NCBI RefSeq assembly: GCF_001563285.1
Contig: NZ_CP005189.1
Coordinates: 1 to 64,000, forward strand
Direction: 5' to 3'
Origin: Sphingobium sp. MI1205
Lineage (GTDB): Bacteria; Pseudomonadota; Alphaproteobacteria; Sphingomonadales; Sphingomonadaceae
Length of the DNA stretch: 64,000 nt
Shown: piece by piece, positions 1 to 64,000 of the stretch
Layout of the letters: the number at the start of each line of letters is the position of its first letter
Numbering within the stretch: the stretch's first letter is position 1
Notes under the pieces: generated by a model
Seen by the model: only the letters and a program-made list of their open reading frames with translations
Databases searched by the model: none
What the model was told of the DNA's origin: nothing
Made by a program: the position numbers and the translations under genes

Positions 1-1209
1 ATGAACCGTACCGGCAGAACCGAGCTTAACGACCAGTTCGAGCTGTTTCTCCCCTATATTGCGGACATGCCGCTGCGCGACCAGCGCGAGATGATGGAGC
101 GCCCCTTCTTCAGCCTTGCCAAGTCCAAGCGGGTAAAGCCGATCGATTACACATCGCCCGATGGCAAGGCATGGGTCCATGTGTCGGCCAATCCCGATTA
201 TGGCATGGCCACGATATGGGATGCTGACATCCTCATCTATTGCGCCTCCATTCTGGCCGACATGGCTCGACGCGGTGTCAACGATGTACCGCGCAAGTTG
301 CACCTCATGCCCTATGACCTGCTGCGTGCCATTCATCGACCCACCACGGGGCGCGCCTACGAACTGCTGGGCCAGTCACTCGACCGGCTTGTCTCGACCA
401 CGATAAAGACGAACATCCGGGCGGAAAATCGCCGCGAAGCCACTTTCAGCTGGCTGGATGGCTGGACCCAACTTGTCGATGAGCGCACGGAGCGTTCTCG
501 CGGCATGACGATAGAGCTTTCAAACTGGTTCTATGAGGGCGTGCTGATGCAGGGCGGCGTCCTGTCCATCGACCGCGCCTATTTCGACCTGACCGGCGGG
601 CGCGAGCGTTGGCTGTACAAAGTTGCGCGCAAGCATGCGGGCGGGGCAGGGGAGGGGGGGTTTGCCATCTCCATGCCTACGCTGTTTGAAAAGTCCGGAG
701 CGGAAGGCGCGTACCGCCGCTTCAAGTTCGAGATTGCCAAGATCGCCGAGCGCGACCCGTTGCCCGGCTATACGCTGCTGCTCGAACAGCCCGAGGGAAA
801 GCGTGAACCCGCTCTCCGCATGCGTCGGCGGGCGGCGGATGCACAGCCGACCGCCGCGAAGCCGAGCGCGGCAGGGAAGAATAATGGCTCTGCCCTTGCA
901 AATGCGACCACAGCTGAACCAGTTTCAGCCCGCTCCGCCTCAATCGATCAGACCGAGCCGCAATTCGATGCCCGCGATGTGATCCGCAGGACCGTAGTGG
1001 GACTATCGACCAAGGCGAGCGCCGGCGAACTTACCGACGCCACGCTCGCAACTCTGCGCGCTGAATGCCCGGGCTGGGACTATCAGTCGTTGCATCAAGA
1101 CTTTCGCAACTGGCTGAACGGAGATTCCACGCGGACGCCCGTCAATTACCAGAAAGCATTCATCGGCTTTGTCCGTCGGTTTCACGAGAAGAACCGCCAC
1201 CGTCTTTGA
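1..1209 (+). CDS. repA: Plasmid replication initiator protein A (RPA family)
   Basis: This 402-residue protein resembles the RPA-type initiators of sphingomonad and other alphaproteobacterial plasmids, which bind iterons and open the origin. Residues about 20-285 carry the family core, including the segments GRAYELLGQSLDRL, SNWFYEGVLM and GGRERWLYKVARKHAGG, which form the DNA-binding winged-helix part in this family. The linker at about 285-325 is rich in Ala and Pro. A C-terminal block at about 325-402 (YQSLHQDFRNWL, YQKAFIGFVRRFHEK) looks like a second small helical domain. The window begins on its ATG, so the sequence was probably linearised at this gene and any ribosome binding site lies outside. 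An iteron cluster follows immediately, which supports the call. No parA/parB pair lies beside it here; a partition operon could sit upstream, on the other side of base 1. Family assignment is by recognition of the sequence, not by a search. Confidence 0.9.
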   Translation: MNRTGRTELNDQFELFLPYIADMPLRDQREMMERPFFSLAKSKRVKPIDYTSPDGKAWVHVSANPDYGMATIWDADILIYCASILADMARRGVNDVPRKLHLMPYDLLRAIHRPTTGRAYELLGQSLDRLVSTTIKTNIRAENRREATFSWLDGWTQLVDERTERSRGMTIELSNWFYEGVLMQGGVLSIDRAYFDLTGGRERWLYKVARKHAGGAGEGGFAISMPTLFEKSGAEGAYRRFKFEIAKIAERDPLPGYTLLLEQPEGKREPALRMRRRAADAQPTAAKPSAAGKNNGSALANATTAEPVSARSASIDQTEPQFDARDVIRRTVVGLSTKASAGELTDATLATLRAECPGWDYQSLHQDFRNWLNGDSTRTPVNYQKAFIGFVRRFHEKNRHRL

Positions 1210-1271
1210 CGGTCTCCACCGTCGGGCCATCCGCCATCTATTTGACGAGAACAGCGCCTTTATGCATCGGG

Positions 1272-1287
1272 CGTTCCCGAAGTGTCG
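1272..1287 (-). repeat. Inverted iteron copy
   Basis: The reverse complement of these 16 bases is CGACACTTCGGGAACG, identical to the iteron at 1496-1511. It lies 63 bases after the repA stop and about 140 bases before the direct array. An isolated inverted iteron could serve initiator autoregulation or copy-number control by DNA looping, but here it is downstream of repA rather than in its promoter. Confidence 0.75.
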
Positions 1288-1429
1288 GTTGCGGAGCTGT
1301 GCTGAAGGCGAAGTCAGAGACAGCCGCGTTCCGCGTAAAATTAATCCACAGCTTTTGAACGACATTCCCGAGCGCATTGGTTGAACTGATTCAACTGGCC
1401 CCACTCATTCCGTGCTTCAGGGCGACCTT

Positions 1430-1533
1430 CGACATTCCAGGAACGCTCCACGCACCTTCGGGAACAGATTCCCGACATATCAGGAACGGAGGTCACGACA
1501 CTTCGGGAACGAAGATACGATCCTCCAGGAACG
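1430..1533 (+). repeat. Five direct 16-bp iterons
   Basis: Five copies of a 16-base unit with consensus CGACAYTYCRGGAACG begin at 1430, 1451, 1473, 1496 and 1518, so the spacing is 21, 22, 23 and 22 bases, about two helical turns. The copy at 1496 is CGACACTTCGGGAACG; those at 1451 and 1518 are more diverged in the left half, while GGAAC is kept in all. The spacing would put bound initiators on one face of the helix. Confidence 0.85.
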
Positions 1534-1680
1534 CCGCTTTGTGCGCGACTCGCGCATTCCAGCCGAATATTCGAGCCGTAAAATGCGTTAACTCCTTAAC
1601 TTCCTAAGAAACCTTATAACCAGTGCGATCGTCATTTTGGAAAAAAGGAAGATGGAGGACAGACAAGCGGCTTTGTCTCC

Positions 1681-2631
1681 CTAAATCCCACGAGCCGACA
1701 GCAGATCGCCCGTCGCATGCTCGACTTGCGCGATCAACTTCGTCGCGCCTTGATGCGAAATGCCCAGAAGCCGCGCGACAGCCACTTTGCTTAGTCCCGG
1801 ATAGGCAAGGCCAAGCCGCATCAGCAGCGGTGCTTTGCTCCGTTTCGTGACCTGCAACTCCTGCGGCAGTTTCCTCAGCCGTCCCTCGAGGCGATCTAGG
1901 TCGGCCAGACCCGCCTTGGCTTGCCGTTCGATCATCGCTGTCAGCTGCATCGTCAGGACGCCGACGTCAGCACCAGGGAAGCGAGGCATATCGACAAAAG
2001 ACGGCAAACGCCGCAATGTCAGGCCCGCCGCTTCGAAGGCAGCCGGCAGATGCGCCGCCACGATCCAACCCAGATCCGATCGGCGGGGATCAAGGCGTAA
2101 CTGCCGCCCATCGGCCGTTGTGAGCAATTGTCCGCCGCTGATGGGCGCCGCCAGACCCTCTCGCGCGGCGATAAACCGCTCCGCAACGCCTTCCAGGCTC
2201 GTGTTGGGGTAGGGGGCTTCGATCAGCGCCTGGACGGTCCGCCAGGCCGGTCCAAAGCGTATCAGGTCCTCTGGCGCCCATACTTCCGCTTCCTTGCGAT
2301 CGTCCAGCAGCCGCCGCGATACGTTAAGCGTCGCCTTAGCGATGGGATCGCGGCTGCTTTCCGTCGCAGACAGGGCAAAATGGACCAGCGCCGCGATCGA
2401 CAAGGGGTCATTCAACCCTTCGCTGTGGCGGGGTGGCGGCGTCCGCCCGCAAATCCAGTCCTGCAAGTCCTTGACCCCGATCGGGACGGAAGCGGCAGTC
2501 GCCAACGTGGCCGCGCCCTTGAGCCTCGCCCTAGCAAGCCAGATGTCGGCGGCAGGGCTGTTTGCAAGCCGTCCATCAAGGCGCCCGAGCAGTAGAAGTG
2601 CTTCACCGGCAGAGGAGGGAAAGTCCAGCAT
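1681..2631 (-). CDS. RHE_PE00001-type protein (DUF1612 plus helix-turn-helix)
   Basis: This 316-residue protein resembles the RHE_PE00001 family found on rhizobial and sphingomonad replicons, with an N-terminal part (LLLLGRLDGRLANSP), a central DUF1612-like region and a C-terminal helix-turn-helix. The C-terminal segment LGLAYPGLSKVAVARLLG followed by SHQGATKLIAQVE at about residues 265-300 reads as a MarR/ROK-like HTH. The start at 2631 is preceded by an AGGGGA ribosome binding site. It converges on the origin region, and such genes are often found near plasmid replication and partition loci. Its function is unknown; a DNA-binding regulator is the best guess. Confidence 0.65.
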   Translation of the reverse strand: MLDFPSSAGEALLLLGRLDGRLANSPAADIWLARARLKGAATLATAASVPIGVKDLQDWICGRTPPPRHSEGLNDPLSIAALVHFALSATESSRDPIAKATLNVSRRLLDDRKEAEVWAPEDLIRFGPAWRTVQALIEAPYPNTSLEGVAERFIAAREGLAAPISGGQLLTTADGRQLRLDPRRSDLGWIVAAHLPAAFEAAGLTLRRLPSFVDMPRFPGADVGVLTMQLTAMIERQAKAGLADLDRLEGRLRKLPQELQVTKRSKAPLLMRLGLAYPGLSKVAVARLLGISHQGATKLIAQVEHATGDLLSARGI

Positions 2632-2775
2632 TCCCCTGCCTTAGCGCGTTATTGAATGTAACTAAACAGATAGGTTGGTTGTACCCTCTTTTTGTACGCG
2701 AGCGCTCTCTTGCCCTTGGGCTTAAAGCCCCGGAGGGGGCATACCGATCCAACGGTTGGCGGAATTCCAGTCCCG

Positions 2776-2804
2776 CTTGAAAGCAGAGGTCCGCCGCGCC
2801 ATCT
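2776..2804 (+). promoter_or_regulatory. Sigma-32 (RpoH) type heat-shock promoter of htpG
   Basis: CTTGAAA at 2776-2782 is a perfect RpoH -35 element. After 15 bases comes GCCATCT at 2798-2804, six of seven with CCCATNT. Transcription would begin near 2811, giving a short leader before htpG. HtpG is a classic RpoH target, so position and match agree. Confidence 0.75.
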
Positions 2805-2844
2805 GTCCGGCGGTCAAATTTTAGTGGAGGGCATGAAAGACGCC

Positions 2845-4728
2845 ATGACGAACCCGACCGACGTTGCTGCGGAAACCCGTTCCTTTGAGGCTGATGTAGC
2901 CAAATTGCTGCACATGATGGTGCATTCGGTCTATTCGGACAAGGATGTGTTCCTGCGCGAACTCATCTCCAACGCTGCCGATGCTTGCGAAAAGCTTCGC
3001 TATGAAAGCCTGAACGATCCCACGCTGACGGGCAGTGACAGCGCCAGGGTCACGGTCACCCTGGATCCTGATGCACGCCAGATCATCGTCGAGGATAATG
3101 GCATCGGCATGAGCGAGGCGGAACTGGTGGAGGCGCTTGGCACGATCGCGCGCTCGGGCACCAAAGCCTTCATGGATCGCATCGCGACGGCCAAGGAAGC
3201 GGAAGGGACACAGCTTATCGGCCAGTTCGGAGTCGGTTTCTATTCAGCCTTCATGGTCGCCGATCGCGTGGACGTATTTTCGCGCCGCGCGGGTTCCGAT
3301 CAGGCCGCGCGCTGGTCTTCCGATGGCCTCGGCACCTATACCGTTCGGTCCGCTGATGCTGCGCAAGCGCCCCCACATGGCACTTGCGTGATCCTGCATC
3401 TTAAGGAGGATGCGTCCTCCTATACCGAACGCTACCGCACCCAGCAGCTCATCAGGGATCAGTCGGGCCATGTGCCGGTGCCGATCTTCCTCAAGGAAAA
3501 GCCCGATGCAGAAGCTGAGCAGATCGCGGACGGCGCGGCGCTCTGGACCAAGCCCAAGAGCGAGATCAGCGAAGAAGACTATACCGATTTCTATCGCAGC
3601 GTCGCGGGGCAGTTCGACCAGCCCGCGCTGACGCTGCATTATCGGGCGGAGGGGCTGCACGAATATGCGGTGCTGGCCTTCATCCCTGAAATGAAGCCTT
3701 TCGACCTGTTCGATCCCGACCGGACGGGCCGGATGAAGCTCTATGTGCGCCGCGTTTTCATCACCGACGAGGCCGAGATCCTGCCGCGTTACCTGCGCTT
3801 CGTTCGCGGCCTCGTCGATTCCAGCGATTTGCCGCTCAACGTCTCGCGTGAGATGATCCAGCAGAGCCCCGTTCTGGCTGCCATCCAGAAGGGGGTGAGC
3901 AACCGCGTTCTTACCGAACTGGAAAAGTTGTCCGCCAAGGACGGCGATGCTTATATCAAATTCTGGGATAATTTCGGCGCCGTGTTGAAGGAGGGGCTGT
4001 ACGAAGATTATGCCCGGCGGGAGCAATTGCTCGGCCTCGCGCGCTTCAAATCGACCGTGTCTGGAGAAGGTTGGCGCTCGCTCAAGGACTATGCCGAGGG
4101 GATGAAGGAGAACCAGACGGCAATCTATTATGCCACCGGTTCCGATCTGGACCGCCTCGCCTCTTCTCCACAACTCGAAGGTTTCCGTGCCCGTGGCATC
4201 GAGGTTCTTCTGCTGACCGATCAGGTGGACAGCTTCTGGGTCACCGCCGGCGTCGATTATGACGGCAAGCCGTTCAAATCAGTGACGCAGGGCCTTATCG
4301 ACCTTAGCCTGATCCCGCCTGCCGAAGGAGAAACGGCCCCGCCTGCCGCGTCGGAAGAGGTCAGCGATTTCATTGCCTTCGCCAAGGGTTTGCTGAAGGA
4401 CGAAGTGTCCGACGTCCGCGCTTCGGAGCGTTTGACCGAAAGCCCTGTCTGCCTTGTCGCGGCGGAACATGGCATGGACAGACAGCTGGAAAAGCTGCTG
4501 GCGGCTACTGGGCGCGGAGGCGGGGCAGCGGCTCCCGTGCTGGAACTCAACCCCCGGCACGGCCTTATCGCGAAGCTGAGCGAGTTGCGGGATGATCCTG
4601 CATTGCGCGAGGATGCCGCCCGGCTGCTGCTGGATGAAGCCCGCATTGCTGATGGAGAATTGCCCGCCGATCCGCGCGCCTTTGCGGAAAGACTTGGCCG
4701 GATCATGGCCAAGGCGCTTGGGCGATGA
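2845..4728 (+). CDS. htpG: Molecular chaperone HtpG (Hsp90)
   Basis: This is a full-length bacterial Hsp90, an ATP-dependent cytosolic chaperone dimer that helps fold and remodel client proteins with DnaK. The N-terminal GHKL ATPase shows LISNAADACEK (catalytic Glu39 just before it, Asn43), DNGIGM and GQFGVGFYSAFM. The middle domain carries the LPLNVSREMIQ segment, and the C-terminal dimerisation domain follows to residue 627. E. coli HtpG has 624 residues. An earlier in-frame ATG at 2833 would add four residues. I prefer 2845 because GGAGGG at 2826-2831 is almost touching 2833, although its 13-base spacing to 2845 is long. A heat-shock-type promoter lies just upstream. Its presence near the origin of a secondary replicon suggests a chromid, or a second htpG copy. 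Confidence 0.95.
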   Translation: MTNPTDVAAETRSFEADVAKLLHMMVHSVYSDKDVFLRELISNAADACEKLRYESLNDPTLTGSDSARVTVTLDPDARQIIVEDNGIGMSEAELVEALGTIARSGTKAFMDRIATAKEAEGTQLIGQFGVGFYSAFMVADRVDVFSRRAGSDQAARWSSDGLGTYTVRSADAAQAPPHGTCVILHLKEDASSYTERYRTQQLIRDQSGHVPVPIFLKEKPDAEAEQIADGAALWTKPKSEISEEDYTDFYRSVAGQFDQPALTLHYRAEGLHEYAVLAFIPEMKPFDLFDPDRTGRMKLYVRRVFITDEAEILPRYLRFVRGLVDSSDLPLNVSREMIQQSPVLAAIQKGVSNRVLTELEKLSAKDGDAYIKFWDNFGAVLKEGLYEDYARREQLLGLARFKSTVSGEGWRSLKDYAEGMKENQTAIYYATGSDLDRLASSPQLEGFRARGIEVLLLTDQVDSFWVTAGVDYDGKPFKSVTQGLIDLSLIPPAEGETAPPAASEEVSDFIAFAKGLLKDEVSDVRASERLTESPVCLVAAEHGMDRQLEKLLAATGRGGGAAAPVLELNPRHGLIAKLSELRDDPALREDAARLLLDEARIADGELPADPRAFAERLGRIMAKALGR

Positions 4729-4730
4729 AT

Positions 4731-4764
4731 GACGTGCTGGCCCGGTCCGCCGGGCCAGCACGTC
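4731..4764. terminator. Strong hairpin between convergent htpG and the NTF2-like gene
   Basis: GACGTGCTGGCCCGG at 4731-4745 pairs perfectly with 4750-4764 over 15 base pairs around a four-base loop. It starts three bases after the htpG stop and lies before the convergent gene ending at 4777. No T-run follows, so it is an imperfect intrinsic terminator, but the position suits a bidirectional one. Confidence 0.6.
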
Positions 4765-4776
4765 TCGGACGCCATT

Positions 4777-5256
4777 TCAGGCAAGCGTCACGAAAATTTC
4801 AGCCTCGATAACCCAGTCCGCGCCGATCTTGCGCCATTTCGCGCTATAGGCTCCCGACGCGACCGGCGATGCCATTCCGGCCGACACGCCCGCCCATTCC
4901 CCCTGTTCAAGGGCGATCGGCTCGACGGGGGAGGGGAGAATGCTGGTCGGCGTGCGGGTGTAGATGGTGTGGTCGGGCGCTGCAAATTCCCGCTTCCAGG
5001 CCAGCAGTTGCGCCTTCCGACCGGAAATCACCGCGCTGTCGCTGCCCGTGACAAGGATCGCGTCCCGCGCCAGCAGGGGACCGATGGCGTTCAAGTCGCA
5101 TTCGGCCAGCGCGCGATTGAATGTTGCCCGGCGCAGGCGGATGGCGAGGTCGGTCGATTGGGTCACGGAATATTCCAGGGTTGAAGGCCGACAGATTCGG
5201 TCCGGTCGAAGATAATATGCTGCTGATATGCCGCGCTCCTGCGTCGGCCGCAACAA
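4777..5256 (-). CDS. DUF4440/SnoaL-like (NTF2 fold) protein
   Basis: A 159-residue protein whose last 125 residues read as an NTF2-like small barrel of the DUF4440/SnoaL type: a first helix (LRRATFNRALAECD), the core LNAIGPLLARDAILVTGSD, then alternating strands ending with WRKIGADWVIEAEIFV. Such proteins act as small enzymes or ligand-binding subunits, and the substrate is unknown. The first 30 residues do not resemble the family, and a GTG at about residue 31 (SVTQSTD) could be the true start. Upstream runs a divergent membrane-protein gene. Family level is fairly clear; specific function is not. Confidence 0.6.
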   Translation of the reverse strand: MLRPTQERGISAAYYLRPDRICRPSTLEYSVTQSTDLAIRLRRATFNRALAECDLNAIGPLLARDAILVTGSDSAVISGRKAQLLAWKREFAAPDHTIYTRTPTSILPSPVEPIALEQGEWAGVSAGMASPVASGAYSAKWRKIGADWVIEAEIFVTLA

Positions 5257-5387
5257 AGCTGCGGGAGCGGCTGGCCGCCGTCATCTCCCCTCGCTCCGGC
5301 GCGGCTAATGCAGGACTCGCGCCACGCTGGGAACGCACCCCCGCCCGGTCCGTTAGCTGCGAGGAACGCAGCATAGGAGGACCGATC

Positions 5388-5891
5388 ATGGATGTCCGGC
5401 GTGCCAGTATTGGCCTTGGTCTATTTTCGATTGCCATTGGCGTGGCGGAAATCGCCGCCACGCGTCGCATCGCGCGTGCGCTTGGTAACGATCATCGCGC
5501 AGGGCGTGCGACATTGCGGGCCTTTGGCGCGCGGGAAATGCTGGCGGGCGCAGGCATCCTTGCCGCTCCCGCCCATTCGACACTGGTCTGGAACCGGGTA
5601 GCGGGCGATGCGATGGATCTCGCTGCCCTTGGCCTTGCCGCCCGTAATGCCCCACGCCGCCGCGCCATATGGGGGGCGATTGCCTTTGTGGCTGGCGCAA
5701 CGATCATTGATGCGCTGGTCGCCCGGGCGCTCGACCGGAAAACCGGCAGCGCTTTCCCCGTTCGCCGCACCCTCGGATCGCGAAGAGACGGCGCGTGGCA
5801 TGACGCAGCGGCTATGCAGGATCGTCATCCCACGACGATCGAGCCTGAAGGCATGCCCTATGTCCAAGCGCCGGAAATCACCCGGCACTGA
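5388..5891 (+). CDS. Small integral membrane protein
   Basis: A 167-residue protein with about three or four hydrophobic segments: GLGLFSIAIGVAEIAA near the N-terminus, MLAGAGILAAPA, LAALGLAARNA and WGAIAFVAGATIIDALVA. The C-terminal 50 residues are hydrophilic and low in recognisable structure. The start at 5388 has AGGAGG seven bases upstream. Sequences like this appear in sphingomonads as membrane proteins, sometimes beside cyclase/dehydrase-type proteins. I do not recognise a defined function. Confidence 0.55.
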   Translation: MDVRRASIGLGLFSIAIGVAEIAATRRIARALGNDHRAGRATLRAFGAREMLAGAGILAAPAHSTLVWNRVAGDAMDLAALGLAARNAPRRRAIWGAIAFVAGATIIDALVARALDRKTGSAFPVRRTLGSRRDGAWHDAAAMQDRHPTTIEPEGMPYVQAPEITRH

Positions 5892-5938
5892 GCGTCTATC
5901 AGGCATCGCACGCTTACTCTCAAGCAAGGCAGGCCGAT

Positions 5939-6097
5939 ATGCCCGCCTCGACCGCCATGCAACTGTCGGCGATGGCAAGGCGTTATCCCCGGATGAAAAG
6001 CGATGCGGCACGTTACTTCAGGGTCATGAAACGCAATGGATTTTGCGATTTTGACCCATATGGTAACGGCCGCGCTGAAGGAGATGCGGCTGAATGA
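5939..6097 (+). CDS. Small ORF translationally coupled to kaiC
   Basis: A 52-codon frame starts at ATG 5939 and ends with the TGA of an ATGA overlap with the kaiC start at 6094. The product is basic in its middle (MARRYPRMKSDAARYF) and more acidic at its end (GNGRAEGDAAE), with no membrane segment. The four-base ATGA overlap is a typical sign of coupled translation and is the main reason for calling it. An AAGG/AGG-like sequence precedes the start. I do not recognise a family. It may be only a leader peptide, or a chance frame. Confidence 0.45.
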   Translation: MPASTAMQLSAMARRYPRMKSDAARYFRVMKRNGFCDFDPYGNGRAEGDAAE

Positions 6098-7596
6098 GCG
6101 AAATTGTCGATCGCATTTCAACGGGTAACGGGGGGCTGAACTCCATATTGGGCGGGGGACTGCCCGCAAAACGTCTATATCTGGTCGAGGGCGCGCCGGG
6201 TTCGGGCAAGACGACCCTGGCTCTCCAGTTCCTGCTGGAAGGCGTCAAGGCCGGTGAGCCGGTCCTCTATGTCACGCTGTCGGAAACCAGTGAAGAATTG
6301 TCGGTCGTCGCAGCCTCGCACGGATGGAATCTCGCTGGGGTGAACCTGTTCGAGCTTGCCTCCGCAGACTCGGTGCTGGGCATGGGCCGCGATCAATCCA
6401 TCCTGCATAGCTGGGAAATGGAACTCGGCGGGATTATCGACCTGATCCGCGAGGAAGTGGGACGCGTGAAGCCCAAGCGGATCGTGTTCGACAGCCTGTC
6501 CGAATTGCGACTGCTGGCGCAGGATCCGCTGCGCTATCGGCGGCAACTGCTGTTCCTGAAACAGTTTTTCGCGCGGATCGACACAACCGTCCTGCTGGTC
6601 GATGACCTGACAGGCGGTTCCGGCATTCGCGACAATCATCTGCATAGCCTGTGCCACGGCGTCATAACGCTGGAGCGGCTGACTCTGGATTTCGGCGCGG
6701 CGCGGCGGCGGATGCAGATTCAGAAGATGCGCGGCGTCGCATTCGTCGCAGGCTATCATGACATGATCATCCGCAAGGGCGGCATCGATATCTTCCCCCG
6801 GCTTGTGGCGGAGCGCAGCCTATCGGCCTTTATGGGGGAGCCGGTTCCCAGCAGGATCCCGGAACTGGACGCGATATTGGGCGGAGGGCCGACACGCGGC
6901 ACCAGCACCCTTATCACTGGTCCGGCCGGATCGGGAAAGACGACGCTCGCGCTGCAATATCTGATCGCAGCCTGTGAACGGGGCGAAAATGTCGTCATCT
7001 ATCAGTTTGACGAGCGCATCGGCACGCTGATCGGGCGCGCGCAGCAGTTGGGCATCGATCTTCAGGCCCTTATGGACGAAGGCCGCATGGTGATCCGGCA
7101 GATCGATCCTGCCGAAATCGCACCGGGCGAATTTGCGTCCATGGTGCGTAATGAGGTGGAAGGACGCGGCGTCCGCATGATCCTGATCGACAGCCTCAAC
7201 GGCTATGTCGCCGCTATGCAGGAGGAACAGCAGTTGATCCTGCAACTGCATGAATTGCTATCGTACCTGAGCCACCGTGGCGTCCTCACCCTGCTGGTAA
7301 ATCCGCAACAGGGATTTTTCGGCACGATGAGCACGAATGGTCTCAACGTGTCCTACATTGCCGACGTCGTCATCATGCTGCGTTTCTTTGAAGCGGGGGG
7401 ACGCATCCGCAAGGCTTTGTCGGTGGTCAAGAATCGCAGCGGCGCCCATGAGGATGCCATTCGCGAATTACGCATCGATGCGCAGGGCATTCGCGTCGGC
7501 GCGCCACTTTCCGATTTCAGGGGGGTGTTGACCGGAACGCCGGAATATCTTGGCTCGACGACGCCGCTGATGGAGGACCGGCCGAGCCGTGCATAA
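6094..7596 (+). CDS. KaiC-like double RecA-fold ATPase
   Basis: This 500-residue protein has two KaiC/RecA domains in tandem. Walker A GAPGSGKT lies at residues 33-40 and a second, GPAGSGKT, at about 272-279. Walker B-like stretches are KRIVFDSLSEL and VRMILIDSLNGY. The canonical catalytic Glu pair of KaiC is replaced by SETSEEL in the first domain and QFDERIG in the second. No KaiA or KaiB is visible nearby, so this is a non-circadian KaiC-like signalling ATPase of the kind often paired with histidine kinases in proteobacteria. AAGGAGA lies nine bases before the start. The gene overlaps the next, a hybrid kinase, by eight bases, so the two are almost certainly co-translated and probably work in one pathway. 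Confidence 0.88.
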   Translation: MSEIVDRISTGNGGLNSILGGGLPAKRLYLVEGAPGSGKTTLALQFLLEGVKAGEPVLYVTLSETSEELSVVAASHGWNLAGVNLFELASADSVLGMGRDQSILHSWEMELGGIIDLIREEVGRVKPKRIVFDSLSELRLLAQDPLRYRRQLLFLKQFFARIDTTVLLVDDLTGGSGIRDNHLHSLCHGVITLERLTLDFGAARRRMQIQKMRGVAFVAGYHDMIIRKGGIDIFPRLVAERSLSAFMGEPVPSRIPELDAILGGGPTRGTSTLITGPAGSGKTTLALQYLIAACERGENVVIYQFDERIGTLIGRAQQLGIDLQALMDEGRMVIRQIDPAEIAPGEFASMVRNEVEGRGVRMILIDSLNGYVAAMQEEQQLILQLHELLSYLSHRGVLTLLVNPQQGFFGTMSTNGLNVSYIADVVIMLRFFEAGGRIRKALSVVKNRSGAHEDAIRELRIDAQGIRVGAPLSDFRGVLTGTPEYLGSTTPLMEDRPSRA

Positions 7597-9676
7597 GGCG
7601 GCAACCGCAGGTCTCCGGGTCCTTGTCAGCGCACCCTATGGCAGCGACGCGGAAAGCGCCGCCTTGCTGCTGCGCGGGGAAGGGCACCGGGTGCTCGTCT
7701 GCCCGACACTGATCGAAGTCGCGGAGGCGATCGACGAACAGGCGGGCGTCGTACTGGTCACTGAGGAGGCGCTGCTTGCCGACCTTGGGCCGCTCCACCG
7801 CGCGCTGGATGCGCAGCCTGCCTGGTCGGATGTGCCCTTCATCCTGCTGGCCGGTCGGCAGGCGGGCCGCATGGTGTCGAGCGAAGCTGTGCGGCGGCGG
7901 TTGCCCGACAATGCCTTGAGCGTGATCCTGCTGGAACGGCCGGTGAGCGGGGAATCGCTCGTCAGCGCGGTCGCTTCGGCGATGCGGGCGCGGCAAAAGC
8001 AATTGCAGATCCGCGATCAACTGGCCGCCCTGCATGCAGAACGCAGCCGGCTGAACGCGCTGCTTGAACATCTTCCCATCGGCGTCGCCTTCGTGGCGGG
8101 CGACGGGAGCACATTGCTGTCCAATCCGGCCTATCGCCGTTTTCTGCCAGGCGGCGAAATCCCGGCGCGCCTGCCCGATGCGGAGCACCAATGGGAGGGG
8201 TATGACGAAGACGGCCGCCGCATAACCCGTGACCGCTTCGTGGCGGTGCGGGCGCTGAAGGGTGAACGGGTAACAGGCGTGGAGTTCCTGCATCATCCTC
8301 CCAAGGGCGAACCTGTCTGGACGCGCGTGAGCGGCGTCCCGCTGCTCGATGGCGATGGTGCGGTGACCGGAGCCATTTCCGTGATTGTCGATATCGACGA
8401 ACAGAAGCGCGGGCAGCAGGCGTTGACGCAAGCCGCGCAGCGGCTGGAGCAGGAGGTGGACGCCAGGACGCAAGAATTGCGCGAGGCGCTGGCACGGCTG
8501 AAGGCAGAAGGGGAAGAACGCGCCCGCGCCGAAGAAGCATTGCGCCAGGCGCAGAAGATGGAAGCGGTCGGCCAGTTGACCGGCGGCATTGCGCATGATT
8601 TCAACAATATGCTGACGGGCATCATCGGTGCCCTCGACATCATGAAGCGGCGCATCGCCAGCGGCCGCCTGGAGGATCTTGACCGGTTCATGGACGCGGC
8701 CAGCAGCTCCGCGCAGCGCGCGGCTGCGCTGACTGCGCGGTTGCTCGCCTTTTCGCGGCGGCAATCGCTGGACAGCAAGCCGACCGATATCTGCAACCTG
8801 CTTCATTCGCTGGAGGATCTGCTGCGCCGGACGATGAGCGAAACGATCGCGGTGGAGATTGTTTCGGACAAGCCACTGCCGCCTGCCCTTGTCGATGCCA
8901 ACCAGCTGGAAAGCGCGATCATCAACCTGGCGATCAACGCCCGCGATGCGATGCCGGATGGCGGTCGGCTGACCCTATCTTGCCGGGAACAGGAGCTGGA
9001 CGCCGCTTTTTGTCTGCAAAATCCCGGCGTAGCGCCGGGCCGCTACGTCGTGGTAGCCGTCTCCGATACGGGCGTCGGCATGGACGCCGCGACGCTCGAT
9101 AAGGTGTTCGACCCGTTTTTCACGACCAAGCCGATCGGGCAGGGCACCGGCCTAGGGCTGTCGATGGTCTATGGCTTTGCGAAACAGTCGAACGGGCTTG
9201 TGCGCATCCATTCGACGCAGGGCACCGGCACTTCCGTCAAGCTCTTCCTGCCGGTGGCGCAGACGCAACCTGAAGTCGAGCCGGCGGAAAGCGCGCCCAT
9301 ACATCATGGCGACGGGCAATCGGTGATGCTGGTCGAAGATGATGAGTCCGTACGCTTGCTGGTGCGGGATGTGCTGGAAGAACTAGGCTACAAGACGACA
9401 GAGGCGGCCGATGGGCAGCAGGCGGTTCGCATATTGGAGTCCGGCCAGCGATTTGACCTGATGATTTCCGATGTCGGGCTGCCGGGAATGAATGGACGGC
9501 AACTGGCCGAGATCGCGCGCGAATATCTGCCGGACCTGCCCGTCCTGTTCGTGACTGGCTATGCCGAAAGCGCGACGGTGCGTGGTGGATTTCTGTCGCA
9601 TAACATGCAGATGATCACCAAGCCGTTCCAGATAGAGAGCCTGGCCGCTCGCATCCGCGAGATGCTGGAAAGCTGA
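7589..9676 (+). CDS. Hybrid histidine kinase partnered with KaiC-like ATPase
   Basis: A 695-residue soluble hybrid sensor kinase starting at a GTG inside the end of the kaiC-like gene. Residues 1-130 look like a receiver-fold domain without a clear phospho-acceptor motif. A PAS domain (about 145-270) and a coiled-coil linker follow. The HisKA H-box is GQLTGGIAHDFNN with His336. The ATPase domain shows NLAINARDAMPDGG, DTGVGMD and GTGLGLS. A C-terminal receiver domain carries Asp628 in ISDVGLPG. There is no transmembrane segment, so the input is cytoplasmic, plausibly through the KaiC-like partner and the PAS ligand. Its core closely parallels the kinase at 56371-58740. Confidence 0.9.
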   Translation: MHKAATAGLRVLVSAPYGSDAESAALLLRGEGHRVLVCPTLIEVAEAIDEQAGVVLVTEEALLADLGPLHRALDAQPAWSDVPFILLAGRQAGRMVSSEAVRRRLPDNALSVILLERPVSGESLVSAVASAMRARQKQLQIRDQLAALHAERSRLNALLEHLPIGVAFVAGDGSTLLSNPAYRRFLPGGEIPARLPDAEHQWEGYDEDGRRITRDRFVAVRALKGERVTGVEFLHHPPKGEPVWTRVSGVPLLDGDGAVTGAISVIVDIDEQKRGQQALTQAAQRLEQEVDARTQELREALARLKAEGEERARAEEALRQAQKMEAVGQLTGGIAHDFNNMLTGIIGALDIMKRRIASGRLEDLDRFMDAASSSAQRAAALTARLLAFSRRQSLDSKPTDICNLLHSLEDLLRRTMSETIAVEIVSDKPLPPALVDANQLESAIINLAINARDAMPDGGRLTLSCREQELDAAFCLQNPGVAPGRYVVVAVSDTGVGMDAATLDKVFDPFFTTKPIGQGTGLGLSMVYGFAKQSNGLVRIHSTQGTGTSVKLFLPVAQTQPEVEPAESAPIHHGDGQSVMLVEDDESVRLLVRDVLEELGYKTTEAADGQQAVRILESGQRFDLMISDVGLPGMNGRQLAEIAREYLPDLPVLFVTGYAESATVRGGFLSHNMQMITKPFQIESLAARIREMLES

Positions 9677-9693
9677 GTGCGGCGATTGGCCCG

Positions 9694-9900
9694 TCAGCGG
9701 TTTTGGTCGAGGAAATCGGCTACCGCGTTGACGTTGTGACCGACCCTATCGACCGCTTCTTCCAGCAGGCTTCGAGACGCCTGCAGGCGCTGGGACCAAT
9801 ATTGCACCTCCAGGTCCGAGGTCAGCGACACATGCTTGATATCGCGGGGGATGGGCGGCGCCCTGTCTTCATATGTGGGTCGAATGTCCAGGCTGGCCAT
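9694..9900 (-). CDS. DUF3606 small protein
   Basis: A 68-residue protein matching the DUF3606 pattern: an N-terminal segment followed by IKHVSLTSDLEVQYW, then SRSLLEEAVDRVG and VNAVADFL. This family of small soluble proteins is frequent in sphingomonads and rhizobia, often near stress genes, with no known activity. The start at 9900 has AGGAAAG upstream. It is transcribed away from katE; a shared stress promoter region between 9901 and 10124 is possible. Confidence 0.75.
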   Translation of the reverse strand: MASLDIRPTYEDRAPPIPRDIKHVSLTSDLEVQYWSQRLQASRSLLEEAVDRVGHNVNAVADFLDQNR

Positions 9901-10124
9901 GGCGATACACTTTCCTGCAGGTGACTCCTCTCATGGTAAGAGCGACTTTTGGAAAATGATGTTCCGGGCGGGCGCGGGGAAAGTTCATAACCTGCATTAC
10001 TGACCACCATATTCATTGCTCTGCGATTGGCGGGAGCAGGAACCGGAAGGGGGTCTGGCGGGTCTGTGGCTGTGAGCAGGGAAGCCTTCCCTACGCTGAA
10101 ACCATCTGCATCAGGAGAGCTTGC

Positions 10125-12284
10125 ATGGCCCGGAAGATCGGTGAGGACAAAGGCGCGAAAAACGCCGCCCGCGAATTCGAAACCAGGACAGGGGCTGGCG
10201 GGGAACTGCACCAAGTCGCCGGTTCGTCTGGCGATGTGCTGACCACGCAGCAGGGCGTGCCCATCGCCGACGACCAGAACAGCCTGCGGGTCGGTGAACG
10301 TGGGCCGACGCTGCTGGAAGATTTCCACTTCCGCGAAAAGATCTTCCATTTCGACCATGAACGTATCCCCGAACGCGTCGTTCACGCGCGCGGCTTTGGC
10401 GTGCACGGCACCTTTACCCTGAACGAGAGCCTGGAAGAATTCACCACCGCCAAGGTGCTGACCGAAGTGGGCGAGCATACGCCCATGTTCGTTCGCTTCT
10501 CGACAGTCGCGGGTAGCAAGGGGTCGTTCGACCTGGCGCGCGACGTTCGGGGGTTTGCGGCCAAATTCTATACCAAGGAAGGCAATTGGGATATTGTCGG
10601 CAACAACATCCCCGTCTTCTTCATTCAGGACGCCATCAAGTTTCCCGACCTGATCCATGCGGCAAAGCCCACGCCCGATCGTGGATTTCCCCAGGCCCAG
10701 ACAGCCCATGACAATTTTTGGGACTTCATCAGCCTGACGCCGGAATCGATGCACATGATCATGTGGGTCATGTCGGATCGTGCGATCCCGCGCTCCTTCC
10801 GCTTCATGGAAGGGTTCGGCGTCCACAGTTTTCGCCTGATCAATGCCGAAGGGAAGGGGACCTTCGTCAAATTCCACTTCAAGCCCAAGCAGGGCCTGCA
10901 GTCTGTGATGTGGAACGAGGCGGTGAAGATCAATGGCGCCGATCCCGATTTCCACCGCCGCGACCTGTGGGATGCGATAGACCTTGGCAGCCCGCCGGAA
11001 TGGGACTTGGGCGTCCAGATTTTTGACGAGGATTTTGCTGACACGTTCGAATTCGATGTGCTTGATCCGACCAAGATCATCCCGGAGGAACAGGTGCCGG
11101 TGCGGATTATTGGCAGCTTCGTTCTCGACGCGCGGGTCGAAAATTTCTTCGCCGAAACGGAACAGGTCGCTTTCTGCACGCAAAATGTCGTTCCGGGCAT
11201 CGGCTTTTCCAACGATCCGCTGCTTCAGGGACGCAATTTCTCCTATCTCGACACGCAATTGAAGCGGCTCGGGTCTCCCAACTTCACGCACATCCCGATC
11301 AACGCGCCGCGCGGCTGCCCCGTGCATAATTTCCAGCAGGATGGCCATATGGCGATGACCAATCCCAAGGGCCGGGTGAATTACGAGCCCAACAGCTGGG
11401 GCGGGCCGCGCGAATCCCCTGAACGCGGCTATCGCCATTTCGCTGCGGGCGAGGCGGGGCCGAAGCTGCAGATGCGCTCGCCCAGCTTCAACGATCATTA
11501 TAGTCAGGCACGCCAATTTTTCATTAGCCAGACGCCGATCGAACAGAAGCATATCGGCGACGCGCTGGTGTTCGAATTGTCGAAATGCGAACGGATCGAC
11601 ATCAGGCAGAGGATGGTGGCGCATCTGCGCAACATCGACGAAGGGCTGGCGACAATCGTTGCAGGCGGATTGGGTCTGCCGAAACTGCCAGATCCTGCGC
11701 CTGCCGCCGCCACGCCCCGCACCGACCTGCCGCCGTCAGACGCGCTCAGCATCGTTCGCAATGGCCCGGACAGCTTTACCGGCCGCAAGCTCGGTATCTT
11801 GGTCAGCGATGGCGCGCCGGCCGCATTGGTCAAGGCGCTGGTCACGGAAGTGAAGCAGCTGGGCGCGGTCTATGAGATCATCGCCCCTAAGGTCGCTGGC
11901 GCGATGCTGGACGACGGTACGACCGTTGAGGGCAAGCAGAAAATCGACGGAGGGCCGTCCGTCCTTTACGATGCGATAGCGCTCGTCCTCTCGCCCGACG
12001 GTGCGGCGCAGTTGATGCAGGACAAGGCAGCGAAGGATTTCGTCAACGATGCCTATGCCCATTGCAAGTTCATCGCCTATGTCGATGACGCCCTGCCGCT
12101 GATCGACCGCGCGGGCATAAGCGAAGCGGACATGGATGAAGGGCTGGTCCGGCTGGAAGGGCCGGACGATGTCGCCCCGTTCCTGGCGCTATGCGGGCAA
12201 CTGCGGCTGTGGGATCGTGAAATGAAGGTTGATCTCGACGCCGCAGGCTTCCTGGCGGGTAAGAACAAGCCGAATAACAAATAG
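10125..12284 (+). CDS. katE: Large-subunit monofunctional catalase (HPII/KatE type)
   Basis: A 719-residue clade-2 catalase that dismutates hydrogen peroxide. The haem pocket residues are visible: catalytic His87 in VVHARG, the distal Asn in [11 protein letters not shown] (160/161), and the proximal Tyr374 in [13 protein letters not shown]. Like E. coli HPII (753 residues), it has a C-terminal flavodoxin/DJ-1-like domain from about residue 560 ([18 protein letters not shown] to the end), which marks the large-subunit class. The N-terminal 50 residues are a charged extension typical of the group. An AGGAGAG site precedes the ATG. A Crp/Fnr-type regulator follows. Confidence 0.95.
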
Positions 12285-12295
12285 GCCAAATTGCT

Positions 12296-12344
12296 GAAGC
12301 GAGGCTTAACGGGCGCAAATCCTGTCGGCCTGATGCCTCGCTTC
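12296..12344 (+). terminator. Inverted repeat after katE
   Basis: GAAGCGAGGC at 12296-12305 pairs perfectly with GCCTCGCTTC at 12335-12344, with a 29-base loop, starting 12 bases after the katE stop. There is no T-run. It could be a Rho-type 3' end structure or an element of the next gene's leader. Confidence 0.35.
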
Positions 12345-12438
12345 GCCGCGATGTTCCGGCCAGCCCAACATGGGTAAATAAAGGCTGAGCTGGGTCAGTT
12401 ATGATGGTTGTGAGGGGGGCGTCCAGGAGGAGGAGCCC

Positions 12439-13077
12439 ATGTCTGGCCAGTTCGCCGTCAGCGAATCGCATTGCCATTTCCGCCCACATCAATTCCTGGC
12501 GCGCGAGGATGAACAGCCTGAAGCGATCTTCCAGATCGATGAAGGCTGGGCTTGTCGGTACAGGCTTTTGCCGGACGGACGCAGGCAGATCACCGGGCTT
12601 TTTCTGCCGGGGGATATTTGTGAGCCGCACTGGGCACTGGGCACGCGTCCAACGCAGCCGATCGTGGCGTTGACTAATGTCCGCGCGACTTGCCTACCCT
12701 GCTCAGCCCATGGCGGGTTGCCCAGGGAAAGCGAGCGGGCCTGTTGGAAAAATCTGACCGATATTATTGAACGCCAGGCCAACTGGCTGGTGACTTTGGG
12801 GCGAAAGACTGCGCTGGAACGGCTTGCCCATCTGTTGCTCGAATTGTTCGAGCGTATGCACGCGTCTGGCCTCAGCTATGGCCAGCAATGCGCCATGCCG
12901 CTCACGCAGATGGAGATTGCCGACATGACCGGCCTGACCCCTGTGCATGTGAACCGGACGTTGCAGGCGATGCGGTCCCGCGGCCTGGTGGAACTGCAAT
13001 CCAAATGGCTGCGCATTCCCGACCTCGCAGCGCTGCGCGACGCGGCGGGACTTTCGTCGAGGCAGACGATCGCCTGA
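12439..13077 (+). CDS. Crp/Fnr family transcriptional regulator
   Basis: A 212-residue regulator with an N-terminal cNMP-fold domain (residues about 15-120, containing DGRRQITGLFLPGDIC) and a C-terminal winged helix (about 140-205) with the recognition-helix segment TQMEIADMTGLTPVHVNRTLQAM. The N-terminal domain lacks the Arg-Ala-Ala cassette of cAMP-binding Crp proteins and has no four-Cys Fnr motif, so the signal is not readable. This form is abundant in sphingomonads and rhizobia. AGGAGGAGG stands six bases before the ATG. It lies between katE and the large surface/redox cluster and may regulate either. Confidence 0.85.
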   Translation: MSGQFAVSESHCHFRPHQFLAREDEQPEAIFQIDEGWACRYRLLPDGRRQITGLFLPGDICEPHWALGTRPTQPIVALTNVRATCLPCSAHGGLPRESERACWKNLTDIIERQANWLVTLGRKTALERLAHLLLELFERMHASGLSYGQQCAMPLTQMEIADMTGLTPVHVNRTLQAMRSRGLVELQSKWLRIPDLAALRDAAGLSSRQTIA

Positions 13078-13243
13078 CGCGTGTCCTCGTTGATGGCTGA
13101 GACGTAGCGGCCGGGACAGGTCGAGCCTAATGTCGGTCAGGCTGTTTGACCTTGCGGCGGACAGGCATGGCGCTATGAAGAGCGCGCTGGGTCGCGCCTA
13201 GGGGGCTCGCACGGACACATCCGGCGAGGCGGGGGGAAAAGCC

Positions 13244-16200
13244 TTGATCTCTGTAGAGAAAATCGGTCGCATGTTGGCCGGACTGACTGTTCTGGGCCTG
13301 TCGTCCATGCTGTCCGCGCAGGGCGGCGGCGGTCGGCCGTTGTTGCAGGACAGTTTTCGCATCGGCAGTGGCGGCGGCGCCCTGTGCCAGGCGCAAAGCG
13401 CCAATGGCGATTCTGCCGCCCGCACCATGTTCGACCGCGCATGGTCGGTCGTCTGCCGTGACGCCGCGCTTCCCGTAGGCCAGATTTATGCGTTGCGCCG
13501 GGATGGTGAGGGAGGCGAAGACGCCTTGCTGGAAAGGCTGGCTGCCTCCCGCGGCGCAGCGGTCAATTGCAGCGCGCCCGGCGGCGTGACCCTGCCCGAT
13601 GTCGGTCCTGCAACCGTCCGCAACTGCAACGGGGCGGCGGGGGTCTATCGCATCATGACGGTGCCGCGCGGCCAGACAGTTTATGCGGCGCAAGGGTACG
13701 CGCCCTATGCCAGCGCGCTCGACCTTGGGCTGCGGACCGTGATGCTGGGACGGACCGTGCCCGGCACGCTGGACATCGTCAGCACGGGCAGCGGCAATGG
13801 CGCAGCCTTCGCGCGAATGCAGGCGGCCGCGCTCGATCCGCAGACGGTGTTGGCGGAAGGGTATCGCCGCAACGCTTCGGGCAATTATGCCGAGGCCGCG
13901 GAATTTTTCGACAGCTTGGCCGACCGGCTCGCGCGCGATCCCGACGCCAGCGCGCTCAGCCCCGCCGAGCGCGCGAACCGGGCGCATGAATATCTGGTCA
14001 ACCATGGGCTGCAATTGTCCAACCTTGGCCTGTTCGATCAGGCCGCCGCCGCCTTTGCGCAGGCGCGGGCGATCCCAACCGCCGATGCCGTCCAGCTTCG
14101 CCTGCGCCGCAATTTTGAGGCGGTCCACCACCTCAACCAGCAGGATCTGCCAGGTGCGCTTGGCCTGCTCGACCGGGCGGTGAAGGGGGACGCGGCGATC
14201 GCCATCGCTGGCGACGGTGGTGTGACGCTGCCCACTGAAGTCGCTGTGGAAATGAACAGCGCAGCGCCTGAAGCGCGGGCGCTGGGCGTGCGACAGGATG
14301 TGAAGCTGACCCCCGGTGAACGCGCCGCGATTTTGGATGCGCAGGCGCAGCAGTTGCGCGGCACGGTCCTGCGTTTGTCGGGCAAGCCACGCGAAGCGCG
14401 CGCCGTGCTGGTCCAAGCGCTTGCCGATGCACAACGGATACGCGACGGACGCGTGACATCTATCACCCGTCTGCGCGCGCAGTTGCTGGGCGAGATCGCG
14501 CTGACCCACGAGGCGCAAGGCGATTTCGGCGCAGCGGAAGGGCAGCTCCACGAGGCCGTCAACCTGATCGCCGCTCAATATCCCGAAACGCTGGCGCTTA
14601 ACGGTGCGCGTGCGCGGTTGGGCGCATTCCTGGTACGGCGCGGACGGTCCGAAGAGGCGCTGGAAACCTATCGTTCGATCATGGCGTCCACGGCGGCGAG
14701 CCGGGGCACGTTGACGGCGATGGCGAACCAGCTTCAGCCCTATTTTACGCTGCTCGCGGCAGAAATGCCCCGCCGGCCGGAACTGGCGGCGGATATGTTC
14801 GAGGCGTCCCAACTGCTGGTCCGGCCCGGTGCGGCCGAGACGCTGGAACTGCTGAGCCGTGAATTGTCCGCAGGCGACGGCGAAGCGGCGCGGCTCTTCC
14901 GCCAGTCTGTGTCCCTGTCCCGCGATGTGGAGCGCGGCCGCATCGCGCTGGCGCAGCTGCGGGATACCGGAAAGGGCGACAGTACAACGAGGGACGATAT
15001 CGCCCGGCGGCAAGCTGACATCGACGCTCTCGCCCGCGACCAGGCGGCAACCCTCAACGCGCTTGCCGCCTATCCGCAATATCGTGCCGTCAGTCCGCAG
15101 GCGCTGACGCTCGGCGAGATGCGCGCGACCCTCAAAGCTGGAGAGGGCTATTACAAGCTCGCGCAGCTGGGTGACGCGCTTTATGCGCTATGGATCGACG
15201 GGCAGGGCGCGACCGGATTCCGCCTGATCCCCAGCGCGAGCGATTTGGCGCGCAAGGTGGCGGCGTTGCGCGAGACGATCTCCATCGAGGTCGGCGGCGT
15301 GCAGACCACCTATGCGCTGGACCTGCCGGTGGCGCGCAGCCTCTATCTCGACCTATTCGGCCCCGTCGATGAACGGCTCAAGGGCGTGGACCACCTGATT
15401 TTCGAACCTGATGGCGCGATGCTGCAACTGCCGGTCAATCTGCTGGTGACGAGCCAGCCCGGCGTTGATGCCTATCAGGCGCGGATCGCAAAGGGCGAGG
15501 ACGAGTTCGATTTCCGTGGCGTCGATTGGCTGGGGCGCGACCATGCGGTGAGCACGGCGCTTTCGGCCCGCGCTTTTCGCGACGCGCGGCTGACGGCGCC
15601 ATCGGGCGCACCGCAAAGCTATATCGGCTTTGGCGACAATGCCCCGCTCGCCGGCCCGAAGCTGGCTGCGCAGACGCGGGGCGCCCTGCTGAACGACAGC
15701 GATGATTGCGGCTGGTCGCCCGCCCAATGGAACCGTCCGATTCCTGCAACGGAACTGCGGCGGGCAGCGCAGTCGATTGGCGGGCAGGGCAGCGAACTGG
15801 TGACCGGCGGGGACTTTACCGATCAGGCGGTCATGGCGCGCGGCGATCTGGACCATTTCCGCATCCTGCATTTCGCCACGCACGGCCTGGTAACGCCGCC
15901 GCGCGCGGGATGTTCGGCACGGCCGGCGCTGCTCACCAGCTTTGGCCCAGGCGGAGCGTCGGATGGGCTGTTGCAGTTCGGGGAGATTTTCGACCTGCGG
16001 CTGAACGCCGACCTGGTGGTGCTGTCGGCCTGCGACACGGCGGGCGCGGCGGGTGTTGAAACCACGCGGGCGGCGGGGTTATCCGGCGGGGGCGGTGCGC
16101 TCGATGGGCTGGTGCGCGCCTTTATCGGCGCGGGCAGCCGATCGGTCATCGCCAGCCATTGGCCCGCGCCAGAGGAATATCAGGCGACCGAAAGGCTGAT

Positions 16201-16360
16201 GAGCGGACTGTTCGCGGCCACGCCCGACGAGCCGGTGGGTGAAGCGTTGCGCGCCGCGCAGATCAGGCTGATGGACGAAGCGGATACATCGCATCCCTTT
16301 TACTGGTCGGGTTTTGCGATTATCGGCGATGGCGCGCGTCCGTTGATCACCCGGCGCTGA
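13244..16360 (+). CDS. TPR/CHAT-domain protease-like protein
   Basis: A 1038-residue protein starting at TTG 13244 (GGGGGG seven bases upstream), or possibly at ATG 13271. A hydrophobic N-terminal segment (MLAGLTVLGLSSMLSAQ) suggests export. Residues about 200-620 are TPR-like helical repeats. A C-terminal CHAT domain (about 740-1035) is a caspase-like fold with the dyad His880 in FATHGL and Cys930 in LSACDTAG, followed by the conserved GSRSVIASHW. CHAT proteins are cysteine peptidases or inert scaffolds; here both catalytic residues are present. The stop is two bases from the next start. CHAT, CHASE2, FecR and two-partner secretion genes often lie together in bacteria, so a role in processing or quality control of the secreted surface protein is plausible but inferred. 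Confidence 0.85.
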   Translation: MISVEKIGRMLAGLTVLGLSSMLSAQGGGGRPLLQDSFRIGSGGGALCQAQSANGDSAARTMFDRAWSVVCRDAALPVGQIYALRRDGEGGEDALLERLAASRGAAVNCSAPGGVTLPDVGPATVRNCNGAAGVYRIMTVPRGQTVYAAQGYAPYASALDLGLRTVMLGRTVPGTLDIVSTGSGNGAAFARMQAAALDPQTVLAEGYRRNASGNYAEAAEFFDSLADRLARDPDASALSPAERANRAHEYLVNHGLQLSNLGLFDQAAAAFAQARAIPTADAVQLRLRRNFEAVHHLNQQDLPGALGLLDRAVKGDAAIAIAGDGGVTLPTEVAVEMNSAAPEARALGVRQDVKLTPGERAAILDAQAQQLRGTVLRLSGKPREARAVLVQALADAQRIRDGRVTSITRLRAQLLGEIALTHEAQGDFGAAEGQLHEAVNLIAAQYPETLALNGARARLGAFLVRRGRSEEALETYRSIMASTAASRGTLTAMANQLQPYFTLLAAEMPRRPELAADMFEASQLLVRPGAAETLELLSRELSAGDGEAARLFRQSVSLSRDVERGRIALAQLRDTGKGDSTTRDDIARRQADIDALARDQAATLNALAAYPQYRAVSPQALTLGEMRATLKAGEGYYKLAQLGDALYALWIDGQGATGFRLIPSASDLARKVAALRETISIEVGGVQTTYALDLPVARSLYLDLFGPVDERLKGVDHLIFEPDGAMLQLPVNLLVTSQPGVDAYQARIAKGEDEFDFRGVDWLGRDHAVSTALSARAFRDARLTAPSGAPQSYIGFGDNAPLAGPKLAAQTRGALLNDSDDCGWSPAQWNRPIPATELRRAAQSIGGQGSELVTGGDFTDQAVMARGDLDHFRILHFATHGLVTPPRAGCSARPALLTSFGPGGASDGLLQFGEIFDLRLNADLVVLSACDTAGAAGVETTRAAGLSGGGGALDGLVRAFIGAGSRSVIASHWPAPEEYQATERLMSGLFAATPDEPVGEALRAAQIRLMDEADTSHPFYWSGFAIIGDGARPLITRR

Positions 16361-16362
16361 CC

Positions 16363-18408
16363 GTGGTGATTGTGCGGGGCTTGCTGCGCCGGGGCGCGCG
16401 CGTGGTGCAGGACGCCGGACGTTGGCGGCTGGTTGGCACGGCGCTGCTGCTCGTGGTGGCCCTGTTTGTTGCAGGGTGGGACTGGTCCCGTCCGCTGGGC
16501 GGCGCGGGATCGCAGCGGGAGATACCGACAGCCGACGCAGAGCGTGGCCTTTATGACTGGCGGGCGGCGGCCTTCGCGCCGCGCGTCGAGCAGGACCAGC
16601 GTGTGCTGATGGTCGTCTATGATGATCAAACGTTGATTGCGACGCGCAAGCGCTCTCCTCTCGACAGAGGCCTATTGGCCCGCACGTTGCGAAATCTGGA
16701 TGGCATGGGCGCAAAGTCCATCGGCATCGACATATTGTTCGATCAGCCGCAGGATGAGGATGCGCAATTGCTCGCCGCCCTTCGTTCGATGCGGACGCCG
16801 GTATGGCTGGGCTATGCCAATTTCGGCGACAATCGCGAACAGATCATTTTCGAGCAGCAGCAATATCTGGATCGTTTTTTGGCGCAGGCCCGAACTGACC
16901 GGGTAAGGCCGGCGAGCATCCGGTTGGAAACCGACGCTGACAATGTCGCGCGCAGCTGGCCGCGTCCGACGCCGGGGCAGCCGTCGCTATTGTCGCTGGC
17001 GATGCAGCCTTCGCCGCTGTTCAATGACTATCGGGGCGCGATCCGGTTCCGCAAGCCGCTGCGCCAGGCGGACGGGTCGGAAACGCCGGTGATCCCCAGC
17101 CTTCAGATCGACCTGATCGCGGACCCGGCGATGGCGAGCGCGCTGGCCCCGATGGTGGACGGGCGGCATGTGCTGATCGGCGGCGACATCGTCGATATCG
17201 ACCAGTTCGAAACCCCGCTGTCGGGCAGGCAGGCCAAATCGACGATGATCGGGTTGGAAGTGCATGCGACGATGCTGGCGCAGTTGCTGGACGGGGCGCG
17301 GTTGCCCGCCGTGCCGGGCTGGACGATGTGGGGCGCGGCGGCGCTGGTCGTGCTGGCCGCGGGCCTCACCAGCCTTGCCGAACTGCGCTGGTTCTGGCTG
17401 GCCCCTGCGCTTGGGGTGCAGGCCGGGGCGATTATCGGTTTGCCGCTGTGGCTGCAGGCCAGCGGATGGGATACGAAGGGTTTGCCCGCCGCCGGGTGGG
17501 GGCTGGGCTGGGTCATCGCCTTTGCCGCTGTGAGCGCAGCGGCGCGCGCTGTTACATCGCAGCAACGCCGCTTCGCGCAGTCCGCGCTGGGCAAATATCT
17601 GCCGCGCGACATTGCCGCACAAATCTTGGCGGAACCCGAAAAGCTGGCGCTGCACGGGGAAAAGCGGCCGATCTACACGTTGTTCACCGATCTGGAAGGC
17701 TTCACAAAGCTGAGCCACGCCATCGCGCCGGAAATGGTGGCGCAACTGCTCAACCGCTATCTCGACATGTTGAGCGACGTCGTATTGGCGCATGGCGGGA
17801 CGATCGACAAGTTCGTGGGCGATGCCGTCGTAGCCTTCTGGGGTGCGCCGATCGCACGCGGCGATGACGGACGCAACGCGGCGCTGGCGGCCTATGCGAT
17901 GTGGCAGGCAGGGGAGGCGTTTCGCCGCGATCTGCCGCCCGGCGTTCCCCCGATCGGGCGGACTCGCGTCGGATTGCATCATGGCGAAGCGATCGTCGGC
18001 AATTTCGGTGGCGAGGGGCGGATCCAATATACGGCGCTCGGCGACAGCATGAATACAGCCGCCCGGCTCGAATCGGCGAACAAGTCGCTGGAGACGTCCG
18101 TGTTGGCCTCGCGCGAGGCGATGGTGCTTTCCGGCCTCGACTGGTGGCGGCCGATGGGACGGGTGCGATTGCGTGGACGGGCGACGCCGGTCGATCTGTT
18201 CGAACCGGCGCCCGACTTTGCGGTCGAGGAACGCGTGGTGCTGACGCAGGCGCTTGCTGCCTTCGATATGGATGATGCCGACGCTCGCCGGGATGGGCTT
18301 GCGCAGTTGAGGGCAGTGGCGGATCGGCATCCTGAGGATGCGGCGCTCGCCAATCTGGTGTACCGCTATGAATATATCGGGGATGGAGGAATTTATGGTC
18401 TGGGCTAA
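16363..18408 (+). CDS. CHASE2-domain adenylate/guanylate cyclase
   Basis: A 681-residue membrane receptor cyclase starting at GTG 16363. An N-terminal membrane segment (ALLLVVALFVAGW) is followed by an extracytoplasmic CHASE2 sensor (about 50-320, with SIGIDILFDQP), then about three transmembrane helices at 325-395. The C-terminal class III catalytic domain shows both metal-binding Asp residues, Asp443 in FTDLEGF and Asp487 in GDAVVAFWG, plus YTALGDSMNTAARLE. Known family members make cAMP, more rarely cGMP. The sequence reads as catalytically competent. It sits between the CHAT and FecR genes, overlapping the latter by 14 bases. Cyclic-nucleotide-binding domains and a CpdA-like phosphodiesterase are encoded further on, which suggests a local signalling circuit. 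Confidence 0.9.
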   Translation: MVIVRGLLRRGARVVQDAGRWRLVGTALLLVVALFVAGWDWSRPLGGAGSQREIPTADAERGLYDWRAAAFAPRVEQDQRVLMVVYDDQTLIATRKRSPLDRGLLARTLRNLDGMGAKSIGIDILFDQPQDEDAQLLAALRSMRTPVWLGYANFGDNREQIIFEQQQYLDRFLAQARTDRVRPASIRLETDADNVARSWPRPTPGQPSLLSLAMQPSPLFNDYRGAIRFRKPLRQADGSETPVIPSLQIDLIADPAMASALAPMVDGRHVLIGGDIVDIDQFETPLSGRQAKSTMIGLEVHATMLAQLLDGARLPAVPGWTMWGAAALVVLAAGLTSLAELRWFWLAPALGVQAGAIIGLPLWLQASGWDTKGLPAAGWGLGWVIAFAAVSAAARAVTSQQRRFAQSALGKYLPRDIAAQILAEPEKLALHGEKRPIYTLFTDLEGFTKLSHAIAPEMVAQLLNRYLDMLSDVVLAHGGTIDKFVGDAVVAFWGAPIARGDDGRNAALAAYAMWQAGEAFRRDLPPGVPPIGRTRVGLHHGEAIVGNFGGEGRIQYTALGDSMNTAARLESANKSLETSVLASREAMVLSGLDWWRPMGRVRLRGRATPVDLFEPAPDFAVEERVVLTQALAAFDMDDADARRDGLAQLRAVADRHPEDAALANLVYRYEYIGDGGIYGLG

Positions 18409-19114
18409 ACGGGCGGCGGCCCTTTGCGCTGTGGCAGTGATGGGCGCGGCGGCGCCCGCGCTTGCTGATACTTTGGTGGTGCGCGCTTCGGGCCCTTCGG
18501 CGCGAAGCTATCTGCCCGGCGCCAAGCTCGCGGATGGCGGATCGCTGTTGCTGAAGGCCGGGGATGTGGTGACGCTGCTGGATGCGAAGGGCACGCGGAC
18601 GTTGCGCGGGCCCGGCCGCTTTGGCGTGACGGCGACAGCGAGTGCTGCGCCCGCCAGCAATGTGACGCTGGCGGCGCTGCTCGATACCAAGCGGGTGCGG
18701 CGGGCGCGGACCGGGGCCGTGCGCGGCACCGTGAGTGATGCCCCTGCCGTTGCGAAGCGGCCCAATCTGTGGCTGGTCGATATCGTGCAGCCCGGCGCGC
18801 TGTGCGTGGCTGATCCGGCTGCTGTTCGCCTGTGGCGCGCCGACGCCTCCAAGCCGCTGAACGTGCGCATCATCGGTAGCGGGACGCAGGCGGCGGCGAG
18901 CTTTGCGGCAGGCGAGGCGATGGCGGCATGGCCCGCCACACTGCCGGTGAAGGACGGCGCGGCCTATCGCGTCGAAACGGGCGGGCGGTCCACCGAAATA
19001 CGATTTGCGCTGCTGGATGTGGCAGATGTCGGGCTGGACGGCACCGCCTCGGCGCTGATCGCGAACGGATGCCAGGCGCAGCTTGACCTGCTGGTCGATA
19101 CCGCATCGCGCTAA
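18395..19114 (+). CDS. FecR-domain secreted protein
   Basis: A 239-residue exported protein with a signal peptide (LCAVAVMGAAAPALA) and a FecR-like domain: GDVVTLLDAKGTRTLRGPG at about 55-75 is the hallmark turn. The second half, from about residue 125, includes PNLWLVDIVQPG and resembles the extra domain found in stand-alone FecR proteins of CHAT/CHASE2 clusters. It is not the anti-sigma type, since it lacks a cytoplasmic N-terminal region. The start at 18395 has GGAGGA directly upstream and lies inside the end of the cyclase gene, so translation is probably coupled. Its likely place is the periplasm, perhaps sensing or binding cell-wall or surface components. Confidence 0.75.
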   Translation: MVWAKRAAALCAVAVMGAAAPALADTLVVRASGPSARSYLPGAKLADGGSLLLKAGDVVTLLDAKGTRTLRGPGRFGVTATASAAPASNVTLAALLDTKRVRRARTGAVRGTVSDAPAVAKRPNLWLVDIVQPGALCVADPAAVRLWRADASKPLNVRIIGSGTQAAASFAAGEAMAAWPATLPVKDGAAYRVETGGRSTEIRFALLDVADVGLDGTASALIANGCQAQLDLLVDTASR

Positions 19115-19229
19115 GATAGTTGATAGCCGGGCCGGGTAGGGGCAGGGCGCCCTGGCCCGACGGTCGCAGTGACGGGAAAGACAGGCCAGCAGGCCGCTGC
19201 TGTCACGCTTTGGGGGAAATGGGACGTCT

Positions 19230-21017
19230 ATGGGCTTTCAGGGGGCAGCGGCATCGGGTTTAACGAGGCGCGCACGGTGGCGACTGGCGATCGCGTTGAC
19301 GGCGGTCGTGCCGGTGGCGGCAATGGCGCAGGTTGCGCCGCGCGCGCCGACGCGGGAAGAATTGTCTCCCGCCGACCGGCAGGGCGAGGTGGCCCCGCAG
19401 GGTAGCCGTCTGACGGTGGAGGGCGGCGTAGAACGTGCGCCCTGCCCACTGGCTGATCCGCGCTTTGCCGATGTGATGGTGAACTTTGCCGCCGTGCAGT
19501 TCGACGGGCTGCGCGGGGTTCCGCCGGAAGCGTTGAACGACAGTTGGAGTGATCTGGCGGGTCGCGAGGTGCCGATCGCCAGCCTCTGCGAGGTGCGCGA
19601 CCGTGCCGCGACGGCACTGCGGCAGATGGGCTATCTGGCCGCCGTGCAGGTTCCGCCGCAGCGGATCGAGAAAGGCGGCACGGTCCGTTTCGACATATTG
19701 ATGGCGCGGTTGGTCGCGATCGAGGTGCGGGGCGACGCTGGCAATAGCGAGCGGCTGATCGCGGCGCATATGGAGGCGCTGAAGGGGCAGCCGCTGTTCA
19801 ACGTGCATGAGGCGGAACGGCACCTGTTGTTGGCGCGCGACCTGCCCGGCTATGATGTGCGGCTGGCGCTGCGTCCGGCGGGGACGGCGCCGGGCGAGGT
19901 GGTGGGCCAGGTGACGGTGGTGCGCCGCCGGGTCGAGGTGGACGTCAATGTCCAGAATCTCGGCAGCAGGGCGGTTGGGCGCTTCGGCGGGCTGGCGCGG
20001 GTGCGCTTCAACGACCTGACCGGCATGGGCGACAGCACGGTGCTGAGTATCTTCAACACCGCGCAGCCGGATGAGCAGACGGTGCTGCAGGCCGGGCACA
20101 GCATGGCGCTGGGCAGCGATGGATTGCGGCTGTCGGGCGACTTCACCTATGCCTGGAGCAGGCCGGATATCGATGGGCTGGACCTGTCATCCAGGACGCT
20201 GATCGCGACGGCGGCGCTGTCCTATCCGATCGTGCGGCGGCAGGTTCACACGGTTCTGGCCAGCGGCGGGCTGGACCTGATCGACCAGGATCTGCGCATC
20301 GGTTCCGCTCCCTTGTCGCGCGACCGGCTGCGGGTGCTGTTCCTGCGGCTGGAGGGCGAACTTATCGACGCCGACAGCCTGGTGAGCACGGCGGGCTATT
20401 CTGGCATCGAGCCGAAATGGCGGATCGGCGGCAGTCTGGAACTGCGCCACGGCCTTTCGGGTCTGGGCGCGAGTGAGCCGTGCGGCAACGCGGCGAGCTG
20501 TATCCCGACCAGCCAGCTTGGTGGCGACGCATCCGCCTTTGTCATGCGCGGGGGATTGCAGGCCGAATATCGCCCGGTGCCCAGGTTCGCCATCGCGTTG
20601 GCGCCGCGTGCGCAATATAGCCCCGACCAGCTGCTATCCTATGAACAGATGAGCGCGGGCAATTATACGGTCGGGCGCGGCTATGACCCCGGCGCGCTGA
20701 CCGGGGACAGCGGCGTAGGCGTCGCGGCGGAGCTGCGCTATGGCCGGATCACGCCCAAGGGGCCGGGGGCGATCGCGCTCCAGCCCTTCCTTTTCTTCGA
20801 CGCGGCATGGATGTGGCACAAGAGCAGCGCCTTTGCCGGGATCGACCCCCAACGGCTCTATTCCGCTGGCGGGGGCGTGCGCGCGACGTGGGACAATCAT
20901 GCGCGGATCGACGTGACGCTGGCGACGCCGCTGCGCAAGGCGGGGTTTCAGACGGAGCGGGGGGATACGCGACTATTGCTGTCGGTGACCACGCAAATTC
21001 TGCCGTGGAGGCGGTGA
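19230..21017 (+). CDS. Two-partner secretion transporter TpsB (ShlB/FhaC/HecB family)
   Basis: A 595-residue outer-membrane transporter. It has a signal peptide ending near AAMAQ (about residue 34), two POTRA domains (about 80-260, including VRDRAATALRQMGYLAAVQVP and PLFNVHEAERHLLLARDLPG) and a C-terminal 16-strand barrel. The VGRGYDPGALTGDSG segment in the barrel is the conserved L6 loop (VRGY/GRGY type) of Omp85/TpsB proteins. It would export the TpsA protein encoded five bases downstream. A gap of 115 bases from the FecR gene, with a GC-rich imperfect dyad, is the largest break in the cluster's first half and could hold an internal promoter. Confidence 0.9.
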   Translation: MGFQGAAASGLTRRARWRLAIALTAVVPVAAMAQVAPRAPTREELSPADRQGEVAPQGSRLTVEGGVERAPCPLADPRFADVMVNFAAVQFDGLRGVPPEALNDSWSDLAGREVPIASLCEVRDRAATALRQMGYLAAVQVPPQRIEKGGTVRFDILMARLVAIEVRGDAGNSERLIAAHMEALKGQPLFNVHEAERHLLLARDLPGYDVRLALRPAGTAPGEVVGQVTVVRRRVEVDVNVQNLGSRAVGRFGGLARVRFNDLTGMGDSTVLSIFNTAQPDEQTVLQAGHSMALGSDGLRLSGDFTYAWSRPDIDGLDLSSRTLIATAALSYPIVRRQVHTVLASGGLDLIDQDLRIGSAPLSRDRLRVLFLRLEGELIDADSLVSTAGYSGIEPKWRIGGSLELRHGLSGLGASEPCGNAASCIPTSQLGGDASAFVMRGGLQAEYRPVPRFAIALAPRAQYSPDQLLSYEQMSAGNYTVGRGYDPGALTGDSGVGVAAELRYGRITPKGPGAIALQPFLFFDAAWMWHKSSAFAGIDPQRLYSAGGGVRATWDNHARIDVTLATPLRKAGFQTERGDTRLLLSVTTQILPWRR

Positions 21018-21022
21018 AAGTC

Positions 21023-24000
21023 ATGAATGAATTGGCGAGAAAAACGCGTTTGCGGGGATTTGTTCGTTGCGTTAGCGTAACGGCCTTGGCGGCGGCGTGC
21101 GTAATGCCGCAGGTGCGGGCGCAGACGGCGTTTCAGGGGTCGGTGACGTCATCGACGGGATCGCCCACCATCGCGCAGGGGACGGCGGGCGGGACGACCG
21201 ATGTCATCACGCTGAACAGCGCCGAAACGATCATCAACTGGCAGCCCAACGACATTTCGGGAACGGGCGAGATCGATTTCCTGCCCAGCGACAAGACGGC
21301 GCTGTTCACCAACAGCGTTTCGGGCGTCGGCGATTTCACGGTGCTGAACCGCATCCTGCCGGTGAATGGCAGCGGCGTGCCCGTGTCCCGCGTCGTCGCG
21401 CTGAACGGCACGGTGCAGAGCCAGATCAACGGCTCGACCGGTGGCAAGGTGTGGTTCTACGCGCCGGGCGGCATCGTCGCGGGGCCAACCAGCCTGTTCA
21501 GCGTCGGATCGCTGGTGCTGACCAGCAACGACATCGATTCGACAGGGGGCCTGTATGATCCCATGTCGGGCGCGATCCGTTTCCGGGGGGCGGCCAATGC
21601 GCTGACATCGGTCGAGGTACGCAGCGGCGCGCAGATCGAGGCGCTTTCGACCGGCAGCTATGTCGCGCTGGTCGCGCCACGGGTGGTGCAGGGCGGGACG
21701 GTGCGGGTCAACGGATCGGCGGCCTATGTCGGCGCGGAAGCGGCGGACATCACCATCAATGGCGGGCTGTTCGACATCAGCATCAGCGCCGGGACGACCG
21801 ACGCCAATGGCGTGGTGCATACGGGATCGACCGAACGGCCGGGCGCGACCGTTACCGATGCCCAGCGTGTCTTCATGGTCGCGGTGCCCAAGAATAATGC
21901 GCTGACCATGCTGTTGTCCGGCAATGTCGGTTATGACGCGGCGAACAGCGTGGTGCAGGACGGCAGCGCGGTGGTGCTGGCGGCGGGCTATGACGTCGCC
22001 GGAGGGGCCGCTGGCGCGCGCAACGCGACTGCCACGGGTCAGGCCGACATCAGCATCGGCGGCGGCATATGGCAGCCCGATGTGCAGGGGCAGGCGACGG
22101 GCGAGATCATGGTTCGGCCCGACGTCGCGCCCACGGTCGCCTTTGCCGGGTCCATCGACCTGATGGCCGAGCGCGCCATAACCCTGCGCGCCGATCAGGG
22201 CGACGTAGTCAGCGTCGGCGGCAATATGGACCTGACCGCCGGGATCGGCGGCACGGGCGGCAAGATCGATGTGCTGACCTATGGCGGCAGCGCGACCAAT
22301 GCGGGCAATGGGCAGATCAGCGTCACCGGCGCGATGCATCTGGACGTGAGCGCGAGGGGCCTTAGCGGCACCGTAAACGCACCCCTGCTGGCAGGCGGCG
22401 ATGCGACGGGCGGCGAGATCAACGTCATCGCAAACGGCGGGTCGATCAGCGCAGGCGGCCTGTCGGCCTTTGCCGGTGCGACGGGTGGCGCGGGCAGCGA
22501 CAGTTCGGGCAATGCGACGGGCGGCTCCATCACCATGTCGGCGCTGACCGCTGCGGGGCCAAGCGGAACGCTGGGCGGCGCGATCAATGTCGGCAATGTG
22601 TCGCTGACAGCGAGCGCCGGGGTAGAATATGCGTTTGCTGAGCCGTTGACCGGCGGCAATGCACTGGGCGGAACCGTTGCCGTGTCGGCAGCCGGGGGCA
22701 GCATCACGACCGGCTATATGGATATCTATGCCAATGGCACCGGCGGCGATGCCAGCGGCGTCGCGGGCACGGGCACCGGGGGCAGCATCACCGTGTCGGC
22801 GAGCGCGGCAGGCGGGCTGCGCGGCAGTTTGACCGCCGATTGCGCCTTCTCTTGCTACATCCGTGCGGATGGCAGTGGCGGCTATGGCCAGAATGGCGCG
22901 AACGGAACCGGCGGGTCGATCCTGATCCACGCGACCGACGCCGATTTCATGGCGGACGGCTTCATGGATCTCAACGCGAGCGGCATTGGCGGCGGTACGC
23001 CATCCTTTGACGGCGTCGCGGGTCGGGGCGGCGACGGGCTGGGCGGCAGCATAACGGTGGAAAGCCGCGCCGGTTCGGCGGGAAGCGCGGTCATGCGCTT
23101 TGGCACGGTGTCCGCTTATGCCGATGGCGCATCCACGACAGGGTCGGAAGGCTTCATGTCTTCGATGAGCCTTTCTGGATCGGCCTATAATGAGGGCGAT
23201 GGCGGGAACGGCACCGGCGGGACAGTGAATGTCCTGGTCGCTGGTGGCAGCATGACGGCCGATAGCCTGTTCGCCAGCGCCTATGGTCAGGGCGGTTCTT
23301 CCTACGTCAACTGCCCGCAATGTGGCGATGGCGTCACGCCGTTCCAGGCGGGTATTGGACAGGGCGGATCGGTCCAGTTCCTGATGACCGGGGGCAGCGC
23401 CACCATCGGGTCGCTGGACCTGGTGGCAGGCGGCATCGGCGGGGCGGGCAGCGCCGCGAATGCGGTGGACGAGGTCACCAGCCTGGCGGGGCAGGGCATT
23501 GGCGGCACGGCATTGCTGGAATCGCGCGGCGGCGTGCTGAATGCCGACATGATCCGTATCCAGGCCATTGGCGCGGGCGGCGGCAGCGATCCTTTTTATT
23601 CTTTTTCTTCCGGTCTGAACGGCGCCGATGGCGGCGCTGGCGTCGGTGGCACTGCCGGGTTGTTGATGGACGTTGGCGGCACGGGGCAGATCATCGTCGG
23701 CCAGGAACTGAGCATCCGGGCGGAGGGCCATGGCGGCGTGGGCGGCATTGCCGGATCGGACGGCATGGGCGGCCTGTATGTCGCGGGCGCGGGCGGCAGC
23801 GGGACTGGCGGCACCGCCGGGTTGACGCTGGCCAGCGGCGCGCTGACGGCCCCGTCACTGCTGGTGTCGGCAGAAGGGATTGGCGGCGCGGGCGGCCACA
23901 ATGAAAGCGACGCGCCCGGCGGCGCGGCGGGCAACGGCACGGGCGGCACGGCCAACGTCGCCTATCTCAACGAAGGCCATGCGATCGGCGCGTTGACGGT

Positions 24001-27000
24001 GAAGGCCGATGGTCAGGGCGGCCATGCCGGGGTCAACGGCTATATCAGCGGCTATGACCTCAATAACGAACCGATTTACGTCTATGGTTCGGGCGCGGGC
24101 GGTGCGGGCGGCGCAGGGCAGGGCGGCGTTGCCGACATGCTGATTGATGTCGATCCCGCCTTCGCCAGCCTGATCGTCAGCGCCGATGGTATCGGCAGCG
24201 CTGGCGCGATCGGCGGCACGGGTGGCGCGGGCGGGGCAGGAACCGGTGGCATAGCGGCGCTCAACATCGGCTTTGGCGCGACCAGCGTCAGCGGCGAATT
24301 GCGCGTGTCGGCATCCGGCATTGGCGGCGCGGGTGGCGCCGGTCAGATCGGCCCGGGCGGACGCGGCGGCGATGCATTTGGTGGCACCGCGACGCTGGGG
24401 CTGACCGGAACATCCACCTCGCTCGATGCGGGTGATATCGGCATATTGGCGCAGGCGCTGGGTGGCGCAGGCGGGGCCGTGGGACTTCAGAGCGGGCTGG
24501 GCCTGGCGGGCGCGGATGGTGGCGACGCGACGGGCGGCACGGCGTTGTTTGCGGTGAATGCGGGGGCCGACGCGATCATTGGCGCGGTGATGACGCTCAG
24601 CGGCGATGCATTTGGCGGCGCAGGATCGGCCGGGCAGGACGGACCCGCCGGTGGCGCGGGCGGATCGGGCGGACAGGCGGCTGGCGGGGCCGCGACCTTG
24701 CGCATCGACGGTGGCCGTTTGCGCGTGAACAGCGGTTTTTCGACGCTGCCCGCCTACAGCATTTCGGCGGTCGGGCATGGCGGCGCTGGCGCGGATGGCG
24801 GCGCGGCGACCGATCCGACGCTGGGCGCGGGCATTGGGGGCAATGGTGGTTCGGGGGCAGGCGGAGCGGCCGCCTTCGAGGCGAGCGATGCTGACTTTGT
24901 GCTGGGCGACCTGTCCATCCTGGCCAATGGGATCGCCGGGCTGGGCGGCGCTGGCGGGGTTGACGGCCTGACCAGCGGCGGGACCGCATCGCTGACCAAT
25001 GGCGGCGGCGCGTTATTGGGACCGACCGCGCAAAGGCTGCTGGCGTCGCTTTCGATGAGCGCGAGCGGCACGACCGGCGGGCGGATCGGCTTTGCCGACG
25101 GCAGCACGGCGGCGGGCGGCGGTTTGCGCGTCACGGGACCGATGACGCTGAGCGCATTGGGTGCGGTAGCGCCGGGCTTTACCGGGATCGACTTTGCCGC
25201 TTCGGGCAATCCGGTCACGGTCGGCGGGGCCGCCGATTTCACGACGCAGGGGCCGCTGTCCTTCGCCTTTAATGGCGGCGGCGCGCTGGCGGTGGCGGGC
25301 GCGCTGACCGGCTATTCGGGCACGAGCATCACCATCAGCCATGGCGCGCGTCCGGCGGGACTGGACAGCATTTCGGCGGGCAGCATCTATCTGGCCACGC
25401 CGGGCGGGATCAGCGTGACGGGCGCTGCGCTGCGGTCGGCGGGGCTGCTCACGATGCTGGCGCAGGGCGGGGACATCGACCTGACGGGCGGCAGCGCGCT
25501 GGCGGCGGGCGGTGACATGCGGCTGTTCGCGCTGGGAAGCGTCAATGGCGCGGGTGGCGGCATCGCTGCTGCCGGGCGCGTTGCGATTGGCCTGGGCGGC
25601 GGCGGGGCGGGCGACATCCGGCTGGCCAGCCTGTCGTCGGGCGGGCTGCTCGACATGGCGGACGCGAACGGCAATGCGCTGGGCGGCGCGGGCATCGCGA
25701 TTGGCGGGGACTTTGCCGTCGCCGGGGCAATGTCAGTCGGTGCGGGTGGCGGCACGCTGTCGGCGTCGAGCATCAGCATCGGCACGCTGAACGCAGGCAG
25801 CCAGACGCTGACCGCGCCGGGCGGCGTGCAGATCGGCAGTGCGGTGACGAGCGGCGACCTGATCGTCAACGCCAGCCTGAACCTGGGCGGGGCGGACATT
25901 GACGGCCTGTTGCAGCAGCGGGGCGCAGTGGCGACATTCGGCGGCACGGTCGCGGCGGGCGCTATCGACATTGATGCGGGCAGCATCAGCGCCAATGCGT
26001 TCGACGCGCGGACGGGCAACCTGCTGCTGCGGTCGGTCGCTGGCTTGAGCGTGAACAGCGCGCAGGCGGCCGGGACGCTGACCCTGATCGGCGCTGGCAT
26101 CAATGCACAGCAGGTGCGGTCGGGCGGCGTGGCGCTGCTGGATGCGGGCGGGGGTGACTTGCTGGTTGGCGACGTCCTTTCGCAAGGGGCGATCACCGCC
26201 TTTGGCCGCAACATCAGCCTGGGGTCGAGCGGCGCGATGACGATTGCCGAGGCGGTGGCGAGCGGGAATGTGCTGCTGAATGCCGCGGGGCTGGCGACGG
26301 TTGCGGGGCAGGTCAGCGGGCAGGCGGTGACGATCGGGTCGGGCGATATCGTCATCGGCGCGAACGGGCGGGTCGACGCGGCGGGGCTGCTGCGCTTCGA
26401 CGCGACTGGCGGGGCGGCGATTGGCGGGGGCGATGCGACCGGCGGATACAGCCTGTCGGCGGCGGAGCTGGGCCGGGTGTCGGCAGCAGAACTCGCCATT
26501 GGCGCGAGCGGCGACGTCATCGTCGGCGACCTGACCGTTGGCACGGCGACGCTGGCGGGCGGCGGCGTGATGAGCATCGAAACGCCGGGCCTGCTGCGTG
26601 TGCAGGGCGCGGTGGCGATGACCGGGCGGAGCGGCCAGGGCGGGCTGACATTGTCGGCGGGGCAGGCGGTGCAGGTGATCGCCGGGCAGGGATCCATCGA
26701 CGTCCGCGACGCCAATGGCGCGCTGGGCGGCGTGTTGAGCCTGAACGCGCCGGTCATCTACGCCGCGACGCTGGCGGCGATCGCGGATGTCGAGGCGGCG
26801 GGCACGCTGGGCGCGCGCGAACTGCGGCTGGCGCAGGATGACGGGCTGGCGCTGGACGAGGGGATGCTGCGCGCGGGGGCGATCCGGCTGCATGCGAGCG
26901 AGGGCGTCTATATCCAGAATAGCGGGCTTTCGACCGATTTCCCGGACCGGCGCGGCTTTACCGCCAACAGCCTGACCATCGAAACGGGGACCGCGCGGCC

Positions 27001-27373
27001 GCAGATCGCCATCAACGGGCGGTTGGCGACGGGCGGCGGGCTGTTCGCGACGGGGCTGGACACGATCCCGCTGGTGGCGATCGACGGGCGCTATGCCGCC
27101 GGGTCGAAGATCAACGGCTGCTTCATTGGTTCTGGCGCGTCCTGCACCGGGATCAGCATTGATAATCGGGATACGTTTGACGGGCTGCTGGACCCGACCG
27201 TGTCGGTGACGCGGGTCTTCCCGCTGGCGCTGATCCAGCTGCGCGATGTGGTGACGCAGGGCTTTCCCCCGTTGATCGACGAACCGGTGACGGGCGCGGG
27301 CAACGAGGATCTGTGGGATCGGCCATGCGGCGGACCGGGGGAGGCGGCCTGCGGCGGCGGCGGGACCCAATAA
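21023..27373 (+). CDS. Giant Gly-rich filamentous haemagglutinin-type exoprotein TpsA
   Basis: A 2116-residue secreted protein. It begins with a signal peptide (VTALAAACVMPQVRA, to about residue 33). The TPS secretion domain follows at about 34-280, with INWQPNDISGTGE and VWFYAPGGIVAG, the usual filamentous-haemagglutinin landmarks. Residues about 470-1400 are dominated by Gly-rich repeats of the type GGAGGAG, GTGGTA and GGxATGG. The last 600 residues return to beta-helix-like repeats (SGNVLLNAAG, VNASLNLGG). The C-terminus carries four Cys in two pairs (CFIGSGASC, CGGPGEAAC). The start at 21023 overlaps GGAGG in the tpsB end. Its likely role is a long surface fibre for adhesion or matrix formation. 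The next genes encode multihaem cytochromes, which is unusual for a TpsA. Confidence 0.88.
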   Translation: MNELARKTRLRGFVRCVSVTALAAACVMPQVRAQTAFQGSVTSSTGSPTIAQGTAGGTTDVITLNSAETIINWQPNDISGTGEIDFLPSDKTALFTNSVSGVGDFTVLNRILPVNGSGVPVSRVVALNGTVQSQINGSTGGKVWFYAPGGIVAGPTSLFSVGSLVLTSNDIDSTGGLYDPMSGAIRFRGAANALTSVEVRSGAQIEALSTGSYVALVAPRVVQGGTVRVNGSAAYVGAEAADITINGGLFDISISAGTTDANGVVHTGSTERPGATVTDAQRVFMVAVPKNNALTMLLSGNVGYDAANSVVQDGSAVVLAAGYDVAGGAAGARNATATGQADISIGGGIWQPDVQGQATGEIMVRPDVAPTVAFAGSIDLMAERAITLRADQGDVVSVGGNMDLTAGIGGTGGKIDVLTYGGSATNAGNGQISVTGAMHLDVSARGLSGTVNAPLLAGGDATGGEINVIANGGSISAGGLSAFAGATGGAGSDSSGNATGGSITMSALTAAGPSGTLGGAINVGNVSLTASAGVEYAFAEPLTGGNALGGTVAVSAAGGSITTGYMDIYANGTGGDASGVAGTGTGGSITVSASAAGGLRGSLTADCAFSCYIRADGSGGYGQNGANGTGGSILIHATDADFMADGFMDLNASGIGGGTPSFDGVAGRGGDGLGGSITVESRAGSAGSAVMRFGTVSAYADGASTTGSEGFMSSMSLSGSAYNEGDGGNGTGGTVNVLVAGGSMTADSLFASAYGQGGSSYVNCPQCGDGVTPFQAGIGQGGSVQFLMTGGSATIGSLDLVAGGIGGAGSAANAVDEVTSLAGQGIGGTALLESRGGVLNADMIRIQAIGAGGGSDPFYSFSSGLNGADGGAGVGGTAGLLMDVGGTGQIIVGQELSIRAEGHGGVGGIAGSDGMGGLYVAGAGGSGTGGTAGLTLASGALTAPSLLVSAEGIGGAGGHNESDAPGGAAGNGTGGTANVAYLNEGHAIGALTVKADGQGGHAGVNGYISGYDLNNEPIYVYGSGAGGAGGAGQGGVADMLIDVDPAFASLIVSADGIGSAGAIGGTGGAGGAGTGGIAALNIGFGATSVSGELRVSASGIGGAGGAGQIGPGGRGGDAFGGTATLGLTGTSTSLDAGDIGILAQALGGAGGAVGLQSGLGLAGADGGDATGGTALFAVNAGADAIIGAVMTLSGDAFGGAGSAGQDGPAGGAGGSGGQAAGGAATLRIDGGRLRVNSGFSTLPAYSISAVGHGGAGADGGAATDPTLGAGIGGNGGSGAGGAAAFEASDADFVLGDLSILANGIAGLGGAGGVDGLTSGGTASLTNGGGALLGPTAQRLLASLSMSASGTTGGRIGFADGSTAAGGGLRVTGPMTLSALGAVAPGFTGIDFAASGNPVTVGGAADFTTQGPLSFAFNGGGALAVAGALTGYSGTSITISHGARPAGLDSISAGSIYLATPGGISVTGAALRSAGLLTMLAQGGDIDLTGGSALAAGGDMRLFALGSVNGAGGGIAAAGRVAIGLGGGGAGDIRLASLSSGGLLDMADANGNALGGAGIAIGGDFAVAGAMSVGAGGGTLSASSISIGTLNAGSQTLTAPGGVQIGSAVTSGDLIVNASLNLGGADIDGLLQQRGAVATFGGTVAAGAIDIDAGSISANAFDARTGNLLLRSVAGLSVNSAQAAGTLTLIGAGINAQQVRSGGVALLDAGGGDLLVGDVLSQGAITAFGRNISLGSSGAMTIAEAVASGNVLLNAAGLATVAGQVSGQAVTIGSGDIVIGANGRVDAAGLLRFDATGGAAIGGGDATGGYSLSAAELGRVSAAELAIGASGDVIVGDLTVGTATLAGGGVMSIETPGLLRVQGAVAMTGRSGQGGLTLSAGQAVQVIAGQGSIDVRDANGALGGVLSLNAPVIYAATLAAIADVEAAGTLGARELRLAQDDGLALDEGMLRAGAIRLHASEGVYIQNSGLSTDFPDRRGFTANSLTIETGTARPQIAINGRLATGGGLFATGLDTIPLVAIDGRYAAGSKINGCFIGSGASCTGISIDNRDTFDGLLDPTVSVTRVFPLALIQLRDVVTQGFPPLIDEPVTGAGNEDLWDRPCGGPGEAACGGGGTQ

Positions 27374-27447
27374 GCGGCAAAAGCGTGGCAAAACAGATTG
27401 AAAGGGTGCGACGGACGGGGCAAGAGCGTCGTGCGCAAGGGGGCGTA

Positions 27448-28836
27448 ATGAGGGGCGTAAGGGGCGACAGGTTGAGCAGGCGGGCGGCTGGCGTGATGCT
27501 GGCGGCGGCGATGCTGTTCGCGCTGCTGCTGGGCGGCGTGGGCGGCAGCCGGCTGCGCGCGGCGGATGCGCCCGGCGGGCGGGCGTTCGTCGGCGTTGCT
27601 TCCTGCGCGGGTTCCACCTGCCATGGGCGGATGGAGGGCGATGGCAAGGTCGTGCGCCAGGACGAGTTGATGCGCTGGCAGGAGCCTTCGACCCCCGGCG
27701 GCGCGCATAGCCGGGCCTTTGCGGTGCTGTCCGGCACGCGGAGCAGGCAGATTGCGGCGACGCTGGGGCTGGGCGATCCGACGGCAGCGCCCGCATGCCT
27801 GGGATGTCACTCAACCCCCGCCGTCGCGCGGGGCGCACGGTTCCTGGCGCAGGATGGCGTGGGGTGCGAGGCGTGCCACGGGCCTGCGGGCGGATGGATT
27901 GCGAGCCATTATGCGGTGGGGGCGAGCCATGCGGGCAATGTCGCGGCGGGCATGATCCCGCTCGACCGGCCACAGGCGCGGGCTTCGGTGTGCCTGGATT
28001 GCCATTTCGGCAGCGACCGGCCCGGCCAGTTCGTCGATCATCGCATCATGGCGGCGGGTCATCCGCGCATTTCGTTCGAGCTGGACCTGTTTTCGTCGAT
28101 GCAGGCGCATCATGACGAGGATGCCGACTATGCGCGGCGCAAGGGGCGGACCGACAGCCTGAAAGTTTGGGCGGTGGGTCAGGCGATGGCGGTGGAACGC
28201 GCGCTGACGCTTTATGCGGGCGCGAAGGGGACGGAAGGGGCTTTCCCGGAATTCTATTTCTTCGACTGCCAAAGCTGCCATCGGCGCATCTATGATCAGG
28301 CGGAGCGGACCAAGACGTGGGAGGCCAATCCGGGGCGGCCGATCCCGGCGGGCATGCCGCCGTTCAATGACGAAAATATGATCCTGCTGTCCGCCGCCGC
28401 GCGGGTCGCCGCGCCGGAGCTGGCGGGGCGGTTCGATGCGGACAGCCGCGCTTTCCACGCGGCGATTGCGACTGATCGGCGGGCGGCGGTGGCGGCGGCG
28501 GGCAAGCTGGCGGCGAGCGCACGGGCGCTGGGCGACGCCTTTGCCAGCGGCGGCATGAAGGGCGACATGGCGTTCGCCATCGTGCGCGAGATTGCGGGCG
28601 GGGCGATTGCCCCACGCTTCACCGATTATGAAGGGTCCGTGCAGGCGGTGATGGCCATCGACACGCTGCTCAACAGCATGGTGAAGTCGGGCCAGGTAAC
28701 GGTGGGCGCGGCGGCGGGCATCCGCGCTGATGTCAACCGCGCCTATGCGGCGGTCAAGGAACCCAATAGCTATCAGCCCGCCATGTTCAGGAGCGCGCTG
28801 GGCAATGCCGCGCGCAGCATCGGAGCATTGCGGTGA
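27448..28836 (+). CDS. Pentahaem cytochrome c554-like protein
   Basis: A 462-residue exported cytochrome. After a signal segment (AAAMLFALLLGGVGG) come one CX4CH motif (CAGSTCH, 53-59) and four CXXCH motifs (CLGCH, CEACH, CLDCH, CQSCH). This gives five likely c-type haems in the first 280 residues. The arrangement resembles cytochrome c554-type multihaem proteins. The C-terminal 170 residues are helical, Ala-rich and free of haem motifs. The ATG at 27448 has AAGGGGG five bases before it; the upstream tpsA stop is 74 bases away. It overlaps the next gene by the four-base GTGA. Likely a periplasmic electron carrier in the redox system proposed here. Confidence 0.85.
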   Translation: MRGVRGDRLSRRAAGVMLAAAMLFALLLGGVGGSRLRAADAPGGRAFVGVASCAGSTCHGRMEGDGKVVRQDELMRWQEPSTPGGAHSRAFAVLSGTRSRQIAATLGLGDPTAAPACLGCHSTPAVARGARFLAQDGVGCEACHGPAGGWIASHYAVGASHAGNVAAGMIPLDRPQARASVCLDCHFGSDRPGQFVDHRIMAAGHPRISFELDLFSSMQAHHDEDADYARRKGRTDSLKVWAVGQAMAVERALTLYAGAKGTEGAFPEFYFFDCQSCHRRIYDQAERTKTWEANPGRPIPAGMPPFNDENMILLSAAARVAAPELAGRFDADSRAFHAAIATDRRAAVAAAGKLAASARALGDAFASGGMKGDMAFAIVREIAGGAIAPRFTDYEGSVQAVMAIDTLLNSMVKSGQVTVGAAAGIRADVNRAYAAVKEPNSYQPAMFRSALGNAARSIGALR

Positions 28837-30809
28837 GCGGCGCGCGGCACAGGTTGAGCGCGCTGGTTGCGGCGTCGGCGCTGATCCTGTCGTCCTGCGG
28901 CGGTGGCGGGAGTGACGGCGGGAGCGGGGGCAGCCCCACGCCTGCGCCGACGCCTACGCCCACGCCTGCGCGGCTCTATGCCGATCCGGCGCAGGAGGCG
29001 CTGACCGTCGCCGATGTGGAAAATGTCGTCGGCCATGCGGTCGCCGAAGCGCAGGCGCGCAGCCTGCCCGCCGTCATTGCCGTCACCGACCGGGTGGGCA
29101 ATGTGCTGGCCGTGTTCCGCATGAACGGCGCGCGGGCGAGCGCCACGACCAGCGCTGCGCCCAATGGCCAGAATATCGACGCGCAGAACCTGACCGTCCC
29201 GGCGGAGGCTGGCGCGATTTCAAAGGCGATTACCGGCGCCTATCTGTCGAGCGGGGGCAACGCCTTTTCCACGCGCACGGCGAGCATGATCGTGCAGGAG
29301 CATTTCCCGCCCGCGCCGGGCACGGTGGGCCTTGAAAGCGGGCCGCTGTTCGGCGTGCAGTTCAGCCAGTTGCCCTGTTCGGACCTGTCGGCGCGCTTCA
29401 TGTCGTCGGGCGCCCAGGCGATGATCGGGCCGAAACGGTCGCCGCTGGGGCTGGCGGCTGATCCGGGGGGCTTTCCGCTCTACAAGAATGGCGTGGTCGT
29501 AGGCGGCGTCGGCGTGATGGCGGACGGCGTCTATGGGTCCGATCCCGATGTCACCGACACGGATAATGACCCGGAAGAATATATCGCGCTCGCCGGGACG
29601 CTGGGCTTTGAAGCGCCCGACACTATCCGCGCCAATCACATCTTCGTGGACGGCACATCGCTGCGCTATTCGGATGCGGCCTATGCGGGATTGATGGCGA
29701 GCGGGGCGGTGAGCTTTGCCGCGATCAATGGCAGCGCCGGGGCGCTGGTGGCGGTGCGCGGCTATTATGGCGAACCCGCGCCGATGGTGCTGGCGGGCGT
29801 GGCGTATGGGACCGAGGCGTCGGGCGTGCGCCAGTCGCGGGTCGGGGAATTTGCCAATCGCGACGCATTCGTGCTGACGGACGGGTCGGGGGCGAACCGC
29901 TTTCCCATTCGGGCGGCGACCGATGCGGGCGATGTGGCGCAGCCGCTGACCGCCGCCGAAGTAACGGCGGTGCTGGAGGAAGCCTTTGCCATCATGAGCC
30001 GGGCGCGGGCGCAGATCCGGCAACCGCTGGACAGCAGGGCGCAGGTGACGATCAGCGTCGTGGATACGCGCGGGGCGGCGCTGGGCATCGTGCGGTCGCC
30101 CGATGCGCCGATCTTTGGCACGGACGTCAGCTTGCAGAAGGCGCGGACTGCGGCCTTCTTTTCCAGCGGCCATGCCGCGCCGGACCTGCTGGCGAGCAGC
30201 AGCGCGGATGTGGCGGCGTTCGTGGGCAAGGCGCGGACTTTCCTGAATGACTCCGATGCACTGACGGGGACGCATGCCTTTACCGACCGGGCGAACGGCC
30301 TGCTGTCGCGGCCCTATTTCCCCGATGGTGAGGTGGGCCGTCCGAACGGGCCATTCTCCCGCCCCATCGCGCAGTTCAATCCCTTTTCCACCGGATTGCA
30401 GTCGGCGCTGGTGGTGGGCGATCTGGCCGCGCATCTGGCCTTTGTGACCGGGGCGAGCGCCAGCGACACGCCGCAGCGTTGTTCGGCTCTGGCCGGGGTG
30501 GGCGCGGGCAACCGCATCCAGAACGGCGTTCAGATTTTCCCCGGTTCGGTCCCCATCTATCGCGGCAATGCGCTGGTGGGCGCGATCGGCGTGTCGGGCG
30601 ACGGCATCGATCAGGATGACATGATCAGCTTCCTTGGCGCGCATAATGGCGGCCAGCGCGGCGGCGGCATCGGCAATGCGCCTGTTGCGATCCGGGCGGA
30701 CCAGATCGTCGTGGATCTGGGGAGTAAGGCCGTGCGGCTGCGCTATGTCAGCTGCCCCTTTGCGCCGTTCCTCGACAGTTCGTCCCAGAATGTGTGTCAG
30801 GGGCTGTAG
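28833..30809 (+). CDS. Tandem GlcG/HbpS (DUF336) haem-binding-type lipoprotein
   Basis: A 658-residue lipoprotein starting at GTG 28833, overlapping the cytochrome gene. The lipobox LILSSC puts the lipidated Cys at residue 22, followed by a Gly/Ser and Pro/Thr linker (TPAPTPTPTP). Two GlcG/HbpS-like units follow, one at about 55-330 (ITVADVENVVGHAVAEAQ-like helix, VAVTDRVGNVLAVFRMNGA, YKNGVVVGGVGVMADG) and one at about 370-640 (VTISVVDTRGAALGIVRSPD, YRGNALVGAIGVSGDG). HbpS proteins bind haem and respond to redox stress, while GlcG-type proteins are often just associated with oxidoreductases. Location among multihaem cytochromes favours a haem- or redox-related role at the outer membrane or cell surface. 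Confidence 0.75.
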   Translation: MSGARHRLSALVAASALILSSCGGGGSDGGSGGSPTPAPTPTPTPARLYADPAQEALTVADVENVVGHAVAEAQARSLPAVIAVTDRVGNVLAVFRMNGARASATTSAAPNGQNIDAQNLTVPAEAGAISKAITGAYLSSGGNAFSTRTASMIVQEHFPPAPGTVGLESGPLFGVQFSQLPCSDLSARFMSSGAQAMIGPKRSPLGLAADPGGFPLYKNGVVVGGVGVMADGVYGSDPDVTDTDNDPEEYIALAGTLGFEAPDTIRANHIFVDGTSLRYSDAAYAGLMASGAVSFAAINGSAGALVAVRGYYGEPAPMVLAGVAYGTEASGVRQSRVGEFANRDAFVLTDGSGANRFPIRAATDAGDVAQPLTAAEVTAVLEEAFAIMSRARAQIRQPLDSRAQVTISVVDTRGAALGIVRSPDAPIFGTDVSLQKARTAAFFSSGHAAPDLLASSSADVAAFVGKARTFLNDSDALTGTHAFTDRANGLLSRPYFPDGEVGRPNGPFSRPIAQFNPFSTGLQSALVVGDLAAHLAFVTGASASDTPQRCSALAGVGAGNRIQNGVQIFPGSVPIYRGNALVGAIGVSGDGIDQDDMISFLGAHNGGQRGGGIGNAPVAIRADQIVVDLGSKAVRLRYVSCPFAPFLDSSSQNVCQGL

Positions 30810-30811
30810 CG

Positions 30812-32650
30812 ATGGGGATCGCCGCTTTCCTGCCGCTTTTTGCGCTGGCGCAGCCTGGAGAGCCTGTGCCGCCGCCTCCGCCCGACAATTGGGAGGAGAT
30901 ATTGAACGCGCCGGAAGTTGGCGCGGACGAGCAGTTGATCGATGGCCGCCGCCGTCCCGGTTATGAAGCGCCGCTGCCGGATGCGGTGACACAGGACAAT
31001 CCGGGCGCGGTGCGTGCGCCGCCGCCAGAGGCCTTTCCGGTCGATCAGGTGCCGATCCCCGACCGCTGGCGGCTGATTGAATCGCTGGGCGTGGTGAAGG
31101 AACGCTGGTTCGACCCCTATAACCAGAACACGCTGAAGGGCGACCGGCCGATCAACCGCGACAAGGTGAAGTGGTTGCCGATCAAGGGCGACGACTGGTT
31201 CTTCGTCGCCAATGCGGTGAGCGACACGGTGATCGAGCCGCGCACCTTTCCCATCCCCGTGGGCGTGCAGACGACCGAGCGGCCCGGCAGCATCGATGTG
31301 TTCGGCAAGGATGCCAGCTATGTGCTGAGCCAGACCTTCATCGGCGGTTTTGCGCTGATCAAGGGATCGACCGCGTTCAAGCCGCCGGACATCGAATATC
31401 GGCTGACGCTGGCCTATAATATCAATCATGTGAATGTGCCCGAACGGCGCGTGCTGTTCGTCGAGCCGTCCCGGCCGTCGCGCCGCACCGACCATTTTCT
31501 GGGCGTGCAGGAATTGTTCGTCGACTATCATCTGGCGAACACATCGGATCGCTATGACTTCCGGTCGATCCGCGTGGGGGTACAGCCATTTCAGTCGGAT
31601 TTTCGCGGCTTCCTGTTCAACGACCAGCAGCTGGGCATCCGCCTGTTCGGCAATCGCGACAATAACCGGTTCCAGTTCAACCTCGCGGCTTTCTGGCGGC
31701 TGGAGAAGGACACGAACAGCGGCCTTAATTCGGTGGTGCAGACGCCGCGTCGGGACTGGGTGTTTCTGGCGAACCTGTATCGGCAGGATTTCCTGATTCC
31801 GGGCCTGACCAGCCAGATTACCGCCGTCTATAATATGAACCGCGAGGCCGGGCGGATCGAGGTTGACGATAACGGCTTTCCGGTGCGGCCCGCACTGCTG
31901 GGCGACCTGCGCGGGCGGGATTATGATGTCGTGTATCTGGGCTACAATGCCGATGGGCGGGTCGGGCGGCTCAACCTGACGGCGTCGGCCTATGGCGCGC
32001 TGGGGGAGGACAGGAACAGCTTCTTCACATCCGAGCCTGCGCAGATCAGGGCTTTCTTCGCGGCGGCGGAAGCGAGCATCGACAAGGATTGGGTGCGGTT
32101 CCGGCTGTCGGGGCTGTATGCAAGCGGCGATGGCGATCCTTATGACGATCGCGAGACCGGGTTCGATGCGATCTTTGAAAATCCGGTCTTTGCCGGTGCG
32201 GACACAAGCTACTGGATCAGGCAGACCATCCCTTTTGCGGGCGGTGGGCGCGCGATCGGCATCAATGGCCGCAACGGCATATTGAATTCGCTGCGCTCGT
32301 CGAAGGAGCAGGGGCAGTCGAACTTCAACAATCCGGGCACCATGCTGCTGGGCGCGGGCGCGGATTTCGATGTGCTGCCCGAATTGCGGCTTTCGGCCAA
32401 CGCCAACCATCTGTGGTTTGAAAATACCGCCACCTTGCAGGCGCTGCGCAACGAAGGGAGCATTCCCAAGTCGATCGGATGGGATCTGTCCACCGCCGCG
32501 ATCTGGCGGCCGCATGCTACGCAGAATATCGTGTTCCGCCTGTCGGGCGCGACGCTGCTGCCGGGCGCGGGCTTTCGCGACCTTTTCACCAATAGCGAGC
32601 GCAACCGGAACTATTATTCCGTGCTCGGCAATTTGATTTTGAGTTATTGA
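30812..32650 (+). CDS. Outer-membrane beta-barrel protein of the cytochrome cluster
   Basis: A 612-residue exported protein, or 618 residues if the GTG at 30794 is used. It has a hydrophobic leader (IAAFLPLFALAQ), a Pro-rich segment, then from about residue 110 alternating amphipathic strands typical of a large barrel (YRLTLAYNINHVN, DFRSIRVGVQPF, LRLSANANHLWFE) and ends with the Tyr-final signal NLILSY. I do not see CXXCH motifs. It starts two bases after the lipoprotein stop and overlaps the decahaem gene by one base. By position it could be the porin sheath of a porin-cytochrome conduit, as MtrB is to MtrA, but similarity to MtrB is not evident by eye. Confidence 0.65.
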   Translation: MGIAAFLPLFALAQPGEPVPPPPPDNWEEILNAPEVGADEQLIDGRRRPGYEAPLPDAVTQDNPGAVRAPPPEAFPVDQVPIPDRWRLIESLGVVKERWFDPYNQNTLKGDRPINRDKVKWLPIKGDDWFFVANAVSDTVIEPRTFPIPVGVQTTERPGSIDVFGKDASYVLSQTFIGGFALIKGSTAFKPPDIEYRLTLAYNINHVNVPERRVLFVEPSRPSRRTDHFLGVQELFVDYHLANTSDRYDFRSIRVGVQPFQSDFRGFLFNDQQLGIRLFGNRDNNRFQFNLAAFWRLEKDTNSGLNSVVQTPRRDWVFLANLYRQDFLIPGLTSQITAVYNMNREAGRIEVDDNGFPVRPALLGDLRGRDYDVVYLGYNADGRVGRLNLTASAYGALGEDRNSFFTSEPAQIRAFFAAAEASIDKDWVRFRLSGLYASGDGDPYDDRETGFDAIFENPVFAGADTSYWIRQTIPFAGGGRAIGINGRNGILNSLRSSKEQGQSNFNNPGTMLLGAGADFDVLPELRLSANANHLWFENTATLQALRNEGSIPKSIGWDLSTAAIWRPHATQNIVFRLSGATLLPGAGFRDLFTNSERNRNYYSVLGNLILSY

Positions 32651-35600
32651 TGCGCCCGCTTTTCGCCTTTCTGTTGCTGATCCTTGCCGCTTTGACCGTG
32701 CCGGTGGTCATCCTGCACGCGTCGGACGCGGAAAAGCCGGTCGAGCGCGTCTATGCGGTGACGCCCCCCGCGCCGATGAGCCAGACGGCGGAACAGGTCG
32801 CGGCGAAATCGGACGGTTGCTACAGCTGCCATACCAAGACGGACGAGCCGTCCATGCATGCGACCCCGGCGGTCATGCTGGGCTGCGTCGATTGCCATGG
32901 CGGCGATGCGGCGGTGCGCGGCGATCCTTCCCATGGTTTCGACGATCCGGCCTATGTCGCGGCGCGGGACAAGGCGCATGTGCTGCCTCGCTATCCCGAA
33001 AGCTGGCATTATCCTTCGTCCGCCAACCCCAAGCGGACCTACACGCTGCTGAACCGGGAAGCGCCGGAGTTCGTGCGCTTCGTCAACCCCAGCGACTATC
33101 GCGTGGCGCGCGAGGCGTGCGGATCATGCCATATGCAGACGATCGAGGCGGCGGAACGGTCGCTGATGGCGTCGGGCGCGATGCTGTGGGGCGGGGCGGC
33201 CTATAATAATGGCGTCGTGCCGTACAAGAATTACATATTCGGCGAGGCCTATACCCGCGATGGCAAGCCCGCGAAGATCGTGTCGCCCGGATCGCCCCCC
33301 GGTACGCTGACTGCGGAGCAGAAGGCGCGCGGGGCGCTGGCGGAACTCTATCCGCTGCCCAACTGGCAGGTGACGCCGCCGGGCGACGTGTTCCGCGTGT
33401 TCGAGCGCGGCGGGCGCAATATCGCGACGCAGTTCCCGGAAATCGGCCTGCCCAACCCGACCGGGTCGATCCAGCGGCTGGAGGAGCCGGGGCGCCCTGA
33501 CCTCAAGCAATCCAGTCGCGGGCCGGGCACGGGCCTGCGCGTGGCGATCCCGGTGCTGAACCTGCACAAGACGCGGCTCAACGACCCCTATATGTGGTTC
33601 ATGGGGACCAATGATCAGCCGGGCGATTATCGCCATTCGGGCTGTTCGGGGTGCCATGTCGTCTATGCCAACGACCGCGAGCCGCGCCACAGCCTGACCT
33701 ATGCGCCCTATGGCCGCGACGGGCAGAGCGCGACGGTGGACCCGACCATCGCGTCCAAGGTGCAGCATGAGGATAGCGACCACGGCGCGTTGAAGGGCGC
33801 GCATGGGAAGGAGGTCAAGCCGGATCATCCGATCGGCGCGGTCAAGGAAAGCGGGCACCCGATCCGCCATGCGTTCACCCGCGCCATCCCGACCGCGCAG
33901 TGCATGAATTGCCACATGCATCAGCCGAACATCTTCCTGAACAGCTATCTTGGCTACACCATGTGGGACTATGAGTCCGACGCAGGCCTGATGTGGCCGG
34001 AAAAGCAGAAATATCCGACCGCCGCGCAAACGCACCAGACGCTGGAGCGCAATCCCGAAGGGGCAGCGCCGAAGGGCAACTGGTCGGACCTGGACTTCCT
34101 GCGCAACGTCTATGACCTGAACGACAAGGCGAAGGATACGCAGTTCGCCGACTATCACGGCCATGGCTGGAACTTTCGTGGCGTGTTCAAGCGCGACCGG
34201 GAAGGCAATCTGCTCGACGCCGATGGCAAGATCGTCGCGAATGACGACCCGGAGAAATGGCGGAAGAAGGGCGAGGACAAGTTCGTGCCCGTGGGCGTCA
34301 ACCCCGGCAAGAGCGTCCATATGATGGACATTCATGCCGAAAAGGGCCTGCAATGCGCCGATTGTCACTTCGCGCAGGACAGTCATGGTAATGGCTTCAT
34401 CTATGGCGAGGTGGCGAACGCCATCGAGATCGGGTGCAAGGATTGCCACGGGACGGCGGACGCCTATCCGACGCTGCTGACGTCCGGCCCCGCCGCGCCG
34501 CCCAAGGGCAACAATCTGGCGCTGCTGCGCAACCCGGATGGCAAGCGGCGGTTCGAATGGTTTTATGACGCGAGCGGGCGGCGCAAGCTGATCCAGCGGT
34601 CCATCGTTGATCCGAAGCTGGAATGGGAAGTGTCGCTGGTCAAGGATGCGGTGGACGCGACCAGCCCGCATTTCAATGCGAAGGCGGCGCGCGCCAAGCT
34701 GATGAGCCGGTCGGGCGCGGAGGATGGCAGTTTCTCCTTTGGCCCCGGCGTCGCGAAGGAAGACCGGGCGCATAATGACGAGAATATGGCCTGCTTCACC
34801 TGTCACCTGAGCTGGACGACGAGTTGCGGCGGTTGCCACCTGCCGATCGAGGCGAACTGGAAAACGTCGCTGCACCATTATGAGGGCGAGGAGACGCGCA
34901 ACTTCGCCACCTATAACCCGCAGGTCGCGCGGGACGAGATGTTCCAGCTGGGCAAGCACCAGACGACCAAGGGCAATATCTATGCCCCGGTGCGATCGAC
35001 GTCGGCGCTGGTGCTGTCGTCCACCAACATCAACCGCGAGCGCATCTATATCCAGCAGCCGCCGGTGTCGGGCATCGGCTTTTCAAGCCAGGCGTTCGCG
35101 CCGCATTTCCCGCATACGGTGCGCAAGACAGAGACGAAAACCTGTTCCGATTGCCACCTGTCGGAGAAGGACGACAATAATGCGATCATGTCGCAATTGC
35201 TGTTGCTGGGCACGAACTTCGTCAACTTCGTCGGGCTGAACGCCTGGACGGGACTTGAAGGCGGGTTCGAAGCGATCCGCGTCACCGAATGGGATGAACC
35301 GCAGGCGGTGATCGGCAGCTATCTGCAGAAATATGCCTATCCCGATTATTGGAAGCTGCATGTCGATCAGAACAAGCGCGAATTGAAGAATTGGGTTCGC
35401 GGCAAATATTTCGACAAGAAAGGCTCTGGCGAGAGCCGGGCGATCGAGGAATTCCGCAATGTCGTGAAGGGCACGGCTGGCCGTGTCGGATGCCTGCAAC
35501 TGCGCGGCGAATATATGTATGTGGCCGAAGGAAAGGGCGGCTTCCGCGTCTATGACGTCGCGTCCATCGGCAACAAGGGCTTTTCCGAACCGATATTGAG

Positions 35601-36639
35601 CGGGCCGTTTTCAAAGCTCGGACATAATAGCGGCGTGGCGACGAAGAATGCGACCTGCATGGCGCTGCCGACGAACCAGCCCATCAACCCGCTGCGCAGC
35701 ACGCCCGAATTGCGGGAGATCAACCAGGAGCAGCCATTTCTGCCGATCTACAGCTATGCGGCGGTGACGGACAGCGTCGAAGGGCTGATCATGGTCAATA
35801 TCGAGACCATGGCCGATGGCGAGTTCCGCAACAATTTCCTGAAACGCGCCGTCACCTGGAATCCCGATGGCGTGCTGAAGGGCGCGCGGCATATCCATCT
35901 GGCGGGGCAGATCGCCTATATCACCGCCGACGTCGGGCTGGTGGTGGTGGATCTTGCCGATCCGCTGCATCCGAAGCTGGCGGCGGTACGGCCGATGCGG
36001 GACGCGCGGGCGAGCGCGATCCAGTTCCGCTATCTGTGGGTTACGGATGCGGAAGGGCTGAAGCTGTTCGACGTCACCCGGCTGACTGATCCTGTCGCGG
36101 TGCCATCCGCCACGGTGCCGCTCGCCGATGCGCGACGCATCTATCTGGCCCGCACCTATGCCTATGTCGCGGCGAAGGCGGAGGGGCTGGTCATCGTCAA
36201 CATCACCAATCCGCTGCGGCCAAGCGTCTATGCCAAGGAGACGTTCGACGGGCAGATGACCGATGCCGAGGATGTGATCGTCGGCACGACCAACGCGTCG
36301 CTCTTCGCCTATGTCGCGGACGGGCGGAACGGCATGAAGGTGGTCCAGCTGACCAGTCCCGCCAGCCAGCCCAATTTCTACGGCTTCTCGCCCGCGCCAA
36401 AGCCCGAACTGATCGCCTGGGCGCGCACGCCGACGCCTGCGGTGGCAATGTCCAAGGGCCTCGACCGCGACCGCGCGGTGGATGAGACCGGCGGGCAGAT
36501 CGCGGTATTCGGACGGATCGGATCGCGGCCGTTTACCCGGAGCGAGATGGAGCGATTGTTCCTGAACGCGAAGGGCGTGCCGTACAAGGTGAGCGACGAG
36601 GTTGATATGAAGGCGTGGCGGCCGCCTTTGTTGCGGTGA
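32650..36639 (+). CDS. Decahaem cytochrome c with C-terminal LVIVD repeat domain
   Basis: A 1329-residue exported cytochrome. An N-terminal hydrophobic segment (FAFLLLILAALTVPVVIL) serves as signal or anchor. Ten CXXCH motifs are visible: CYSCH, CVDCH, CGSCH, CSGCH, CMNCH, CADCH, CKDCH, CFTCH, CGGCH and CSDCH, all in the first 840 residues. Residues about 950-1250 hold beta-propeller-like LVIVD repeats (GLVVVDLADPLHPKL, GLKLFDVTRLTDP, GLVIVNITNPLRP). These domains are typical of surface-exposed proteins and suggest protein or substrate docking. The ATG shares its final base arrangement with the preceding stop (TGATG). It is the largest redox protein of the cluster and the best candidate for the terminal, outward-facing electron carrier. 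Confidence 0.88.
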   Translation: MRPLFAFLLLILAALTVPVVILHASDAEKPVERVYAVTPPAPMSQTAEQVAAKSDGCYSCHTKTDEPSMHATPAVMLGCVDCHGGDAAVRGDPSHGFDDPAYVAARDKAHVLPRYPESWHYPSSANPKRTYTLLNREAPEFVRFVNPSDYRVAREACGSCHMQTIEAAERSLMASGAMLWGGAAYNNGVVPYKNYIFGEAYTRDGKPAKIVSPGSPPGTLTAEQKARGALAELYPLPNWQVTPPGDVFRVFERGGRNIATQFPEIGLPNPTGSIQRLEEPGRPDLKQSSRGPGTGLRVAIPVLNLHKTRLNDPYMWFMGTNDQPGDYRHSGCSGCHVVYANDREPRHSLTYAPYGRDGQSATVDPTIASKVQHEDSDHGALKGAHGKEVKPDHPIGAVKESGHPIRHAFTRAIPTAQCMNCHMHQPNIFLNSYLGYTMWDYESDAGLMWPEKQKYPTAAQTHQTLERNPEGAAPKGNWSDLDFLRNVYDLNDKAKDTQFADYHGHGWNFRGVFKRDREGNLLDADGKIVANDDPEKWRKKGEDKFVPVGVNPGKSVHMMDIHAEKGLQCADCHFAQDSHGNGFIYGEVANAIEIGCKDCHGTADAYPTLLTSGPAAPPKGNNLALLRNPDGKRRFEWFYDASGRRKLIQRSIVDPKLEWEVSLVKDAVDATSPHFNAKAARAKLMSRSGAEDGSFSFGPGVAKEDRAHNDENMACFTCHLSWTTSCGGCHLPIEANWKTSLHHYEGEETRNFATYNPQVARDEMFQLGKHQTTKGNIYAPVRSTSALVLSSTNINRERIYIQQPPVSGIGFSSQAFAPHFPHTVRKTETKTCSDCHLSEKDDNNAIMSQLLLLGTNFVNFVGLNAWTGLEGGFEAIRVTEWDEPQAVIGSYLQKYAYPDYWKLHVDQNKRELKNWVRGKYFDKKGSGESRAIEEFRNVVKGTAGRVGCLQLRGEYMYVAEGKGGFRVYDVASIGNKGFSEPILSGPFSKLGHNSGVATKNATCMALPTNQPINPLRSTPELREINQEQPFLPIYSYAAVTDSVEGLIMVNIETMADGEFRNNFLKRAVTWNPDGVLKGARHIHLAGQIAYITADVGLVVVDLADPLHPKLAAVRPMRDARASAIQFRYLWVTDAEGLKLFDVTRLTDPVAVPSATVPLADARRIYLARTYAYVAAKAEGLVIVNITNPLRPSVYAKETFDGQMTDAEDVIVGTTNASLFAYVADGRNGMKVVQLTSPASQPNFYGFSPAPKPELIAWARTPTPAVAMSKGLDRDRAVDETGGQIAVFGRIGSRPFTRSEMERLFLNAKGVPYKVSDEVDMKAWRPPLLR

Positions 36640-36774
36640 GGGGGGGATAGCCGTGCCCCGCGTGTGACCTGACCATTTCGGCCATGGTTGCGCTCTACAG
36701 AGCATGAGCACATGGTCGCTTGCCTTAGTCGGGCATGATGCTATCTTACCTGCGTCTTACCAATGGAGCAGGCC

Positions 36775-37047
36775 ATGGGCGTTCATGACCGGATTACGAC
36801 CACCGTATCGACCAAGGGGCAGGTTATCTTGCCCAAGTCGATCCGGGACCAGCTTCATTGGGAAGCCGGTACGAAGCTGATCGTCGAGGAAACCGCCGAG
36901 GGCGTTCTGCTAAAGCCCATGCCGATCTTCGCGCCGACCGATGTTGACGCGGTTTTCGGTTCGCTCCGGCCGAGCGGGCCTGCTCTGTCGGTCGATGAGA
37001 TGAATGCTGTCATCGATCGGGAAGCGACGCGGCGTGCGCGGGATTGA
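36775..37047 (+). CDS. vapB: VapB-type antitoxin (AbrB/SpoVT fold)
   Basis: A 90-residue protein with an N-terminal swapped-hairpin AbrB domain (TTVSTKGQVILPKSIRDQL) and a C-terminal tail that would wrap the toxin. It would neutralise the PIN-domain nuclease encoded next and repress the shared promoter. I chose ATG 36775 because GGAG lies about six bases before it; an upstream ATG at 36763 would add four residues. The following gene starts 14 bases before its stop. Confidence 0.85.
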   Translation: MGVHDRITTTVSTKGQVILPKSIRDQLHWEAGTKLIVEETAEGVLLKPMPIFAPTDVDAVFGSLRPSGPALSVDEMNAVIDREATRRARD

Positions 37048-37423
37048 CACCAACATTGTCGTCAGATTGCTGACCGCCGACGATCCGAAACAGGCTCAGG
37101 CGGCGCGGCGGGTCGTGGAAGGCGGTGACATTTTTATTCCGATCACGGTCATGCTGGAAACCGAATGGGTGCTTCGCGCGGGCTATGGGTTTCAGGCCTC
37201 GCACATCGCTGCCGCAATCCGTGGCGTTGCAGGCTTGCCCGGCGTCTCGGTCGAGCAACCGGCCCGGCTGGCGTCTGCGCTGGAGTGGATGGAGGACGGC
37301 ATGGATTTTGCCGATGCCCTTCATCTGGCGGGTGCGGGGCATTGCAGCGTGTTTCTGACATTCGACCGTAAGTTTGCCAAACGCGCGTCGAAACCCGGCG
37401 TGATTCCGGTCGCTCTTCCCTGA
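37034..37423 (+). CDS. vapC: VapC-type toxin (PIN-domain ribonuclease)
   Basis: A 129-residue PIN-domain endoribonuclease, starting at GTG 37034 within the antitoxin gene. The acidic catalytic residues are visible: Asp in GIDTNIVVRLL, Glu in LETEWVLR, Asp in DFADALHL and Asp in LTFDRKF. VapC toxins cut tRNA or rRNA and stop translation when the antitoxin decays. An alternative ATG at 37004 would add ten residues. The pair stabilises replicons and may explain retention of this region. Confidence 0.85.
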   Translation: MRGIDTNIVVRLLTADDPKQAQAARRVVEGGDIFIPITVMLETEWVLRAGYGFQASHIAAAIRGVAGLPGVSVEQPARLASALEWMEDGMDFADALHLAGAGHCSVFLTFDRKFAKRASKPGVIPVALP

Positions 37424-37427
37424 CCGA

Positions 37428-38276
37428 CTATTCCGGCCGTTCGGCCATCAACATCTGCACCAGCGGCTGCATGCCCGCATCGAACTTCGCCAGCGTTGCG
37501 GGTTCGCCCGCCGTTTCGAAATGGGTGACGAGGCCAGCGTCCGTCCAGCGGTGGAGGGCATAGGCGGGGGCGTCGGCGATTATCATGGGGCGGTTGTCAG
37601 GGGCTTCCGGGTCCATCGGGCGCAGGTCGAGGGCGAGTTGCGGCGCGGTGGAGGAGCAGATGGCGACGGTCGTGCCCTTCCACGGCGCGGTGATCGTGCG
37701 GTGGAGGTGGCCGCAGACGAGCGCGGTGATGTTGGGGCGGTTTGCTATGGTGGCGCTGAAACGCTGGACCCATGGTTCGTCGGGATGGGTGTTCATCCAG
37801 TCGATGCCGACTTCGACCGGGGGGTGGTGCATGACGATGAGGGTGGGGGTGTCGGCATCCTCATCGAGCCGGGCGGTCAGCCACGCTGCGCGGGCTTCGC
37901 AGAAGGCGCCGCCGTGGCGGCCGGGTTCCAGCGTGTCGAGTACGATGATGCGGCGGCCCGGCAGCGGGACGACATAGTGAACGAAGCCGCCTTCCTGCGG
38001 CACATGCGGGAAGTGCGCGGCGAAATTGGCGCGGTCGTCGTGATTGCCCATGGCGGGCCAGACCGGGAAGGGGCATTGCGCGAAGGCTTCCGCCAGGGCG
38101 CGATAGCTGTCGCCGTCGCCATGGTCGGTAATGTCGCCGGTCGCGAGCAACAGGTCGGGGCGGTTGGGACCGTCGATCAGGGCGCGCAGCACCTGGTCGA
38201 GCCGCTGGCGGTTCAGCTCCCCGGGGTTGCCGGGGTCGAAACCCAGATGAATGTCCGTGACCTGTGCGATCAGCAT
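37428..38276 (-). CDS. CpdA-like cyclic-nucleotide phosphodiesterase (metallophosphoesterase)
   Basis: A 282-residue calcineurin-fold phosphodiesterase. The metal-binding set is complete: TDIHLG (residues 8-13), ATGDITDHG, MGNHDD, MHHPPVE and GHLHR. This pattern and length match the class III 3',5'-cAMP phosphodiesterase CpdA, although substrate cannot be read from the motifs alone. The ATG at 38276 has GAAGGGGAG upstream; the frame is open further back, but that part is not family-like. It ends five bases from the vapC stop and follows the FHA-cytochrome gene by about 20 bases, so it is likely the last gene of the minus-strand redox operon. A phosphodiesterase beside cNMP-binding domains supports a cyclic-nucleotide link. 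Confidence 0.8.
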   Translation of the reverse strand: MLIAQVTDIHLGFDPGNPGELNRQRLDQVLRALIDGPNRPDLLLATGDITDHGDGDSYRALAEAFAQCPFPVWPAMGNHDDRANFAAHFPHVPQEGGFVHYVVPLPGRRIIVLDTLEPGRHGGAFCEARAAWLTARLDEDADTPTLIVMHHPPVEVGIDWMNTHPDEPWVQRFSATIANRPNITALVCGHLHRTITAPWKGTTVAICSSTAPQLALDLRPMDPEAPDNRPMIIADAPAYALHRWTDAGLVTHFETAGEPATLAKFDAGMQPLVQMLMAERPE

Positions 38277-38295
38277 CCCGTTGCGCTCCCCTTCT

Positions 38296-40107
38296 TCACC
38301 CGTCGCGGCCGATGCGTCGTGGCCGGTCCGCCTGGTCTTTTCTGACTGCGCGATCGGCGGGCGTCCATGGCGCGCCGTCGCCGATATGATAGCTGTGACA
38401 CATGGTGCAGCCGGAGGGCACGTCGGCCTTTGACTGCTGGCCGCCATGGCAGGTGCGGCAACTGTCGATGCCGGGCAACAACAGCTGGCGCGCGTCGTGC
38501 GACTTTGGCGCGGCGTGGCAGCTTTCGCAGGTTTCGGTGGCGTGGGCCTTATGATCGAACCAGCCGTTCATCATGTAGCGCATCGATTGTTTCACCGGCG
38601 TCACCTGCCAGCGCGTGCCATCGTTCGTGACCGTGTGGCAATCATAGCAGGCGCCGCCCTTGGAAAAGACGGCGCGGATGGCGTCGTCGGCGCGGGAGGG
38701 GCGGGCGGCGGCGGCGCCGAAATAGGCGTGGTACATGCGGCCCTGCGCATAGTCGCCGGGGCGGCGGCGGGCCATGCCGCCAAGCGCGATCGGCTGGGCC
38801 GGGCCGGTCGAGCGGTAATAGGCGCGCAGGTCCGCGATCACCTGTTCGGGCTGGCCGTGGCGCAGCGTGCGGACGGTGCCGCCGATCGTTTCGAAGGCGA
38901 GGCTGTGGCAGGACTGGCAGTCGCGCTCCATATCGACGGGCAGGAAGCGCACGCCGTCGGCGGTAGGGCGGTGGCAATCCTTGCAGGCGAGCGCGTCGCC
39001 ATAGCCGTTCTGCGCCTTCAACGTGCGCGCCATGCGGGCGACGCCGCCGGTCTTTGACAGGTGGACGTCGTGCGGGAATTTGAGGCCGCTGTCGTCCTTC
39101 GGCCTGGCGTCGAGGGAGGCGCGGGTGAAGCTGGGCTGCTTGCCGGGGTTATACTGGACGAGCGCGGAAAATTGCGGGTGCGCAGTGCCGAAGTCGCTGG
39201 CGTCGGCGAGCTTCGTGTCCTTCAGCCGATCCTTGAGCGTGCCGTGGCAATCGGTGCAGAAGGCCTGTGGCGTGGGCTGCATAGGCCCTGCGCCTTCATG
39301 TTCGCTATGGCAATCGACGCACGCGCCCTGCGGCGGCTTGCCAAAGGTCGTGGCGACGAGGTTCAGGAACTGGCCGCCCATGCCCGGTTCCGCGCGCGCC
39401 ATGGCGATGCGGGCAGCGGGGGCGTGGTCGTGGACCGATGTGTGGCAGGTCTGGCAGGCGGTGTCGCGGACGGAGACGAACGCCTTTTCATGGCATGTCT
39501 CGCACTTGCCCTCCAGCGCGTGATGCGCCTGGCTGAGCGGACCGGAGGACCATGCCCCATCCCCCTTCACGCTGTAGATGTTGCGCGTGTCGGTGGCGGG
39601 GCGGCTGGCGTAGCTGTAGATCGGGATGGCGAGGAAGCCGATGAGGATCGCGAGCGCGAGGCCCCAGGCGGTCAGGCGCTTGCCGGGAAGATAGCCGCGC
39701 AGGGAAAAGACCTTTGCCTCCTCCTTTTCCTCGGACGCGTCCGACACGGCATCGACGCGGCGGATGGTGAGGATGGCAGCGCCATCATCGTCGCGCGACA
39801 CGGTGAGGCGGTGGCCGCCCAAGCGCAGTTCCGCGCCCTTGGCGATGTCGATTTCCGCGTCGCGCGTGGTGCGGCCTTCAAGGTCGAAGCCGAGCGTGCC
39901 CGTGGCGCGGACGCGGATGGTGCGGTCGTCGATCCGCTCGATGCGGGCGTGGTCCGGCTCCAGCGCGAGGTCGGGCAGATGGATGTCATTTTCCGACGCG
40001 CGGCCCAGCGAGAGCTGCGGCTTGGCCAGCGTGGCGGAGCGGACGATCTCGCGGCCATCTGCGGTCAGGCTGATCTGGCGGACTTGGAAGCTCATGGTCG
40101 CGCTCAC
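38296..40107 (-). CDS. FHA domain-transmembrane-decahaem cytochrome c fusion
   Basis: A 603-residue bitopic protein. Residues about 5-125 form a cytoplasmic FHA domain (LSLGRASENDIHLPD, then DHARIERI), which normally binds phosphothreonine peptides. One membrane helix follows at about 148-168 (WGLALAILIGFLAIPIYSY). The periplasmic part has ten CXXCH motifs: CETCH, CQTCH, CVDCH, CTDCH, CKDCH, CQSCH, CYDCH, CESCH, CRTCH and CTMCH. The gene starts at GTG 40107 in a GTGA overlap with the membrane-protein stop; ATG 40095 is an alternative. It would take electrons from the membrane protein and pass them to periplasmic carriers, perhaps gated by phosphorylation. That a signalling FHA module and a decahaem chain share one chain is directly seen; the gating idea is inference. 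Confidence 0.85.
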   Translation of the reverse strand: MSATMSFQVRQISLTADGREIVRSATLAKPQLSLGRASENDIHLPDLALEPDHARIERIDDRTIRVRATGTLGFDLEGRTTRDAEIDIAKGAELRLGGHRLTVSRDDDGAAILTIRRVDAVSDASEEKEEAKVFSLRGYLPGKRLTAWGLALAILIGFLAIPIYSYASRPATDTRNIYSVKGDGAWSSGPLSQAHHALEGKCETCHEKAFVSVRDTACQTCHTSVHDHAPAARIAMARAEPGMGGQFLNLVATTFGKPPQGACVDCHSEHEGAGPMQPTPQAFCTDCHGTLKDRLKDTKLADASDFGTAHPQFSALVQYNPGKQPSFTRASLDARPKDDSGLKFPHDVHLSKTGGVARMARTLKAQNGYGDALACKDCHRPTADGVRFLPVDMERDCQSCHSLAFETIGGTVRTLRHGQPEQVIADLRAYYRSTGPAQPIALGGMARRRPGDYAQGRMYHAYFGAAAARPSRADDAIRAVFSKGGACYDCHTVTNDGTRWQVTPVKQSMRYMMNGWFDHKAHATETCESCHAAPKSHDARQLLLPGIDSCRTCHGGQQSKADVPSGCTMCHSYHIGDGAPWTPADRAVRKDQADRPRRIGRDG

Positions 40108-40994
40108 CAGTAGAAAAAGACGCTGACGATATGCGCGGTCAGCGCGGCCAGCAGGGCGAAGGTGGCGGGCACATGGATGTAGAGCCAGATTTCCAGCAGC
40201 GCCTTGAGCTTCAGGTGACGGCGAAGCCGGGCGAGCATGGCCTGCTTGCGCTCAAGCAGGGCATCGACCTTTTCCAGCGGCTGGTTTCCGGTGTCGGGAT
40301 GGTCGGCGGTCCAGTGCCGCAGGCCGGCCTGCGCGCGGGCGGTGGCGCAGCGCGGGTAGCGGCCCGATAGCCTGGCGAGCAGGCCGCCGCCGAAGGGATC
40401 ATCCTCCAGCGACTGGCGCACCAGCGCGGCCTGATCGTGGGGCAGGGGCTGGGCGGTGTCATGCAACTGGCGGTCAATGGCGCGGATGGCTTCGAGCATT
40501 TGCACCTGCGTCATTTCCGCGCGGTTGTTGCTGAGCGCGGTGGGGAGCGTCGCATAGACGATGATGCCGAACAGGCCCGAAAGAATGACCAGCATCATCA
40601 GCGCATAGGCGAGCGTGTGGACGTTCCAGCCCAACTGGAAGCCGGTATGCAGCGTGCCGATGACGATCAGGCTGAGGCCCAGATAGACATGGGCGCTGGT
40701 CCAGGCTTTCAGCGACCAGCGGCCGCGCGTCATGGCCCGTTTTCGCAGGCCCAGCAGGGTAAGCCAGAGGATGAGCGCGACGCCGATCGTGCCCATGACA
40801 TAGCCATACCAGCTGCCGCCATTGTGGCGCGGCGTGACGTCGATCAACAGATAGCTGGCGATGGAGATAAGGCAGATGATCGTCGCGATCTTGAGCCAGC
40901 GGAAATTTGCGTGGCGCAGGAAGCCGTCATGCAGCACCTCGCCCTTGGCGCGGCGGGGCTGGGCAGCAGCGCGGCCAGATGCTCGGGTCGCCAT
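40104..40994 (-). CDS. Polytopic cytochrome b-like membrane protein
   Basis: A 296-residue integral membrane protein with about five helices: IATIICLISIASYLLID, YGYVMGTIGVALILWLTLL, AHVYLGLSLIVIGTLH, LAYALMMLVILSGLFGIIVYA, and a C-terminal IHVPATFALLAALTAHIVSVF. His residues lie on the helices in pairs (SAHVYLGL with GTLHTG, LYIHVP with LTAHIV), a layout fitting one or two b-type haems. A cytoplasmic loop at about 155-255 carries charged helices. It starts in a TGATG overlap with the FAD/Fe-S fusion gene and overlaps the FHA-cytochrome gene, so it is probably the membrane link between the two. The b-haem assignment is inference from His placement. Confidence 0.65.
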   Translation of the reverse strand: MATRASGRAAAQPRRAKGEVLHDGFLRHANFRWLKIATIICLISIASYLLIDVTPRHNGGSWYGYVMGTIGVALILWLTLLGLRKRAMTRGRWSLKAWTSAHVYLGLSLIVIGTLHTGFQLGWNVHTLAYALMMLVILSGLFGIIVYATLPTALSNNRAEMTQVQMLEAIRAIDRQLHDTAQPLPHDQAALVRQSLEDDPFGGGLLARLSGRYPRCATARAQAGLRHWTADHPDTGNQPLEKVDALLERKQAMLARLRRHLKLKALLEIWLYIHVPATFALLAALTAHIVSVFFYW

Positions 40995-43519
40995 CAATTC
41001 GCCTCCCGATCGAGGCGGGCGACAGTCAGGAAATCTTCGGGCGACACGCGGATCGCCGCGCCGGTGGGGCAGGCGCGCACGCAGGCGGGGCCGCCGTCAA
41101 TGCCGGAACACATGTCGCACTTGATCGCCTTTTTCGGCTTTTCAACGCCGGGCTTGGCGTTTTTGTAGCTCCATTTCTTCGATGGCTCGCCGGGGCCGGG
41201 GCCTGCGCCAAAGAACATCCAGTTCAGGAGGCTCGGCTTTTTCGGCGGCACGCTGTCCATGCGGATCACGCCATAGGGGCAGTTGCGCTGGCAATTGCCG
41301 CAGCCGATGCAGGTTTCGTCGATGAAGACTTCGCCATCCGGGCCGCGATGGATGGCGTTGGGCGGGCAGTCGGCCATGCAGTGCGGATGTTCGCAATGGC
41401 GGCAGCTGGTCGGCACATGGAGGTGCGCGTAGGTGCGCCCGGCTTCCCGGTCGAGGCGGGACAGTCCTTCATGACTGTCGGCGCACGCCTTTTCGCAATT
41501 GTCGCAGCCCACACACAGATGCTCGTCGATCAGGAGAACGTCGGTCGCTTCGCCGATGCCGTTGTCGACCAGGAACTTGGCCGTTTCGCTATACATATCG
41601 ACGACGGTGGAGAAGCTGTCCTTGCGGCTTTCGATGAAGGCGTTGACGTCCTGCCGCGCGGCCATGTCGCGGCGGGCGCGTTCGAGCAAGGCGGGTTTGG
41701 CGGCCATCAGGCGCGCGAAGGCGCCGCCGTTCAGCTTGATGACTTCGGACTTGACCGTCGCCTTGACCGTGGCGGTGCGCGGGCCGCCTGCGATCAGCGC
41801 CATTTCGCCGACATAGGAACCGGCGGGGAGGTAGGAAAGAAAGACGTTTTTGCCGCCGATCTTCTTTTCCACGATCATGGAGCCGACGCGGATGACATAG
41901 ATGTCGGTGCCAAGGTCGCCTTCGTTCAGGATCGCTTCGCCAGCCTTCACCGTCTTGATTTCGGCGCTGTCGAGCACTTCGGCGAGGTCGGCCGGGGTCA
42001 GCCCTGAACCGAACATCTGGAGCAGTTGCCGCTCGGTCGAGATGCGGGTGATGGCGCGCTTGGCCGGCGGGTTGGACGACATGAGCTTCAATGCCGCGGT
42101 GCGCGACACTTCCACCATGATCGAGTCCGTGCCCGCGCGCACGGTCGAGCCACGGCGGCGGCCGGAGATGAGGCCGACTTCGCCGAAGATGGACCCGGCG
42201 TCGATGGACACGTTGGTTTCCGGGGCGACCTCCACCAGCGCCTGCCCCTGCGCGATGCCGAACAGGGAGGAGCCGGAGTCATGCTTTTCGAAGATGACGT
42301 CCCCGGCGCGATAGGCGCGCACTTCGCTGTCCAGCATGAATTCGCGCATCTGGAGCGGGGAGAGGCCCTCCAATATGGAGACGTTGGTGCGCAGGAATTC
42401 CAGCCACTCGGCGACGTCGCGCTTTTCCGGCAGGGCGGCGAATTTGGCGGCCAGGATGGGTTCGTCGGCGGGCTTCAGGTCGCGATTGCCGTTGATATAT
42501 TCAACGACGTCATAGCCCTGGTTCATGCAATGCTTGATGAGCGGATAGCCCGCCAGCGCGCCGATGACGAAGATGCCGGGCGCGGTGCTTTCGAACACGG
42601 GCGAGAGCTTCGGGAAGGCGAGGCGGTCGTTGCTGGTAAATTCGATGCCGCAGCCTTCGACGAAGCCGCGCGGCGGGGCGGACCCCATGCGCGCGATGAT
42701 GCGGTCGCATTTCATCTTTACCTCGCCATCGCGGCTGTCGAGCGTGATGAAGCCCGGCTCGATCTTTGCCGTGGTGCTTTCGGTCATGATGTTGAGGCGA
42801 CCGGCTTCGGCGGCGGCCATCAGCCCCTTGACGTTGGCGGGCTTGGCGCTGGCGAACTCGGTGGAGCGGTTGAGGATGGTGACGACATTGCCCTGCGCCT
42901 CGTCCGCCGCAAGACCCATGGCGTTTTCGATGCCCGCGTCACCGGTGCCGACGACGAAGATATGTTCGTCATTATATTCGGCCGGGTCGTCCAGCTGATA
43001 CTGGACATGGGGCAAGTCCCCGCCGGGCACGCGCATCAGGTTGGGATTGCCCTGCGTGCCGATCGCCATAATGACGGCGTCGGCGATAATCTCGCGCCCA
43101 TCGGTCAGGGTGAGGCGGTAGGGCGGGGCGAGACGCTGGATTTCCTTGGTGTCGGTGGTCCCGTCGCGCTTGCGCTCGACGATCTTCTGGATGCTGCCGG
43201 GAATGGGATCGCCGGTGCCGGTGATCGCCTTCACCTCTGCATTATAGGCGACGGCGATGCCTTGCGCGGCGGCCTGCTCGTTCCAGCGACCCAGGATCGC
43301 TTCGCGCTTGCCAGCGTCGAAATCGAAATCGGAACGGAGCACGAGCTGGCTGGGCGTCGCCATCACATGCTTGCCCTTTTGATATTTGAAGATCGTGTCG
43401 GACAGATGGTCCGTCTTTTCGATCAGCAAATGGGGAATGCCAAGCTGCGCCGCGCGCGCGGCCGCGCTCATCCCCGCCGGTCCCGACCCGACGATCGCGA
43501 TACGCACGCGGTCAGTCAC
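40994..43519 (-). CDS. FAD reductase-double cNMP-binding-ferredoxin fusion protein
   Basis: An 841-residue cytoplasmic protein with three modules. Residues 1-340 are a thioredoxin-reductase/YpdA-like flavoprotein with FAD site GSGPAG (11-16) and a second nucleotide site VVGTGDAG. Residues about 380-620 hold two cNMP-binding domains with phosphate-cassette segments FGEVGLISGRRRGSTV and VGEMALIAGGPRTATV. Residues about 670-841 are a DmsB/NrfC-type ferredoxin with four Cys clusters (CVGCDNCEKAC, CRHCEHPHC, CIGCGNCQRNC, CDMCSG...CVRAC), enough for four [4Fe-4S]. It would move electrons from NAD(P)H through FAD and Fe-S to the membrane protein encoded next, with cyclic nucleotide as a possible allosteric signal. 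There is no CXXC redox disulphide obvious in the flavin domain, so it is not a thioredoxin reductase. Confidence 0.9.
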   Translation of the reverse strand: MTDRVRIAIVGSGPAGMSAAARAAQLGIPHLLIEKTDHLSDTIFKYQKGKHVMATPSQLVLRSDFDFDAGKREAILGRWNEQAAAQGIAVAYNAEVKAITGTGDPIPGSIQKIVERKRDGTTDTKEIQRLAPPYRLTLTDGREIIADAVIMAIGTQGNPNLMRVPGGDLPHVQYQLDDPAEYNDEHIFVVGTGDAGIENAMGLAADEAQGNVVTILNRSTEFASAKPANVKGLMAAAEAGRLNIMTESTTAKIEPGFITLDSRDGEVKMKCDRIIARMGSAPPRGFVEGCGIEFTSNDRLAFPKLSPVFESTAPGIFVIGALAGYPLIKHCMNQGYDVVEYINGNRDLKPADEPILAAKFAALPEKRDVAEWLEFLRTNVSILEGLSPLQMREFMLDSEVRAYRAGDVIFEKHDSGSSLFGIAQGQALVEVAPETNVSIDAGSIFGEVGLISGRRRGSTVRAGTDSIMVEVSRTAALKLMSSNPPAKRAITRISTERQLLQMFGSGLTPADLAEVLDSAEIKTVKAGEAILNEGDLGTDIYVIRVGSMIVEKKIGGKNVFLSYLPAGSYVGEMALIAGGPRTATVKATVKSEVIKLNGGAFARLMAAKPALLERARRDMAARQDVNAFIESRKDSFSTVVDMYSETAKFLVDNGIGEATDVLLIDEHLCVGCDNCEKACADSHEGLSRLDREAGRTYAHLHVPTSCRHCEHPHCMADCPPNAIHRGPDGEVFIDETCIGCGNCQRNCPYGVIRMDSVPPKKPSLLNWMFFGAGPGPGEPSKKWSYKNAKPGVEKPKKAIKCDMCSGIDGGPACVRACPTGAAIRVSPEDFLTVARLDREAN

Positions 43520-43638
43520 TTAACTATCCCCCTCTTGCGAGATCACCCGCAGCCCCGGCCATGCCCCTGCCGTGTAATGGCCTGCGGATCAAGCCTTTGG
43601 GCACTCTATCAATTTCATGAGGCGGCGCTAGAGAGCAG

Positions 43639-44610
43639 ATGGTTATTGATTGGGGGAATGATGTGGCGGCGAAGCTGAGCGTGGGACGGGTTGCGCTGGT
43701 GGGGGCGGCTGCGCTGGCGCTGGTGTCGGTGGGCTATAATGTCTGGCGCGACCGGCCGGAAAAGACGGCGGCATCCGCGCCCTTCGCCCCTGCCGCGCAG
43801 CAGCCGTCCGACCCGGAAGCGGTGATCCGTGGATTGCAGGACCGGGTGGGGTCCAATCCCGATGACGCCGAGGGCTGGCAGATGCTGGGCTGGGCCTATT
43901 TCGAAAACGGACGGCATGCCGATGCGGTGCGGGCCTATCGCCGCGCGGTGAAGCTGGCCCCGGACAATGCGACCTTCTGGTCATCGCTGGGCGAAGCGGT
44001 GGTGATGGCGAGCGAGCGTGATCCGATGCCCAGGGAAGCGGCGGAGGCGTTCGACAAGGCTGTGAAGATCGACCCCAAGGAACCGCGCGCCCGCTATTTC
44101 CAGGCGGTGCGGAAAGATCTGGCGCAGGATCATGAAGGCGCGATCCGCGACTGGCTGGCGCTGCTGGCCGACACGCCTTCCGGCGCGCCGTGGGAAGCGG
44201 ACCTGCGGCGCACGATCGAGCAGGTGGGGAAGATCAACGGCATTGATGTGAAGGGCCGGCTGGCCGCGATAAAGCCCGCCGCGCCGCATCCCGATATGGG
44301 GTCGCCGCTAGGGGGATCGGTGGCGACGGCGGCCATTCCGGGGCCGAGCCGGGAACAGATGCAGGCGGCGGCGCAGCTTCCCAAGGGGCAGCAGGACGCG
44401 ATGATCGAGGGCATGGTGTCGGGATTGGAGGCGAAGCTGAAGGCCGATCCGGCCAATGTCGATGGCTGGATCATGCTGATGCGCAGCCGCATGACGCTGG
44501 GCGAAACGGCGAAGGCGCAGGCGGCGCTGGAGGCGGCACGCAAGGCCAATCCGGGGCAGAGCGCAAGGTTGCGGGATGAGGCGCGGGTGCTGGGGGTGCC
44601 GGGGGTGTGA
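43639..44610 (+). CDS. CcmI/CycH-like TPR protein (cytochrome c maturation)
   Basis: A 323-residue protein with an N-terminal membrane helix (VALVGAAALALVSVGYNVW), then TPR repeats at about 65-170 (DAEGWQMLGWAYFENGRHADAV with AYRRAVKLAPDN) and a C-terminal domain at about 220-320 including GMVSGLEAKLKADP and NVDGWIMLMRSR. This is the layout of the CcmI/CycH C-terminal TPR component that delivers apocytochrome to the haem ligation machinery. No other ccm gene is visible here. It is divergent from the FAD/Fe-S fusion gene with 119 bases between them, so a shared control region at 43520-43638 is plausible. Its presence fits the need to mature about 25 haems. Confidence 0.75.
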   Translation: MVIDWGNDVAAKLSVGRVALVGAAALALVSVGYNVWRDRPEKTAASAPFAPAAQQPSDPEAVIRGLQDRVGSNPDDAEGWQMLGWAYFENGRHADAVRAYRRAVKLAPDNATFWSSLGEAVVMASERDPMPREAAEAFDKAVKIDPKEPRARYFQAVRKDLAQDHEGAIRDWLALLADTPSGAPWEADLRRTIEQVGKINGIDVKGRLAAIKPAAPHPDMGSPLGGSVATAAIPGPSREQMQAAAQLPKGQQDAMIEGMVSGLEAKLKADPANVDGWIMLMRSRMTLGETAKAQAALEAARKANPGQSARLRDEARVLGVPGV

Positions 44611-44627
44611 AGGTTAGCGTTGCGCGC

Positions 44628-44650
44628 GTCCTTCGACAGGCTCAGGACGA
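44628..44650 (+). repeat. REP-like dispersed repeat copy 1
   Basis: This 23-base element has the core CCTTCGACAGGCTCAGG flanked by GT and ACGA. The same element occurs inverted at 44745-44767 and, with one core change, at 45101-45123. It is a very common extragenic repeat in sphingomonads and many other proteobacteria. Confidence 0.8.
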
Positions 44651-44744
44651 AAGGATGTTGCATGAGGCCCGCGCGGAAAGGTGGAGGCTGTTTAGCAAGG
44701 CCGAACCCGAACCCGGTGCGAAAGCGCGCTTACACTATCCCCGT

Positions 44745-44767
44745 TCGTCCTGAGCCTGTCGAAGGAC
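44745..44767 (-). repeat. REP-like dispersed repeat copy 2 (inverted)
   Basis: Reverse complement of the element at 44628-44650. The two could pair across about 95 bases to form a long stem after the CcmI-like gene, possibly acting as a 3' end or mRNA-stability structure between it and the convergent GIY-YIG gene. Confidence 0.8.
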
Positions 44768-44788
44768 GCACACTGCCCTCTCGGCAGC

Positions 44789-45094
44789 TCACCGGTCCTG
44801 CCGATTGCGCGCCAGAAGCCTGATCTTTTCCCAATCGCCTTCGATCAACGCGATTTTCTTTGCCCGGCTCCAACCCTCGATCCGGCGTTCGGCGGCGAGC
44901 GCCTCGTCCCTGCTGTCAAAGCTGTCCGTCCACACCAGCGTCACGGGTCTGCGGGATGCGGTATAGCCGCCAAGAGCGCCGCTGGAATGTTGGGCGAGGC
45001 GATGCTCCAGTTCCTCGGTGTGGCCAGCATAGAAAGAGCCGTCGCTACAGCGGAGCAGATAGGCGTGAAAGGGCATGCGCCTTGCTATCGTCAT
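44789..45094 (-). CDS. GIY-YIG nuclease superfamily protein (UPF0213 type)
   Basis: A 101-residue single-domain GIY-YIG protein. The motif reads AYLLRCSDGSFYAGHT near the N-terminus, followed by the conserved helix LEHRLAQHSSG, and a C-terminal ERRIEGWSRAKKIALIEG typical of the UPF0213/YhbQ group. These small proteins have weak or unknown nuclease activity. I use ATG 45094; ATG 45076 with AAGG upstream is an alternative. REP-like repeats lie on both sides, one seven bases before the start and one beyond the stop. Confidence 0.85.
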   Translation of the reverse strand: MTIARRMPFHAYLLRCSDGSFYAGHTEELEHRLAQHSSGALGGYTASRRPVTLVWTDSFDSRDEALAAERRIEGWSRAKKIALIEGDWEKIRLLARNRQDR

Positions 45095-45100
45095 CGCGCA

Positions 45101-45123
45101 TCCTTCGACAAGCTCAGGACGAA
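45101..45123 (+). repeat. REP-like dispersed repeat copy 3
   Basis: Core CCTTCGACAAGCTCAGG followed by ACGAA; differs from copy 1 at one core base. It lies just upstream of the GIY-YIG start and so would be in its leader. Confidence 0.8.
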
Positions 45124-45201
45124 CGGGGGTGGCGGCTCGCCTGAGGATGGAGGCGGAGCAGCTGCACGGAACACCCGCAACCCTCGCCCGTTGCATTGCT
45201 G

Positions 45202-45975
45202 ATGACCGCAGACCCCGCAATTTTCGACCCGCCGCCGGACTCCGTGGCTTTCTATACCGAAAGCCTTCAGCATCTGGTGGAATCGGGCATTCCGTTCATG
45301 CTGTCGGGCACCTATGCGCTGGGTTGCCATACCGGGATCGTGCGGCCGACCAAGGATCTGGACGTCTTCTGCAAGGCGGGCGATGCGCCGCGTATCCTTT
45401 CCTACTTCAAGCATCTGGGGCATGAGGTCGAGTTCGAGGATGAACGCTGGATCGGCAAGGTCTGGCGCGGGAACAACTTCTTCGATGTGATTTACAACAT
45501 CTCATCGGCCAGCGTGCCGGTGACCGAAGAATGGTTTCGCGACGCTGTCTATGCCGAAGTCTATGGCATTGATGTCCGCATCACGCCGCCCACAGAGTTC
45601 ATCCTGTCCAAGATCTTCATCCAGGATCGCTATCGGTATGACGGCGCGGATGTCGTCCACATGATCCTGAAACAGCATGAGCGGATCAATTGGCAATGGC
45701 TGCTCGATTCCATGGAATTGCATTGGGAATTGCTGCTGATCCATTTGCTCAACTTCCGTTTCATCTATCCGACCGAGCGGCATTGCGTGCCCTTGTGGCT
45801 GTTTGAGGAGTTGCTGGGGCGGTTGCAGACGCGCGCCGAGCTGCCGGTGCCCAATATCCGGGTGTGCCGGGGGCGGTTGCTGTCCCCGCGCGACTATCTG
45901 GTCGACATTACCGAATGGGGCTTCGCCGATGTCGTCGGCAAGGGCCTTGAGGAGAGCCATGATCGCAACAAATGA
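45202..45975 (+). CDS. Nucleotidyltransferase-fold protein
   Basis: A 257-residue protein with a minimal nucleotidyltransferase core: SGTYALGCHTG followed by RPTKDLDVFC (the Asp-X-Asp pair) at about residues 35-55, then NNFFDVIYNI with a third acidic position. The remainder is helical (PTEFILSKIF, HWELLLIHLLNFRFI). It resembles the family of uncharacterised nucleotidyltransferases annotated with aminoglycoside-resistance-like folds; substrate unknown. ATG 45202 is chosen as the first ATG of the frame. The next gene, a phosphoesterase, starts 17 bases before its stop, so the two probably act together. Confidence 0.7.
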   Translation: MTADPAIFDPPPDSVAFYTESLQHLVESGIPFMLSGTYALGCHTGIVRPTKDLDVFCKAGDAPRILSYFKHLGHEVEFEDERWIGKVWRGNNFFDVIYNISSASVPVTEEWFRDAVYAEVYGIDVRITPPTEFILSKIFIQDRYRYDGADVVHMILKQHERINWQWLLDSMELHWELLLIHLLNFRFIYPTERHCVPLWLFEELLGRLQTRAELPVPNIRVCRGRLLSPRDYLVDITEWGFADVVGKGLEESHDRNK

Positions 45976-46702
45976 ACCCACCCGGCATGACGGGCTGACG
46001 CTCGCCGCGATCGGCGACCTGCATGTCAGCGATACGTCCGAGCATCGCTATCGCGCGATGTTCGAGGAGATTTCGGAAAAGGCCGACATATTGGCGCTGT
46101 GCGGCGACCTGACCAATTTTGGCAAGACGCGCGAGGCGGAGATATTGGCCGAGGACTTACGCGCCTGTACCATTCCCACGGTCGCGGTGCTGGGCAACCA
46201 TGATTATGAATGCGGCCAGCCAGAGGAAGTCGTGCGCATCCTGCATGGCGCGGGTGTCACGGTGCTGGACGATCAGGCGGTTGAAATCAAAGGCGTCGGC
46301 TTTGCCGGGGTGAAGGGCTTTGTCGGCGGGTTCGGTCGGGGCGAACTGGGTGCGTTCGGCGAGAAGGGGATCAAGAGCTTCGTCGAAGAGGCGATCAACG
46401 AGGCGCGCAAGCTGGAAAATGCGCTGCGGTCGTTGCGGACGGACCGCTGCGTCGCGGTGCTGCATTATGCGCCCGTCGTCGATACGGTTGCAGGGGAGCC
46501 GCCGGAAATTTATCCTTTCCTGGGTTCTTCGCGGCTGGCCGAGGCGATTGACCGGTTCGACAATGTGCGCTTTGCCGTTCACGGCCATGCCCATCGTGGC
46601 GCTTTTGAAGGGCGTACGCCGCGCGGCGTGCCCGTCTACAACTGCGCGCAGTTCGTCGTGTCGGAAAAATTCGACCGGCCGTACGCCTTGATCGCGCTTT
46701 AG
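45959..46702 (+). CDS. Metallophosphoesterase paired with nucleotidyltransferase
   Basis: A 247-residue calcineurin-like phosphoesterase. Metal ligands appear in order: GDLHVS, LCGDLTNFG, LGNHDYE, LHYAPVVD and HGHAHRG. The insert at about 115-145 (GFVGGFGRGELGAFGEKG) is Gly-rich. It overlaps the nucleotidyltransferase gene and has GGAGAG six bases upstream. A transferase and a phosphoesterase in one coupled pair could add and remove a nucleotide or phosphate on a shared target, but I know of no assigned substrate. Confidence 0.8.
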   Translation: MIATNEPTRHDGLTLAAIGDLHVSDTSEHRYRAMFEEISEKADILALCGDLTNFGKTREAEILAEDLRACTIPTVAVLGNHDYECGQPEEVVRILHGAGVTVLDDQAVEIKGVGFAGVKGFVGGFGRGELGAFGEKGIKSFVEEAINEARKLENALRSLRTDRCVAVLHYAPVVDTVAGEPPEIYPFLGSSRLAEAIDRFDNVRFAVHGHAHRGAFEGRTPRGVPVYNCAQFVVSEKFDRPYALIAL

Positions 46703-46707
46703 GGCGC

Positions 46708-46836
46708 GTGGGGATTCAACCCATGGCGGGCTGCAAATAGCGGTTTTCTGCGCTTCCGGTGCTCACGTACTGAAGTACGCTGCGCGCCGGTTCTCAAAAT
46801 CCACTATTTTCGCCTCACCCTGAGCTGAATCCCCAC
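46708..46836. repeat. Large nested inverted repeat (REP/BIME-like hairpin)
   Basis: The outer arms GTGGGGATTCA (46708-46718) and TGAATCCCCAC (46826-46836) are perfect complements. Inside, CCGG at 46756 pairs with CCGG at 46787, and at the centre ACGTAC-TGAA-GTACGC forms a tight stem with a GTAC/GTAC core (46767-46778). The element begins six bases after the phosphoesterase stop. Elements with a central GTACTGAAGTAC are recurring extragenic palindromes in sphingomonads, so this may be a mobile REP-type element acting as a 3' end. Confidence 0.65.
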
Positions 46837-47008
46837 ACACCCTAGGCAGATCCCGCCGATCTGGTGACGATTGTCGCTTGGCGGGGCCGGGGAATCGGGC
46901 GGAAGCCTCCGTTCTGGTCCTTGTTCGCGGGTAAATGGCAAGGCGATTGTTCTACGCCTGATGCTTCTTGGGCGCCGTATCCTGCGGCGCGGGGCGGCAT
47001 GTGGGCAG

Positions 47009-48682
47009 ATGATTTTCGACAAGGCTTTGGCGGGGCTGAAGGCGGTCGTGGCGGCGGCGGGGCTGCTGCTGGCCAGCGCGCCCGCGTCGGCGCAAATGGC
47101 GGGACCGGGGGAGGGGGCTTCCGCGCCCGTGATCGATCGCGAGCGTTCCGATCGCGTGACGCCCCGCATCGCGCCCGCTTCCCCTGCGACGTCGGCATCG
47201 CCGCCCCCGACAGTCGAGCCAGTGAGTGAACCGGCCGCAGGCGTCGCGCTGACGCGGGTGCATTATATGGGCGCATCGCTTCCTGCTGCGCGGCTGGACA
47301 AGGCGGTTGCGCCGCTGATCGGAAGGCCGCTGACGCGCGAGACGTTGCAGGCGGTCGCCAAGGCGGTGGGCGACGCCTATGCCCGCAGCGACATCGCCTT
47401 TTACGCGGTGTCCATCCCCGCGCAGGTGCCGGCGGGCGGGCAGCTGATCGTCCGGGTCGTGGAAGGGCGGGTGACAAATTATCAACTTGCGGGCCTGTCG
47501 CCCAGCATGCCCGTGCGCCTGATCGATGCGCAGATGCGGCGGGTGGTGCGCGACACGCCGCTTCGCAAATCGGTGCTGCAACGGGCGCTGGCGCTGTTGC
47601 GCGACATTCCGGGGCAGAGCGTCGATGCGCGCGTGCGCCAAAACGGCGCGGAAGGCGAGCTGGTGCTGGACCTGATCGTCAAGCGCAAGCAGGTGCAGAT
47701 CGGCCTGCTGATCGACAATAGCGGCGTCAGCAATGTGATTGACGGCGTCCAGGCGCAACTGTCGGTGACGGCCAACGGGCTGCTGCGGGAAGGGGACAGC
47801 ACGAAAGTCGCGGGCTACCTGCCCTTCTATCCCGATCGTTATCAATTTTATTCGCTGGCCCACAGCACGCCGATTGGCGGTAACGGCACGACAGTGTTAG
47901 CCAACATCGCCCATGTGGACAGCCGCCAGCGCAATCAGCCGATCGAGGGTGAAGCGACGCTGGCCGGGGTGACGGTCAGCCACGCCGTGATCCGTAACAA
48001 TCGCACAAACCTGTCCGTGAACGCGTCGCTCGATGGCATTGATAGCAGCAATTATTTTCTCGACGTGCGCTTTGGCGATTACCGATCGCGCGCGGTGCGG
48101 CTGGGCGCGTCATGGTCGCAGTCCGATCAGCGGCAGGGCCATGCGCTGTCGGCGGTGGTGAGCCGGGGTGTCGATATATTCGGCGCGCGCGCTTTCACCG
48201 GCTTTTCGGAAAAGGCCTTTACCAAGGTCAACATGCAAGCCGTTGCGGTGCGCGCGCTGTCGAAGCGCGTGTCGCTGAAACTGACGGCGAAGGGGCAATA
48301 TTCGGCGGACAAGCTGCCCGTGACCGAGCGTTTCTCGCTGGGCGGGCGTGGGGCTGGCATGGCGTTCCGGGTTGGCACGCGCACGGCGGAACAGGCGCTG
48401 GCGGGCAGTGCGGAGCTTAGCTGGACACCTGTACGTGCGCCGCCTTTTCAGAACAGCGCCCTGTTCGCCTATGTTGATGGCGCGGTGGCGCATGGCGTTG
48501 CGCGGCCATTTTACCGGCTGCCTGCGGAGGATCTGTCGCTCGCGTCGGCGGGCGGCGGTGTGCGTGTGGGGATTGGCGCCAAATGGCGTTTGAGCGCGGA
48601 GGTCGCCGTGCCCGTCAAGCGCATCGACAGCCGCGATTCCCGCAAGGCGCGCTTCTTTTTCGGGATTGGGCGCGCCTTCTGA
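47009..48682 (+). CDS. Second TpsB/ShlB-family outer-membrane transporter (no adjacent TpsA)
   Basis: A 557-residue Omp85/TpsB-type protein with a signal peptide (VVAAAGLLLASAPASAQ), a Pro/Ala-rich linker, POTRA domains at about 75-240 (LTRVHYMGASLPAARLDKAV, GGQLIVRVVEGRVTNYQL) and a barrel to a C-terminal Phe. The L6-like VTERFSLGGRGAG segment replaces the usual VRGY. The start is uncertain: ATG 47009 gives a clean signal peptide, but ATG 46961 in frame is possible and neither has a strong ribosome binding site. Unlike the first TpsB, it has no TpsA next to it. It opens a series of surface-protein genes and might serve a distant substrate or one of these. Confidence 0.8.
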   Translation: MIFDKALAGLKAVVAAAGLLLASAPASAQMAGPGEGASAPVIDRERSDRVTPRIAPASPATSASPPPTVEPVSEPAAGVALTRVHYMGASLPAARLDKAVAPLIGRPLTRETLQAVAKAVGDAYARSDIAFYAVSIPAQVPAGGQLIVRVVEGRVTNYQLAGLSPSMPVRLIDAQMRRVVRDTPLRKSVLQRALALLRDIPGQSVDARVRQNGAEGELVLDLIVKRKQVQIGLLIDNSGVSNVIDGVQAQLSVTANGLLREGDSTKVAGYLPFYPDRYQFYSLAHSTPIGGNGTTVLANIAHVDSRQRNQPIEGEATLAGVTVSHAVIRNNRTNLSVNASLDGIDSSNYFLDVRFGDYRSRAVRLGASWSQSDQRQGHALSAVVSRGVDIFGARAFTGFSEKAFTKVNMQAVAVRALSKRVSLKLTAKGQYSADKLPVTERFSLGGRGAGMAFRVGTRTAEQALAGSAELSWTPVRAPPFQNSALFAYVDGAVAHGVARPFYRLPAEDLSLASAGGGVRVGIGAKWRLSAEVAVPVKRIDSRDSRKARFFFGIGRAF

Positions 48683-48688
48683 CCCATT

Positions 48689-48704
48689 TTTGCGTGTACG
48701 CAAA
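48689..48704. promoter_or_regulatory. Palindrome TTTGCGT-GT-ACGCAAA before the oxygenase gene
   Basis: Seven-base arms TTTGCGT and ACGCAAA flank a GT centre. It lies 14 bases before the 2OG-oxygenase start, partly touching its GGAAAG ribosome binding site. It shares both arms with the 18-base palindrome at 52379-52396. Candidate operator or ParB site. Confidence 0.6.
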
Positions 48705-48718
48705 GGAAAGCCAAAGCG

Positions 48719-49279
48719 ATGAACAATGTGTGGGAGGTCTGGCCATCGGCGCTGACCGCCGTGGAATGTGACGCGATCATCAAGCGCGCGGACTTTTACG
48801 CTGACCAATCAGCCACAGTCGGCTTCGAAACGAGCAGCCGCAGCGACGAAGCCTATCGCTCGTCCCTTATCCGCTGGTTCGATCCCTTGCGCGAAAGGGA
48901 CATTGTCGAACGCGTGATGCAATTCGTCCATGCGTCGAACCGGACCAATTTCGGCGTCGATATCGTCGCGCCCTATGAGGTGCAGTTCACCGAATATCAC
49001 GGGACGCAGCAGGGCAAATATGACTGGCATCAGGATGTCTGGCTGGAATCGGCGCGGCCGTTTGACCGCAAGCTGTCGGTCGTCGTGCAGCTTTCCGAAC
49101 CGGAGGATTATGAGGGCGGCGCGTTCGAATTTTTCTGCGTGGCGCAGCCGGGCGCGACCTTTGCGCCCAGGGGCAGCCTGCTGATCTTTCCGTCCTTCCT
49201 GCAACATCGCGTCTTGCCGGTGACGAAGGGGCTGCGCAGAAGCCTGGTGACATGGGTGGAGGGACCGCGCTGGCGGTAG
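48719..49279 (+). CDS. 2OG-Fe(II) oxygenase (prolyl-hydroxylase-like)
   Basis: A 186-residue double-stranded beta-helix oxygenase of the P4Hc/PKHD type. The iron ligands are His104 and Asp106 in WHQDVW and His163 in LQHRVLP, with Arg173/174 in LRRSLVTW for 2-oxoglutarate. The family uses Fe(II), oxygen and 2-oxoglutarate to hydroxylate side chains, often proline. The start has GGAAAG upstream and a palindrome immediately before that. The next gene encodes a collagen-like protein with about 28 Gly-Pro-X repeats, a possible substrate. Alternative substrates are EF-Tu or small molecules. Confidence 0.85.
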   Translation: MNNVWEVWPSALTAVECDAIIKRADFYADQSATVGFETSSRSDEAYRSSLIRWFDPLRERDIVERVMQFVHASNRTNFGVDIVAPYEVQFTEYHGTQQGKYDWHQDVWLESARPFDRKLSVVVQLSEPEDYEGGAFEFFCVAQPGATFAPRGSLLIFPSFLQHRVLPVTKGLRRSLVTWVEGPRWR

Positions 49280-49609
49280 CGTGGGACGGCCTGTGGGTCT
49301 GCGGCTGGCGGGATAAGATGTAACCGTTCTGGATTGTTATTTGATCCGGCCTTGCTTGAGCGTTTTCCAGAAGTGCCGGGTTGATCGGGAGCGGTTTCCG
49401 GGGAAAAGTCAGTCAATTCCGTGATATTGTTCCACGCTGCTGGCTTTTGCGTATCCTGACTGACCTTTCCCGCATGCGACTTTGACCCGGAACCGCCTAT
49501 GCCTATCGATATAACCGGATCGGCTATTTTAGAACGCGCCGTAAGGATTTTGCGTGCTTAGCCTTGTGTCCATTGCGAACTGTTCGCAGTGAAACAGGGA
49601 GGTTCCTCA
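49280..49609. other. Intergenic region before the collagen-like gene
   Basis: About 330 bases without a supported gene. GGGAAAAGTCAGTCA (49401-49415) and TGACTGACCTTTCCC (49457-49471) form an imperfect 15-base inverted repeat (14 matches). Half-sites of the island's palindrome occur at 49445 (TTTTGCGTAT) and 49548-49557 (TTTTGCGTGC). A promoter for the downstream lipoprotein is expected here; I do not see a clear -35/-10. Confidence 0.5.
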
Positions 49610-51010
49610 ATGTCCTTAGTCGGGCCGCTACGGTCTGGTCGTCATGTGCTGCTGTGCGCCACGGCGATTCCGCTTTTTCTCTTGGGTGCCTGCGCCGACG
49701 GCGTGGGTTTCGACATCGGCGCGGGCGGAGGGCAGACGCCATCCGGTCCTTCCGGTCCATCCGGCCCCGGCGGTCCTACCGGTCCCTCAGGTCCGACCGG
49801 TCCCGGCAGTCCGAGTGGTCCAGATGGCCCGACCGGCCCTGGCGGCCCGACTGGTCCCACAGGTCCAGGTGGTCCCACGGGTCCAGGCGGCCCGACCGGC
49901 CCAGGTGGTCCTACCGGCCCTGGCGGCCCAACCGGACCCGGTGGTCCCACTGGACCGACAGGCCCCGGAGGCCCGACTGGTCCGGGAGGTCCGACTGGTC
50001 CCACGACTGGCTCGCTGATCGGCGTGTCCGTTGGCGATCAGGTGATCTCCGGTCCTACCGGTCCCGGATCGCTGGTGGGCGTCAATGTCCTGCCCGGCTC
50101 GACGCCTGCGACCGGCAACCTCGCGACGGTCGATCTTCTGACCGGTGACGGGACGGTGGCGCAGGTCGGATTGCCGACCACGGCGGAAGGCGTGCAGCAG
50201 GGTCTGGCGCCGGTCGCCGCGATTGCCGGAACGCTGCTCGGCGATCAGGTGGGCGGTACGGTGGAGCAACTGACCGGCGGCCTTGCGCCCACGGTCGCGA
50301 CCGTCACGTCGGGTCTGGATCAGGTGACAGGCCCGCTGCTCGACACGGTGAACGGGGCACTGGCTCCGGTCACCGCGCCGCTGCTGGGCGATAATGGTGC
50401 GCTGGCGCCGGTGACGGGCATCGTCGAAACGGTTGCTGGCGGCCTGACCGGTGCGCTGGGCGGGGACGGCGGAGCGCCCGGATCGCTTCTTGGCGGGCCG
50501 CTGATCGGCGCCAATATCGGCGGCGAAGCGGTGAGCGGCCCTTCGACCAGCGACACGCTGGTCGGCGTCAACCTGCTGTCGTCCAGCACCGCCCCGGCGG
50601 AGGGGCAATTGCTGACCGCCGATGTGCTGACACAGGGCACGGTCGTCGATGTCGCCATACCGACGACGGCGGCGGGGGTAGAGGCGGGCCTGGCTCCTGT
50701 CGGCAATCTGGTTGGCGGCGTGCTGGGCAGCGAGGCCGGCGCGGCGGTCGATCAGGTCGTGGCCGGGGTCGCGCCGGTCGCGGCGACCGTCACCTCCACG
50801 GTCGATAGCGTCGTGTCGCCGGTGCTGGACGCCGTGAACAGCGCGGCTCCGGCACTGCCGACAGGGGGTAGCCAGGGCGGCGGCGGGGTGGGTGGCTCCC
50901 TGCTCGCTCCCGTCACCGGGCTGCTGGGTGGAGCATTGGCTCCCGCGACGGGCGGGGCCGGCCCCACCGCGCCCGTCACCGGCCTTTTGGGAGGCCTGCT
51001 GGGTCGCTGA
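49610..51010 (+). CDS. Collagen-like repeat lipoprotein
   Basis: A 466-residue surface lipoprotein. The lipobox LLGAC gives a lipidated Cys28. Residues about 46-131 are roughly 28 Gly-X-Y triplets, mainly GPT, GPG and GPS, able to form a collagen-type triple helix. Two homologous non-collagen modules follow (about 135-295 and 300-435); each has a variant of [11 protein letters not shown], then a segment like [18 protein letters not shown], and ends in VTGLLGG-type repeats. The start is ATG 49610 with GGGAGG six bases before it. Pro is in the X position, not the Y position used by animal collagen 4-hydroxylation. A hydroxylase-like gene lies upstream. Likely a trimeric surface stalk. Confidence 0.8.
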
Positions 51011-51072
51011 GCCGCCCCGAAGGGGAGAGGAGGCGGCCGGGCGCGCCGCCTCCTCGAACCCACCGACCTGCC

Positions 51073-52365
51073 ATGAAAGGGATGACTTTGACGAAAATCC
51101 ACCAGACCGAATATTTGCTGGTCATCCGCCTCAACAATTTTCCGGCGATCGAGGCTGCTTTTGGCGCGGACGCCGCGCGGCGGGCGATCGACCATCTCTG
51201 CCGGTGCGCCGAGCGGCAATTGGGCGGCATCGATCTGCGTCGCGTCGATCGCGAGGAGATCGAACTGGTGGCGGGCTATCCGCTGATGCAGTGCATGCCC
51301 GTCGCGTCGCTGGTCGATACGCTTTGCGCCGCGCTGGCTGCCGAGCCGTTCCGTTACAAGGATCAGGACATATTGCTGTCGGTGTCGGCCGGACATGCGT
51401 TCGCGGGCGGACCCGTCGGCCGCGCGGAGGAAAATGAGGCGCGGCTGCGTCTGGCTGCATCCTGCCTGCCCGCCGGTCAGCTTACCGGCTGCTCCGCCGA
51501 AAGCGCGGCGCTTTATCGCAAGGACATGGAGGAAGCGGCGGTCCTGCTTTCACGGGTGAGGCGCGGCGCGACCTTCTTCACGTGGCGGCCAGTGTCCCGG
51601 CCGGACGATGGCTGCGCCATCCTCTATTATGAAGCCGCGCTGCGCCGCGTGGGCGACACAGGCGAGCAGATCGACTGCGCGGACGGATATGCCGCGCTGG
51701 AGCGGCTGGGCCTTGCCCATCTGCTTGACCGGCTGATGATAGAGGATGTGGCGCGCGAGCTGGAAAGCGATCCGGCTGCCTGCCTGTCCGTCGCGATTTC
51801 AGCGCAAAGCCTGTCGCTCAACCTCCATGGGGAAGGGGCTGGCTGGACCGGCCTGATGGACCGGTTGAAGCGCGACCCGCGCCTGGCGCGGCGGCTGGTG
51901 ATGGAGATTGGCGACAACAGCGCCATGCCCTGCTTTCGCGACGCGCTGGCTTTTGTGCGCGCGCTGCGGGCGCTGGGGGTGCGCATATCGGTCGCGCGTT
52001 TCGGGTCGGGCCATGCGTCCATCGGGCAGTTGATGGCCCTGTCCCCCGAAGTGGTGAAGCTGGACAGTCCGTTCATGCACACCGCCTATGAATCGGAACG
52101 CAACCGGCTGCGCATCGGTCATCTGCTAGGCCTGGCCCGCACGATCAGCCCGACCGTGATCGTCGATGGCGTGGAATCGCCATGGCACCTGCATCTGGCT
52201 GCCGAGGAGGGAGCCGAGTGGGTCGCGGGGTCGCATCTGGGCCGACCCAGCCTGCGCCGGGGCTGGCTGAATAGCGAATATGGCGACAGCGTCGCCGCGC
52301 TCGCGGCCTTCAACAGCGCGCTGCATCAGCGGCCTTCGGCCCGCGCTCATTCATTCCCACGCTAG
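51073..52365 (+). CDS. Degenerate GGDEF-EAL protein
   Basis: A 430-residue cytoplasmic protein. Residues about 10-165 resemble a GGDEF-like fold lacking the GGDEF motif (EEIELVAGYPLM in its place). Residues about 180-415 follow the EAL fold but with changed active-site motifs: the EAL position reads YYEAALRR, the metal-binding DDFG is ARFG, the Glu of AEGVE is Asp (VDGVE), and QGY is replaced by AGSHLG. Hence c-di-GMP hydrolysis is unlikely. Such proteins act as c-di-GMP receptors or protein-interaction modules. Flanking surface-protein genes suggest control of adhesion or secretion. Confidence 0.85.
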   Translation: MKGMTLTKIHQTEYLLVIRLNNFPAIEAAFGADAARRAIDHLCRCAERQLGGIDLRRVDREEIELVAGYPLMQCMPVASLVDTLCAALAAEPFRYKDQDILLSVSAGHAFAGGPVGRAEENEARLRLAASCLPAGQLTGCSAESAALYRKDMEEAAVLLSRVRRGATFFTWRPVSRPDDGCAILYYEAALRRVGDTGEQIDCADGYAALERLGLAHLLDRLMIEDVARELESDPAACLSVAISAQSLSLNLHGEGAGWTGLMDRLKRDPRLARRLVMEIGDNSAMPCFRDALAFVRALRALGVRISVARFGSGHASIGQLMALSPEVVKLDSPFMHTAYESERNRLRIGHLLGLARTISPTVIVDGVESPWHLHLAAEEGAEWVAGSHLGRPSLRRGWLNSEYGDSVAALAAFNSALHQRPSARAHSFPR

Positions 52366-52378
52366 GCGGCTCAGCCGC

Positions 52379-52396
52379 TTTTGCGTGCACGCAAAA
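52379..52396. promoter_or_regulatory. Perfect 18-bp palindrome upstream of the autotransporter-like gene
   Basis: TTTTGCGTGCACGCAAAA is a perfect 18-base palindrome 22 bases upstream of the GTG start at 52418. Its arms match the site at 48689-48704. With no loop possible it is more likely a protein-binding site than a hairpin. Confidence 0.7.
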
Positions 52397-52417
52397 AAGT
52401 AAAAAGGGGTATTTATC

Positions 52418-53638
52418 GTGTTCAGCCTTCGTCATCATCTTCAGCACGGCGCGCGCGCGGCGCTGGCCGCCGCCACCCTTCTCTGTGCGGTTGCGCAGCC
52501 CGCAGCGGCGGCGCCCTATGGTCCCTATGCGAGCACGCCGGGCGAAGCATCGCTGGCCGAGGCGCTGGACAGCGCGCCGCCGAGCGCAGATCGCGCGGCC
52601 ATGCTGGCGAGCATCGACGCGCTGCCCGATGCGACGGCGCGGGCCGACGCGCTGGGCCAGTTGACGCCGCGCAGCTACGCGTTGCTCCCGCGCCTCGCGA
52701 TCCAGTCGATGGACGCCGCCGACCGGGAGATTCGGCACTATCTGGTCGAGCGGCGCAGCATCGCCATGGATGCGCCTGCGGACGTACCGGTGCGCGGCGA
52801 AGGCACGATCCACATGATGCTGACCGGCGGGCTGAAACAGGCGCGCTACGACGCCGGGTTCGACCGGCCCGAGGCGCGATCGGACAGCCGTTCGCTGCGC
52901 TTCGCCATCGACGTCAGTCCGGTCAAGAACCTGATCGTCGGCGCGACATTGGGCATAGACGGGATCGACGCCCGGCTCGACCCCGCACAGCGTCCGCGCA
53001 TCACCGCGTTCAACAGCCAGATCGGCCCCTATGCCAGCTACCATAATGGCCGCTTCTACATCGACGCGACGGCGGGCTATAATTTCGCGGAATATAAGCT
53101 GCGGCGGCAGGTCGGGTGGAACGGCTTTTCCGACCGGCTGACGGCGGCCGCGGACGGCGATGGCTGGGCGGCTTCGGGCGAGGGGGGCGCGATGCTGCGC
53201 GCAGGGGCGGTGCGGGTGCAGCCCTTTGCCGGGCTGCAATATCGCCATGCCGATGTGGAAGGTATGCGCGAAGGCGGCGGTGCGGCGGCGCTGGAAGTCG
53301 CTGGCTATCGCACCCGGCTGATGCGCGCCGCGCTGGGTGCGCGGGCATCGACCAATGTGGACGTCGGCAACTGGACGCTGCGCCCCACTGTCGAGGCGCA
53401 ATGGCAGCGCGAATTGCGCAAGCGGCCCGACAGCCGGATCGACGCGCGTTTCGTGGTGGGCGACCTGCCGATATTCTCGCTGCGGCCAGAGCGGCTGGAT
53501 CGCGATGCGGGGCTGGTCAGCGCGAGCATCACCGCCACGCACAGCAGCCGCATGACGGTGCGGGCCGGTTATAGCGGAGAGTTTTCAGGCGACCGGCGGG
53601 TCCATGCCGCGACGCTTGCGCTGATCCGCCGCTTCTGA
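52418..53638 (+). CDS. Autotransporter-type outer-membrane beta-barrel protein
   Basis: A 406-residue exported protein starting at GTG 52418 with AAGGGG upstream. The signal peptide (ALAAATLLCAVAQPAAAA) ends near residue 32. A short helical region (LDSAPPSADRAAMLASIDALP, LGQLTPRSYALLPRLAIQS) is typical of the segment before autotransporter beta-domains. The barrel (about 125-406) has strands such as RFAIDVSPVKNLIVGATLGI, IGPYASYHNGRFYIDATAGY and ends LALIRRF, with the terminal Phe used by the Bam machinery. It has almost no passenger, so it may function as a simple barrel or anchor. Confidence 0.8.
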   Translation: MFSLRHHLQHGARAALAAATLLCAVAQPAAAAPYGPYASTPGEASLAEALDSAPPSADRAAMLASIDALPDATARADALGQLTPRSYALLPRLAIQSMDAADREIRHYLVERRSIAMDAPADVPVRGEGTIHMMLTGGLKQARYDAGFDRPEARSDSRSLRFAIDVSPVKNLIVGATLGIDGIDARLDPAQRPRITAFNSQIGPYASYHNGRFYIDATAGYNFAEYKLRRQVGWNGFSDRLTAAADGDGWAASGEGGAMLRAGAVRVQPFAGLQYRHADVEGMREGGGAAALEVAGYRTRLMRAALGARASTNVDVGNWTLRPTVEAQWQRELRKRPDSRIDARFVVGDLPIFSLRPERLDRDAGLVSASITATHSSRMTVRAGYSGEFSGDRRVHAATLALIRRF

Positions 53639-53729
53639 CGGGCGCATTCCACCGAAACGGACCCAGTTACAGGGACGAAAGATGCGATCTGGCGCTAATG
53701 GCTTTGGCGGTAATGGAGGAAGGGCGAAG

Positions 53730-54719
53730 ATGGCTGGATTGATCCGGGACATATTGTCGACCCTGTCTCGCGATGGCGCGCCTGCCCGCCCCGCCGTCGC
53801 GGAACAGGATGCGCTCAGCCGGTTGGACGAGCGGTTGACCAGCTTTACCCAGGCCGCGCTCGACAGCCGCGCGCCGATGTTGATCCGGCCTGCCGAATGC
53901 GCCGTCTGGGACGGCAATCCGCGCGACCAGCCCGGATTGAACCCGGACAGCTGCCGATCGCTGATCGAGTCGATCGCGGCGGAAGGGGGCAATCGCATTC
54001 CGGTGCTGGTGCGGCACAATCCCGACGCATCGGACCAGCCCTATCAGTTGCTGGTCGGCAGCAGGCGGCGCTTCGCGATCGACTGGCTCAATCATAATGG
54101 GCGGCCCGAACTGCGCCTCAATGCCCTGATCGTCGATCTGTCCGACGAGGAAGCATTTCGCCTTGCCGACATCGAGAATCGGGAGCGCGCCGATATTTGC
54201 GAGCTGGACCGCGCGCGCAGCTATCAGCAGGCGGTGGACCGTTTCTATGGCGGCGTTCAATCGCGCATGGCCGAGGCGTTGGGATTGTCGAATAGTCAGC
54301 TTAGCCGGCTGCTGGCCCTTGCCCAATTGCCTGAAGAGGTGATCGGAGCCTTTGCCACGAAGGAGGATTTGAAGGTTCGCTATTCCGAACTGCTGACGCC
54401 GCTGTTGCGCCGGACCGAACAGCGCGCGGACATGATCGCCGAAGCGCGGCGCATCGGCCAGGAACAGCAGGAGTGCGCCGCCGGGAAAGGATCAATGCTG
54501 CCGCCGGCCACTGTCTTGTCCCGCCTGCGGGAAGCCGCCGCCCGGCGCCCGCGCGACATGGCTGACATCGCGATTCTGGCAGGCGGGGAGCGTATTGGCC
54601 GGGCAAGGCCGGCGAAAGGCAGCATCATGCTGGACGTCACCATCGCCAGCGATGCTGATCTGGACGCCTTGTTCGCTACGTTGAGGGAAACCATATTGAT
54701 GGCGCGCGCAGGGGCGTAG
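53730..54719 (+). CDS. Orphan ParB/KorB-like partition protein
   Basis: A 329-residue ParB/RepB-type protein. The N-terminal ParB/Srx domain contains the CTP-binding-type motif GSRRRFAID (about residue 108) and LADIENRERADICELDRA. The central helix-turn-helix follows (MAEALGLSNSQLSRLLALAQLP at about 188-210), and a C-terminal segment may dimerise. The family binds parS sites and works with ParA, but no parA gene is next to it. It may therefore be a transcriptional or nucleoid-associated regulator. ATG 53730 has GGAGGA nine bases upstream; ATG 53682 is an alternative. Related palindromes lie at 48689, 52379 and, right after this gene, 54727. Confidence 0.85.
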   Translation: MAGLIRDILSTLSRDGAPARPAVAEQDALSRLDERLTSFTQAALDSRAPMLIRPAECAVWDGNPRDQPGLNPDSCRSLIESIAAEGGNRIPVLVRHNPDASDQPYQLLVGSRRRFAIDWLNHNGRPELRLNALIVDLSDEEAFRLADIENRERADICELDRARSYQQAVDRFYGGVQSRMAEALGLSNSQLSRLLALAQLPEEVIGAFATKEDLKVRYSELLTPLLRRTEQRADMIAEARRIGQEQQECAAGKGSMLPPATVLSRLREAAARRPRDMADIAILAGGERIGRARPAKGSIMLDVTIASDADLDALFATLRETILMARAGA

Positions 54720-54726
54720 GCCAATG

Positions 54727-54740
54727 TTGCGCATGCGCAA
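54727..54740. promoter_or_regulatory. Perfect 14-bp palindrome after parB
   Basis: TTGCGCATGCGCAA is a perfect palindrome seven bases after the parB stop. It keeps TTGCG...CGCAA of the palindromes at 48689 and 52379 with a different centre. Candidate binding site for the adjacent ParB-like protein. Confidence 0.5.
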
Positions 54741-55094
54741 AGCCGGCCGCCCATGCGTGGCCGACTGGCTCCAATGCGCAGCGTTGGCGCGCCCAGACAT
54801 GCACAAGCGGACCGACGGGCTGCACGTCACGTTCGACAAGCGCGATTCCACACAGGCGGCATAAGTGCCGGGCCAGTAGCGCCCGGCATGGGCCTGGCGC
54901 TACTTGGCAGCATCGGATGACGCTCGACCTGATCGACGCGCGCATTCCATGCCATGATGACCGGGCGGCCCGGTGCTTCGCATGGGATTGCATATGCTGT
55001 GGCTTTTATCGCAGCGCGTCTTGACCATCTTGCTTTATCGATTGTTTCTGATGTCGCCGGTTCCGCACGGGACTGCCGCACGAGGACAAGAGAT
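54741..55094. other. Intergenic stretch with no supported gene
   Basis: About 350 bases between parB and the iron permease gene. Short open frames exist on both strands, but none has a good ribosome binding site or recognisable product. The last 100 bases are AT-richer and probably carry the permease promoter. Confidence 0.4.
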
Positions 55095-55508
55095 ATGATG
55101 GACCGAATTTTCACCGCTCTCGCCACGCGGATCGCTGCCGCCGCGGGACAGCCGTTCAGCTTTGCGGTGGCGCTGGGGATTATAGTCATCTGGGGCGTCA
55201 GCGGCCCGTTGTTTCAATATTCCGACACATGGCAGCTCGTCATCAACACCGGCACGACGATCATTACTTTCCTGATGGTGTTCCTGATCCAGAACAGCCA
55301 GAATCGCGACGCGGCGGCGATGCAGGCGAAGCTGGACGAACTGATCCGCGCGCTCGATCCGGCACGCGAACAATTTATCGGCATCGAACATCGCAGCGCC
55401 AATGAGGTGGAACTGATCCGCGCGGCACTTGAGGAGGAAGTGGCCCATGCCGAAGGCAAGGCGCGAACCGCCCACAAGAGCATCGAGCACGTTCTTTGGC
55501 GCACTTAG
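55095..55508 (+). CDS. Low-affinity iron permease-type membrane protein
   Basis: A 137-residue inner-membrane protein of the low-affinity iron permease family. It has two hydrophobic helices (FSFAVALGIIVIWGVSGPLF and VINTGTTIITFLMVFLIQ) followed by the family signature QNSQNRDAAAMQAKLDELI and a long acidic C-terminal helix (IRAALEEEVAHAE). The yeast founder transports iron; bacterial members are shorter and not well characterised. The start ATG 55095 has a GAGGACAAGAG leader; a second ATG follows directly. Confidence 0.8.
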   Translation: MMDRIFTALATRIAAAAGQPFSFAVALGIIVIWGVSGPLFQYSDTWQLVINTGTTIITFLMVFLIQNSQNRDAAAMQAKLDELIRALDPAREQFIGIEHRSANEVELIRAALEEEVAHAEGKARTAHKSIEHVLWRT

Positions 55509-55923
55509 GATATTTCCCGAGCGCCTGACTAACCTGCTGCCTCGGACTAGGTTTCAGGCGCGATCAGCCCCGCGCGCCCTGCCGTGCTGCTTCAGGCTCA
55601 GGCGCTCCGCCACCACAGAATGCCGATCAGCGATATCGACGCCTGGGGCGGCGCGATCAACACGACGGATCTGGAACGGAGCGACACGCTGATGCTGCGT
55701 AACATCATCATTTGTCAGAAGCGGAAATCGGACTGTGGAACGCGATTATGTGAATCAGATCGTCGAAGAACTGCAAGTGCAGGGCAATACCCTGGGACGG
55801 AAAGGCTCAGCTCCCCGCCCTTTCTGGAAAAGTTGCGCCTTGCCCGTTCAGGCGAGAACTCAATCACGGGCTGTGCGTTTCAGTCGTGCGGCGGCCGACT
55901 TGCGGCCCCACGTGGAGCCAATC
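55509..55923. other. Intergenic stretch, possibly gene remnants
   Basis: About 415 bases without a clear gene. Open frames run through it, one of which joins the frame of the next gene from a GTG at 55735, but the translated residues are not protein-like and I recognise nothing. It may be decayed coding sequence. Confidence 0.35.
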
Positions 55924-56238
55924 ATGTCTGTTCTCGTCGAATTCCCCGGCGGTGTGCACCGCGAAGTTCCCGCCCAGCTTCGACAGATATTCGCGCAGCA
56001 ATGGGATGGCTCCGCCGAATTTGAGCAGGTTCCGCTGAACTGCGATCCCCATTGGAAATTTGAACGGCGCGGAACCCGCTGGGTCGCGGTCCCACGCAAT
56101 GGTCAGTTGGTGGCCTTGCGTCCGAGGGATGTGGCCTGGTGGCAATTCGTGGACCTGATGGTCGAACATGAGCAGGGCATTGTCAGCGCCGCGCAAGCGG
56201 ACGTCGAGCTTCCCTTCGATATGCAGCCCGCTGCATAA
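55924..56238 (+). CDS. Hypothetical 104-residue protein
   Basis: A small soluble protein with the segments VLVEFPGGVHREVPAQL, FERRGTRWVAVPRNG and ALRPRDVAWWQFVDLMVEHEQ. It is rich in Trp and has no membrane segment or known motif. ATG 55924 is chosen because the protein-like sequence begins there, although the frame is open from 55735. It sits between the permease and hybrid kinase genes and I do not recognise a family. Confidence 0.5.
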   Translation: MSVLVEFPGGVHREVPAQLRQIFAQQWDGSAEFEQVPLNCDPHWKFERRGTRWVAVPRNGQLVALRPRDVAWWQFVDLMVEHEQGIVSAAQADVELPFDMQPAA

Positions 56239-56370
56239 CCATGCGGTTATCCACATCCAAATTACTGCGGTCCGCGCGGAACTGTTCAGGCGGTCGGAAG
56301 TTCCGGTCGGGCGGGAGATACTGTTGCTGACTTGTTAAAATCATGTCCCGGTCCAAAGGGTGGGTAAAGG

Positions 56371-58740
56371 GTGACGATTTCAGACCGGACTGTGGACGGC
56401 AATTTCCATAATTTTCTAAGCGGTGGCGGAGAGATGGGCGATCGGATCGCCCAATTCGACTGGTCTCGCACCGGCCTCGGCCCGATCGACAGGTGGTGCG
56501 GGGCGATGAGAAGCATGCTCGGCTTCGCGCTGCGATCCCCCGTGCCGATTGTGACGCTTTGGGGAGAAAAAGGCGTCATGATCTATAATGACGCCTACCG
56601 GCTGTTTGCCGGCGCGCGCCATCCCGCCCTGCTTGGCACCAATGTGTTGGAGGGCTGGCACGAAGTCGCCGATTTCAATGCCAATGTCATGCAGAAGGTC
56701 TACCGCGAAGGCGGTACGCTGTCCTATCAGGACCAGGAACTGACGCTGATCCGCGACGGCACGCCCAAGCAGTTGTGGACCGACCTGCAATATTCCCCGG
56801 TGCTCGATGAGGACGGCGCGCCAATCGGGGTCGTCGCGCTCGTCATCGAAACGACAGAAAAGGTGCTGGCAAGCCGCCGCCTTCAGGATGACCGCAATCG
56901 GCTCTGGTCCATCTCGCGCGATCTGCTGCTCGTCTGCGCGCTGGATGGCACCGTGACTGCGGTCAACCCCTCGGTCACGCGCATGCTGGGATGGGTCGAG
57001 GAGGAGATGGTTGGGCGACCGTTATATGATTTTATCCACCCCGCCGATCTGGACCGCACCAACATGGAAATGGCCAGCCTTGGCAATGGTTTTAGCACAA
57101 TGTCTTTTGAAAACCGCTATCGCACGCGGGAAGGCGGGTATCGCCTGCTTGCCTGGACCGCTGTGCCCGACGCTGGCCGCATTCATGCCGTAGGACGCGA
57201 CATCACTGACGAGCGCCACCTTGCGCGCGATCGTGACCGGATCTGGAACCTGTCGCCAGTGTTGAAGGTCGTTACCGACACACATGGTTATATCACGGAC
57301 GTCAATCCGTCCTGGACCCAGACGCTTGGTTGGTCGCGCGAGGAGACGGTGGGCCGCCGCAGCACGGATTTCATGGTCGATGATGAAGCCGACTGGCATG
57401 GTCGCGTTGAAACGCTGCGGGCGGGGACGTCGATGCTGGATTATCGCAAGACCCTGCGCACCAAAAGTGGCGATCAGCGGACGATCCAGTGGACGACCGT
57501 GCCGGAAAACGACACCTTCTATGGCTTCGGCCGCGATATCACGGCGGAGATTGAGGCCGCTGCCGCCCTGGCCGATGCCGAGGCGGCGTTGCGCCAGTCG
57601 CAGAAGATGGAGGCCGTGGGCCAGCTGACCGGCGGGATCGCGCATGATTTCAACAACCTGCTCCAGGGTATCACCGGCAGTCTGGAGATCGTCCAGCGGC
57701 GGGTGGCGCAGGGGCGGCTGGACGAACTGGATCGCTTCATCACCGGCGCATCGACCGCTGCCAATCGCGCTGCGGCCCTGACGCACCGGCTGTTGGCATT
57801 TTCCCGCCGTCAGCCGCTGGATCCCAAGCCGATACGGGCCAACGCCCTCGTCGCGTCGATGGAGGACTTGCTTCGCCGCACCATTGGCGAACGGATCGAG
57901 CTGGAACTGGTACTCGCGGGCGGACTGTGGGTCACGAAGTGCGACCCCAACCAGCTGGAAAGCGCAATCCTGAACCTCGCGATCAACGCTCGCGATGCGA
58001 TGCCCGACGGCGGCAAGTTGACGATAGAGACGTGCAACGCCCATCTCGACCGCGCCTATGTCGCGCGACAACGGGGCGTACGGCCGGGCCAATATGTTTG
58101 CCTGTGCGTCAGCGATACAGGCATCGGCATGAGCGCCGACACGATCAGCAAGGCGTTCGAACCCTTTTTCACGACGAAACCGATCGGCCAGGGCACGGGC
58201 CTGGGCCTGTCGATGATCTACGGCTTTGCGCAGCAGTCGGAAGGCTATGCCAAGATCTACAGCGAGGTTGGTCAGGGAACGACCTTCAAACTCTATCTGC
58301 CCCGTTACCGTGGCAGCGCAGAGGAGGAGGAAGGCGTCCCGCAACTGAGCGCCCTTCATCAGGCCGAGGACGGCGAAGTGGTTCTGGTGGTCGAGGATGA
58401 GGCCGTGGTGCGCGGTCTGATCATGGAAGAATTGCATGAACTTGGCTATGCCGCGCTGGAGGCGGTCGATGGCAACAGCGGCCTCGATATGCTGCGGTCG
58501 AAGCGCCGGATCGACCTCCTTGTCACCGACATTGGATTGCCGGGCCTGAACGGTCGCCAGCTGGCCGACGCGGCGAGGGAGCTGCGGCCTTCGCTCAAGA
58601 TATTGTTCATGACCGGCTACGCGGAAAATGCCGCCCTTGCGTCGGGTTTCCTGGAACCGGGGATGGAAATGATCACAAAACCCTTCGCGATGGAGGCGCT
58701 GGCAACGCGCATCCGCGCAATGCTGACCGATCCGTCCTGA
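56371..58740 (+). CDS. Multi-PAS hybrid histidine kinase
   Basis: A 789-residue soluble hybrid kinase starting at GTG 56371. It has three PAS-type domains (about 30-170, 175-285 and 290-395), an H-box GQLTGGIAHDFNN with His425, an ATPase domain (NLAINARDAMPDGG, DTGIGMS, GTGLGLS) and a C-terminal receiver domain with Asp720 in VTDIGLPG. No membrane helix. The kinase core and receiver are strikingly similar to the KaiC-linked kinase at 7589-9676, so the two are paralogues with different sensors. No output regulator is adjacent. Confidence 0.9.
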   Translation: MTISDRTVDGNFHNFLSGGGEMGDRIAQFDWSRTGLGPIDRWCGAMRSMLGFALRSPVPIVTLWGEKGVMIYNDAYRLFAGARHPALLGTNVLEGWHEVADFNANVMQKVYREGGTLSYQDQELTLIRDGTPKQLWTDLQYSPVLDEDGAPIGVVALVIETTEKVLASRRLQDDRNRLWSISRDLLLVCALDGTVTAVNPSVTRMLGWVEEEMVGRPLYDFIHPADLDRTNMEMASLGNGFSTMSFENRYRTREGGYRLLAWTAVPDAGRIHAVGRDITDERHLARDRDRIWNLSPVLKVVTDTHGYITDVNPSWTQTLGWSREETVGRRSTDFMVDDEADWHGRVETLRAGTSMLDYRKTLRTKSGDQRTIQWTTVPENDTFYGFGRDITAEIEAAAALADAEAALRQSQKMEAVGQLTGGIAHDFNNLLQGITGSLEIVQRRVAQGRLDELDRFITGASTAANRAAALTHRLLAFSRRQPLDPKPIRANALVASMEDLLRRTIGERIELELVLAGGLWVTKCDPNQLESAILNLAINARDAMPDGGKLTIETCNAHLDRAYVARQRGVRPGQYVCLCVSDTGIGMSADTISKAFEPFFTTKPIGQGTGLGLSMIYGFAQQSEGYAKIYSEVGQGTTFKLYLPRYRGSAEEEEGVPQLSALHQAEDGEVVLVVEDEAVVRGLIMEELHELGYAALEAVDGNSGLDMLRSKRRIDLLVTDIGLPGLNGRQLADAARELRPSLKILFMTGYAENAALASGFLEPGMEMITKPFAMEALATRIRAMLTDPS

Positions 58741-58769
58741 TCACCTGGCGAGAGTCGCCGGAGATACGG

Positions 58770-59951
58770 TCAGGCGAGTTCGATTGCCATCGCGGTCGCT
58801 TCGCCACCGCCGATGCACAGGCTGGCGATGCCCCGTTTCAGGCCGCGATTTTCCAGCGCTGCGATCAGGGTGGTGAGGATGCGTGCGCCGCTGGCCCCGA
58901 TCGGGTGACCCAATGCGGTCGCGCCGCCGTTGACGTTGAGCTTTTCGGTGGGGATGTTCAATTCCCTTGCGGCGATCATGGCGACGACGGCGAAGGCTTC
59001 GTTGACTTCAAACAGGTCGACGTCACCAACTGACCAACCTGCCCGCTCAAGCAGCCTGGCGATGGCGGGTACCGGAGCGGTGGTGAAACGGGCCGGTTCA
59101 TGTGCGTGCGCGGCAGAGGCGATAACGGTCGCGAGGATCGGCAGGCCCAGTCGTTCCGCAACGCTGCGGCGGGTCATCACGAGCGCAGCCGCGCCGTCGG
59201 AGATGGACGACGAATTGGCGGCGGTGATCGTGCCGTCCTTGACGAAGGCGGGCTTGAGGGACGCGATCTTTTCGGGTCGCGCCTTGCCCGGCTGTTCGTC
59301 CGTGTCGACCAGCGTGTCGCCGGAACGGCCCGGCACCGATACGGCGACGATCTCGCGCTGGAAAGCGCCGCTGGCGATGGCCGCCTGAGCGCGTTCCAGG
59401 GATCGGACCGCATAGTCATCCTGCTGGGCGCGGGTAAACTGATAATCGCGGACGGCCTGTTCGGCAAAGACGCCCATGGCCTTGCCGGGTTCGTAGGCAT
59501 CCTCCAGCCCGTCCATCATCATTGTGTCGATGATCCGGTCATGACCGATGCGCGCGCCGGAACGGTGCTTAGGCAGTGCATAGGGGGCGTTGGTCATGCT
59601 TTCCATGCCGCCTGCGACGATGATGTTGGCAGTTCCGGCGAGAAGCGCTTCCTGCGCCATGATCGCGGCCTGCATGCCCGAACCGCACATCTTGTTGATA
59701 GTCGTGGCTTCGACGGACTCCGGCAGGCCCGCGCCGAGTGCAGCCTGCCTTGCAGGGGCTTGCCCCAGTCCGGCGGCAAGGACGCAACCCATATAGATGC
59801 GGCCGATGCTATCGGTCGGAACATGTGCGCGGTCCGCTGCGGCCCTGACGGCGGCCGCGCCGAGTTCAGTCGCCTTGAGTGGGGATAGTGCGCCCTGGAA
59901 CCCGCCCATGGGCGTTCTGGCATAGCCCACTATGACGACCGGATCGCGCAT
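58770..59951 (-). CDS. Acetyl-CoA C-acetyltransferase (thiolase)
   Basis: A 393-residue thiolase with catalytic Cys89 in NKMCGSGMQA, His349 in GHPIGASGAR and Cys379 in CIGGGEA, plus the conserved NEAFA. Length and residues match the biosynthetic acetoacetyl-CoA thiolase class (AtoB/PhaA), which condenses two acetyl-CoA or cleaves acetoacetyl-CoA. A role in degradation cannot be excluded. It stands alone with no other beta-oxidation or polyhydroxyalkanoate genes beside it. It converges with the kinase gene. Confidence 0.92.
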   Translation of the reverse strand: MRDPVVIVGYARTPMGGFQGALSPLKATELGAAAVRAAADRAHVPTDSIGRIYMGCVLAAGLGQAPARQAALGAGLPESVEATTINKMCGSGMQAAIMAQEALLAGTANIIVAGGMESMTNAPYALPKHRSGARIGHDRIIDTMMMDGLEDAYEPGKAMGVFAEQAVRDYQFTRAQQDDYAVRSLERAQAAIASGAFQREIVAVSVPGRSGDTLVDTDEQPGKARPEKIASLKPAFVKDGTITAANSSSISDGAAALVMTRRSVAERLGLPILATVIASAAHAHEPARFTTAPVPAIARLLERAGWSVGDVDLFEVNEAFAVVAMIAARELNIPTEKLNVNGGATALGHPIGASGARILTTLIAALENRGLKRGIASLCIGGGEATAMAIELA

Positions 59952-60096
59952 TTCTCATTCCCATCCCAAATTGCCCTGTGCGATATGAGAATTGTGGCGT
60001 CGTTTTGGCAGGGGGAGGGGGCAAAATAACGAATGAAGGTGCAAATTTTGCAGCGCTCGAGTGTCTGATGGAGCGAAGCTGAGCCTGGAAAACTTG

Positions 60097-60339
60097 TCAG
60101 GCGGCGCTATTCGCTGCGTGGATGCCGAAGGCCATTCGAGCGGCGTCGATAGTATATTGATATTCCTGGCTGTCAGGAACAAGATCGTGCCAGTCCTTGT
60201 TGGCAATAGTTGCGAAACTGTCTTGCCAGATCTTGCAGGCGATCAGTTGTATTTCAGTTTCCTTGGGAGCGCGCTGTGCTTCCAGGCAATCGCGTAGAAT
60301 CGCGTGAAAAACAGCACCCCGGACTGGTGCGTGCTTCAT
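60097..60339 (-). CDS. Small orphan protein in an AT-rich region
   Basis: An 80-residue soluble protein with a helical N-terminal half (AVFHAILRDCLEAQ, ETEIQLIACKIWQDSF) and DWHDLVPDSQEYQYTIDAARMAFG. No known family. ATG 60339 has GGAGAGG six bases upstream, and a good promoter lies further up (-35 at 60410-60415, -10 at 60388-60393). Base composition around it is lower in GC than the window, which suggests recent acquisition. Confidence 0.6.
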   Translation of the reverse strand: MKHAPVRGAVFHAILRDCLEAQRAPKETEIQLIACKIWQDSFATIANKDWHDLVPDSQEYQYTIDAARMAFGIHAANSAA

Positions 60340-60345
60340 TGGCAT

Positions 60346-60988
60346 CCTCTCCAGCAGCCGATTCTTTGTTCAGCTTACCGTAACGGAAATTTACATAAGG
60401 CCGCGCCTCCGTCAACCATCATGCGAAATTTCCTGGCGATAACCTAAGTAAAGATTACAATCATTTGAAATCGTCTATACTTCTGCTCCGAGTGTATCGA
60501 CGAGCATTTATAAGATATTGATAGTAAATATTTTTCGCGGCGAACTCGTACCCGGTAGGCGCGCTATATCAATTCCTGCGTGCGGAGACTTTCATCAGTG
60601 GCGCGCAATCCGTGCCCTGCACTCCTTCCATCCTACCCAAAAGAGTGAAGCTCAGTTCAACGAGGTTGCAGGACTTCTTTGAAGCCGCAGGGCCATCGCC
60701 TGGAAGCGGACGGCTCGTTCATTGTGCTGGGCGATGGTCGCCTGGTCTGCGCCGCGCAGACGGGCTTCTCTGGCCCGCCGCGCTTCCTTGGCCGCGCAGG
60801 CCGAAAAATGCGATGCGTCATGGGGGCGCATGACCCTGTCCTCTCTACTTCTTATGCCGACCCTTATATCATCGGGTCTGTCGCGGCAGCTATAATGCAG
60901 GTTATAAGCAAAAATGCTGCAATTTTCTGACCCTGTTTCACCAAAATTTTTTTATGCGTAATGGGCTGCGAAAACAGGGAAATTCCAG
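60346..60988. other. AT-rich intergenic region
   Basis: About 640 bases between the small orphan gene and the lysR-type gene. The tract at about 60360-60560 and another at 60890-60960 are clearly AT-richer than the window. A frame at 60679-60930 (83 codons) is open but its product is not protein-like and it has a weak start, so I do not call it. No repeats or RNA gene recognised. Confidence 0.5.
60388..60415 (-). promoter_or_regulatory. Sigma-70-like promoter of the small orphan gene
   Basis: On the minus strand TTGACG (60415-60410) and TAAATT (60393-60388) are separated by 16 bases, giving a start near 60381 and a leader of about 40 bases to the ATG at 60339. Confidence 0.5.
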
Positions 60989-61912
60989 TCAACGGGCCGG
61001 GTCCGGGATCGTCCGTCCGCCCTTATTCCACGATGCATGGCGGAAGATATCGCGCAGAAAGCCGATGAAGGCATCGACGGCGGCGGGGCGACCGGCGGCG
61101 CGTGGGTGAACCGCATAAACGGCAAGATCATCGGGGCCTTCCCAGCCATCCAGGATGCGGACAAGTTTTCCTTCGGCCAGCAGGACGCCCACATCCCAGA
61201 GGGAGCGGAGGGCGATGCCGGTGCCGGTCAGCGCCAGTTCGCGGACGATCTCGCTGGAGTTGGTGCGCACATGGCTGCGGCCGTCGATCAGCTTGCGCGA
61301 CCGGCCGTTGACCAGCCGCCAGGGAAGCTGTCCTTCCGCGGCGAGCAGCCGGTGGTCGGGCAGGTCGGCGATTTTTCGAGGCGCTTCATGCGCGGCGAGA
61401 TAGGCCGGACTGGCGCACAGGATGCGGCGGTTGGCGGCCAGATGATGTCCTTCCAGATGATGTGGAATGGCATCGGTTATGCGAATGGCGACGTCGATGC
61501 GCTGGGCCAGCAGGTCTTCATAAGCGTCGGAAAGATTGAGTTGGAGTTCGACCCTTGGATGGGCGTCGAGGAAGCGGCCGACATGCGGCGCGACATGCAG
61601 CCGGCCAAATGATGTCGGGGCGGAGATGCGCAGCGATCCCGTTGCGGCGCGGTGGCGGTTCATGACCCGGTCCTCGGCCTGCTGGATCGCTTCCAGAATG
61701 GCGACGATGTCCCGATGAAGGATAGCCCCTTCCTCGGTCAGCGCCAGCCTGCGGGTGGTGCGGTGGACCAGGCGGACGCCAAGGCGTGTTTCAAGGCGCG
61801 AAATGCGCTTCGACATCATCGCTGGCGAAATGTTGAGTATCCGGCCCGCTGCCGACAGACTGCCCGCGTCGATCGCCCTAGCGAACAGAACATAATCCGG
61901 GTCCATCGTCAT
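60989..61912 (-). CDS. LysR-family transcriptional regulator
   Basis: A 307-residue regulator with an N-terminal winged helix ([18 protein letters not shown] with [18 protein letters not shown], residues 8-60) and an effector-binding domain to the C-terminus. GGGGAAAAG precedes ATG 61912; a second ATG two codons on is possible. It is divergent from malate synthase G with a 99-base shared region, the normal layout for a LysR regulator and its target. The inducer cannot be read; glyoxylate or glycolate would be natural guesses. Confidence 0.9.
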
Positions 61913-62011
61913 CTTTTCCCCACAGGAAAATATCTTTCAACCTTTTGTTGCCTAGTGCGAGGATGGCCAAGGGTCTATAGGCGAAGCGCAGTCTTTTTGC
62001 GGAGTGTTTCC

Positions 62012-64000
62012 ATGCCCGACATGATCGAAAAATCCGGCCTGAAGGTCGCCGCGCCGCTGGCGGGCTTCATTGATGAGCAGGTTTTGCCGGGGACCGGCAT
62101 TGACGCCGCGTCCTTCTGGAGCGGGGTGGCAGGGATTTTCGCGCAGTTCGCGCCGCGCAATGCCGCTCTGCTGGCAAAGCGGGACGCGATCCAGGCACAG
62201 ATTGATGCATGGCATGCCGCGCGGACCGGGCAGAAGCTGGATAACGGAGCCTATCAGGCGTTCCTGACGGAGATCGGTTATCTCACGCCGGAGCCTGCGC
62301 CTTTCGCCATCGGATCGACGCGGGTCGATGATGAACTGGCGACGCTGGCCGGTCCGCAGCTGGTCGTGCCGATCCTCAACGCGCGGTTCCTGCTGAACGC
62401 CGCCAATGCGCGCTGGGGCAGCCTGTATGACGCGCTGTACGGCTCCGATGCGATCACCGACACGCCTGCTGGCAAGGGCTATGACGCGGCGCGCGGCGCG
62501 CAGGTCATCGCTTGGGCCAAGGCGTTTCTGGATCGGGCGGTTCCGCTGGCCGAAGGAAGCTGGACCGACTGGACGGGCGGCGCGCCTGTGCTGCGTGATC
62601 CAACGCAACTGGCGGGCCGCGCTGGCGACAATATCCTGCTGCGCAACAACGGCCTGCATATCGAGCTGGTGATCGACGCCGTACATCCCATCGGGCGGGA
62701 TGATCCGGCGCATCTGGCCGACATTGTTCTGGAATCGGCGCTGTCGACGATCTGCGACCTGGAGGATTCGGTCGCGGCGGTGGACGCTGTCGACAAGGTT
62801 GCGGCCTATGCCAATTGGCTGGGGCTGATGAAGGGCGAACTGGAAGAGACGTTCGACAAGAATGGCGCGATGATGACGCGGCGGTTAAATGGCGATCGCA
62901 GCTATGTCGCGCCGGACGGAAGCAGCTTCACGCTGCCGGGACGGTCGCTGCTGTTCGTGCGCAATGTCGGCCATCTGATGACGACGCCCGCCGTGCGGCT
63001 GGCCGATGGGACGGAGGCGCCGGAGGGGATATTGGATGGCATCGTCACCACCCTGATCGCCTTGCATGACCTTCGCCGGAAGGGGCGTTTCGTCAACAGC
63101 CGCGCGGGCAGCATCTATATCGTCAAGCCCAAGATGCACGGGCCGGAAGAGGTCGCCTTCACCAACGACCTGTTCGATGCGATCGAGGATTTGCTGGGCC
63201 TGGACCGGCATCAGCTGAAGGTCGGGGTGATGGATGAAGAGCGGCGGACGTCCGCCAACCTTGCCGCCTGCATCCATGCGGTGCGCGACCGGATCGTGTT
63301 CATCAACACCGGCTTCCTCGATCGCACGGGCGATGAAATCCACACGTCGATGCGCGCGGGCCCGATGATCCGCAAGGGCGACATGAAGGGCGCGGCGTGG
63401 ATCAAGGCCTATGAAGATCGCAATGTGCAGATCGGCCTTGCCTGCGGGCTGTCCGGCAAGGCGCAGATCGGCAAGGGCATGTGGGCCGCGCCAGACCGGA
63501 TGGCGGACATGCTGGACCAGAAGATCGGACATCCCATGACGGGCGCGAATACGGCCTGGGTGCCATCGCCTACTGCCGCGACGCTGCACGCCACGCATTA
63601 TCAATCGGTCGATGTGTTCGCGCGGCAGGAAGAGCGGAAGGCTGAGCCGGTGGCGGGGCTGGATGCCTTGCTCACGATCCCGCTGGCGGCGGGGCAGAAC
63701 TGGTCTCCGCAGGATATACGCGACGAGCTGGATAATAATGCGCAGGGCATATTGGGCTATGTCGTGCGCTGGGTGGACCAGGGCGTCGGCTGTTCCAAGG
63801 TGCCGGACATTCATGACATCGGCTTGATGGAGGACCGCGCGACGTTGCGCATTTCCTCGCAACATATCGCCAACTGGTTGCTGCATGGCGTGTGTTCAGC
63901 CGATGAGGTCGAGGCGGCGCTGCGGCGGATGGCGGCAAAGGTCGATGCGCAGAATGCGGGCGATCCGCTCTACCAGCCGATGAGCGGGCGGGAAGAGAGC
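62012..64000 (+). CDS. glcB: Malate synthase G (3' end outside window)
   Basis: The first 663 residues of malate synthase G, which condenses glyoxylate and acetyl-CoA to malate. The frame is open to the last base. The family has about 720 residues, so roughly 60 are missing. Landmarks are [14 protein letters not shown], the glyoxylate-site region [30 protein letters not shown], and [19 protein letters not shown] 62012 is preceded by GCGGAG. No isocitrate lyase gene is visible here. It is probably controlled by the divergent LysR-type regulator. Confidence 0.95.

Follow-up and report, generated by a model that had tools for sequence, protein, structure and literature searches.

A widespread variant of predicted porin–cytochrome electron-transfer clusters in Sphingobium and other Pseudomonadota

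Sphingobium sp. MI1205 carries, at positions 27448–44610 of the analysed DNA, genes for three cytochromes with 5, 10 and 10 haems, a two-haem-b membrane protein, an FAD/[4Fe-4S] protein and an outer-membrane barrel. As judged from sequence, this set is a widespread new variant of a predicted type of electron-transfer cluster. The set is real, and it is spread more widely and is firmer as a unit than was first noted, while being less certain at its outer end. We lean slightly towards reading it as a dedicated, switchable chain that would export electrons from NAD(P)H outward.

The window, that is, the whole 64,000-nucleotide stretch that was analysed, had been described in an earlier note as encoding a candidate transenvelope conduit with about 25 c-type haems, and motif counts and domain searches located every part named there. 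The haem total stands, with 5, 10 and 10 motifs counted in three ORFs, while CxxCH is absent from every other called ORF longer than 100 aa in the 64-kb window. The source organism is a soil bacterium. On the forward strand lies the pentahaem cytochrome c (c5; 27448–28836; 462 aa), which has four CxxCH and one CX4CH motif and is cytochrome c554-like by motif count, domain search and profile. It is followed by an HbpS-like lipoprotein (28833–30809; 658 aa; PF03928, E 7.6e-23), an outer-membrane barrel (30794–32650) modelled with 18 strands and an AlgE/OprD-like fold, and the LVIVD decahaem (32650–36639; 1329 aa), to which motifs and profiles assign an ExtM-type haem domain and a C-terminal LVIVD propeller. 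An alternative TTG start for the latter ORF is found at 32647. These four genes are termed module A, and the other operon module B.

The second operon is encoded on the reverse strand. It comprises a class III cyclic-nucleotide phosphodiesterase-like protein of the CpdA/SpdA/Rv0805 group (37428–38279; family and structure profiles), the FHA decahaem (FHA10; 38296–40095), assigned from motifs and domains, the inner-membrane protein (IMP; 40104–40994), and an input protein (40994–43519) in which domain searches place an FAD/NAD(P) domain, two cyclic-nucleotide (cNMP)-binding domains and four [4Fe-4S]-type sites. A CcmI/CycH-type TPR protein (PF23914), an extra copy that accompanies the system, is encoded next to them on the forward strand (43639–44610). 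The two cNMP domains, the HbpS-like lipoprotein and the phosphodiesterase had been missed before, and all belong to the set.

The haem numbers are kept in homologues from the best 80 loci of at least 579 relatives and are therefore not due to chance. Among these loci, 79 of 80 LVIVD proteins have 10 haem motifs and 57 of 61 pentahaem ORFs have the 4 + 1 arrangement; of the ORFs scored as FHA decahaem, 61 of 67 have 10 motifs, three have 9 + 1, two have none and one has 3. We then counted conserved His residues, defined as those outside haem motifs and identical in at least 90% of alignment rows. The FHA decahaem has 10 (32 sequences) and the pentahaem 5 (28 sequences), each equal to the number of haem motifs, so all haems of these two proteins can be bis-His ligated. 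The haem region of the LVIVD protein has 15 (52 sequences), five above its haem number. Additionally, the pentahaem family profile matches the c554 structure 1bvb (E 2.5e-4). The description of FHA10 as an FHA-anchored decahaem holds in part: it is a decahaem with an FHA-like domain, but its anchor is one transmembrane helix (by reading), and the residue that we take, from general knowledge of the motif, to be the phosphate-binding Ser of the FHA domain is Ser in only 2 of 32 sequences, which weakens the idea of a phospho-threonine reader.

On the input side, the FAD/NAD folds and four [4Fe-4S]-type sites of the proposed cytoplasmic FAD/4×[4Fe-4S] protein were confirmed, together with the two cNMP-binding domains (PF00027, 1.8e-29) and a PF13247 match (E 3.2e-11); its gene lies directly upstream of the IMP gene. 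Of 60 input proteins, 29 show two cNMP motifs with the pattern used, 13 show one and 18 none, so gating may not be general. The IMP carries two WX3HX13H motifs and SGXXG, the signature of PCC3/PCC4 IMPs, from which two b haems are expected. Among IMP homologues longer than 240 aa, WX3HX13H occurs twice in 62/62 and SGxxG in 61/62. The available part of PMC5566968 attributes this two-WX3HX13H arrangement of haem ligands to ferric reductase and NOX.

The earlier note had named a failure of the two operons to co-occur in related genomes as one finding that would refute the proposal, and no such failure was seen: both decahaems were found at strength in 75 of 296 Sphingomonadales genomes, and only one of the two in none. 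LVIVD matches were present in 76 genomes (G086, weak, was dropped) and FHA decahaem matches in 77 (G145 and G224, weak, were dropped). The two decahaem genes lie within 10 kb on one contig in 41 of the 75, on opposite strands as in Sphingobium except in G059; in 15 a single contig carries both, separated by 15 kb to 2.2 Mb, and in 19 they are on different contigs, some of these being draft genomes. Since they are apart or on different contigs in 34 of 75, linkage does not explain the co-occurrence; the counts are not independent, because the genomes are related (24 genera). Among 40 stretches fetched from Sphingomonadales, module A is complete in 26/26 LVIVD stretches, with the barrel and LVIVD genes adjacent in every one, and the FHA decahaem stretches hold the IMP gene in 29/29 and the FAD/FeS gene in 28/29, the last stretch ending there. 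This co-occurrence, along with the single operon found elsewhere, supports the two operons probably forming one functional system.

The neighbouring genes follow the same distribution. The phosphodiesterase gene is present in 75/75 system-positive versus 12/221 negative Sphingomonadales genomes (E 1e-40), and the CcmI gene in 75/75 versus 17/221 (E 1e-20), which bears out the proposed CcmI-like maturation factor as an extra copy co-occurring with the system; the ccmF of the MI1205 genome, with a weak CcmI-like gene beside it, lies on another contig. The position of CcmI was checked in 35 genomes (34 with separated decahaems, plus G116): 22 have it no more than 12 kb from module B, 12 have it that close to module A, and 1 has it near neither. 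The phosphodiesterase scores 132.8 bits on SpdA and 80.5 bits on CpdA, below the NCBIfam equivalog cut-offs of 400 and 225, and its closest solved structure is Rv0805 (E 6.9e-24), of the same superfamily. Two candidate members were rejected: a TpsA-like exoprotein (21032–27373), strongly matched in just one of the 40 stretches (G269, beside c5), and a PIN gene, matched in 0/40. In G155, G035 and G167 (TpsA of at least 80 bits considered) and in G544, the modules have weaker TpsA or TpsB matches as neighbours. The LVIVD gene also occurs on 13 plasmid records, namely 12 Sphingobium replicons of ~0.9–1.3 Mb and one 404 kb Sphingopyxis record, and no match was found among the phage records searched. 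Plasmid carriage may explain the patchiness within the genus, but not the function.

The set extends beyond sphingomonads. In a phylum-wide sample, 20 of 398 genomes were matched, 9 of them weakly or partially; 8 genomes of Sphingobium's family plus G653, G544 and G645 carry full-length LVIVD decahaems. G645 has all seven genes in a single array on one strand, while in G544, which belongs to a different order, the genes are arranged in two modules and accompanied by phosphodiesterase and CcmI. Scanning named genomes yielded at least 579 relatives among at least 595 matched stretches. The best 80 of these, ranked against the G645 sequence and thus biased towards its relatives, bear titles including Colwellia, Thalassotalea, Haliea, Steroidobacter, Nitrosomonas, Duganella, Woeseiaceae and Rhodospirillaceae, and none is titled as a sphingomonad; all totals are lower bounds. 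Synteny was counted with neighbour-built HMMs in 56 of the 80 loci, 24 being left out for short flanks. The barrel and LVIVD genes are present in 56, the FAD/FeS, IMP, FHA decahaem and HbpS-like genes in 54 each, the pentahaem in 42 and CcmI in 5; all seven core genes occur in 40, the six other than the pentahaem in 52, and the core genes present are all on one strand in 51. The phosphodiesterase is found in 0/56 of these loci outside sphingomonads; outside Sphingomonadales it was seen in G544 alone (L130, L244). Behind the pentahaem, a PP2C-type gene family recurs in 20/80 and a double-FHA family in 17/80 of the best loci (three members of each tested). We infer, without a tree, that the single operon FAD/FeS–IMP–FHA decahaem–HbpS–barrel–LVIVD–pentahaem is ancestral and was later split in sphingomonads. 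Named isolates with the set include Sphingobium herbicidovorans (in strain NBRC 16415 the LVIVD protein is 97% identical) and Steroidobacter agaridevorans, and the named carrier taxa are mostly known as aerobic heterotrophs.

The closest described relatives are PCC4 and PCC3, predicted porin–cytochrome clusters of Fe(II) oxidisers. In the available part of He et al. 2017 (PMC5566968), PCC4 consists of a porin, cytochromes of 4, 5 and 10 haems, and a five-TM IMP with two WX3HX13H motifs and SGXXG, and its subgroup II has an Fe-S (pfam13247) gene upstream of the IMP. The Sphingobium set shares three multihaem cytochromes, the two-motif IMP and the upstream pfam13247 FeS gene with this description, has a barrel as candidate counterpart of the porin, and differs in its haem numbers (5, 10, 10), in having the LVIVD decahaem, the HbpS-like lipoprotein and the FHA-like domain, and, in sphingomonads and G544, in having two operons with CcmI and the cNMP phosphodiesterase. 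The IMP profile, searched in a sample of 378 genomes that differs from the 398-genome LVIVD sample, also finds clusters that we name by resemblance to the published description rather than by comparison with the original sequences: tetrahaem, FeS, IMP and decahaem clusters (L237, L239, L240, L241) fit PCC4, whereas L238 (24- and 27-haem ORFs) and L243 (24-, 11- and 13-haem) fit PCC3. L242, whose stretch ends early, holds FeS, IMP and part of a multihaem gene. In L237, L240 and L241 the FNR-type reductase is separate, whereas in the Sphingobium type the cNMP-FeS protein itself includes a fused FAD/NAD domain; cNMP domains are also present in the only FeS protein tested from these clusters, that of L241. 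Against the PCC4/PCC3-like parts, the profiles of the FHA decahaem (159 columns, E 2.1e-13), pentahaem (151 columns, E 1.8e-13) and IMP (94 columns, E 4.3e-11) all align, the multihaem E-values partly reflecting shared CxxCH. These profiles make PCC4 a relative of the input module; what would set the variant apart is its output module (LVIVD, barrel and HbpS-like proteins).

In all 42 loci that hold the seven proteins, none is as conserved as the LVIVD decahaem of the output module. Median identities are 58.5% for LVIVD, 52.7% for the barrel, 48.5% for HbpS, 42.9% for FAD/FeS, 39.1% for the IMP, 34.7% for the pentahaem and 28.6% for the FHA decahaem. Specifically, FADYHGHGWNFR, a stretch of the LVIVD decahaem that contains no haem motif, is invariant in 52/52. 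As the other cytochromes are less conserved, we read the LVIVD protein as a constrained terminal redox protein that would be fed by a less constrained wire. Such conservation speaks for a particular acceptor or partner rather than a purely generic wire, and it would be expected of a terminal reductase no less than of a wire. The Sphingobium protein has a signal peptide and no lipobox (by reading), and could thus be on the inner or the outer face of the outer membrane; a lipobox-like match occurs in 5/79 of its homologues, and a loose lipobox pattern in 43/64 HbpS-like homologues. In the AlphaFold2 model (mean pLDDT 60.9) the propeller part is good and the haem domain is of low confidence, and the 50 Foldseek matches listed are, by their titles, propeller-type proteins. 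Neither the LVIVD nor the barrel family profile has a sequence relative in the PDB at E 0.1.

The haem domain of the LVIVD protein aligns with ExtM-like proteins over 536 columns (hhalign probability 100, E 4.6e-40, 30% identity), with an E-value that again partly reflects shared CxxCH. It scores 60.2 bits on the NCBIfam ExtM model, whose equivalog cut-off of 800 places it outside the family, and two tested ExtM-like proteins themselves score 238 and 232 bits. The set resembles Geobacter extHIJKLMNOPQS in this domain and in combining a porin, a b-type cytochrome and several multihaem cytochromes; in the accessible part of PMC5877670, ExtM has 12 haems and ExtI 12 predicted strands. Unlike the Geobacter cluster, the nine Sphingobium locus proteins scanned have no rhodanese or Rieske Pfam match. 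The barrel model (pLDDT 80.9) has 18 strands and a fold typical of substrate channels, and its strand count speaks against an MtrB-type barrel; MtrB is not among the 50 fold matches listed, which carries no weight as evidence. MtrB has 26 strands, and MtrCAB and MtoAB combine a decahaem, an outer-membrane barrel and a second decahaem with quinol input. Sphingobium has likewise two decahaems and such a barrel, but the latter is AlgE-like in the model, FHA10 is tethered to the inner membrane, and the input is of the NAD(P)H type. The FHA10 profile matches part of 6r2q chain A (E 2.2e-7), which we take to be MtrA although the structure listing names the chain otherwise, and FHA10 scores 37.3 bits (cut-off 30) on the Pfam MtrC/MtrF domain II/IV model, with no single stretch significant. 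The LVIVD protein has no OmcA/MtrC model match at 1e-3.

In the export chain that we slightly favour, NAD(P)H would reduce the FAD domain of the cytoplasmic input protein, and the four [4Fe-4S] sites would pass electrons to the two-haem-b IMP, which is expected to move them outward because of its ferric-reductase/NOX-core ligand pattern. They would then reach the tethered FHA decahaem and the periplasm, with the pentahaem as partner, and finally the LVIVD decahaem, the putative terminal redox protein, which would be located with the AlgE-like barrel and HbpS-like lipoprotein at the outer membrane. Binding of cyclic nucleotide to the input protein, plus the neighbouring phosphodiesterase where present, may gate the flow, and the final acceptor would lie outside the cell or be a soluble compound admitted by the barrel. 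Of the continuous path from NAD(P)H to the cell surface claimed in the earlier note, the part that leads by way of two b haems to a decahaem in the periplasm is plausible, whereas the last step is questioned by the 18-strand AlgE/OprD-like barrel and an LVIVD protein without lipobox. The fuller picture, cNMP-gated, NAD(P)H-driven export in aerobic Pseudomonadota that ends in a new ExtM-type decahaem/beta-propeller terminal oxidoreductase at an AlgE-like barrel, as a bacterial counterpart of NOX extended by a 25-haem relay, is offered as a doubtful but conceivable extension.

For the outer end, we entertain tentatively a true extracellular conduit, with the barrel spanned or plugged by a cytochrome and a surface-exposed LVIVD decahaem reducing minerals, humics, electrodes or shuttles. 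The joint occurrence of an IMP, a multihaem wire, a porin and a propeller cytochrome, the kinship with the PCC3/PCC4 predictions, the adjacency of the barrel and LVIVD genes in 26/26 sphingomonad LVIVD stretches, and the FHA10 match to the MtrC/MtrF domain all point this way, as does the name Biocath given to the isolate behind one carrier MAG, suggestive of a biocathode. A modelled barrel of fewer strands than MtrB, the absence or rarity of a lipobox in LVIVD proteins and the mostly aerobic heterotrophic carriers speak against it. The substrate-channel fold of the barrel would suit a terminal reductase dedicated to a single soluble compound, whether selenite, tellurite, a further oxyanion or an organic acceptor, with the barrel admitting the substrate and the LVIVD decahaem reducing it, as proposed for Geobacter ext; we regard this as possible but on the whole unlikely. 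It is consistent with the ExtM relationship, the exceptional conservation of the LVIVD protein including FADYHGHGWNFR, its five surplus His, and the altered selenite/tellurite conversion with unaffected Fe(III) reduction in an extI deletion (available part of PMC5877670). The ExtM score, however, is far under its cut-off, no catalytic haem was recognised in the LVIVD decahaem, and the operon proteins have no cut-off-level match to a named terminal reductase.

The cluster might also serve redox sensing or the reductive uptake of iron or haem, the HbpS-like protein being its haem/iron partner, but this appears improbable. The near-constant HbpS-like gene, the ferric-reductase/NOX ligand pattern of the IMP and a TonB-receptor plug gene near one stand-alone input module (L236) fit such a role, but no siderophore or TonB-receptor gene is found among the annotated neighbour clusters that recur in at least 5 of the best 80 loci, several clusters being unannotated. 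Fe(II) oxidation is not known in Sphingobium, and nothing apparent in the FAD/NAD(P) input protein hints at a site where uphill NAD reduction could be coupled; both points make an inward chain of the kind proposed for PCC4, oxidising Fe(II) or Mn(II) outside the cell, more improbable still. Such a chain would draw on the homology of the modules to PCC4-like clusters and on a 10-haem 'forkhead-associated protein' that is tabulated, in the accessible part of PMC10734462, in 27 of 87 iron-oxidiser genomes.

In the open-access literature, we found neither LVIVD together with a multiheme cytochrome, nor multiheme extracellular electron transfer in Sphingomonadaceae, nor the combination of decaheme, outer membrane and FHA domain. 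Erythrobacter is a member of the Sphingomonadales. The assertion that sphingomonads are not known for extracellular electron transfer therefore stands with one caveat, a predicted PCC3 cluster in Erythrobacter sp. (available part of PMC5566968). Among open-access papers on forkhead-associated domains, multiheme cytochromes and cyclic nucleotide-binding, only PMC10734462 had a cytochrome term. A scan of ~60,000 bacterial assemblies for multihaem clusters reported many new families; its main text, in the part available, does not mention sphingomonads, and its supplements may list these proteins (PMC11475568).

Together, our data describe a seven-gene set with near-constant haem numbers, shared by sphingomonads and by genomes whose records are titled Colwellia, Haliea, Steroidobacter, Duganella, Woeseiaceae and others. 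Envelope-crossing multihaem relays are regarded as tools of metal reducers and iron oxidisers. Since named isolates carry the set, direct testing is possible. If the export reading is true, aerobes would use up NAD(P)H to send electrons outward, a flow that second messengers might control.

A single ORF of 1118-1123 residues joins the FAD/cNMP/FeS-type protein with the two-haem-b membrane protein in two fetched stretches (L235:6850-10206 and L236:3052-6423), where it is followed by an FHA decahaem protein with 9+1 haems; neither stretch contains an LVIVD or barrel gene. Genome G445 has five core genes in order, from FAD/FeS to barrel (L233:5746-17056), the contig ending after the barrel gene. 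Additionally, 11+1-haem and 10-haem proteins occur in tandem in G086 (L136:2350-7463), a Sphingomonadales genome from a family other than that of the window. ExtM-like 12-haem cytochromes, relatives of the LVIVD haem domain, are encoded in other Pseudomonadota (L131:8209-10560, L132:8177-10741, L133:9044-11425, and L134:8902-11349), and one of these loci, L131, carries a clear CcmI-like gene nearby.

In Sphingobium, the system resides on replicons of ~0.9-1.3 Mb recorded as plasmids (NZ_CP020539.1, AP027312-AP027342), and among the 11 genomes listed for this genus in the sample, 2 possess it. The window genes described next all lie on the forward strand. The PIN-domain gene between the two operons (37004-37423) does not share their conservation. 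A nucleotidyltransferase-like gene precedes a metallophosphoesterase gene (45196-46702), the window's second, which differs from the first. The cluster is flanked by genes for a very large Gly-rich protein (21032-27373) on one side and a ShlB/FhaC-type transporter (46871-48682), identified by domain search, on the other. The former, unmatched in a Pfam search, has the look of an exoprotein of the two-partner-secretion type. Next to the system in G544, G155, G035, and G167 there are weaker matches to TpsA or TpsB.

Immediately behind the operon, some but not all loci encode a PP2C phosphatase and a double-FHA protein (L149:14919-17062, L171:15080-16874), neighbours that hint at Ser/Thr phospho-signalling around the operon.
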